IMG/VR virus record: IMGVR_UViG_3300005265_000016
Span: 1 to 33,935 of that record
Reading direction: 5' to 3' (one strand)
Origin: a virus
DNA: 33,935 bases
Position numbers and translations under genes: made by a program. The notes beneath the pieces are model-generated. The model had not been told where the DNA came from and did no database searches. It was given only the letters and a program-made list of their open reading frames with translations. Of the stretch, positions 1 to 33,935 are shown in pieces (the first letter of the stretch is position 1; every line of letters begins with the position of its first letter).

Positions 1-2
1 TA

Positions 3-365
3 CATTGTAAGGAGTGTGTTAATAAAGCAAATCTCGAACGATATCATAATAATAAAGATACACGAGAGGCACATAGGAGAGCGGCATATAAATATACTCT
101 TAAAAAATATGGAATGACTATTGATGATAAAATTAATATGTACTATGAGCAGGATGGTAAATGTGGAATATGTAAGGAGCCTTTAAAAGACATATGGGGG
201 CAGCATACGCACGTAGATCATTGTCATACGAGAGAAGAAGGAGGTGAAATGTATGTTAGAGGACTTCTATGTATGCACTGTAATAGGATGTTAGGAGGTG
301 CAAGAGATAATATTGATATCTTAAAAGAGGGGATTAAATGGCTAGAACAGCATTTGCCGACATAG
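3..365 (+). CDS. HNH endonuclease, endonuclease VII-like (5' end outside window)
   Basis: The reading frame is open from the first bases of the window, so the gene starts upstream. It shows the layout of the recombination endonuclease VII / HNH family: a CxxC pair at the very start (HCKEC), a basic helical stretch, a second pair in CGICKEP, the active-site segment VDHCHT, and the closing zinc segment RGLLCMHCNRMLGG. The gene at 13172 has the same layout, so the two look like paralogues. Such proteins are either free-standing homing endonucleases or junction resolvases; its position directly before a DNA polymerase gene suits a homing endonuclease. Its last 28 bases overlap the polymerase start. 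I infer nuclease activity from motifs only. Confidence 0.85.
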   Translation, partial: HCKECVNKANLERYHNNKDTREAHRRAAYKYTLKKYGMTIDDKINMYYEQDGKCGICKEPLKDIWGQHTHVDHCHTREEGGEMYVRGLLCMHCNRMLGGARDNIDILKEGIKWLEQHLPT

Positions 366-2077
366 AAACAGACGGATTATATCTAGATGTCAAAAACTTT
401 TGGGTAGGTGTGTTATTAATTAAAGAGACCAAAAAGTTTGAGGTATACTATACTCCAGAAGAAATGGTGGATGCTTTGAATACGTGTGATATGGTTGTAT
501 TCCATAATGGTGTGGCTTTTGATATACCAGTATTAGAGAAACTAACCAATAAAAAAGTAACAGTACCTATTATTGATACACTTCTCCTTGGAAAGTTGGC
601 ATACTATGATAAAGATAAGAGTTTTAAACACTCATTGGAAGCATACGGGGAAAGATTAGGCTTCCCTAAGGGGGAACACAACGATTGGTCTCAGTATTCA
701 CCTGAAATGGAGGAGTATTGTAAGAGAGATGTTGAAGTAACAGCTAAGTTGTATACACACCTACTCAGAAAGACTTCAAGTTGGTTATCAAGAGAAGCAT
801 TGGAGTTAGAACAAGAGGTTCAGCGTATTATTGCCCATCAAGAGTACAGAGGATGGGTATTTGATGTTGATAAAGCACATAAACTACACATAGAACTAAT
901 AAAGGAGTTAGATGAAGCTTCAAAAACTTTGGGACAGGTTTTTAAACCATTACTATTACCTTTTGGTAAAGTTAGAGAACCAAAAAAACCATTTAAGCGC
1001 CTGGGTGTCCAAACAGTTGGACCAAATCAGCCAATTCGACTTAGTGATTTTAATCCTGGTTCTGGGCATCATATATATACTTGGTGTACTCGCCTTGGTT
1101 GGTATGATGGGGCACTTTGGCCCTTAACTGAGAAGGGAACACCAAAGACAGATGCTGAGACACTCAAGGAACTCTTTGAGGAGGAAGATTGGGCACAACC
1201 ATTACTACACTACATAGAAGTACAAAAACTACTTGGACAACTTGCAGAAGGACCTAAAGCTTGGTTGAAACTGGTAAGAAAACACCCGGATGGCTACTTT
1301 AGACTTCATGGAGGAGCTGACATACTGGGTACAGTAACAGGGAGGTTTACACATAATAATCCTAACCTTGCTCAAGTACCTAGTGTTAGAGCCTATAAGG
1401 GTAAAGAAGCAAGGGAACTCTTTACAGTTAAACAAGGATATAAACTTGTTGGGGCAGATGCTTCTGGTCTAGAACTTAGAACACTCTCGCATTTCCTGGC
1501 GAGATACGATAAGGGGGAGTATGGAAATAAACTCTTAACTGAAGATATTCATACTGCCAACCAGGAAGCAGCGGGATTACCTACTAGAGATGATGCTAAG
1601 ACTTTTATTTACGCCTTCCTTTACGGCGCAGGCGATATGAAGATTGGTCGTATTATTAATAAAGATAAAACAGCTGGAGCAGCCTTAAAGAGGACCTTTA
1701 CAAGAAAGGTTAGAGGTCTTAAACAGTTGATTGAAGGTGTACAAAGAGCAGCTAAGAGAGGATACTTAAAAGGTATTTCAGGTAGGAGACTATATGTACG
1801 TAGTCAACATAGTGCATTAAACACCTTACTTCAATCTACAGGTGCATACTATATGAAGTACTTCTTGATTGAAGCCGAAAAAAGGTTGAAAAATTTTGAT
1901 GCACATTTCGTTGGTAACATCCATGATGAGGTACAGGTAGAGGTAAAGGAGGACCAGGCAGAAGAAGTAAAGGAGATACTTGAACAGACCTTTGTAGATG
2001 TAGGTGAACAGATAGGTATGAGGATTAAGATGGAAGGAGAAGCTAGAATTGGAAACAATTGGAAGGAAACCCATTAA
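338..2077 (+). CDS. T7-type family A DNA polymerase with 3'-5' exonuclease
   Basis: Replicative DNA polymerase of 579 aa (T7 gp5 has 704). The exonuclease domain comes first: Exo I DIE at residues 8-10, Exo II FHNGVAFD near 55-62, Exo III YCKRD at 127-131. The polymerase domain follows: TGRFTHNNPNLAQVP near 334-348, motif A DASGLELR at 374-381, motif B RDDAKTFIYAFLYG at 417-430, and motif C HDE at 529-531. The C-terminus ends in NNWKETH, like NWAICH of T7. All catalytic carboxylates are present. The stretch before FNPGSGHHI (about 211-246) is shorter than in T7, where the thioredoxin-binding insertion lies. The start overlaps the upstream HNH gene, and the stop shares bases with the next start (TAATG). 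Confidence 0.97.
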   Translation: MARTAFADIETDGLYLDVKNFWVGVLLIKETKKFEVYYTPEEMVDALNTCDMVVFHNGVAFDIPVLEKLTNKKVTVPIIDTLLLGKLAYYDKDKSFKHSLEAYGERLGFPKGEHNDWSQYSPEMEEYCKRDVEVTAKLYTHLLRKTSSWLSREALELEQEVQRIIAHQEYRGWVFDVDKAHKLHIELIKELDEASKTLGQVFKPLLLPFGKVREPKKPFKRLGVQTVGPNQPIRLSDFNPGSGHHIYTWCTRLGWYDGALWPLTEKGTPKTDAETLKELFEEEDWAQPLLHYIEVQKLLGQLAEGPKAWLKLVRKHPDGYFRLHGGADILGTVTGRFTHNNPNLAQVPSVRAYKGKEARELFTVKQGYKLVGADASGLELRTLSHFLARYDKGEYGNKLLTEDIHTANQEAAGLPTRDDAKTFIYAFLYGAGDMKIGRIINKDKTAGAALKRTFTRKVRGLKQLIEGVQRAAKRGYLKGISGRRLYVRSQHSALNTLLQSTGAYYMKYFLIEAEKRLKNFDAHFVGNIHDEVQVEVKEDQAEEVKEILEQTFVDVGEQIGMRIKMEGEARIGNNWKETH

Positions 2078-2148
2078 TGGGCAAATCGACAGAGGAGAAG
2101 GGTCCCATGCAGATGGGCAAATCGACAGAGGAGAAGGGTCCCATGCAG
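2077..2148 (+). repeat. 36-bp perfect tandem duplication carrying an RBS and start codon
   Basis: Two exact copies, 2077-2112 and 2113-2148, each beginning ATGGGCAAATCGACAGAGG and ending GGGTCCCATGCAG. A third ATGGA follows at 2149. Each copy contains a Shine-Dalgarno-like AGAGGAG and an ATG in the same frame, and 36 is a multiple of three, so copy number can change without breaking the gene. Confidence 0.95.
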
Positions 2149-2334
2149 ATGGATATAAATTTATTTGAACTACAGGATGCACTTGATGTGCTCAAGGAAA
2201 AGGGAGTCTCTAAGCCCACGAAAGAAGAGATAGAGGAGGAAGTACAAAAGAAACGAGGAGAGAAATATGGCAGTACTGGTAGCTTGCGAAGAAAGTCAAG
2301 CAGTAACAATAGAATTAAGAAGGATAGGAATTGA
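2077..2334 (+). CDS. small hypothetical protein with duplicated leader
   Basis: I do not recognise this protein. It starts in a TAATG overlap with the polymerase stop, and the first 24 residues are two exact copies of MGKSTEEKGPMQ. The body (INLFELQDALDVLKEK...) is charged and helical. Each DNA repeat carries a ribosome-binding sequence (AGAGGAG) about nine bases before an in-frame ATG (2107 and 2143), so translation may start at 2143 (MQMDINLF) or 2107 rather than at 2077. The 3' end overlaps the next gene by 68 bases and there encodes a Ser/Lys/Arg-rich tail. The existence of the gene is likely; the start is open. Confidence 0.6.
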   Translation: MGKSTEEKGPMQMGKSTEEKGPMQMDINLFELQDALDVLKEKGVSKPTKEEIEEEVQKKRGEKYGSTGSLRRKSSSNNRIKKDRN

Positions 2335-2872
2335 GGCATACTCTTGTGATATACAAGAGTGTTCCGGGGGTTATCCTGAGTGGCATATTCAAGGAGATGT
2401 GTTAGTACAATTACAAAGACAATGGGATGGTGTATTAGCCTTTCCTCCCTGTACACATCTAGCATCAAGTGGGGCAAGATGGTTTAAAGAAAAACAAAAA
2501 GATGGTAGACAGGAGGAAGCTATTAAGTTCTTTATGGAGTTTACTAAGCTATCGTGTCCCTGGATGATTGAAAACCCTATTGGTATTATGAGTACACACT
2601 ACAGAAAACCTGATCAGATAATTCAACCCTGGATGTTTGGGCATGGGGAAACAAAGGCTACCTGTTTATGGTTACATAAATTACCACCACTTACTCCAAC
2701 AAATATAGTAGAAGGAAGAGAGGCAAGAATACATAAGATGCCCCCCTCTAAGGAAAGAAGTAAACTTAGAAGTAAAACATATAAAGGAATAGCAAAAGCT
2801 ATGGCAGAGCAGTGGAAGGAATATTTAGATGGAACAACTAAAAGTAAAACTACTAAACGCAAGTCCACTTGA
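2267..2872 (+). CDS. Dcm-like DNA cytosine methyltransferase family protein
   Basis: 201 aa, about the usual length for the short phage branch of this family. The N-terminal VACEESQAVTIELRRIG followed by AYSCDIQ resembles the SAM-binding motif I/II region. FPPCTHLASSGARWF carries the PPC catalytic loop (motif IV), and IENPIG corresponds to the ENV-type motif VI. The later GHGETKATCLWL is also typical of these phage proteins. The role would be methylation of cytosine in phage or host DNA, for instance to evade restriction; the target is unknown. It has no clear target-recognition domain, so it may be a minimal enzyme. It overlaps both neighbours and reads from ATG with GAGGAG upstream. Confidence 0.8.
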   Translation: MAVLVACEESQAVTIELRRIGIEAYSCDIQECSGGYPEWHIQGDVLVQLQRQWDGVLAFPPCTHLASSGARWFKEKQKDGRQEEAIKFFMEFTKLSCPWMIENPIGIMSTHYRKPDQIIQPWMFGHGETKATCLWLHKLPPLTPTNIVEGREARIHKMPPSKERSKLRSKTYKGIAKAMAEQWKEYLDGTTKSKTTKRKST

Positions 2873-3422
2873 GGTAGCAGACTTAGCTATCTCCAAGTGT
2901 TGGGACAAACCAAGTAAAGATCAAGATCATATGATTGAGAGGATGTATAGAGTAGGTATCAAGAATAAACATGCAAGTACTCTTGAACACTTAGTATACA
3001 CATTTGATATTGATGGTATATCCAGAGCTTGTCTTCAAGAGTTGGCAAGACACAGGATGGCAAGTCTAAGTGTAAAGTCAACAAGGTATACATTAAAGGA
3101 ACTACAAAATGCTGAAACTGTTAGTGATTTTCTTGTGTCTTCTGGTGATTATGAGGTGGATGAGGCTAACATTGTAGCATTACAGACAATACAATATATA
3201 ATGTCTAAGAGAAGCATTGCTAATGATAAGATAAAGTATTGTCTACCGGAGGCCTACAAAACTTCTCTTGTATGGACAATCAATGCAAGGTCACTCAGAA
3301 ACTTCCTTGAGTTGAGAACATCAAGAGCTGCACTTGAAGAGATTCAAACATTAGCATTACGTATCTATATGGAGGTACCAGATGAACATAAATTCCTGTT
3401 CTCGGATTGTATACAAGAGTAA
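2829..3422 (+). CDS. thyX: flavin-dependent thymidylate synthase ThyX
   Basis: ThyX makes dTMP from dUMP with methylene-tetrahydrofolate and FAD/NADPH. The signature RHRx7S is exact in RHRMASLSVKS, followed by TRYT. The C-terminal part, LPEAYKTSLVWTINARSL then NFLELRTSRAALEEIQ, matches the family's substrate-binding region. At 197 aa it is slightly short for ThyX (commonly 210-250), but both key regions are present. It overlaps the Dcm-like gene by 44 bases. With the downstream ribonucleotide reductase it forms a deoxynucleotide supply module beside the polymerase. Confidence 0.95.
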   Translation: MEQLKVKLLNASPLEVADLAISKCWDKPSKDQDHMIERMYRVGIKNKHASTLEHLVYTFDIDGISRACLQELARHRMASLSVKSTRYTLKELQNAETVSDFLVSSGDYEVDEANIVALQTIQYIMSKRSIANDKIKYCLPEAYKTSLVWTINARSLRNFLELRTSRAALEEIQTLALRIYMEVPDEHKFLFSDCIQE

Positions 3423-3628
3423 GAAATATGTTATAGGAGCCAATCTGAGCCACTTTAGGTGGTCACCCTACCCCTACCCTTCGGAAGAAAAGAAAATGGA
3501 TTTAAGACCCCTTAGAGGCCCAGCAATAGCTGGTCTCGGGTATTGCCTTTTAGGCAACACACTTAGAGGGCCAGCAATGACCTATCCTGAAATTGATAGG
3601 ATTACAAATGATATAAATAGGAGGATGT
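3423..3628 (+). promoter_or_regulatory. intergenic cassette copy 1 (hairpins plus promoter-like core)
   Basis: 206 bases without a convincing gene. They open with GGAGCCAATCTGAGCC, matching the opening of the copy at 31204. Small hairpins follow (GGTGGTCACC, CTTCGGAAG), then the core GAAAATGGATTTAAGACCCC at 3492, then CTTAGAGGCCCAGCAAT at 3511. After a hairpin-rich insert (CCAGC/GCTGG, GCC/GGC), the last motif appears again as CTTAGAGGGCCAGCAAT near 3562. CCTATC/GATAGG forms a final stem just before the RBS of the next gene. I infer a promoter or RNA-processing region for the 3629-7201 block. Confidence 0.65.
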
Positions 3629-3844
3629 ATGCGACCTAAAAATGGAAAGATTAATATTGAATATTATGGGACTAAGATTAGTATGACCTTTGATGAGGAT
3701 GCTACATTGGTAGATTTTACTGAAGATGTATTGGCCCCTATGTTGATTGCAATGGGGTACTTCCCTACTAATGTATATAAACAATTGAACTGTTATGAAG
3801 TAATTGAAGTTCTTAAAGAAGTAGTAGAGGAGGGGAGAATTTGA
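3629..3844 (+). CDS. hypothetical protein (71 aa)
   Basis: I do not recognise it. It is a small acidic protein with beta-strand-like alternation at the start (KINIEYYGTKISMTF) and two helices after it. ATG is preceded by AGGAGG at good spacing. Its stop TGA overlaps the TTG start of the reductase (TTGA), so it is translationally coupled to that gene and may be a small partner or regulator of nucleotide synthesis. That role is a guess from position. Confidence 0.75.
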   Translation: MRPKNGKINIEYYGTKISMTFDEDATLVDFTEDVLAPMLIAMGYFPTNVYKQLNCYEVIEVLKEVVEEGRI

Positions 3845-5826
3845 AATATACACCAAGTACAAGAGCACAAGTAATCACTCGTAGGACTTATAATAGGCCA
3901 TTAAATGAGGAAGGAACAGAGTTTGAATCTTGGGAGGATACAGTAGAGAGAGTTATTAATCATCAACACTGGTTGTGGGTAAGAGCTAAGGGTGTAGATA
4001 TTCTTGAACCATATGAGTATGAAGAGTTGGATCAACTACAAGAACTTATGTTGGAGAGAAAGATTACTACATCTGGTAGGACGCTTTGGTTGGGAGGCAC
4101 AGGAGTAGCAAAGAGTAGAGAAGCCTCTCAGTTTAACTGTAGTTTTACCCAGGTAGAGACAGTATATGATGTAGTAGATGTATTGTGGCTACTACTTCAA
4201 GGTTGTGGTGTAGGCTTTAAACCTGTAGTGGGAAGTCTTACAGGTTTTATGAAACCTATCCCGGAGATTAAATCTATCAGATCTACAAGAGGAGTAGATG
4301 AAAGAGGTAAGGAAGAGAATGAAGAGTGGGTCAAAGATGGAGTATGGACAATCAAAGTGGGAGACTCGGCAGAGGCATGGGCAAAGAGTATTGGTAAGCT
4401 CCTTGCAGGAAAGTATGATGTTACCACCCTGGTTTTTGACTTCTCAGAGATCAGACCAGCAGGTATCAGACTCAAAGGATATGGATGGATTAGCTCAGGG
4501 GATACCGCCATTAATAAAGCCTACAGGGCTATTGCTGAAATCCTCAACAAAAGAGCAGGACAGCTCTTGACTAAAATGGATATCCTTGATATTGTCAATT
4601 GGTTGGGAACAATACTTAGTAGTAGACGTAGTGCTGAAATTGCTTTGTTTGATTATGGAGAGGCAGAATGGAAGGACTTTGCTGTAGCTAAAAAAGATTG
4701 GTGGCTTACAGGAAATGAACAAAGAGTACAGTCTAATAACTCTTTGGTGTTTCATCAAAAGCCAACTAAAGAAGAACTAAAAGAAATCTTTACTCTTATG
4801 GAGGAAGCAGGAGGAAGTGAACCTGGATTTGTCAATGCACAGACAGCTACTAAGAGAGCCTCTTGGTTTAAAGGAAGTAATCCTTGTGTTGAGATCCTCC
4901 TGGGGAATAAAACATTCTGTAACCTTACTGAGTTGGATGTAGGTAAATTTAGAGGAGATACAGTAGGACTCCTTAAGGCTATTAGGTTGGCAGCTAGAGC
5001 TAACTATAGACAGACAGCAGTAGACCTTAGAGATGGTATCCTTCAAGAGGCCTGGCATTTGAATAATGAATTTCTTAGACTGTGTGGTGTAGGTATTACA
5101 GGTATTGCTACAAGAGATGATCTAACAGAGTACGATTATAGTCAACTACAAAGAGAAGCTGTTGTGGCAGCTTATGGTATGGCTGATGAGTTAGGGACAC
5201 AAAGACCCAAGAATGTAACAACCGTTAAACCTTCAGGTACACTTAGTAAGATTATGGATACCACTGAAGGAATACACAGACCACTTGGAAAGTATATCTT
5301 TAATAATGTAAACTTTGGTAAACATGATCCACTTGTCCCCAAGCTTAAAGAAGCAGGGTATCGTGTATTTGAAAACCCAAATGATCCCGAAGGTATCCTT
5401 GTAACTTTTCCTGTTGCCTGGGAACAAGTAGAGTTTACTAAAGTTAAGAGACCAGATGGGAGTCTTGTAGAGATTAATACAGAGAGTGCAGTAGATCAGT
5501 TGGAAAGATACAAGAAACTACAAATGTATTATAACCAACAAAATACCAGTATTACAGTATCTTATTCACCTGAAGAGGTAGATGAGATTGTAGACTGGAT
5601 TTTAGAAAATTGGGATATCTATGTAGGGGTATCTTTCCTGTATCGTGCTGATCCCTCAAAGACAGCTCAAGACTTGGGATATCTATATCTTCCACAGGAG
5701 GTAGTAACAAAAGAGACATATGATGAGTATGTATCTAAACTTAAACCAGTAAACATTGACAACATAGGAGGGTTTGATGAGTTGGAAGACCAAGAGTGTG
5801 CCTCAGGAATGTGTCCCGTACGATAA
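3841..5826 (+). CDS. nrdJ: class II (B12-dependent) ribonucleoside-triphosphate reductase
   Basis: Reduces ribonucleotides to deoxynucleotides using adenosylcobalamin, so it needs no second subunit and no oxygen. It resembles the monomeric Lactobacillus leichmannii enzyme. NPCVE at 347-351 aligns with Asn406, Cys408 (thiyl radical) and Glu410; Cys360 lies 11 residues after Cys349 as Cys419 does after Cys408; Cys100 (FNCSF) is the partner of that redox pair. The C-terminal ECASGMCPVR has the CxxxxC spacing of the re-reducing pair. The later KPSGTLSKIMDTTEG is a conserved phosphate-binding segment. The start is TTG with GAGGAGGGGAG upstream. 661 aa is somewhat shorter than 739 in L. leichmannii. 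Confidence 0.95.
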   Translation: MKYTPSTRAQVITRRTYNRPLNEEGTEFESWEDTVERVINHQHWLWVRAKGVDILEPYEYEELDQLQELMLERKITTSGRTLWLGGTGVAKSREASQFNCSFTQVETVYDVVDVLWLLLQGCGVGFKPVVGSLTGFMKPIPEIKSIRSTRGVDERGKEENEEWVKDGVWTIKVGDSAEAWAKSIGKLLAGKYDVTTLVFDFSEIRPAGIRLKGYGWISSGDTAINKAYRAIAEILNKRAGQLLTKMDILDIVNWLGTILSSRRSAEIALFDYGEAEWKDFAVAKKDWWLTGNEQRVQSNNSLVFHQKPTKEELKEIFTLMEEAGGSEPGFVNAQTATKRASWFKGSNPCVEILLGNKTFCNLTELDVGKFRGDTVGLLKAIRLAARANYRQTAVDLRDGILQEAWHLNNEFLRLCGVGITGIATRDDLTEYDYSQLQREAVVAAYGMADELGTQRPKNVTTVKPSGTLSKIMDTTEGIHRPLGKYIFNNVNFGKHDPLVPKLKEAGYRVFENPNDPEGILVTFPVAWEQVEFTKVKRPDGSLVEINTESAVDQLERYKKLQMYYNQQNTSITVSYSPEEVDEIVDWILENWDIYVGVSFLYRADPSKTAQDLGYLYLPQEVVTKETYDEYVSKLKPVNIDNIGGFDELEDQECASGMCPVR

Positions 5827-6016
5827 CCAAGTAGGAGGTGAACACTATCAAGTACAGATACAACCCTGGGAGTATATTGAGGCTAACAACCTTGATTACT
5901 TTCAAGGTAATGTTATTAAGTATGTAACAAGATACAAGAATAAGAATGGTGTGGAAGACCTTAAAAAGGCTATCCATTATTTGGAATATATGATATGGAA
6001 AGAGGAGAGTAAATGA
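5777..6016 (+). CDS. DUF3310 family protein (T7 gp1.7-like domain)
   Basis: After a poorly conserved start, the sequence GGEHYQVQIQPWEYI...NVIKYVTRYKNKNG.EDL.KAIHYL is the DUF3310 signature, found alone in many phages and within the T7 nucleotide kinase gp1.7. A role in nucleotide metabolism fits the reductase and ThyX alongside, but the domain itself has no settled activity. I prefer ATG 5777, preceded by AGGAGGG; TTG 5774 in the same frame is possible. The first 50 bases overlap the reductase 3' end, and the stop overlaps the next start (ATGA). Confidence 0.85.
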   Translation: MSWKTKSVPQECVPYDNQVGGEHYQVQIQPWEYIEANNLDYFQGNVIKYVTRYKNKNGVEDLKKAIHYLEYMIWKEESK

Positions 6017-6486
6017 AGTTAATCCAAACTACCACTCTTAAATCTAATGGAAAAAGAAGGTATATGTGGGCATTGTTTGAGTGCCCAACATGTGGGTCAA
6101 TTGTAGAAGTACGAAAAGATGCAGGCTTAAAACAAAAAACATGCAAAGAGTGTGCTAAAAAGAAACGAATACAAGCAGTAACTATACACGGAGAATCAAA
6201 TACTGTTTTATTTAGAAAATGGGCTAGTATGAAATATCGTTGTAATAACCCAAACTCTCATCTTAAAAAATGGTATTATAATAAAGGAGTAAAACTATGT
6301 GATGAGTGGGAAGAGAGTTTCTTAGCATTTAAAGAGTGGGCATATAAATCTGGGTATAAAGAAGGACTATGTATTGATAGGATTGACCCAAATAAAGGAT
6401 ATAGCCCAGAGAATTGTCAATGGTTGACTAATACAGAAAATCTTAAGAAGATGCACAAAGATAAAAGGAGAGAGAATGAAAGCTGA
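6013..6486 (+). CDS. HNH-type homing endonuclease-like protein
   Basis: 157 aa. The N-terminus has a zinc-ribbon-like pair of cysteine knuckles (CPTCG near 24, CKEC near 44). The rest follows the pattern of a common free-standing phage endonuclease family: W-SMK-RCNNPNS, KWYYNKGVKLCDEWEES, F-FKEWAYKSGY, then LCIDRIDPNKGYSPENCQW ahead of a basic tail. Asp-Arg-Ile-Asp and the closing Asn-Cys-Gln-Trp are the most conserved points. It differs from the endonuclease VII-like genes at 3 and 13172. It sits between two metabolic genes with ATGA coupling upstream and an 11-base overlap downstream. Confidence 0.7.
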   Translation: MKLIQTTTLKSNGKRRYMWALFECPTCGSIVEVRKDAGLKQKTCKECAKKKRIQAVTIHGESNTVLFRKWASMKYRCNNPNSHLKKWYYNKGVKLCDEWEESFLAFKEWAYKSGYKEGLCIDRIDPNKGYSPENCQWLTNTENLKKMHKDKRRENES

Positions 6487-7201
6487 TAAAGCACATAATG
6501 TATATAGTGGTATTGACACTATTATGGAGGAATTTCTTGGTTTTGATACATATGAAGGACAGGGCACACACGGTGTTACAGGTCTAGAGAAACCAAGGTA
6601 TTGGGCAGCTCTTAAGGAAAAATATCCTGAGGAGAATTGTTTGAGTTTAGAAAGCAAAATTGATTCAGTTATTGGTACAGCAATACACGAAAGGTTTGAA
6701 AAAGCTTTAAAGGAGTCAGACCTACCCGTAACAACAGAAGTTAAATTAGAAGGGGAAATAGCGGGATATAGTGTTGGAGGTACAGCAGACTTACTTGTAT
6801 GGGAAGAACCTGATACTTGTAAGATTTATGACCTTAAGACTATGAAGGCTTTCCCTGCTAAGAAGGCATTTAATGGGGAAGATACAGATAAGTTTCTTAA
6901 GCAGCTTAGCGTGTATGCTTATCTTCTACGACAACAGGGATATAATGTAAATCCTATTGGATCAATTGAGGTATTGGTCGTTGGTTGGACACAACGAGAT
7001 AGAGACCTTCCAAGGACATTTAGAATTGATCTACCCCTTATGTCAGATACAGAAGTAGAAGAATATGTGAAAGATAGAATTGATAATATTAGTATGGAAA
7101 AAGTAGATTGTCCTGTAGAGTGGATGTGTGATAATTATTGTGAATTAAAATGTGTCTGTCCACATTATAATAACAAGGGGTTTGAAAATGAAGAGTCATA
7201 A
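6476..7201 (+). CDS. PD-(D/E)XK exonuclease, RecB/Cas4-like
   Basis: The motifs of the RecB/Cas4 nuclease fold are in order: GTAIHERFE (Gly67, His71), GGTADLLV (metal ligand Asp105), the catalytic IYDLKTM (Asp119, Lys121) and QLSVYAY (Gln143, Tyr147). The C-terminus is cysteine-rich (212, 218, 222, 226, 228) and Cys54 precedes the core, so an iron-sulphur cluster like that of Cas4 or AddB is possible. It stands where T7 carries exonuclease gene 6, so I infer host DNA breakdown, primer removal or recombination. It ends the replication block; the control region starts immediately after it. Confidence 0.85.
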   Translation: MKADKAHNVYSGIDTIMEEFLGFDTYEGQGTHGVTGLEKPRYWAALKEKYPEENCLSLESKIDSVIGTAIHERFEKALKESDLPVTTEVKLEGEIAGYSVGGTADLLVWEEPDTCKIYDLKTMKAFPAKKAFNGEDTDKFLKQLSVYAYLLRQQGYNVNPIGSIEVLVVGWTQRDRDLPRTFRIDLPLMSDTEVEEYVKDRIDNISMEKVDCPVEWMCDNYCELKCVCPHYNNKGFENEES

Positions 7202-7492
7202 CCCTTGTGGGACACCATAAAATGGGGACACAGAAGAGGTGTAATGTTGTATTGTTTTACTTGCCCTAAAAGGGCGGGGGGGTTAATCAATATTTACTAC
7301 TTAGTTAGTTAGATACTAATATATTATATATTATACTACTAATATAATTACTAATATTATAGTGTAGTATATGTTAATATAGTTTAGTATAATTACTAAT
7401 ATTATTACTATTGTATATAATAACTTATGAGGAGGGGAGTAGTATATAATACTACTACTCCCCAATATCTATATTAAACTTAAGGAGGATAA
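7202..7492 (+). promoter_or_regulatory. AT-rich control region between replication and virion genes
   Basis: No gene seen. In order: CCATAAAATGG (small hairpin; the same word occurs after the capsid gene at 13107); a 42-base block at 7243-7284 repeated at 33101, holding the stem GCCCT-AAA-AGGGC (7263-7275) followed by a G run; about 150 bases of alternating A/T; ATAGTTTAGTATAAT at 7379-7393, also found at 33245, ending in a perfect bacterial -10 box TATAAT; and an 11-bp stem GGGGAGTAGTA/TACTACTCCCC (7434-7444, 7453-7463). An AAGGAGG RBS then serves the gene at 7493. I see no clear -35 box. Confidence 0.7.
7434..7463 (+). terminator. strong hairpin, terminator or RNA-processing site
   Basis: Perfect 11-bp stem GGGGAGTAGTA / TACTACTCCCC with an 8-base loop. 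It is not followed by a T run, so it is not a standard intrinsic terminator; an RNase III target or a 5' stabiliser of the 7493 transcript is equally possible. A hairpin of the same design occurs at 33275-33308. Confidence 0.55.
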
Positions 7493-7861
7493 ATGAATAG
7501 TAACCAACAAGAGGAACAGAAAGAGTATACTTCAAATGGTATGCTTACAGATATTGCTTATGGTGTATCTGAATATACAGAGTGTGACTCTGTGATTAAC
7601 CCCCCGGGGGTACAGAGAGGAGTACTCTTGGAGAAAAAGCTGTCTACTATCGTAGATCTTCTAGGTGAAGTAGGTTGTATTACTAATAACCTGATTGACG
7701 TAGACTTCTTATTGATGATTGTAGCCAGCTATATTATGGCCAAGAAGTCAGGCTCTCTGGAAGATACGGAGGTTAAGACACCGGCTGAACTCTTTGAGGA
7801 GAGAATCATTCCTATTATTGAAGGTGAAAGTGAGGTGGTTATTGAAAAAATTGAAGAATAA
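7493..7861 (+). CDS. hypothetical protein, first gene of the virion block
   Basis: 122 aa, not recognised. ATG follows AAGGAGG at good spacing. The N-terminal third is polar; residues about 50-85 form a hydrophobic helical stretch (VDLLGEVGCITNNLIDVDF then LLMIVASYIMA); the tail is acidic (EGESEVVIEKIEE). It lies directly behind the control region, where T7 carries small genes 6.5-7.7 of minor or unknown function. Confidence 0.75.
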   Translation: MNSNQQEEQKEYTSNGMLTDIAYGVSEYTECDSVINPPGVQRGVLLEKKLSTIVDLLGEVGCITNNLIDVDFLLMIVASYIMAKKSGSLEDTEVKTPAELFEERIIPIIEGESEVVIEKIEE

Positions 7862-7874
7862 TGATAATAATACA

Positions 7875-8084
7875 ATGATGGCATCTTCCGATGGTATCGG
7901 GTCAATAACTATTCTTAAGTCTGAAGAAGAACTGAATATTAACTACTTACTTACTAAACTTGAAGAGAGATACCCAAACAAATTTCCTCTTCAAGAGTTA
8001 AGTATGTTTGAACTTGGCAGAGGTGTAGGTCAACAAGATGTGATCTACTATATTAAAGAACTATTTCAAATAAAGGATATTTAA
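7875..8084 (+). CDS. hypothetical protein (69 aa)
   Basis: Not recognised. I start it at ATG 7875 or 7878 (MMASSDGIGSITILK), because the frame further upstream overlaps the previous gene and reads as unlikely basic sequence; no good RBS is visible, so the start is uncertain. The rest is helical (LLTKLEERYPNKFPLQELS). The stop shares bases with the next start (TAATG). The first 32 bases occur again, inverted, at 33650-33681. Confidence 0.65.
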   Translation: MMASSDGIGSITILKSEEELNINYLLTKLEERYPNKFPLQELSMFELGRGVGQQDVIYYIKELFQIKDI

Positions 8085-8317
8085 TGGGTGGTGGTGGAAA
8101 AGGTAGCAGTAGTCCTGCTCCAATTAGACCGATGCAGACAACTTCAAGTGTTGGAGATATCGCTGAAGGAAGTGGTGCAACATTGACTGAAGATGAAACC
8201 AAGACAAGAGAAGAGGCAGTAGCCAGAAAGAGGGAAGGAACAAGAGGACTTAGAATTCCTCTTAAATCCAGGAAATCAACAACTAAAACACCAGGGTCTA
8301 CAGGTGTGAATGTATAA
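8084..8317 (+). CDS. small Gly-rich protein, possible T7 gp7.3-like virion protein
   Basis: 77 aa starting MGGGGKGSSSPAP, acidic in the middle and basic near the end (REEAVARKREGTRGLRIPL), closing in GSTGVNV. T7 gp7.3, a minor virion and tail-assembly protein in the same place before the portal, is also low-complexity with a basic C-terminal part ending GGGINI. That resemblance and the position are the only grounds for the suggestion. The RGLRIPL segment recurs in shortened form at the ends of the next two proteins. Confidence 0.6.
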   Translation: MGGGGKGSSSPAPIRPMQTTSSVGDIAEGSGATLTEDETKTREEAVARKREGTRGLRIPLKSRKSTTKTPGSTGVNV

Positions 8318-8326
8318 GGATATGTA

Positions 8327-8620
8327 ATGGCTGGTTTTGATGTGGAAAAACCTGGTTATGAGGGTTATGAGTATATACCAACTAATCCAGTAATGGCTGT
8401 TTTAGATGGAAATCTACAGATTCCTGTAGGTGTTGGTGAATATACTAATCCTGAGAATTATAAAAAACTTGCTAGGTGGGAAAGACGTAATAGATACAAT
8501 CCTGAAGGAACACCTGCGGGCAATCCGGTAAGTATTATACCACTTGACTGGAGTGGTATCAATCAAGTTGCTAATACAATGTTGACTACAGGCGCAGTGC
8601 CTAGAGGTCTTTTACTTTGA
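8327..8620 (+). CDS. hypothetical small protein ending in RGLLL
   Basis: 97 aa, rich in Pro, Gly, Asn and Tyr, with no recognisable domain. ATG follows AAGGATATGTA. The C-terminus, TTGAVPRGLLL, matches in style the end of the next protein (VGAARGLKL). It is probably a minor virion protein of the pre-portal group, as its neighbours are likely to be. No membrane segment. Confidence 0.65.
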   Translation: MAGFDVEKPGYEGYEYIPTNPVMAVLDGNLQIPVGVGEYTNPENYKKLARWERRNRYNPEGTPAGNPVSIIPLDWSGINQVANTMLTTGAVPRGLLL

Positions 8621-8631
8621 AAGGAAATTAG

Positions 8632-8844
8632 ATGGGTGGAGGAAAATATGAACCACAACAATACTATGTAGCTGATGATCCTTATACTGATCAGCCTGAT
8701 CCTACAGAGATTCAAGACTTGGGGGACTATACAAATGTGCCCCAGGAGATTAAGGATCAGGAACAAACATCCCAGATGCCTACAGAAGGTCCTACTATTC
8801 TGCCAACAACTAAAGTAGGAGCAGCTAGAGGACTAAAACTTTAA
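8632..8844 (+). CDS. small MGGG protein ending in RGLKL
   Basis: 70 aa, acidic and Pro/Gln-rich, starting MGGGKYEPQQYYVADD and ending TKVGAARGLKL. Not recognised. Small proteins starting MGGG are common just upstream of phage portals. It shares the start style with the gene at 8084 and the end style with the gene at 8327, which suggests that the three belong to one functional group. RBS AAAGGAAA precedes the ATG. Confidence 0.7.
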   Translation: MGGGKYEPQQYYVADDPYTDQPDPTEIQDLGDYTNVPQEIKDQEQTSQMPTEGPTILPTTKVGAARGLKL

Positions 8845-8855
8845 GGAGGCATTAA

Positions 8856-10457
8856 TTGAATATAGAACTACAATCACCTAAAGTAAGAAAACTCATTGAA
8901 GAGTTTGGATATGCCAAAACCTGGTATGAACAATATGAGAAGGAACGATCAGAGTTTGATCAGGATTGGGAAGATGCCTCTGAACTGACTCTTCCTTACC
9001 TGTATCCTCCCGGGATCTCTTCAGGTAGTGACATACAGGAACAACTACCTACTCCTTATAACTCAATAGGACCTGCCTCTGTTAATGCCCTTGCCAGTAA
9101 ACTACTACTTGCTCTTCTTCCTCCTACTGGTGTATTCTTTAGACTCCTACCCGATGATGAAGAAGTAACGGATCTTTCAGAGGAAGAACTTAAACAACTT
9201 GATAAAGAACTCTCTAAACTTGAACAGGATGTTGTACAATACATCAATGAGAAAGCTTTGAGGATACCTGTATTTGAAGCATTGAAGTACCTTATTGTTA
9301 CAGGTAATGTGGGTATGTACAAAGTACCTAATGGTAGTTTCAAAGTATTTGCTCCCTATCAATATGTCGTTCAAAGAGACTATGTAGGTAATATACTTAC
9401 TGCTGCAATCAAAGAGAGAATAGGTTTTAATGCTCTCCCTCAAGATGTTCAGGAGAAGATTGAAGAAGCAGTAGATGAGAACACCAATGAGGAGCAATCC
9501 GAGAATAAAGAAGTAGATATCTATACCTTTATTCTACGTACTAATAATAACTCTTTTACTGTATGGCAGGAAATTAATAAGTATGTACTTGAAGATACAG
9601 TAAAGACATATACTAAAGATAAACTCCCCTACATCTTCCTTAGGTGGACAACCATCAATAGTGAAGATTATGGTAGAGGACATGTACAACAATATCTTGG
9701 AGACCTTAGAAGTTTAGAAGGCTTGACCCAATCTATTGTAGAAGGTGCTGGTATCTCTGCTCTTACCCTCTTCGGGGTTAGACCTGGATCAACCCTTAAA
9801 GTTGAAGACCTGAATAACGCCTCAAATGGTGAGTTTGTATTAGGTGATCTTGAAAGAGAAATATCTACCCTACAGATTCAGAAAGCAGGTGACTATCAAG
9901 TTGCTATGACACTTATCCAACAATTGGAGCAAAGATTGGCAAGAGCCTTTCTTATGCTTGGAGGGCAAATTAGAGATTCAGAAAGGACTACCGCAACTGA
10001 GGTACGTCAAGTGGCAGCAGAACTAGAGGCTACTCTTGGTGGTGTATACTCTGTATTGGCTGCTGAGTTTCAAAAACCTCTTATTACTCTTGTACTTCAA
10101 GAGATGATGCCTGATGTACTTAAGTTTACTACTCCTACGATTACAACTGGAATTACAGCTATTAGTAGAGAAAGAGATTACCAAAATCTTAATGTAATGG
10201 TCCAGACTATTGCTCAACTTGGACCTGAGGTGATGAGTCAGTATCTTAATATTAGTGGATTCTTAAGTCAACTTGCTACTTCTCTTGGGATGGACCCAGC
10301 AGGAGTTGTACGTACTGATGAAGAGATACAGGCTATCCAACAACAACAACAACAAATGATGATGCAACAACAAGCGATGCAACAAGCCCTTCAAACTGGA
10401 GGGAAAGTTGTAGAGGAAGGTGCAAGAAATTCAAACAAAGGAACACAAAATGGCTGA
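8856..10457 (+). CDS. portal (head-tail connector) protein, T7 gp8-like
   Basis: 533 aa against 536 for T7 gp8. It forms the dodecameric ring through which DNA enters and leaves the head. Family features: an N-terminal helical region with WEDASELTLPYLYPP, then NSIGPASVNALASKLLLALLPP, the clip/stem region around RWTTINSEDYGRGHVQQYLGD, and GAGISALTLFGVRPGS. It starts at TTG, preceded by AAGGAGG. The C-terminus is a run of Gln/Met (IQQQQQQMMMQQQAMQQAL) coded by CAA triplets, then a polar tail. Its stop lies inside the next gene's start region. Confidence 0.97.
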   Translation: MNIELQSPKVRKLIEEFGYAKTWYEQYEKERSEFDQDWEDASELTLPYLYPPGISSGSDIQEQLPTPYNSIGPASVNALASKLLLALLPPTGVFFRLLPDDEEVTDLSEEELKQLDKELSKLEQDVVQYINEKALRIPVFEALKYLIVTGNVGMYKVPNGSFKVFAPYQYVVQRDYVGNILTAAIKERIGFNALPQDVQEKIEEAVDENTNEEQSENKEVDIYTFILRTNNNSFTVWQEINKYVLEDTVKTYTKDKLPYIFLRWTTINSEDYGRGHVQQYLGDLRSLEGLTQSIVEGAGISALTLFGVRPGSTLKVEDLNNASNGEFVLGDLEREISTLQIQKAGDYQVAMTLIQQLEQRLARAFLMLGGQIRDSERTTATEVRQVAAELEATLGGVYSVLAAEFQKPLITLVLQEMMPDVLKFTTPTITTGITAISRERDYQNLNVMVQTIAQLGPEVMSQYLNISGFLSQLATSLGMDPAGVVRTDEEIQAIQQQQQQMMMQQQAMQQALQTGGKVVEEGARNSNKGTQNG

Positions 10458-10608
10458 AGCAACACCTAAACGTAAAGTAAGTGATACTCCTAAAAGTAAA
10501 ACTGTAAAGGAACAAACACCTGTACCTAAAGGTAAAGAAGGTGTTAAGTATCGCTGTGACTTTAAGAGTTGGAAAGAATACCATAACTATAAAGGAGCTA
10601 AGGGATGA
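10450..10608 (+). CDS. small basic hypothetical protein
   Basis: 52 aa, Lys-rich first half (PKRKVSDTPKSKTVKEQ) and an aromatic end (FKSWKEYHNYKGAKG). Not recognised. I chose ATG 10450, preceded by AAAGGAACA; it overlaps the portal stop by eight bases, and its own stop overlaps the scaffold start (ATGA). That tight coupling between portal and scaffold suggests a minor head-assembly role. Confidence 0.7.
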   Translation: MAEATPKRKVSDTPKSKTVKEQTPVPKGKEGVKYRCDFKSWKEYHNYKGAKG

Positions 10609-11444
10609 GTCAAACAGAAGAAACTCAAGGAGTAGAGTCACAAGCCCAATCAGTTGTATTGAGCGAGGAGGAAGTATCTACTGTAGTTCAATCTGAGGAA
10701 GGTACACTACCTGAATCAACTGAAGAAGGAAAGGAGGTGATCCTGCCGTCTGATCAGTCTGAGGTGGAGATTCCAGAAAAGTTTAAAGATAAGTCTCCTG
10801 AAGAGATTATTAAAGCCTATCAAGAGCTTGAGAAAAAACTTGGAGAGAAACAGCCAGATGAGAAGAAGGAGGAAACCCCATCAGAAGAACCCGAAGAGCC
10901 TGAGAAGGAACCTGTTCCTATTACACCTGAGGAGTATAAAAGCTTTGAGCAGAAATATTATGAACAAGGTGGTTTGTCCGACGAGGATTACGCTGCCCTA
11001 GAAGCTAAAGGTATCCCTCGTGATGTAGTCGATCAGGAAATTGCCTGGAGAGAATTTCAAGAACAACAAGCTATTAAAAAAGTAGTTGAACCTATTGGTC
11101 TCTCTCAAACAGACCTACAAGAGGTTGTTACTTGGGCCAGGGAAACGAAGAGTGAAGATGATATTCAAGCTTTTAATGAAGCACTCTCCTCTTCAAATAC
11201 TAAAGGTCAACAAGCATTGGTTAAAGCTTTGTGGATTGAATACAAAGCCTCTACTAATCAATCACTTGATCTGCATACTCGTAGTCGTTCACCTGGGAAA
11301 CCCTCCAAGGGGTACTCAAATGAATCTGAATTCCTTGCTGATATCTCTAATCCTGCATACGGAAAGGATAAATCTTATGTGGCTGCCGTAGAGGCTAAAC
11401 TTGCTTCATCTAATACAGATGGTTGGGGCATCTTCGGGGGGTAG
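10605..11444 (+). CDS. capsid assembly scaffolding protein, T7 gp9-like
   Basis: 279 aa (T7 gp9 307), highly acidic and largely helical: the first 120 residues are dominated by Glu, Ser and Pro. A middle segment, EEYKSFEQKYYEQGGLSDED, and the end AKLASSNTDGWGIFGG are typical of T7-like scaffolds. It guides assembly of the capsid protein into the procapsid and then leaves. It sits between portal and capsid as in T7, with one inserted gene downstream. Confidence 0.9.
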   Translation: MSQTEETQGVESQAQSVVLSEEEVSTVVQSEEGTLPESTEEGKEVILPSDQSEVEIPEKFKDKSPEEIIKAYQELEKKLGEKQPDEKKEETPSEEPEEPEKEPVPITPEEYKSFEQKYYEQGGLSDEDYAALEAKGIPRDVVDQEIAWREFQEQQAIKKVVEPIGLSQTDLQEVVTWARETKSEDDIQAFNEALSSSNTKGQQALVKALWIEYKASTNQSLDLHTRSRSPGKPSKGYSNESEFLADISNPAYGKDKSYVAAVEAKLASSNTDGWGIFGG

Positions 11445-11461
11445 CTTACAGCTATCCACCC
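11436..11461 (+). terminator. hairpin over the scaffold stop
   Basis: GGG-GGGTAGCT-TAC-AGCTATCC-(A)-CCC forms about 11 pairs with a 3-base loop, followed by TATTTAA. It overlaps the last codons of the scaffold gene and isolates the outer-membrane protein gene from the head genes upstream. Weak terminator or processing site. Confidence 0.55.
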
Positions 11462-11483
11462 TATTTAACTTAAAAGGATAACT

Positions 11484-11999
11484 ATGATTAAAAAACTTAT
11501 TATGACACTTGGACTGACTTTTGGATTGATGGCTGGAGGGAGTATCTCTCCTGTTGTACCTGTAGAGGTTACTACTACTGACTTTACTCCCTACTTTGGT
11601 GGAGGTGTTGGATACACTGTAGATGCTGAAAAGTTCTATGGTGTACTCCTTGCTGGTGTAGAATACGGAGAGAACATCGGTATTGAAGGTCGATACTCCT
11701 CCAAGTTTACTGGCGAAGGAGACACCGCAGGTATCTACCTTAAACCTCGTTATGTGTTCACCAATGGTGTAGGTGTTTATGGTCTTCTTGGATGGGAATA
11801 CACATACAACCTTCCTGAAACCTTCTGTGCCTATAGACGCTGTAGTACCAGACAAGTATGTAATACCTCTAAAGGTAAAAACATTGATAGTTGGGCTGTA
11901 GGTGGAGGAGTTGAATACAAGAACTTCTTTGTAGATGGAATCTATAATGACAAACTTAATGACACTAAAGTAGTTGTTGGGTATCGCTATAGATTTTAA
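11484..11999 (+). CDS. outer-membrane beta-barrel protein with signal peptide
   Basis: 171 aa. The N-terminus MIKKLIMTLGLTFGLMAGG is a signal peptide (cleavage likely near residue 17-20). The mature part alternates polar and hydrophobic residues in strands rich in Gly and aromatics (FYGVLLAGVEYG, GIYLKPRYVF, GVYGLLGWEYTYN, FFVDGIYND) and ends VVVGYRYRF. A terminal Phe after such a strand is the signal used by the outer-membrane assembly machinery. One loop holds three Cys (TFCAYRRCSTRQVC). The fold is OmpX/OmpA-like, about eight strands. The motif SISPVVPVEV after the signal recalls Campylobacterota outer-membrane proteins. It has its own RBS (AAAAGGATAA) and flanking hairpins, so it looks like an inserted host-derived gene. 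Confidence 0.85.
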   Translation: MIKKLIMTLGLTFGLMAGGSISPVVPVEVTTTDFTPYFGGGVGYTVDAEKFYGVLLAGVEYGENIGIEGRYSSKFTGEGDTAGIYLKPRYVFTNGVGVYGLLGWEYTYNLPETFCAYRRCSTRQVCNTSKGKNIDSWAVGGGVEYKNFFVDGIYNDKLNDTKVVVGYRYRF

Positions 12000-12004
12000 G
12001 AACA

Positions 12005-12030
12005 CAAGAACCCCCTCGAGGGTTCACTTG
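12005..12030 (+). terminator. terminator-like hairpin after the outer-membrane protein gene
   Basis: CAAG-AACCC-CCTCGA-GGGTT-CA-CTTG: a 9-bp interrupted stem five bases after the stop codon. An alternative pairing uses ACCCCC with the GGGGGT at 12030-12035. No T run follows directly. Confidence 0.6.
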
Positions 12031-12194
12031 GGGGTAGGTCCTCCGTATCTCTCTCCTGCCTACCTCCAGTTGAGCCTTCCTGGTAGACATACTACGGTAT
12101 GCCCCAGAAGACAACTCAAAGCTTTGGTTGTATGAACTGCTGTTGTAGTATTATTACTACTAAACCACTAAGCTAAATATAAAAGGATATATAA
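12031..12194 (+). promoter_or_regulatory. structured leader of the capsid gene
   Basis: 164 bases without a gene, full of nested stems. GGTAGG/CCTACC closes a first loop. At 12070-12119 there is a three-tier hairpin: TTGAG/CTCAA outside, CTT(C)CTGG/CCAGAAG in the middle, and CATAC-TACG-GTATG at the tip with a stable UACG tetraloop. GTAGTA-TTAT-TACTAC follows near 12147. The AAAGGAT RBS of the capsid gene comes last. Such a leader could mark an RNase III cut or stabilise the most abundant late mRNA. Confidence 0.6.
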
Positions 12195-13103
12195 ATGGCT
12201 GCTATGATCCCTACTCTACCAAATAAGGACGCCTCCCGAAGTACTAGTTTGAAACTGTACACAGGAGAAGTAATTAAGGCATTCCGTGAGAAGAACATTG
12301 GAATGGGCCTTATTAAGAACCGTGAGATTTCTGGAGGTAAGACTGCTCAGTTTATCGTTACTGGTCAAGCAAGTGAGACTGACATTCAAACCCACGTAAG
12401 AGGTGAAGAAGTTGTTAGCTCTATTCTGGCCAACGATGAAGTCACCATTACTGTTGACACTCGCTTTGTCCACTCCCACTTCCTTGATACTCTTGATGAG
12501 AAACTTGCTCAGTATGAAGTACGGGGTGAACTTGCCTTCCAAAGTGGAGAAGTCCTTGCAACTAAAATTGATAAGGAAGTTTTCGCAATGCTCGGTAATG
12601 ATGTCCCTGCAATGACTCCCCTGCCTGGTCAGAAGGCTGCTACTACGATTGTAGCTACTGGATACTCTGCTGCGACTACTGCAGAAGAGAAAGGTAATGC
12701 TATTGTAGAGGCCCTCTTTGCTGGTCGCTCTGCTCTTAACGAGAAGAATGTATCTGCAGAGCCTGCTGTAATTGTTGCACCTCAAGATTACTACAATATT
12801 GTACAGTCTACTCGTGGTGTTAATGCTGATTATACCTCCAATAATGGTGGTATTGATACTGGTAAGGTCCGTCAAGTTGCTGGATTCTCTATTGGTTGGA
12901 CCAATCACCTTGACAAGACCACTAACCCTGATCTTATCGCTCTGATGTTCACCAAAGATGTTGCTGGTATTGTTAAAGCTATGGATATCCGTAGTGAGGC
13001 AAACTATGACTTCCGTCGGCTTGGCTGGCAGTTGACTAGCTTCTATGCCTTGGGTATGGGGCCTCTCAATCCCACAGGAATGGTCATTCTGAACAGCGAT
13101 TAA
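12195..13103 (+). CDS. major capsid protein, T7 gp10A-like
   Basis: 302 aa (T7 gp10A 345). HK97-type fold expected. Landmarks: TSLKLYTGEVIKAFREKNI near the start (N-arm and E-loop region), GGKTAQFIVTGQA, VDTRFVHSHFLDTLDEKLAQYEVRGE, VIVAPQDYYNIVQSTRGVN, and the C-terminal FRRLGWQLTSFYALGMGPLNP. Codons here are slightly richer in C at third positions than in the neighbours, as expected for a highly expressed gene. It lies between a structured leader and a UUCG-loop terminator, so it is set up for independent strong expression. Confidence 0.96.
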   Translation: MAAMIPTLPNKDASRSTSLKLYTGEVIKAFREKNIGMGLIKNREISGGKTAQFIVTGQASETDIQTHVRGEEVVSSILANDEVTITVDTRFVHSHFLDTLDEKLAQYEVRGELAFQSGEVLATKIDKEVFAMLGNDVPAMTPLPGQKAATTIVATGYSAATTAEEKGNAIVEALFAGRSALNEKNVSAEPAVIVAPQDYYNIVQSTRGVNADYTSNNGGIDTGKVRQVAGFSIGWTNHLDKTTNPDLIALMFTKDVAGIVKAMDIRSEANYDFRRLGWQLTSFYALGMGPLNPTGMVILNSD

Positions 13104-13151
13104 AGTCCATAAAATGGATCTTTAGAGCCTCCTTCGGGGGGTTCACTAAGG
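13102..13151 (+). terminator. terminator after the capsid gene, UUCG tetraloop
   Basis: Two stems right after the stop: AAAGTCCAT-AAA-ATGGATCTTT (13102-13123, one bulge), and CCTCC-TTCG-GGGGG (13128-13141) within an outer pairing CTTTAG/CTAAGG (13120-13125 with 13146-13151). The position matches the T7 late terminator after gene 10. The first stem contains AAAATGGATC, close to the conserved cassette core AAAATGGATT found elsewhere. Confidence 0.75.
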
Positions 13152-13171
13152 TTCAAAATAAAGGAGGGAAA

Positions 13172-13582
13172 ATGATTTGTAGAGATTGTGGTATTGAATC
13201 TGAAGATTTCTCTATCTTTACTAAAGATAAAAGAAGAGAAAATGGTGTAAGAGATTTGTGTCTAAAATGTAATCAAAAACGAGTAGATAAGTGGAATAAA
13301 GAAAATCCTGAGGCTGCTAAAATTATAGCTAGACGAAGAACACTAAAATATCAGTATGGTATTACTATTGAGGAATATGAAGATGCTATGAACAGTTCTC
13401 CTGTTTGTGAAATATGTGGTACAAGTCATGATCTTTGTTATGACCACGACCATAATAAGCCAAAAGATATTACAGCCTTTAGAGGTGTGTTGTGTAGAAG
13501 CTGTAATAGGCATTTAGGGGCTTTAGAGTTAGTTGACCCAGGATTGCAAAAAGTGATAGCCTACTTAAAAAGGAGTAATTAA
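13172..13582 (+). CDS. HNH endonuclease, endonuclease VII-like
   Basis: 136 aa, complete. It starts with a zinc-knuckle half (MICRDCG, later CLKCNQKR), then a basic linker, LKYQYGITIEEYEDAM, and the nuclease half: CEICGTSHDLCYDHDHN and FRGVLCRSCNRHLGALE. This is the recombination endonuclease VII (Pfam 02945-type) layout, and the gene at the left edge is a paralogue. Free-standing between the capsid terminator and the tail-tube gene, with its own AAAGGAGGG RBS, it looks like an inserted homing endonuclease rather than part of the tail module. Confidence 0.9.
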   Translation: MICRDCGIESEDFSIFTKDKRRENGVRDLCLKCNQKRVDKWNKENPEAAKIIARRRTLKYQYGITIEEYEDAMNSSPVCEICGTSHDLCYDHDHNKPKDITAFRGVLCRSCNRHLGALELVDPGLQKVIAYLKRSN

Positions 13583-14236
13583 ATGCCAATTCAAAACGAA
13601 AATCTTATGTATGCAAAATCTAAGTTTGACTTAGTGAATAGATGTCTTATCGCTATTGGTGAGACTCCTCTACCTGCTGAGTATATCCTTCAGGATACCC
13701 AGATAGGTACTGATATAGATATTGCCAGTAGAGTAGTAGATGAGACAACTGTAGAGGTGCTATCAAGAGGTTGGTTCTTTAATACTGACTATAACATGAA
13801 GCTTGTACCTGATGAGGATGGATTTATTACTCTCCCTCAAAATGCCCTTAGAGTAGACTTTGGTAATACTGAATTTAAACATCAGTATGTACTACGTAAT
13901 AAGTATATCTATGATCTACAAAATCAGACTACCAGGATTGATCAACCTCTTGAGGCTGACATCATCTGGTTGGTAGATTATGATTTCCTCCCTCCTGAGG
14001 CATATGAGTATATAGCTTCAAGAAGTGCCCGTAAGTTTCAAGAGAGGACTATTGGAGCTACTGAAACAGATCAGTTCAATTCTAGAGCTGAACTTGATGC
14101 TCTTACCAATCTTGAGAGACTTCAACTTCAAACTCAGGATTATAAACTTAGAAACAACAAAGTAACTACAAGAGTAACCAATGCTTGGTTAAAACAAGGT
14201 TTGTATCGTGTAGATAACAGACGTAATTTCACTTAA
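13583..14236 (+). CDS. tail tubular protein A, T7 gp11-like
   Basis: 217 aa (T7 gp11 196). It forms the gatekeeper ring between portal and nozzle. SKFDLVNRCLIAIGETPL, then DIASRVVDETTVEVLSRGWFFN, DFLPPEAYEYIASRSARKFQ and GATETDQFNSRAELDALTNLE are the family's conserved stretches. It starts directly after the HNH stop, with AAGGAG inside that gene's end as RBS. It precedes tail tubular protein B as in T7. Confidence 0.93.
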   Translation: MPIQNENLMYAKSKFDLVNRCLIAIGETPLPAEYILQDTQIGTDIDIASRVVDETTVEVLSRGWFFNTDYNMKLVPDEDGFITLPQNALRVDFGNTEFKHQYVLRNKYIYDLQNQTTRIDQPLEADIIWLVDYDFLPPEAYEYIASRSARKFQERTIGATETDQFNSRAELDALTNLERLQLQTQDYKLRNNKVTTRVTNAWLKQGLYRVDNRRNFT

Positions 14237-14248
14237 AGGAGGTGTGAT

Positions 14249-16564
14249 TTGGCTATGTATAAAGGTGCACTTGTTAATCACACCTTAAATTCTCTATCTG
14301 CTGGGGTATCTCAACAGTATGAAGAAGGAAGGTTTGAATCTCAGGTAGATGAGATGGTTAACTGTATTCCTTCCTTATCGAGGGGAGTCTTAAGAAGAAA
14401 TCCTTTGATTGGTACACACTATATTACTGATCTACCTCAAGCTCTTCTTAATCAATCCTTTGTATACTTCTATGATAGGGGAACTTTGGGAGAACAATAT
14501 GCTGTAGTCATACCAGGTAATGGTGAACTCTATGTTATTGATCTTAATACTGGTAATCTTCTCTATAAGAAAGAAGGAGATAAATACCTTACTCTCTCTG
14601 TTGGACAGGAAGCATATAGTTCTTTCGCTGCCCTTACGATTGCAGATCATACATTTATTGTAAATAAACATGTTGAAGTATCCTTTACTGATAAGCGTCA
14701 AGATTCAGCTGGGTATGAAGATATGGCTTTCTATTGGATTAAGAAAACCACATTGGTTACTAAACTACAGAAACAGGTACCTGGTCCTGCTCAAAGTGAC
14801 CCTATTGAAACAGGAAGTTTATCTCAGGGGTATACCTATGCTCTAAACTCTTTAAGGGTTACTGGTACTAAAGATACAAGACCTAATGTACCCGAGATTA
14901 ATCTCTCCACTTCTTTTGAGATAGCAGAAGAATTCTCTAAGTATCCTGAGTATTCCTTTGCAGATAAACACGAGAAGTCCTTTGCATATAATACTAACTT
15001 TGACAAGTCTTATTGGATCTGGGAAGACACCTTTGGTAATGAAGCAAGTTTAGGTGTATGGAAAAATATAGATGATCAAACAAGACTACCAGCAGAGATT
15101 CCTCCTCAGTTAGATGGCTTCATTGTTAAAGTATCTGGTGGAACCTCTAATCAATTTGATGATTACTACTTACAATATATACATAATAATAAGACTTGGA
15201 AGGAAATACCAGCAGTAGACTCGTTTATTGAGCTACTACCTGATTCAATGCCACATGTCTTGTACCGTCTTTCTGATGGATCATTTATATTTGATACATA
15301 CCAGGGAGTAAATGATCAAGGAGATGGTCTTACAGGTGAATCTGAATGGACACCTCGTACTTCTGGAGGAGATGATCCACTACATGACCCATCATTTGTA
15401 GGGCATACAATTAAGGATATCTTCTTCTTTAGAAATAGACTTGGAGTGCTTACAGAAGATAGTATTGTATTATCTCAAATTGGGGCTTATGGTACATTCT
15501 TCCCTCAAACAATTCAAGAAGTTCTTGATGATGATCCTATTGATGTAGGTATAGCAGGTACAGATGTAACTAATCTTTCTTATGCTATCCCCACATCAGA
15601 TCAACTCCTTATCTTCAGTAAGTACAATCAATTTACTTTGAAGGCTGAAGATGGGCCTTTAACACCAAAGGCAGCTGAAGTAGGACTTCTTAGTAACTAT
15701 AGCTGTAATACAGATGTTACAGGTAAAGCTATTGGCAATAAAGTATACTTTCCAAGTATTTCTGGGGGTTATTCACAGATTTACACATATAAGTTATCTA
15801 CACAGTATAATACTATTACTAATACCGAGAACTTATCTATACATATTCCTTCGTATATCTCCAAAAATGTAAAAACCATTGCTGGACACGATGTATTAGG
15901 TTATGTATTCTTCTTACTTAAAGATGAACCTACTACAGTTGTTGTACTAAATACTCTTGAAAGAAATGAAGAAGAACTGCAAAATGCCTTCCATAAGTGG
16001 GAGTTTGAGATACCAGTAGTTCATATGGATATTATCAATAATGGGTTGTATATACTATTTGAATCAGGAGATTTAGGACATATTGATCTTGAACTCCCAG
16101 CAGATATATCTATTATAGACTATATTGATTATTATCCAAGTCAAACTAAGCTTATTCCATATGATTCCTATATTAAGTTCTCTAACTTCTACTTTAGAGA
16201 TGCCCAAGCAAGAGGTACCAAGAGAGGAAGGTATATGTTACGTACTATACTTTATACTATTGATAATAACATCTCTTGGTATGAAACTCTTGTGGCTAAT
16301 ATTGATCATGGAAAAGAGCCCTCAGATAACTTCTTTGGAGATATATGGGATGATTCCCTGTATTGGGATGATACGCTTTACTGGTTGGATGAAATACCTA
16401 ACCTATATCGTATTTACCCAAATGATGAAAAAGTAAGTATCCTTGGAGATAACAAGAAGACAGAAATTATTTTCAAGTCTTCTTCAGAGGATAACACAAA
16501 AGGATTTGAGTTGGCCACAGCAAATGTTGAAGCCCTCTTTCACCAACGAAGTCTAAGAACCTAG
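14249..16564 (+). CDS. tail tubular protein B (nozzle), T7 gp12-like
   Basis: 771 aa (T7 gp12 794). It forms the hexameric nozzle of the short tail. The N-terminal part (HTLNSLSAGVSQQYEEGRFE, then EMVNCIPSLSRGVLRRNP) is the standard opening of this family, and the middle carries IKDIFFFRNRLGVLTEDSIV and the beta-propeller-like region. The start is TTG 14249, well spaced from AAAGGAGG; ATG 14255 in frame would be too far. It follows the gp11-like gene by 12 bases. Confidence 0.95.
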   Translation: MAMYKGALVNHTLNSLSAGVSQQYEEGRFESQVDEMVNCIPSLSRGVLRRNPLIGTHYITDLPQALLNQSFVYFYDRGTLGEQYAVVIPGNGELYVIDLNTGNLLYKKEGDKYLTLSVGQEAYSSFAALTIADHTFIVNKHVEVSFTDKRQDSAGYEDMAFYWIKKTTLVTKLQKQVPGPAQSDPIETGSLSQGYTYALNSLRVTGTKDTRPNVPEINLSTSFEIAEEFSKYPEYSFADKHEKSFAYNTNFDKSYWIWEDTFGNEASLGVWKNIDDQTRLPAEIPPQLDGFIVKVSGGTSNQFDDYYLQYIHNNKTWKEIPAVDSFIELLPDSMPHVLYRLSDGSFIFDTYQGVNDQGDGLTGESEWTPRTSGGDDPLHDPSFVGHTIKDIFFFRNRLGVLTEDSIVLSQIGAYGTFFPQTIQEVLDDDPIDVGIAGTDVTNLSYAIPTSDQLLIFSKYNQFTLKAEDGPLTPKAAEVGLLSNYSCNTDVTGKAIGNKVYFPSISGGYSQIYTYKLSTQYNTITNTENLSIHIPSYISKNVKTIAGHDVLGYVFFLLKDEPTTVVVLNTLERNEEELQNAFHKWEFEIPVVHMDIINNGLYILFESGDLGHIDLELPADISIIDYIDYYPSQTKLIPYDSYIKFSNFYFRDAQARGTKRGRYMLRTILYTIDNNISWYETLVANIDHGKEPSDNFFGDIWDDSLYWDDTLYWLDEIPNLYRIYPNDEKVSILGDNKKTEIIFKSSSEDNTKGFELATANVEALFHQRSLRT

Positions 16565-16575
16565 GAGCAATATTA

Positions 16576-17748
16576 ATGATTTCAAAAAAACTGTTTAAAG
16601 CAGATGGTACAACTAAACGCTTCCTACCTGACTTCTACATAAAAGCATCTGAGTTTTGTAGACCTTATGTATACTTCTATGATTCCACCCTTCCTGTAGA
16701 TGGAAGTGGTGATCACCTTGTAGATGATACTAAACCCTGGTCTTACCCAGATAACTTATACATAAGAGGATCAAAACTCCCAGAACCTTTAGACTTAGTG
16801 TCTGTAGACCATTGGGAGGTTATTGATAATGGTGTACTATTCTATTCACCACCCCCTAACGATGTATACATACATGTAGAAGTAGCTACTACATATGAAG
16901 AATTTGGAGATACTCTTGTACCTTCAGCTGTAGAGGAAGCAAATGAGGCAGCAGAGAGAGCACAGGAAGAGGCCTGGAACGCTGAAGCTGAAAAGATGAC
17001 TGCAGATAGTTATGCAACAGAGCCGGAAGACATCCCAGTTAAAATTTGGTATTCAAATGGAGATGGTACTTTTAGTTGGATAGACTCTACTGACTACTCC
17101 TCTTACCATTGGAGTAAAAAATCAGAAGAAGGAGGAGGTGGAGGAGGAGAAAGTAAATACTTTACTGATCTTCTTGATACTCCTCCTGACTATTCTGGAC
17201 ATCAAGGGAAGCTTGTAAAAGTAAATGCTACAGAAGATGGACTTATCTTTGGAGATCCCTCTGGTACTACAGTCAGTTGGGGAGATATTCAAGGAACACT
17301 TAGTAATCAGACTGATCTTCAACAAGCATTGGATACTAAAGCTGATAATATACATACCCATCAAATATCAGATGTAGATAATCTTCAAACAGAATTGGAT
17401 AGTAAAGCAGAAAGTGGAGATATTCCCTCAACTACTGATTACTTAACTGAAGGTCTAACCAATCTATACTACACAGAGTCTCGTGTATCTGACAACCTAG
17501 ATGTATCTTCTAACACTTCAGCAAGACATACACATAGTAATCAAACAATCCTTGATGGTATTATTGATCTGGGTAGTGGAGAGATTATTACAAGTGTTGA
17601 ACGAACAAAGGTAGCAAGATCAGTAGACTCAGATACTTCTGTAGTCTCAGGGTCAGATCAGGTGAGGAATATGATTAGTCTTACTCAGGCTGAATATGAT
17701 GGTATTGCTACACCTGATGCACAAACACTATATATTATTGTAGGCTAA
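16576..17748 (+). CDS. tail fibre with adaptor-type N-terminus
   Basis: 390 aa. The N-terminus (FKADGTTKRFLPDFYIKASE...VDHWEVIDNGVLFY) fits the podoviral fibre domain that attaches to the tail. A helical stretch, EEANEAAERAQEEAWNAEAE, follows, then the fibre motif WYSNGDGTFSWIDSTDYSSYHW, a Gly linker (GGGGGG near 190), and rod repeats (LQQALDTKADNIHTH, LQTELDSKAESG). It ends LTQAEYDGIATPDAQTLYI, a typical fibre end. In T7 the fibre gene lies after gp16; here it is placed right after gp12. It is short and lacks a receptor-binding tip, so it may dock the larger proteins coded at 27742-30770. Confidence 0.85.
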   Translation: MISKKLFKADGTTKRFLPDFYIKASEFCRPYVYFYDSTLPVDGSGDHLVDDTKPWSYPDNLYIRGSKLPEPLDLVSVDHWEVIDNGVLFYSPPPNDVYIHVEVATTYEEFGDTLVPSAVEEANEAAERAQEEAWNAEAEKMTADSYATEPEDIPVKIWYSNGDGTFSWIDSTDYSSYHWSKKSEEGGGGGGESKYFTDLLDTPPDYSGHQGKLVKVNATEDGLIFGDPSGTTVSWGDIQGTLSNQTDLQQALDTKADNIHTHQISDVDNLQTELDSKAESGDIPSTTDYLTEGLTNLYYTESRVSDNLDVSSNTSARHTHSNQTILDGIIDLGSGEIITSVERTKVARSVDSDTSVVSGSDQVRNMISLTQAEYDGIATPDAQTLYIIVG

Positions 17749-17794
17749 GGAGCGTCTAGTAGACCTCCAAATCAAAGATTATAAGGAGCTAAGT

Positions 17795-18166
17795 ATGAGG
17801 AGAGAGTATACAACAGAGTTACTACCAGAAATGATTGATCTTATAGAGTGGCATCTACCTGGTAGGAGTAAAGACACAATCAGCTGTTATCAAATGTGGG
17901 ATCATGAAACTCTTCTGTATTATGATGAAGAGGGTAATCTTGATGCTATGATTAGTTACTTCTTTGTAGACTTCCCATTTGATATGATGATTGTTATGCA
18001 ACGTAATAATAAATTCTATAAAGATATGTGGAAGGTATTAAGAGATACTACACAAAATAGAGTAAAACCAATTCGTATCATGTCAGATCCCAACAATAAA
18101 GTCTTGGTGAGAAAGACTAAACAATATGGTGGGGAGTGGCATCAAGATGAGCTTTGGTGGTATTAG
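17795..18166 (+). CDS. T7 gp13-like small internal or assembly protein
   Basis: 123 aa. By position (between nozzle/fibre and gp14-like) and size it corresponds to T7 gp13 (138 aa), which has an acetyltransferase-like fold. Strand-helix alternation, LYYDEEGNLDAMISYFFVDF, then MIVMQRNNKFYKDMWKVLRD and a strand PIRIMSDPNNK, is compatible with that fold, but I see no clear acetyl-CoA loop. Residue identity with gp13 is low by eye. RBS AAGGAG. Confidence 0.6.
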   Translation: MRREYTTELLPEMIDLIEWHLPGRSKDTISCYQMWDHETLLYYDEEGNLDAMISYFFVDFPFDMMIVMQRNNKFYKDMWKVLRDTTQNRVKPIRIMSDPNNKVLVRKTKQYGGEWHQDELWWY

Positions 18167-18178
18167 GAAAGGATACAT

Positions 18179-18817
18179 ATGATATGGGGCTTAGTTGGTG
18201 CTGGTCTTGGTGCTCTTGGAGGACTTTGGGATGCCAACGCCAGAGCAAAACAAATCAAAGAGCAAGTAGAGGCCCAACAAAAAGCTGCTAAATATAAGTA
18301 TTCAGCTATTGAAGCCTCAATATTACTTGCAAATGCTACAAATAGAGAGATGAGCATGAACCTTGTAGGGGAAGCTCTAAGGGCAGGAGCCGCTAAAAAT
18401 CGGGAGGTTAAACTCCAGATTCAAGATGTAGCTTCAAAACTACAAGCTAAATCAGAAGGACTAACTTCGGGTCAAACAGCTGGTAGACAGATGGCAGCTC
18501 TTTATATAGGTGCTAATAAAGCATTGAGTAAAGTTGATAGAGGAACTAAATCAATTATCAATAAAGTTACTCAAACAATGGATGATAAGACGAATGAACT
18601 TAATAATAGACAAATTCAAGCTTATCAAGAGATGGTTGGTGTATTGACAGCTAAGGCTCCTTCAGTAGACTACACAGGTAGTATTCTAAGTGGAGCAATA
18701 AGTGGAGCAAAGATTGGTTATAACTTTGGACAGATGTTTGGTAGTTACTTTGACTTTGGTGGAAGTGATACTACCTACACTCAACAACCAACCTCTCCGT
18801 ATCCACAAATGTTCTAG
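18179..18817 (+). CDS. internal virion protein B, T7 gp14-like
   Basis: 212 aa (T7 gp14 196). It starts with a hydrophobic Gly/Ala segment (MIWGLVGAGLGALGGLWDA), then long helices with Ala/Gln (ARAKQIKEQVEAQQKAAKY) and a second Gly/Ala-rich segment near 165-190. These traits fit gp14, which is ejected first and forms the channel in the outer membrane. RBS AGGAAAGGA. A cassette follows its stop. Confidence 0.8.
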   Translation: MIWGLVGAGLGALGGLWDANARAKQIKEQVEAQQKAAKYKYSAIEASILLANATNREMSMNLVGEALRAGAAKNREVKLQIQDVASKLQAKSEGLTSGQTAGRQMAALYIGANKALSKVDRGTKSIINKVTQTMDDKTNELNNRQIQAYQEMVGVLTAKAPSVDYTGSILSGAISGAKIGYNFGQMFGSYFDFGGSDTTYTQQPTSPYPQMF

Positions 18818-18937
18818 CAAGCGATCTGAGCTGTTTTAACCCTTAGGGGTACCTAGGATACCCTTAGAGGTCTAATCGCTGTCAGATTGGCTGCTAGACC
18901 CCTTAAAAGACGAATTTGAAATGGAGGCTATTTATAT
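18818..18937 (+). promoter_or_regulatory. intergenic cassette copy 2
   Basis: It opens AAGCGATCTGAGCTG and contains TTTTAACCCTTAGGGGTACC pairing imperfectly with GAGGTCTAA, then a diverged core (GATTGGCTGCTAGACCCCTTA at 18884-18904). AGCGAT at 18820-18825 pairs with ATCGCT at 18875-18880, a stem not seen in the other copies. Most diverged of the five. It precedes the gp15-like gene. Confidence 0.6.
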
Positions 18938-21067
18938 ATGCCAAATACTGGAACAGATACTGGAATGATGTTTGGAAGAGATGATTTGAGGGTGCTTGAG
19001 GCATCAGCTGGAGCAGTTAGAGAACAACTTAATGCACAGGCAGCTGCTGCTTCAGATACTCCGATGAACCCTTTTAAGGCAATTCTTGGAGGTGCAGAAG
19101 CTGCTGCTCAAATTAAGAAACAGGCAGATGCTCAAGATAAGATGGCTAAGTCTAATGCTGTACAAGCTTCTTGGTATGATCTAATTACTTCTGAAAAGTA
19201 TATGACGAGTAAAAACCTTGATAGAGTCAATATGATTGAAGACTTTATGAAGGCATATGCTGAGGATACAGATACAGAGTTAATGAGTCAGAAGTTAGCT
19301 GCTGGACAGTATACAAAGGCATATCAAGGATTTATACAGGAAAGAGATAATGCTGTATTAAGTCAAGTGTATGCTGACCATAAGAGATGGCAGGAAGAGA
19401 ATCCTGATAAGGGACCTCAAGATTATGTTGAGTGGATCAAGTCTGTATATCCTACTATTGATAGGGCAAGTATCAGAGATGCTCTTGTTGTAGGCTTATA
19501 TGATGAAGCTTCTCAGCAAATCCTTGAGGCTAAGACACAGGATCAAGTTACAGAGATCCTCAATCAGATTAAAGAAAATGCTAAACCTTTTGAGAACCCC
19601 TACTTTCTAAACTCTAAGAATAGTGCAGTACAGAAACAACTTACTCATTATACTTCACAACTAAACTCTACTGTAACACAACAGAGAAAAGCTATTGCTG
19701 ATATTGCTCAGACTACCCTCCAAGAGATACAAGGGAAGATTAAAACAGCTTATGCCTTCTCTGATTTAGGAGGAATGGTACGACCTATTGAGAACCCCCA
19801 ACTTCAAGCCTTGGTAAGAGAGGCATATTATGGGGATACTTCCCAGATGCAAAAACATTTGGCCAATATTGATAAAGAGTGGGTTGAACTTAGAGAGAAG
19901 ACACTTAATGTAGAGAATATGGACTTTAGTGAAGAGTCTCGTGTATTTACAGATAAAGAAAGACCTTTTGCTGAAAATTTGATTGCCAATACTATTGAAG
20001 GACATCTTGAAAGAGGGGAGTTTGCTTCTGTAGTCAAAGTAGCAAATATGCAAGCTCCTTACCTATCTAAAGCTAAGACAGCATTTAAGTCTCTTTGGAA
20101 TGGTCTATCCGATCCTCTCGAAGTAGAACAGTTTGTAGCTACAGTAAATAATGTAATTGCTCAACCTGATGGAGCTGTAGCAGCCAAGGCACTCTTTGGT
20201 GAAAAAACATTGTCTGATATTATGGTATTGGACTATCTTGTTAAGAATGTAACTAATGGAGATGTTGGTAAAGCAAAGACTGCCCTGGCTGAGGCTGAAG
20301 GAAGAGTAGGTATCCCTTATGATGGACAGGGAGCAGTTAGAGAAGAGTTGATGAAGATTAGGGAGGCACCTGAGTTTCAAAACTTGACGGGTGATCTAAG
20401 AGCTAGAGCTAATGCAATGTTTCAGTATATTGTAAAGGTAGCTCCAGATGCTTCAACAGCAGAGGATATGTTTAGTAATGTCCTTAAATTCTATAATGGT
20501 ATGCTTGAAGAGGTACATGATCCCTATAGTGATACAACCATTAAGTTTAATAAAGTAAATGGTACACCTCTCATCTTTACAACACATGGAGACTTGGGTA
20601 AACAAGCATTTGTTAATTATCTCTCTGATTCTTATAATATGGAGAATATTAGTAGTGCTGTATATGTAGGTAATAATAATGTTAAGTTATATGATAAGAC
20701 GGGGTCTTTCCTCGATTTGGTAAATCTTGATGGTCTATCAGATGATACAATCAGAGAATATGCTGTAGTTAGACCTAAAGGAGTACTCAGAGAGGTAGCT
20801 GATACTGTTGATGTAGGTATTAGTAATCTACTTACAAATGCTGAATATGCGGCTGTAGGTTGGGAGGCAATCTCTGCATATATTGATTATGGTATGACTT
20901 TTGGAGCAATTATACAAACACCTCCCAAGAATCCTCTTTATAGAAGAACTCCTACAGAAGAAAGTGCGAGTAAAAAAATAGATGAAGTATTAGGTAAACT
21001 ACAAGAAATAAGAGGTAGGTATGCACCTACTGCTGATGAATCAAGTGGAGGAGGACAAGCATGGTAA
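18938..21067 (+). CDS. internal virion protein C, T7 gp15-like
   Basis: 709 aa (T7 gp15 747), almost wholly helical and Ala/Gln/Lys-rich. In T7 it forms the periplasmic tunnel with gp16 during DNA ejection. The N-terminus has ALGG-type segments (NPFKAILGGAEAAAQIKKQA), and the mid region has repeated helices that bind peptidoglycan-side partners. Recognition rests on size, composition and place between the gp14-like and gp16-like genes. The last seven bases overlap the next gene. Confidence 0.85.
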   Translation: MPNTGTDTGMMFGRDDLRVLEASAGAVREQLNAQAAAASDTPMNPFKAILGGAEAAAQIKKQADAQDKMAKSNAVQASWYDLITSEKYMTSKNLDRVNMIEDFMKAYAEDTDTELMSQKLAAGQYTKAYQGFIQERDNAVLSQVYADHKRWQEENPDKGPQDYVEWIKSVYPTIDRASIRDALVVGLYDEASQQILEAKTQDQVTEILNQIKENAKPFENPYFLNSKNSAVQKQLTHYTSQLNSTVTQQRKAIADIAQTTLQEIQGKIKTAYAFSDLGGMVRPIENPQLQALVREAYYGDTSQMQKHLANIDKEWVELREKTLNVENMDFSEESRVFTDKERPFAENLIANTIEGHLERGEFASVVKVANMQAPYLSKAKTAFKSLWNGLSDPLEVEQFVATVNNVIAQPDGAVAAKALFGEKTLSDIMVLDYLVKNVTNGDVGKAKTALAEAEGRVGIPYDGQGAVREELMKIREAPEFQNLTGDLRARANAMFQYIVKVAPDASTAEDMFSNVLKFYNGMLEEVHDPYSDTTIKFNKVNGTPLIFTTHGDLGKQAFVNYLSDSYNMENISSAVYVGNNNVKLYDKTGSFLDLVNLDGLSDDTIREYAVVRPKGVLREVADTVDVGISNLLTNAEYAAVGWEAISAYIDYGMTFGAIIQTPPKNPLYRRTPTEESASKKIDEVLGKLQEIRGRYAPTADESSGGGQAW

Positions 21068-22137
21068 ATAATACAAAGAGTAATCCACTTGAAGAGATAA
21101 AACAAGTAGGAGATACAATAGATGTAGCTGAAGATATAACTCTTGAGTATGCAGAAGATGTAGTAAATGTTCCTACCTCACAAATAGGAGTTACTAATAA
21201 AGTAGCCTTTAAGTCTCCTGATTCTTCATATACAGATATGTTGATGAGTCTTGCAAATACAATGGGTAAGGCAGCAGATTCAGGACAGCTTACAGTCAAT
21301 CCTTTGAGAGATGCTACAGCTTATTCCTTTAATATGGATACTGGAGCTGTAGCAACACAGATAGATACTCCTGTGTCTACTGTATCTCAAATCTTTGATG
21401 CAGCAGGGAATCTTCTCTCTGAAGTAAGTAAGCCTAAACTTACTACTCCTCAGGTAACACCATCAGGTAAGCCGGGACAGGTAGAGTTTATGACTACCCC
21501 TGCTGGTAGAGCTAAAGGCCATACTGCTGGTTGGTCTGATATGAGCCCAGCTACAGCAAACTTTGTTAATTACCTTACAAAGTCAGGTATTAAAGTAAAG
21601 TATGGTGTAGTCCCAGAATATACAAGAAATAGAAAACTTGATATTAAAGGATTGGTACTCCATCAAACTGAATCTGGGTATAACCCCGCTATGAGGTCCT
21701 TTCTAATTGAAGGACGAAGAGATGGAAATAAAAGAGGTCCAGCATACTTTACTCCTATTTCTGTAGACTATGATGGTACTATTACTGTATTGAATAATAT
21801 TGATCAATACCATCAACATGCTCAATCCTTCAGTAGAGGTACAATAGGTATTGAGATTGTTGGTAAGTATAATAAGAAAACAGGATGGGAGAAACTTACA
21901 GAGGCTCAAAAAAGAAATGTTGTTGTAACAAGTGGATATCTTGTAAAGGCATTTAATATTAAACCTTCTAGAATCTTCCATCATGCAGAATTTGCAAGTA
22001 AGACTAAAGGTGAAGGAGAAGAGGCAGAACGGCTTGTAAAGAAAGAGTTGTTCAATATAGATGAACCTATATTCAATCGAAGAACACAAGGTAGATACAC
22101 ACTAAAAGATTTATTTGATCAACAAGCAAGGAGGTAA
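21061..22137 (+). CDS. virion-associated amidase_2-like peptidoglycan hydrolase
   Basis: 358 aa. Residues 1-180 are a low-complexity acidic region without a clear fold. The C-terminal domain (about 190-345) follows N-acetylmuramoyl-L-alanine amidase (amidase_2, T7 lysozyme fold): LDIKGLVLHQTES with zinc ligand His201, VDYDGTITVL, TIGIEIVG, and IFHHAEFASKTKGEG with His308 and Lys314. The usual KTDPG, whose Asp is the third ligand, reads KTKGEG here. The gene lies between the gp15-like and gp16-like genes, so I infer a virion enzyme that opens the cell wall on entry, taking over from the lysozyme domain missing in the gp16-like protein. A role in lysis is possible. Confidence 0.8.
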   Translation: MVNNTKSNPLEEIKQVGDTIDVAEDITLEYAEDVVNVPTSQIGVTNKVAFKSPDSSYTDMLMSLANTMGKAADSGQLTVNPLRDATAYSFNMDTGAVATQIDTPVSTVSQIFDAAGNLLSEVSKPKLTTPQVTPSGKPGQVEFMTTPAGRAKGHTAGWSDMSPATANFVNYLTKSGIKVKYGVVPEYTRNRKLDIKGLVLHQTESGYNPAMRSFLIEGRRDGNKRGPAYFTPISVDYDGTITVLNNIDQYHQHAQSFSRGTIGIEIVGKYNKKTGWEKLTEAQKRNVVVTSGYLVKAFNIKPSRIFHHAEFASKTKGEGEEAERLVKKELFNIDEPIFNRRTQGRYTLKDLFDQQARR

Positions 22138-22139
22138 CT

Positions 22140-22394
22140 TTGAGGAAAGCAGAAAGTGAAGAAGCTAAAATTGACAGACAGATGGAAATTCTTGATGAAC
22201 TCTCTGGATTTAGACAGATGTTCTCTACAGAGAGTACTGTACCTACACCTGAAATGAACTCAACAGAAGTACAACAACTTATGCAAGCACAATATAAAAA
22301 TTCTATTATTAAAGATAATATTGATAAACTTATTGATGCAGTTACTAATATGTATAATGATAGTAACGAAACTAATACTACTATAGAGGAGTAA
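22140..22394 (+). CDS. hypothetical helical protein (84 aa)
   Basis: Not recognised. Acidic, probably two helices (EEAKIDRQMEILDELSGF and VQQLMQAQYKNSIIKDNIDK). The start is TTG after GGAGG at 22132. Placed between amidase and gp16-like gene, two bases after the former; possibly a small virion or ejection accessory. Confidence 0.65.
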   Translation: MRKAESEEAKIDRQMEILDELSGFRQMFSTESTVPTPEMNSTEVQQLMQAQYKNSIIKDNIDKLIDAVTNMYNDSNETNTTIEE

Positions 22395-22399
22395 TACAT

Positions 22400-25300
22400 A
22401 TGGCACAACTTAACCGTATTAATCCTCAGTGGATACAAGCAGAGAACTTTAGACTGACTCAAGCGAGTTGGGATAGTATTAATGCTGCCAGTACAGCTGC
22501 TCAAACCCAAGAAGAGTCAACCTTTAGAGACTACATAACAGAAGTATCTTCTGTAGGTCTCCAGATGCTTAACCCCGAGCTTAGGAGATACGGTGGGGAA
22601 GATGCCAGTATTACTATCAATGCTGATGATCCTGAGTTTATTGCTCTTTGGGAACAAGCAGATGCTGAGACAAAAGCAAGGATAGCTCAAGCAGATAACC
22701 TTGAACATGCAAAACTTATTGTACAACGAAGAGAGGTATCTGAAGAAGCTCAAGAGAGAATAGCTAATGACCCTTTTTATGTACAAACAGTATATGGATT
22801 AGGAGCAGCCTTAGTTGACCCTCTTACTTATATTCCTGTTGGGGGTGTAGCAGCAAGACTTAATTCAGCCAGTAAACTTATTAACTTAACTCGGCATATA
22901 GCTGAAGGAGCAGCTGTAGGGGCTTCTTATGGAGTAGTACTTGAAGGACTTAAAGATGTCCAAGGGGTAGATCCTGAGTATGTAAATGCTGGAGTAGCTG
23001 GAGCACTCTTTGGTGGAACACTCCAAGGTATTCTTGGCCCTCTTGCTGGACCACATGCAAGTGAATATGCAGATAGTCTTATGGATACTGCCCCAATGAT
23101 GGAATTCAATACAGCACCTAACCTCGAGAATACTCTCACAGGTATTCCTAAGCTTGTCCCTCAGAAACAAGAGGAGACTATCTTTGGTAAGTTCCTTAAT
23201 ATGGTCCCTGGTGTTAAACGCTTTTCTGAGAAATTCCTGGAGTCAGATGTAACTATTCTTATGAGGTCTGAATCAGATGAATTAAGAAGTCTTACTATTA
23301 ACTTGGCTAGTCCTGTGACAGCAGCTAAGACAGCAGATGGTACACCTATACCTATTACTAAAACTGTAGAAGATATTATTCATCTAAATAGAGGAAAGTT
23401 TACTGCTACAAATCAAGCAGTAAGTGATGTATATAAAGATTATATCCAAACTACAGGAGATAGGGTTAGTTCAGAAGACTTCCTTAAAGAAGTATCTCGG
23501 ATTTATACAGAAGCTGCAAATGAGCAGGAAATTCGAGTATGGGAAGAATGGTCATTTCTCAAAGAGAATATTGAATCTAATCTTAAACTTAAGCATAAAG
23601 AAGAGTTAGCAGCTTTAAGACAAGAGTTTAGTACACAAGAATGGTGGGTAAGAGAAGGTAAAACACGAAGACCTGCCACTCCAGAGGATATTTCAGCTGA
23701 ACATTCTGGGCTGTATCTCAAGAAAAGATACAAGAAACAAGAAATGAAGACAGCTCTGGCTGAACTCAAAGAGAAACAAAGATTAGAGAGACTTGAGCGT
23801 ATACAAAAAGAGTTGGAGGAATTGTATAAAAAACATAAAGTAGAATTTAAAGGTTCTAAACACCATATACAAGCAGCTGAAGAGTATAGAAAGTACTTTG
23901 AAGGTTGGGGGGAATATGGAAAGAAACTTGGTATGGATGCTTTTGCTAATATAGTACTATCTAAAATATATAGACCCCGTCTTTGGAACTTTGAGATGAT
24001 GGCTCAAGGTAAGATCACAAAAGAAGAATTAATTCAAAGATTATATAAAGCCTTAGCTGCCCATCCAGCTCAAGCAGGTATGTCTCCAGAAGTTCTCCTT
24101 AAACATGCTACAGATTTGGCTACAGAGTTTACAGCTAAGGGTATTAATGCTATTGAGATGAACAACTCCTATTTGGCAGGTAAGACACTTCCTTGGGAGA
24201 AGACCCTTTTAGCACGTAAGCTATTCCTTGATGAGAGAGAACTAGGTGATCTCATACAGACAAACTTAAGTGAGGTAGCAGGTAAATATTCTTATAGAAA
24301 CTCTGGAAGAACTGCCTTGTATGAAAGATTTGGTCTTAAAAATGCAGAGGACTTCCAAGCTTGGGTAGATGATGTACAACTCAAATTGGCTGAAGAGGGT
24401 GTAGTATCAGAAAGGGAGATACAAGCCTTTGAAGGACTGGTAAGAGACCTTGTAGGTGATCGTAGACTTAATCAGGTAGATGGAAGTCATAGTTGGGCTA
24501 ATAATGTTACAGCCTTTAACTCTACCACTAAAGGGGGAAAGTTTGGATTAACTACTCTTGTTGAGATGGCTAGTGTTGCTGTAGCGGCAGGACTAAGAAA
24601 TTCACTTAATAAAGGAGTATTAAAAAGCTTCTCTGATACCTTCAGGATGCTCTTCAAAGGAAGACAGGGAGATGAAGTCTCCCAGTTTCTTCTTAGGTTG
24701 AATGTAATGGAAGAAGCTACATGGGCCAATACAGTAAATAAGTTTACTGATATTGAAACTCTTGGATACTCTGGTAGAATTGAACATACATTGGCTGGTA
24801 TGAGTAGTAATCTCCAGAAGTATAATGGTATGAGATTCTTCCAAGCCTTTATGGAAAGAGTTGCTGGTACTGCTGTATGGAGAGAGATTGAAACCATTGC
24901 AGGTAAATCTACTCTTTCCAGGACAGAAGCAACCAGATTGGCAAGATGGGGGTTAGACCACAGTACAGCGAAGAAGATAGCTAAAGAGATACAAAGAAAT
25001 GTTGATCTATCTGAGGGTAGACTAAATCTACAGAATTGGAATAGTAATACACTTGATCTCTTTCAAACTGCAACTTCAAGAGCAATTAGAGAGATAGTAG
25101 TACAAGGTGACTCTATCCATTTACCTGATTCAATGAAGGGAATGGGATGGGCAGGTAGAATATTTACCCAATTTATGAGATTCCCTATGATTGCTCATAC
25201 AACACTTCTTAAGAGGGGTATTGCTGAAGAACAGGCAAGATACCTTGGAGGGGCTGTATCTGCTTTTATGACGAAGTTTATGTTGAACTATCTGTATGAA

Positions 25301-25693
25301 AGAGCCCAGGTACAAGCAGGTATCAAACAAGAATATGAAACATCATATGACTTCACTAAAGATGACACACAGATGATGCACAATATTAAGGCATCTTTTA
25401 TGTATGTTGGTCAATTAGGTATGTTTGGTAACCTTGCTGAATATATCTCTGCTATGACTACAGGTCAGGCACTAACACAGAGATATGGAAAGGCTACAGC
25501 TGCAGAAGTCTTTGGTGGTCCATCAGCTGGATATGCTGAAGGTATGATTAAAAGATTCCCTAATATTCTTAGTGGAGATATTGGTACAAGAGAAATGAAC
25601 TGGATGAAGACATTTATCCCTTATCAGAATGTACCTATTATCTCTGAAGTTATAACTGAGATGATTGACCAGTTAGATAAAAATGTGTTGTAG
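22400..25693 (+). CDS. internal virion protein D, T7 gp16-like without lysozyme domain
   Basis: 1097 aa (T7 gp16 1318). The largest ejected protein, thought to form part of the trans-envelope channel. Landmarks: Gly/Ala hydrophobic stretches at about 135-230 (AALVDPLTYIPVGGVAARLN, GVAGALFGGTLQGILGPLAG), long charged coils at about 390-500 (EKQRLERLERIQKELEELYK), and the conserved C-terminal half with GWAGRIFTQFMRFPMIAHTT. T7 gp16 starts with a transglycosylase domain of about 150 residues; the first 130 residues here are helical and show none of its motifs, which accounts for most of the length difference. Confidence 0.9.
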   Translation: MAQLNRINPQWIQAENFRLTQASWDSINAASTAAQTQEESTFRDYITEVSSVGLQMLNPELRRYGGEDASITINADDPEFIALWEQADAETKARIAQADNLEHAKLIVQRREVSEEAQERIANDPFYVQTVYGLGAALVDPLTYIPVGGVAARLNSASKLINLTRHIAEGAAVGASYGVVLEGLKDVQGVDPEYVNAGVAGALFGGTLQGILGPLAGPHASEYADSLMDTAPMMEFNTAPNLENTLTGIPKLVPQKQEETIFGKFLNMVPGVKRFSEKFLESDVTILMRSESDELRSLTINLASPVTAAKTADGTPIPITKTVEDIIHLNRGKFTATNQAVSDVYKDYIQTTGDRVSSEDFLKEVSRIYTEAANEQEIRVWEEWSFLKENIESNLKLKHKEELAALRQEFSTQEWWVREGKTRRPATPEDISAEHSGLYLKKRYKKQEMKTALAELKEKQRLERLERIQKELEELYKKHKVEFKGSKHHIQAAEEYRKYFEGWGEYGKKLGMDAFANIVLSKIYRPRLWNFEMMAQGKITKEELIQRLYKALAAHPAQAGMSPEVLLKHATDLATEFTAKGINAIEMNNSYLAGKTLPWEKTLLARKLFLDERELGDLIQTNLSEVAGKYSYRNSGRTALYERFGLKNAEDFQAWVDDVQLKLAEEGVVSEREIQAFEGLVRDLVGDRRLNQVDGSHSWANNVTAFNSTTKGGKFGLTTLVEMASVAVAAGLRNSLNKGVLKSFSDTFRMLFKGRQGDEVSQFLLRLNVMEEATWANTVNKFTDIETLGYSGRIEHTLAGMSSNLQKYNGMRFFQAFMERVAGTAVWREIETIAGKSTLSRTEATRLARWGLDHSTAKKIAKEIQRNVDLSEGRLNLQNWNSNTLDLFQTATSRAIREIVVQGDSIHLPDSMKGMGWAGRIFTQFMRFPMIAHTTLLKRGIAEEQARYLGGAVSAFMTKFMLNYLYERAQVQAGIKQEYETSYDFTKDDTQMMHNIKASFMYVGQLGMFGNLAEYISAMTTGQALTQRYGKATAAEVFGGPSAGYAEGMIKRFPNILSGDIGTREMNWMKTFIPYQNVPIISEVITEMIDQLDKNVL

Positions 25694-25822
25694 GAAGCGA
25701 TTTAAACGTATTTAACCCCCGAGGGTACCCCAGGTATACCTAAGAGGTTAAAATGGATTCTAGACCCCTTAGAGGCCTTTTAAACACCTATTATGAAATA
25801 CTATTAAACTCAAGGAGTTACT
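25694..25822 (+). promoter_or_regulatory. intergenic cassette copy 3
   Basis: Opening GAAGCGATTTAAACG; hairpin TTTAACC (25711-25717) / GGTTAAA (25746-25752) with inner TACC/GGTA; core AAAATGGATTCTAGACCCC then TTAGAGGCC at 25750-25777; then CCTATTATGAAATAC and the AAGGAG RBS of the next gene. The core is identical to copy 4. Confidence 0.75.
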
Positions 25823-26056
25823 ATGAGTAAAAAAGCAAGTGTAAGTAAACTTAATAAACTACACGATAAGTTGGCTGATTACTTTACAGATGTATTGGAC
25901 TCTGGAGAGGAGCTCTCTGGAGGGACTCTTGCAGCTATCAATACATTTCTAAAAGTAAACGATATCACTGCGGATGTAACAGAAAGTTCACCTATGCAGA
26001 ACCTCTCGATGAAACTACAAGAGTTGGTTAAGAAAGAAGAAGGTGCAGTAGCATGA
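25823..26056 (+). CDS. probable small terminase subunit
   Basis: 77 aa (T7 gp18 89). The segment LNKLHDKLADYFTDVLDSGEE, then LSGGTLAAINTFLKVNDI fits the small terminase of T7-like phages, where a helix pair is followed by a 'KFLKDNxI'-type motif. The tail is a coiled coil (LSMKLQELVKKEEG). The small subunit recognises concatemeric DNA and regulates the large terminase coded at 31325. It is ATGA-coupled to the next gene and preceded by cassette copy 3. Confidence 0.7.
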   Translation: MSKKASVSKLNKLHDKLADYFTDVLDSGEELSGGTLAAINTFLKVNDITADVTESSPMQNLSMKLQELVKKEEGAVA

Positions 26057-26673
26057 GTACAATCCTTGCAGTAAATTGGAGTGATATACAGAATGGAGAA
26101 CAACTACAGTCTGTCAGGGGTAAGATTAATACCTTTAATAGAAATGTAATTGTAGAAGTAGATAGGTTAGATGTACTAACACAACAGTTGGATACTACTG
26201 TAGGAGATCATAGTAGTAGAATCTCTACTCTTGAAACTACAGTAATAGACCATGAAGATAGAATTAATGCACTTGAATCTGTATCTCCTGTAGAGGCAGT
26301 CTTTGAGTATGATACAGTAAATGATGTAACTATTACAAGTACAGCCCCTGATTGGCAACAACTGATGGAAGTAGATGTAGCTAATCTTATTAGTGGAGTG
26401 TATAAGTATACTATCTCTGTAGCCTGGACTCTAGATAGTACAACTTCAAGTGCTGGACTTAGATATTCACTTGATGGAGGAACTACCTGGATTGAGTCTT
26501 GGGAGGAACCTAAGGATAGAACAGATGTAAGACATGCAAGTTTTGCCTCTGTATTGGTCTTCCCTACTGATTCACCTGCCCATCTGTTGGTACAGGTAAG
26601 TAAAGAGAATAGTGGAGATACACTGACTATTAAGAATGGTAGTCTTATTATTGAAAGAGAAAGGGATGTATAA
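26053..26673 (+). CDS. coiled-coil virion fibre-like protein
   Basis: 206 aa. Residues about 20-80 are heptad repeats suited to a trimeric coiled coil (VDRLDVLTQQLDTTVGDHSS, then RISTLETTVIDHEDRINALE). The remainder is all-beta in style with SLDGGTTWIESWEEP, and ends LTIKNGSLIIERERDV. This is the plan of a short phage fibre, head or tail. No closer identity. ATGA overlap with the gene before, TAATG with the next. Confidence 0.65.
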   Translation: MSTILAVNWSDIQNGEQLQSVRGKINTFNRNVIVEVDRLDVLTQQLDTTVGDHSSRISTLETTVIDHEDRINALESVSPVEAVFEYDTVNDVTITSTAPDWQQLMEVDVANLISGVYKYTISVAWTLDSTTSSAGLRYSLDGGTTWIESWEEPKDRTDVRHASFASVLVFPTDSPAHLLVQVSKENSGDTLTIKNGSLIIERERDV

Positions 26674-27119
26674 TGGCTAAACAAATTGAAGCTAATCCTA
26701 CAGAGACATTTAAGCTTACTCTGTATGTTGGACAAGGAGATACTCCATATGATGGACAATATGGGTATAAGCAGAATGTAGTAGCAGCCTATAAGTTTGG
26801 TAGTCTTGCAGGTGCAGATGTAGATGAACAATACAAGAATGACCATCTATATTCCGGCATTTGGAGTCTATATGGAAGTGGAACAGAAGATGTAACACTT
26901 GAATTTGGATATGTAGGAGACCAGAAGCTTGCTTCTAATGTTGATCAGATTGATTTGACATTTGAGAATCCAGATCCTTGTGGTCTTCCTGCAAGCGTGT
27001 CTCTTGTATGGGATGGTACTGATACTGCCTATAAAGGAACAGCAAGCAGTGTAGTAGATATGATTAAAGATAACCATAAAAATACACTTCAAATTACAAT
27101 GGATGTTGTTTACTCTTAA
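26673..27119 (+). CDS. hypothetical structural protein
   Basis: 148 aa, beta-rich (FKLTLYVGQGDTPYDGQYGY, VTLEFGYVGDQKLA, IDLTFENPDPCGLPASVSLV). Not recognised. It is coupled to the fibre-like gene and followed by a cassette, so probably a fibre partner or decoration protein. No signal or membrane segment. Confidence 0.65.
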   Translation: MAKQIEANPTETFKLTLYVGQGDTPYDGQYGYKQNVVAAYKFGSLAGADVDEQYKNDHLYSGIWSLYGSGTEDVTLEFGYVGDQKLASNVDQIDLTFENPDPCGLPASVSLVWDGTDTAYKGTASSVVDMIKDNHKNTLQITMDVVYS

Positions 27120-27258
27120 TGTGTGCTCAGAGCGATTTTAAGCGTGTTTAACCCTTGGGGGTACCCTAGGTATACCTAAGAGGTTAAAATGGATTCTAGA
27201 CCCCTTAGAGGCCCAGCAATGGCCTATTATGAAATACACCTAATTAAAAAGGATACAA
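27120..27258 (+). promoter_or_regulatory. intergenic cassette copy 4
   Basis: The best-formed copy. Opening AGAGCGATTTTAAGCG; long hairpin at 27147-27188, TTTAACC-CTTGGG-GG-TACC-CTA-GGTA-TA-CCTAAG-A-GGTTAAA (17 pairs, one G-T); core AAAATGGATTCTAGACCCC with TTAGAGGCC at 27186-27213; second stem AGGCC-CAGCAAT-GGCCT at 27209-27225; then CCTATTATGAAATAC. Confidence 0.75.
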
Positions 27259-27507
27259 ATGAGAAGTTTTAACCAAGAACCTCAAGTATTTCCTATCCAT
27301 GATTATACTTTGGTAGGAGTACAGAATGGTACAGTTATTGATGATCAGCATATTGGACTAGTCCATTGTAATGAAGATACAAATGTTACTATTGAAACAT
27401 CAGATGGTGGTAGTATTGTTATCTCAGGATTGAGTGCAGGATTTGACTTTAAGTTGCCTGGAAATGCTGGAACACTAACTACTACAGGTAGTGTAATACT
27501 TAGTTAA
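27259..27507 (+). CDS. hypothetical small beta-rich protein
   Basis: 82 aa, not recognised. Beta-strand alternation and Gly/Thr/Ser richness (TNVTIETSDGGSIVISGLSA, ending LTTTGSVILS) suggest a virion surface or fibre-associated protein. RBS AAAAGGATA. It is the first gene after cassette 4. Confidence 0.65.
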   Translation: MRSFNQEPQVFPIHDYTLVGVQNGTVIDDQHIGLVHCNEDTNVTIETSDGGSIVISGLSAGFDFKLPGNAGTLTTTGSVILS

Positions 27508-27516
27508 GGAGATACA

Positions 27517-27678
27517 ATGCCAGTCAAGAGTGTAGGAGGGGGTTGTTATAAATGGGGCAACTCTGGTAAGAAGTATTGTGGTAAAGGAGCAAAGTCTAAG
27601 GCAAGTGCTCAAGGTAGAGCTGCATACGCAAATGGATATAAAGGAAAGTCAAATGGCAACAAAAAGAAAAAGACCTAG
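27517..27678 (+). CDS. small conserved phage protein (53 aa, MPVK...GG)
   Basis: ATG 27517 follows AAGGAGATACA. The protein starts MPVKSVGGGCYKWGNSGKKY, has QGRAAYANGYKG in the middle, and ends in a Lys run (NGNKKKKT). Small phage proteins with this plan, MPVKxVxGGxxWGxSGKxY followed by A..QG.A.YA.G, are widespread near structural genes; none has a settled function that I know of. Two Cys replace usual positions. Overlaps the next small gene. Confidence 0.75.
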   Translation: MPVKSVGGGCYKWGNSGKKYCGKGAKSKASAQGRAAYANGYKGKSNGNKKKKT

Positions 27679-27730
27679 AGATGGCAGCTCACCTGGACCA
27701 AGGAAGAAGCCCAAGTCTTGTAAAAAATAG
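27653..27730 (+). CDS. very small basic peptide (25 aa)
   Basis: ATG 27653, with AAAGGAAAG upstream, reads MATKRKRPRDGSSPGPRKKP then KSCKK. It overlaps the previous gene by 26 bases in another frame and fills the gap up to the next RBS. Strongly basic, so nucleic acid or membrane contact is conceivable. Short length limits certainty. Confidence 0.45.
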   Translation: MATKRKRPRDGSSPGPRKKPKSCKK

Positions 27731-27741
27731 GGGGCAACTAA

Positions 27742-29994
27742 ATGAATTTTGGATTTAATTTTGGATTTAGCAGGGGGGAAGCAGCTGGTATCTTCTGTCC
27801 ACGTCCACAGGGAGAGATATTCGATAACCGTAACTTTGACTGTGGGACGGAATTTTGGGAACTCGATCCTAATTTCGGTGGGACCATTGCCGACAATGGA
27901 GATGGAACGATCACATTGACCGCTACGGACCGGTTCTCCTCCATTACCCAGCTGGACAAGTTCCCGATTCCTCCGGGGGATTACCATATCGGTGTTGTCG
28001 TCACATCCATTACCGGGAAGGGCAAATACTCGGTCAGGGATGATTTGGGCAACTGGTACACTCCCCTGACATTCGATGCCCCTGGGACATATGAGGCGGA
28101 TATCAGCGTAGGATACGAGATCACGGCTATCGATATAGGGGCCGATGATGATGCTTCGGCGGTGATTACCTTCGATGGAGTCGCCTGTATAGATACTGCT
28201 CAGATTCCTATGCCTGACTGGTATAAGATAGGTACACTCGATCCCTCGAATATTCTCGGTGTATGGGACGCTACCTGGCTTGGTATTGGTTCCACCTCAG
28301 ATTTCCTTGTCAATCTGGATGGGACGATGCCCAATATGACTATCGACGCTGGTTCCCCTTCATGGAACGGCCATAATGCCGGATTCGTCTTTGGAGGCTC
28401 CGGGGCTATCAAAAGCCGTCTGCCGGATGGAATCGATATGAGAGACCTGAGTGTCATTATGGAGTTTCACGAGGTGCAACAGAACAACGCTGCACTCGAT
28501 GCTTTCTACTCACACTATCTCACCGGAACCAATGGGCACTATACCCTTCAGAGTGGATGGAATGTCGACAAGATCAGATGGTCTGCCGGTAGTGAGAATG
28601 CGGGGACTATCGAGGAGGGCTCGGTCGCTACCGAAGGAGTCGTCGCTACATGTGGTCTCAGTCTCTATCTCGATGGGCTCTTCCTTGGTTCTGTAGATGA
28701 TAATGGAGAGGCCACCGCTTCATCTGCCCTTGATTTCAGGCTGGGATGTATCTGGGTTGGTTCCAGAACACAGTTCAGCAAGTTCAAACTCAAGAAACTT
28801 CTCATTGTCGATCGGGTGCTTACTACAGACGAGGTACAGGAGATCACCGAGAACATTACAGGGGTTCCTGTCGATGAGCCTATTGTGATTGACGATATCA
28901 CCGAGGATACGGCAGGGTCCTGTGAGTATCCTGCCGGGGATACCTGTATAGCCGAATCGGTGCATACCGCCACTGTTTCCAACGAGACTGGTTCCGTTAC
29001 CTATACCTGGAGTGTAGATACAGGAACCATCACCGATGGACAGGGGACATCAACAGTCACGGTGCAGACGGAAGGGGACAGCGATACGACCTTCAATCTC
29101 ACCTGTGAAGTCAGTGATGATAACTCTACGGACAGCCTGACGGAGCAGTTCACCCATACAAGGACAGAAGAGAGTACAGGACATATCTTCGAGATGCTGG
29201 TTACCTCTGCTTCTATGCCAGGTGTTGCAGCAACTGGTGGAACATTGACCATCGATGACAATGGGGATGGAACTTATACCGTCTGGAGTGACGATCCTGT
29301 GACAAGAGTCTATTTCTCAGAAGCTGAAGTTCAGCCTATGGCAAATGATGATGTGACGGAAGTCGATGTAATCAGTTGCTCCACTATTACATCATTGGCT
29401 GATTTTGCAAAATCAATGAATTATGTCACCAGGATTGTGTTTACGGGCAGTTGTACCGTGACGAATATGGAAAGCGCATTTTACATTGCAAACAGGCTCG
29501 AAGAGCTCGATCTCACCAATGTGGCTTTCTCCGGGGAAGTTGATTTCTACCGTGCTTTCTCAAGTATGGGAAGAGACGCTGCGACAGGGGGATGTGTCAT
29601 TACCGGTCTTGAGGGCAAGGATGTCACGATTTCCAGGGCAACTGAAATGTTCAATGATGGTCGAGTGCTGGGGACCATCGACCTCTCGGCGGCTTCTACA
29701 TTATCGGATACGAACTGGGGCACTTCTTTCAACATCAACACTCCCGATACGTCGGTCACCGCCATACTGCTTCCCGGCAATTTCAATGAAGCAAAACCCG
29801 CCGACTCTATGGCGAACATGTTCAAAAACAGAGAGGGGCTGACCTGTATCAACCATCTGGATACCACCAACGCTACCAACAGAACAGATATGTTCCTGAA
29901 CTGTACATCATTGGTTCAACCCGATGCAACAGCTCAGGCCGATCTTGCTGATACGGATGGAGCTACGTGGGTCAATCCGGGGAGCTGTCCATGA
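27742..29994 (+). CDS. large receptor-binding / tail appendage protein with LamG and LRR-like domains
   Basis: 750 aa. Start MNFGFNFGFSRGEAAGIFCP, then a jelly-roll-like module (about 25-150), a concanavalin/LamG-like domain (about 165-372, closing KLLIVDRVLTTDEVQEI), an Ig/PKD-like module (about 390-478, GSVTYTWSVDTGTITDGQG), and a C-terminal stretch resembling BspA-type leucine-rich repeats (SMANMFKNREGLTCINHLDT, NRTDMFLNCTSLVQP). All are binding modules, so I infer host recognition. Third positions are visibly richer in G and C than in neighbouring genes, a sign of recent transfer. The stop overlaps the next start (ATGA). Confidence 0.8.
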   Translation: MNFGFNFGFSRGEAAGIFCPRPQGEIFDNRNFDCGTEFWELDPNFGGTIADNGDGTITLTATDRFSSITQLDKFPIPPGDYHIGVVVTSITGKGKYSVRDDLGNWYTPLTFDAPGTYEADISVGYEITAIDIGADDDASAVITFDGVACIDTAQIPMPDWYKIGTLDPSNILGVWDATWLGIGSTSDFLVNLDGTMPNMTIDAGSPSWNGHNAGFVFGGSGAIKSRLPDGIDMRDLSVIMEFHEVQQNNAALDAFYSHYLTGTNGHYTLQSGWNVDKIRWSAGSENAGTIEEGSVATEGVVATCGLSLYLDGLFLGSVDDNGEATASSALDFRLGCIWVGSRTQFSKFKLKKLLIVDRVLTTDEVQEITENITGVPVDEPIVIDDITEDTAGSCEYPAGDTCIAESVHTATVSNETGSVTYTWSVDTGTITDGQGTSTVTVQTEGDSDTTFNLTCEVSDDNSTDSLTEQFTHTRTEESTGHIFEMLVTSASMPGVAATGGTLTIDDNGDGTYTVWSDDPVTRVYFSEAEVQPMANDDVTEVDVISCSTITSLADFAKSMNYVTRIVFTGSCTVTNMESAFYIANRLEELDLTNVAFSGEVDFYRAFSSMGRDAATGGCVITGLEGKDVTISRATEMFNDGRVLGTIDLSAASTLSDTNWGTSFNINTPDTSVTAILLPGNFNEAKPADSMANMFKNREGLTCINHLDTTNATNRTDMFLNCTSLVQPDATAQADLADTDGATWVNPGSCP

Positions 29995-30770
29995 TGAAGC
30001 TTGGCAGTGTAGAACCCGACAATTTCCTCCTTGGTTCCACTCAGGTGGATGCTCTCTATCAAGGAACTGAGAAGGTATGGCCTACTGTTCCTCCCTGGAA
30101 TGAGTGTGACCCATTCAATGATGGAAGTTTACTGTATTATTGGAATTTTGATAATACATTAGATAATTTCTGTGGTGAAGGAACTTGGGATTCTTTAGCT
30201 TCTACGCCTCTTTATGCTCCTGGTGTAAGTGGTGAGAGTATTGAATTTGTTGATGATGAATCTCATAGATTATTTTATGATCCCCCTGTTGGTACAGTTC
30301 CATATAAAAACGGCACAATTAATTTCTTTATGAAAGTAGGTGACTCCCCTCCTGATCCTCCTTCAGGTACAGATGCAGTACTTTATGCTTATAAAGAAGG
30401 TGGTGATGAGTGGGGAATAAGAGTAAGAGTTGAGGATGATTATATTATAGTTGATGTTGATAACTCTGGAGATTGGCTAACATTGGATACTACTGCATCT
30501 TTTCAAGCTAATTTTAGAATGATAAGTATTGTATTAGTCGATTTGGGTAGTGGTGCTCTTAGAATGGATGCTTATGTAGATGGGGTATATATAGGAAATA
30601 GAACAGCTAGTTCTTCAAGAACTCATCTCGATAGATTTTATTTGGGAGCAACTAATGCGAATGACATTAAATTTGATGGATATATTGATGAGTTTACTAT
30701 TTATAACAGGGTTTTAACTGAGGAAGAAATTCAATATATCTACAATCATTATCTCGGAGCTTCCCAATGA
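29991..30770 (+). CDS. LamG-domain receptor-binding protein, chimeric
   Basis: 260 aa. I start it at ATG 29991 (ATGA overlap, GGGGAG upstream). Residues 1-35 hold the anchor motif LGSTQVDALYQGTEKVWP, seen at the start of many phage structural proteins. After NECDPF comes a LamG-like domain: DGSLLYYWNFDNTLDN, SGESIEFVDDE, LRMDAYVDGVYIGNRT, closing FTIYNRVLTEEEIQYIYN. The first ~110 bases keep the GC-richer style of the gene before; from about 30110 the DNA is again AT-rich, so the recombination edge lies between anchor and binding domain. Confidence 0.8.
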   Translation: MMKLGSVEPDNFLLGSTQVDALYQGTEKVWPTVPPWNECDPFNDGSLLYYWNFDNTLDNFCGEGTWDSLASTPLYAPGVSGESIEFVDDESHRLFYDPPVGTVPYKNGTINFFMKVGDSPPDPPSGTDAVLYAYKEGGDEWGIRVRVEDDYIIVDVDNSGDWLTLDTTASFQANFRMISIVLVDLGSGALRMDAYVDGVYIGNRTASSSRTHLDRFYLGATNANDIKFDGYIDEFTIYNRVLTEEEIQYIYNHYLGASQ

Positions 30771-30973
30771 GTGAGCAGGCTAAGATGGAAATCAAGCTGG
30801 GGGCTATGAGTATTGTTCTCAGTATCACTATTTCTCTGATTGGTACCATCTGGTATGCTGGCTCCAAGTTTGGGGAGATAGATTCGAGGCTTGATCAGTA
30901 TCAGGAGAGTATTACTGATCTAAATAAGAAGGTGATGGAGATCACCAAAATATTAATAGAGGATAAGAGATGA
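30767..30973 (+). CDS. single-span membrane protein with coiled coil, holin or spanin candidate
   Basis: 68 aa. A hydrophobic span at about 12-31 (GAMSIVLSITISLIGTIWYA) is followed by a charged coiled coil (FGEIDSRLDQYQESITDLNK). T7 has its holin (gp17.5, 67 aa) in this place between fibre and large terminase. The plan also fits an inner-membrane spanin. I see no lysis gene with a firmer claim in this window. ATGA overlaps on both sides couple it to its neighbours. Confidence 0.6.
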   Translation: MSEQAKMEIKLGAMSIVLSITISLIGTIWYAGSKFGEIDSRLDQYQESITDLNKKVMEITKILIEDKR

Positions 30974-31203
30974 GAAAAGCAGTAATAGGACAAGTAGCAG
31001 TACTTGCCTTTATGATTGTAGGTGGTACAGCTCTAACTGGACTAGCCACAGGAGATGCTCAATGGCAGTATTATACTAATAATAATACATGTGATAGTAA
31101 ACATTATATTTATACCTTCTTTCCTAAAAGTGATAAAGAAACAGGTAAATGGTATAAAGTAAAGGTGGTAGTTCCCTGTAATGAATGGTTTAAGAAAAAA
31201 TAG
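30970..31203 (+). CDS. exported or membrane-anchored small protein
   Basis: 77 aa. The N-terminal MRKAVIGQVAVLAFMIVGGT is a signal peptide or anchor. The rest, about 50 residues, has two Cys (NNTCDSKHY and VPCNEW) that could form a disulphide in the periplasm, and a basic end (FKKK). There is no lipobox, so it is not a clear outer-membrane spanin. Coupled to the holin candidate by ATGA, so a lysis role is the simplest guess. Confidence 0.6.
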   Translation: MRKAVIGQVAVLAFMIVGGTALTGLATGDAQWQYYTNNNTCDSKHYIYTFFPKSDKETGKWYKVKVVVPCNEWFKKK

Positions 31204-31324
31204 CTCTAGGAGCCATTCTGAGCCCTTTTAGTGCCTAGGTATACCCTAGGTACCCCTAAAGGCTTAAAATGGATTCTAGACCCCTTAGAGGGCCATTAAA
31301 CACTATATATGAATTGGAGGTAAT
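31204..31324 (+). promoter_or_regulatory. intergenic cassette copy 5
   Basis: Opening GGAGCCATTCTGAGCC as in copy 1. The hairpin TTTTAGTGCC (31226-31235) pairs with GGCTTAAAA (31261-31269): where copies 3 and 4 have AACC with GGTT, this one has GCC with GGC, so pairing is kept although the bases differ. Core AAAATGGATTCTAGACCCC then TTAGAGGGCC at 31266-31294. It precedes the large terminase. Confidence 0.75.
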
Positions 31325-33004
31325 ATGAGAGAGTTAAATGAAGAGTATTTAAGTGTACTTATTAATAATTTTACAGAGTATTTAGGATATGTATATCATT
31401 ATATAGGTTTACCAGAACCAACACCTCTTCAAATTAGAATATCACAAATACTTGGAGAAAATCCAGACAGACTTATATTAGAGGCAGCAAGAGGTACAGG
31501 TAAAAGTTGGATAGCAGCTATTTATACTACTTGGAGACTTATTAGAAACATAGAAGAAAAAATATTAATTGTTTCGGCTAGTGGCCCAAAATCTGTAGAG
31601 ATAGCTACCTTTGTAAGGAGTCTCTTTGAGAATGTACCTTTGTTGGAACATCTTAAGCCTACAGCTGATAGTAGAGATAGTGTATTAAGCTTTGATGTAG
31701 CTGGATGTAAACCTGCTATTGCTCCCAGTGTGTCTGCTCTTGGTGTTACCTCTCAGATTACAGGTAAGAGGGCCTCTCTTGTTATAGCAGACGATGTAGA
31801 AGTACCTAGTAACTCAATGACTGAGTTGATGAGGGAGAAGCTGATACAGAGAACACAAGAGTTTGAAGCATTGCTGATACCTGATATACCCTCCAGTATT
31901 ATCTATCTTGGTACTCCTCAAAGTTTGGAGAGTATATATAATAAGTTAGAGTATAGAACTATTATTCTACCTGCTGAGGTACCCGATAGTGAGGAGGTAT
32001 ATGAAGGGAAACTTGATGATTGGATACTGATGCAAGGACCTGCGGGTACTCCTACAGATCCTGTACGATTCCCTAAAGAGGTTCTCTTAGAGAGAAAAGC
32101 TGGTATGGGACCTGTAGGTTATAAGCTACAGTATATGTTGGATACTACTCTAAGTGATGCCGAGAGGTATCCCCTTAAGCAGAAAGATCTGATTGTCCTT
32201 GGATTGGATGGTAAGGAAGGACCAGCTGTTATTACATATACAGGTAATAGGGAATATGCACTTAAAGATTTAATGAACTTTGGGTTTACTGGAGATGTCT
32301 TTCATAAACCTAGAAGGGTATCAGAAGAGTATTTACCTTATGACAGGATAGTTATGAGTGTAGACCCAAGTGGAAGTGGAGAGGATGAAACAGCATATGC
32401 CATTATAGGTGTGTTAAGTGGAAATGTCTTCTTACTTGACTGGGGAGGGACCAAGAAGGGATTCTCAGATGAGGCTCTCTTGATGTTGGCACAGAAGGCT
32501 GCAGAGTATAAGGTCAATGAGATAGTCCCGGAGAAGAACTTTGGTAGTGGAATGTTTACTGAACTCTTTAGGAAGATACTGATACCTATCTATCCTTGTA
32601 CTATTATAGATGATTTTAATGTTAGAGGACAGAAGGAGAAAAGGATTATTGATACCTTAGCTCCTCTTATAGGGAACCATCAGTTGGTAGTCAATGAAGA
32701 CAAGATACAGGAAGAAGCCAGGTGGGTACAAGAGATACCTTCCGAGAGGTTGGTATATAGTCTGTTCTACCAAATGACACATATTACATATGATAAGGGT
32801 AGTATCCCACATGATGATAGGCTTGATGCTTTAGCTATTGCTTGTAGTTATGTAAGTAATGATGTAATAGTAGATGCTGAGAAGAGACTTCAGGATATGA
32901 AGGAAAAGGAATTTGAGGAATGGTTGAATGCTACTATTTACAATAAATCCGGTAGAAGGCACAACACTAAATTATGTGGTAGTACAGCTAAAATTTATAG
33001 GTAA
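31325..33004 (+). CDS. terL: large terminase subunit, T7 gp19-like
   Basis: 559 aa (T7 gp19 586). It is the packaging motor and the nuclease that cuts concatemers. ATPase: Walker A ARGTGKS at 55-61, Walker B LVIADDVE at 152-159, coupling motif IYLGTPQ at 193-199. Nuclease of RuvC/RNase H type: SVDPSGSGEDETAYAIIG (Asp347), VPEKNFGSG (Glu403), and HDDRLDAL (Asp497/498). RBS GGAGG. It is the last gene, as gene 19 nearly is in T7. Confidence 0.97.
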   Translation: MRELNEEYLSVLINNFTEYLGYVYHYIGLPEPTPLQIRISQILGENPDRLILEAARGTGKSWIAAIYTTWRLIRNIEEKILIVSASGPKSVEIATFVRSLFENVPLLEHLKPTADSRDSVLSFDVAGCKPAIAPSVSALGVTSQITGKRASLVIADDVEVPSNSMTELMREKLIQRTQEFEALLIPDIPSSIIYLGTPQSLESIYNKLEYRTIILPAEVPDSEEVYEGKLDDWILMQGPAGTPTDPVRFPKEVLLERKAGMGPVGYKLQYMLDTTLSDAERYPLKQKDLIVLGLDGKEGPAVITYTGNREYALKDLMNFGFTGDVFHKPRRVSEEYLPYDRIVMSVDPSGSGEDETAYAIIGVLSGNVFLLDWGGTKKGFSDEALLMLAQKAAEYKVNEIVPEKNFGSGMFTELFRKILIPIYPCTIIDDFNVRGQKEKRIIDTLAPLIGNHQLVVNEDKIQEEARWVQEIPSERLVYSLFYQMTHITYDKGSIPHDDRLDALAIACSYVSNDVIVDAEKRLQDMKEKEFEEWLNATIYNKSGRRHNTKLCGSTAKIYR

Positions 33005-33012
33005 TTCAAGAT

Positions 33013-33086
33013 ACCCCTCAAAAAATGCGAGAATTTTATAGTAAAACCCTTAGAGATGTACCATTATTTGGTATCTCAAGAGGGGT
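33013..33086 (+). terminator. nested hairpins after the terminase gene
   Basis: Outer 7-bp pair ACCCCTC (33013-33019) with GAGGGGT (33080-33086). Inside it, GAGAT-(GT)-ACC-ATTATTT-GGTATCTC at 33053-33077. The inner sequence AAAACCCTTAGAG resembles the cassette core end CCCCTTAGAG. Likely end of the late transcript or a processing site. Confidence 0.6.
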
Positions 33087-33100
33087 GAAAAATTGTAAGA

Positions 33101-33310
33101 AATGTTGTATTGTTTTGCTTGCCCTTAATAGGGCAGGGGGAATAATTACTATTCCTACTTAGTTAGGTAGTTAGTAGTTTCCTATTATAATAGTAATATT
33201 AAAGGTACCCTCTGTTAAGAGTACTTAATTTAATATCTAGTATTATAGTTTAGTATAATAGATACCACTTAAGAGGGGGAGGTAGTAATACTACTACCTA
33301 CCTCCCCCCA
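33101..33310 (+). promoter_or_regulatory. second copy of the control region
   Basis: Related to 7243-7463 in the same order: AATGTTGTATTGTTTT, the stem GCCCT-TAAT-AGGGC (33121-33134) with a G run, CTACTTAGTTAGGTAGTTAG, ATAGTTTAGTATAAT at 33245-33259 with the TATAAT box, and an 11-bp stem GGGGGAGGTAG/CTACCTCCCCC (33275-33285, 33298-33308). The spacers have drifted while stems and boxes are kept. It may be a promoter reading into the terminal sequence, or a signal needed at both places. Confidence 0.65.
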
Positions 33311-33329
33311 CACTAAAGGTATACTTGTG

Positions 33330-33480
33330 TGTCTACGATGTGTTTAACCCCCGAGGTTACCCCGGGAGGTACCCACACGCAGATACTATTGAGCTATCTT
33401 TATGGTTACTATGTGTTTAACCCCCCGAGGTGGGTAACCGAGGATAGCTATAAGCTACCCCCGAAGGTACCACACAGAGG
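33330..33480 (+). repeat. GC-rich hairpin cluster at the right end
   Basis: Two copies of ATGTGTTTAACCCCC (33338, 33410), each running into CGAGG, and a third related CTACCCCCGAAGGTACC. TTTAACCCCCGAGGTTACCC at 33341 is close to the hairpin of cassette 3. AGCTATC...GATAGCT (around 33392 and 33445) with inner GGTTAC/GTAACC encloses the second copy. They read as partial cassettes without the AAAATGGATT core. An open frame crosses here, but I see no protein-like composition. Confidence 0.55.
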
Positions 33481-33758
33481 AATCAAAAAATACCACAATT
33501 ATCTTTGGTGTGTTTTCCCCCCGATGTTCCCCTCTCATTCCCCCCATAGCCCCCTCTTCTTTCCTCTCTCTGTATCTTACGATCAGTCGTTAGAGCACTC
33601 CTGTCCTCTCCTCTCTTTCTATCCAACAATTATTATCCACTACTATACCATCGACCCGATACCATCGAGAGATGCCATCATCCTATTTAATTCTACGTAT
33701 CTAATGATACTAAACCTCCCATAATATGGGCTCTCAGAGGGGTATCCCTATTTTATAA
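33481..33758 (+). other. pyrimidine-rich non-coding stretch
   Basis: 278 bases in which the + strand turns strongly C/T-rich (for example CCCCCTCTTCTTTCCTCTCT), the reverse of the purine-rich + strand of all genes. It contains the inverted copy of the 7875 sequence (33650-33681), small palindromes GTATC-TAAT-GATAC and CCCATA-A-TATGGG just right of it, and no supported gene on either strand. Confidence 0.6.
33650..33681 (-). repeat. inverted copy of the sequence at 7875-7906
   Basis: Read on the minus strand it begins ATGATGGCATCTCTCGATGG and continues TATCGGGTCGAT. It matches 7875-7906 at 29 of 32 positions by my alignment. Both contain the palindrome CGAT-GGT-ATCG. On the + strand, ATACCATCGA occurs at 33645 and again at 33659, 14 bases apart. 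On the minus strand the frame reads MMASLDGIGSMV and stops, like the start MMASSDGIGSI of the 7875 gene. Confidence 0.85.
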
Positions 33759-33935
33759 TTTTCTTTTTTCTTTTTTATTCATACTTACACACACATACTA
33801 TTTTCTTTTTTCTTTTTTATTCATACTTACGCACACATACTATTTTCTTTTTTCTTTTTTATTCATACTTACACACACATACTATTTTCTTTTTTCTTTT
33901 TTATTCATACTTACACACACATACTATTCTTTTTT
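33759..33935 (+). repeat. 42-bp tandem repeat array running off the window
   Basis: Four units at 33759-33800, 33801-33842, 33843-33884 and 33885-33926, plus nine bases of a fifth. Each unit is TTTTCTTTTTTCTTTTTT followed by ATTCATACTTACACACACAT and ACTA; only unit 2 differs, by one base (ACGCACAC). The pyrimidine tract is a mirror repeat. As the last sequence after the terminase, it is probably part of the terminal repeat or its edge; the assembly may stop here because of the repeats. Confidence 0.9.

Follow-up and report, generated by a model that had tools for sequence, protein, structure and literature searches.

A repeated intergenic hairpin of a T7-like phage as a candidate family of RNase III-type processing sites

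Bacteriophage T7 carries 10 RNase III sites, six of which lie in the same gap as a promoter (PMC9135205). Several of these R sites resemble each other in sequence and form a partly similar family, as do the copies of the element described here. The element is about 90 bases long and occurs in five copies, all on the + strand and each occupying an intergenic gap, in a window that is a whole IMG/VR virus record of 33,935 bases and part of a T7-like phage genome. A sequence-only reading had likened these gaps to the ones that hold promoters and RNase III sites in T7; the likeness to RNase III sites is supported by the present analysis.

The genes of the window include those for DNA polymerase, ThyX, ribonucleotide reductase, portal, scaffold, capsid, tail tube, internal virion proteins, and terminase. 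The RNA polymerase and primase genes lie outside it, and the left genome end is missing. The phage lineage is a marine or environmental T7-like one; among named isolates, the searches placed Roseobacter phage CRP-143 closest to it (terminase 64%). The IMG/VR relatives compared were L006 (record G001), L089, L094 (G007), and L185, L267, and L276 (G010). The genes at 26673-31203, from the small terminase region to the large terminase gene, have no homologues in the compared relatives except for a 53-aa gene in L089; they include a LamG-like lectin and a PKD-like protein, and a receptor-binding or decoration role is likely. A 36-base unit is perfectly duplicated in tandem directly 3′ of the DNA polymerase gene (2077-2148), and the right end (33716-33935) consists of C+T-rich 42-base tandem repeats that are perhaps akin to the short repeats at T7 genome ends.

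The five copies and their sequence

The five intervals coincide exactly with the intergenic gaps that follow five stop codons, and their position ahead of gene blocks is as first described. The copies, and a partial sixth copy of the core, are as follows:

3423-3628, + strand: copy 1, between thyX and the 71-aa ORF that precedes the ribonucleotide reductase gene; the model matches 3437-3527
18818-18937, + strand: copy 2, from the gp14-like internal virion gene to a 709-aa gene; hairpin 18820-18892
25694-25822, + strand: copy 3, ahead of the small terminase/maturase-A-like gene, with its inner stem at 25711-25752 and an exact core at 25750-25775
27120-27258, + strand: copy 4, at the edge of the gene block missing from relatives, with its inner stem at 27147-27188 and an exact core at 27186-27211
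31204-31324, + strand: copy 5, ahead of the large terminase gene, with one unbroken long hairpin at 31205-31280
13110-13155, + strand: partial sixth core copy (core 13110-13129), after the capsid gene; TAAAATGGATCTTTAGAG is the 5′ arm of a different hairpin

That these are copies of one repeat was borne out by several comparisons. Copies 3-5 carry the 26-base core unchanged and copy 1 carries it with two mismatches, whereas 100 shuffles contained 0.00 occurrences on average. In gap-to-gap alignments nine of the ten copy pairs exceed all 200 shuffles, the weak pair being copy 1 with copy 2 (14/200 shuffles). A model of the five copies matches only those five + strand places in the window (E 2e-26 to 2e-15), scores that are high by construction because the model was built from the same copies. 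Its next matches are the same five places on the minus strand, as the element is near-palindromic. A model match inside thyX of L089 (E 0.17) was taken as chance.

The order and sequence ascribed to all five need correction in three copies: copy 3 opens with GAAGCGAT and not with GAGC, the core of copy 2 is reduced to CTAGACCCCTTA, and copy 1 retains opening and core but has lost a comparable inner hairpin (-7.0 kcal/mol, z +0.95), its tail being duplicated in part. No Rfam family matches the element at gathering score, and an exact scan of IMG/VR with a 19-base core found nothing outside the window. BLAST searches of phage isolates with copy 4 and the L051, L067, and L197 elements returned nothing useful, and a 15-base core pattern gave 74 scattered matches in bacterial genomes, not above chance expectation.

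Folding and the processing interpretation

Copy 5 forms a single hairpin (31205-31280) in which TCTAGGAGCCATTCTGAGCC pairs with GGCTTAAAATGGATTCTAGA around the inner stem and the opening TCTAGGAGCCATT is paired to core AATGGATTCTAGA; its fold has z-scores of -3.9 and -4.5 in two scorings, with an overall range of -2.9 to -4.5. The outer arms of copy 2 differ from those of copy 5 (AGCGATCTGA and TCAGATTGGCT, duplex -22 kcal/mol). What had been described as a hairpin followed by a separate fixed core is thus, in copies 2 and 5, one long interrupted hairpin, with the opening and the core (its 3′ arm) pairing as opposite sides of a single outer stem. In copies 3 and 4 the outer arms are weak (about -6) and the inner stem, TTTAACC..GGTTAAA, is strong; here the core can form a small hairpin of its own (UUCUAG-ACCCC-UUAGAG). 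A long, mostly double-stranded intergenic hairpin is found in copies 2-5 and is lacking in copy 1, and in copies 1, 3, and 4 the outer stem is either dispensable at some sites or being lost there.

In a two-step z-score scan of hairpins in the window, copies 5 and 2 rank 4th and 7th, and strong hairpins in coding regions (at 21301 and 17111) equal or exceed the copies. For comparison with known sites, the T7 genome was scanned in the same way, and there the R1.3 region ranks first and the R3.8 region second, at what we take to be the positions of these sites (the GenBank record does not list R sites).

The reading that we favor, at a probability of roughly 0.55, is that the cassettes are hairpins in the late polycistronic RNA that serve for RNase III-type processing, like the T7 R sites, and that have spread to five gaps. 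The late genes would probably be transcribed from a promoter before the head genes to the end, so that each cassette would be transcribed within a long late mRNA, and the RNA of copies 2-5 is predicted to form, between two genes, a long double-stranded hairpin with interruptions. This hairpin would most likely be cut by host RNase III, and the cut would separate the upstream and downstream messages and leave ends with defined stability, with a presumed effect on expression. Standing against the processing reading are copy 1, which is without the hairpin, copies 3 and 4, which are without a strong outer stem, the coding-region hairpins of equal or greater strength, and a core that is more conserved than pairing alone requires and may have a role of its own.

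The conservation of the core bears on another explanation, in which the hairpin stabilizes or protects mRNA ends (as an exonuclease barrier) or insulates translation between genes, with a core that a protein binds or that acts close to ribosome binding. The greater conservation of the core with its ACCCC loop than of the stem, the small hairpin of the core in copies 3 and 4, and the persistence of the element in copy 1 without the long stem all point that way. A processing site, however, accounts better for the mid-operon position and the long double-stranded stem, there is no known binder, and we regard a stabilizer or insulator as unlikely.

Counterparts in related phages

Conservation in relatives, which counts toward the processing reading, was examined at the pre-terminase gap. 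That of L006 holds a diverged counterpart of copy 5 (63% identity, 0/300 shuffles) that still folds as a single long hairpin (z about -3.5 to -3.9). The G010 gap holds a long hairpin of unrelated sequence (z -4.0), that of L094 a weaker one of other sequence (z about -2.2), and that of CRP-143 is only 43 nt. Most gap hairpins of L094 are homologous to one another; their best scores against the window family, 2-3/300 shuffles over 15 comparisons, are only suggestive of homology.

Across 81 terminase loci the pre-terminase gap is mostly short. Among gaps of at least 75 nt, eight that come from phages with terminases about 40% identical (L019, L020, L051, L058, L067, L069, L076, L081) have long hairpins. 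Homology was found between copy 5 and L067 and between copy 3 and L051 (0/400 shuffles each), and L051 and L067 align collinearly with the window copies over about 90 nt with one 2-nt gap and an invariant TTCTAGAC.CC. The TTCTAGACCCC box is common to the window element and the pre-terminase elements of L051, L067, and others. In a gap scan of the contigs 111 of 355 scored gap hairpins reach z < -3, so a hairpin as such is ordinary and the specific part is the homologous family with the box.

The change of stem bases from AACC:GGTT to GCC:GGC, which had been taken as a sign that pairing is being kept, is visible, but in the five copies alone covariation of the inner stem is not above shuffles (156/500), and that of the copy-5 fold is modest (extra pair types 5/500 shuffles, covariation score 41/500). 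Across phages pairing is kept more often than in shuffles. A structure taken from L051 and L067 was scored on a nine-sequence alignment that includes both: 13 cells changed on both sides with the pair kept, against a shuffle mean of 6.2 (0/500), and 70.9% of cells are paired, against at most 53.4% when slid. RNAalifold found no consensus structure on the same alignment, perhaps due to a drift in pairing register between copies 3 and 4 and the others; the inner pairing register of these two copies differs from that of L051 and L067, which, like the RNAalifold result, counts against the processing reading.

We also consider, tentatively and as a rather doubtful extension, that the cassette represents a structured RNA family of marine T7-like phages not described before. 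The family would have its fixed place ahead of the large terminase gene, would have multiplied in some lineages, and would carry a conserved TTCTAGACCCC box read by a phage or host factor that sets late gene expression, beyond simple RNase III cutting.

Two other hairpins were observed in these genomes. The first, very strong (about -50 kcal/mol), lies upstream of the primase/polymerase region (L197:561-670, L201:300-401, L206:587-690, L220:121-222). It opens with GCTCTAGGAGGCTCTGAG, similar to the opening of window copy 5, with GCTCTAGGAG in common, which is a likeness only, homology not being established. The second, in the scaffold-capsid gap of relatives, is very stable and conserved, with about 30 pairs or more and in several cases the pyrimidine loop TTTTTCTCTCCTTTTCT, and a small hairpin, RTACTACGGTRT, comes after it. 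The large hairpin appears to be a conserved structured RNA ahead of the capsid gene, its loop resembling an anti-Shine-Dalgarno sequence, and a diverged version lies at 12000-12194 of the window. In relatives it is found at:

L263:3312-3484, L265:3386-3604, L266:6498-6723, L268:2838-3064, and L269:5255-5442: scaffold-capsid hairpin
L270:7579-7780, L271:2654-2865, and L272:2224-2450, and CRP-143 (L091) between scaffold and capsid: scaffold-capsid hairpin

Promoters, gene exchange, and the comparison with T7

The sequence-only reading had proposed that each cassette fuses a promoter with an RNase III site. A word repeated ahead of gene blocks is often a promoter in T7-like phages, the two kinds of site share gaps in T7, and the polymerase gene is outside the window, all of which would suit an opening or core that serves as a phage RNA polymerase promoter fused to the hairpin. 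The relatives (CRP-143, G010, L094, and L006), however, have a clear separate repeated word of 20-23 bp at a few fixed slots of its own: on either side of the RNA polymerase gene, ahead of the head genes, and following terminase. It reads TGTGTCAAGTCTACGCTATACG in CRP-143 and G010 (also written TGTGTCAAGTCTACG), TGTAGGAAGTCTACAAAAAATAC in L094, which has a copy in its early region, and TGTACCAAGTTTACAATATAT in L006. Its positions are:

L091:2165, 4641, 14436, and 38866; L185:1363, 3842, and 13691: TGTGTCAAGTCTACGCTATACG and variants
L094:2118 and 4947; L178:232 and 11638; L006:11639, 17390, and 20106: TGTGTCAAGTCTACGCTATACG and variants

From their repetition and position these words are probably promoters; the CRP-143 paper does not mention promoters. 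The word is absent from the relatives' late gaps, from the tail genes to terminase, and the cassettes occupy places that lack it in relatives. The two corresponding slots in the window hold a different repeat, found at these places only:

7243-7282, + strand: repeat AATGTTGTATTGTTTTRCTTGCCC, in the promoter slot before the head genes; not part of a cassette, a phage promoter candidate
33101-33140, + strand: second copy of AATGTTGTATTGTTTTRCTTGCCC, in the promoter slot after the terminase gene; not part of a cassette

No cassette precedes the head genes. The core, which is a stem arm in copies 2 and 5, is moreover shared with phages of about 40% terminase identity, in which a promoter word would be expected to differ, and a promoter role for the cassette is accordingly improbable. 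Beyond the repeat itself, 7243-7463 and 33101-33308 resemble each other over about 220 bases; each runs from the promoter-like word through a short GC hairpin and an AT-rich stretch to a GGGGAG..CTCCCC hairpin, and may combine a promoter with a replication origin. A repeated 25-base word, TTTGGTRCCATTACGTKTGTTTAAA, is present in the early region of L006 (14141 and 17070).

The cassettes had further been called mobile, which is fair in part. At the junctions of copies 2 and 3 the gaps of L006, L094, and CRP-143 are about 2-19 nt, so these copies are clean additions in the window lineage or losses in the others; no mobilizing machinery or target duplication was seen. An element acting at the DNA level, as a recombination boundary or as a hairpin repeat spread by template switching that enables exchange of gene modules, would be in keeping with the lack of the cassette at the same junctions in relatives. 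It would also suit copies 4 and 5: the genes between them (27259-31203) lack homologues in the compared relatives, except that the 53-aa gene just after copy 4 is found elsewhere in L089. The other strand of copy 2, moreover, resembles the opening box of copy 1 (AGCCAATCTGA), as would be expected if one arm were rewritten from the other by quasi-palindrome correction. Yet the strand is the same for every copy, the conserved junctions that hold copies 2 and 3 show no exchange, and neither the orientation nor the fixed pre-terminase place in distant phages is explained, which leaves a DNA-level role with little probability.

Least probable is that the hairpins terminate or pause the phage polymerase: there are stable stems between genes, and relatives have, after the capsid gene, a hairpin with a T-run behind it, but a + strand scan of 18000-33935 for terminator-like sites (GC-rich stem plus T-run) found none at copies 2-5, copy 1 (outside that scan) likewise has no T-run, and without a T-run there is no intrinsic terminator, nor is an alternative promoter seen downstream for the essential terminase gene.

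If the cassettes are processing hairpins, an environmental T7-like lineage gains a candidate set of mRNA processing sites, one of which is traceable across phages with terminases only about 40% identical and can multiply within a genome. The suggested layout is one of few promoters and many processing hairpins that would together set late gene doses, as modeled for T7.

Set beside known systems, the cassettes resemble intrinsic terminators such as T7 T-phi in being hairpins between genes and differ in lacking the T-run. With T7-type phage promoters, represented by the clade word TGTGTCAAGTCTACGCTATACG, they have in common that both are repeated words in gaps of the same phages, and they differ in sequence and in slots. 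The model of the window element has no match in the T7 genome, and hence no detectable homology to T7 R sites, although homology does not define RNase III substrates in general. The T7 RNase III sites (R0.3 to R18.5) have shorter stems, with arms AAGG..CCTTTATGA, whereas the window stems reach about 76 nt and carry the TTCTAGACCCC box. Both are intergenic same-strand hairpins, several per genome and some mutually similar, and the window element, a real, conserved, and unnamed hairpin, most likely works like the T7 RNase III sites.
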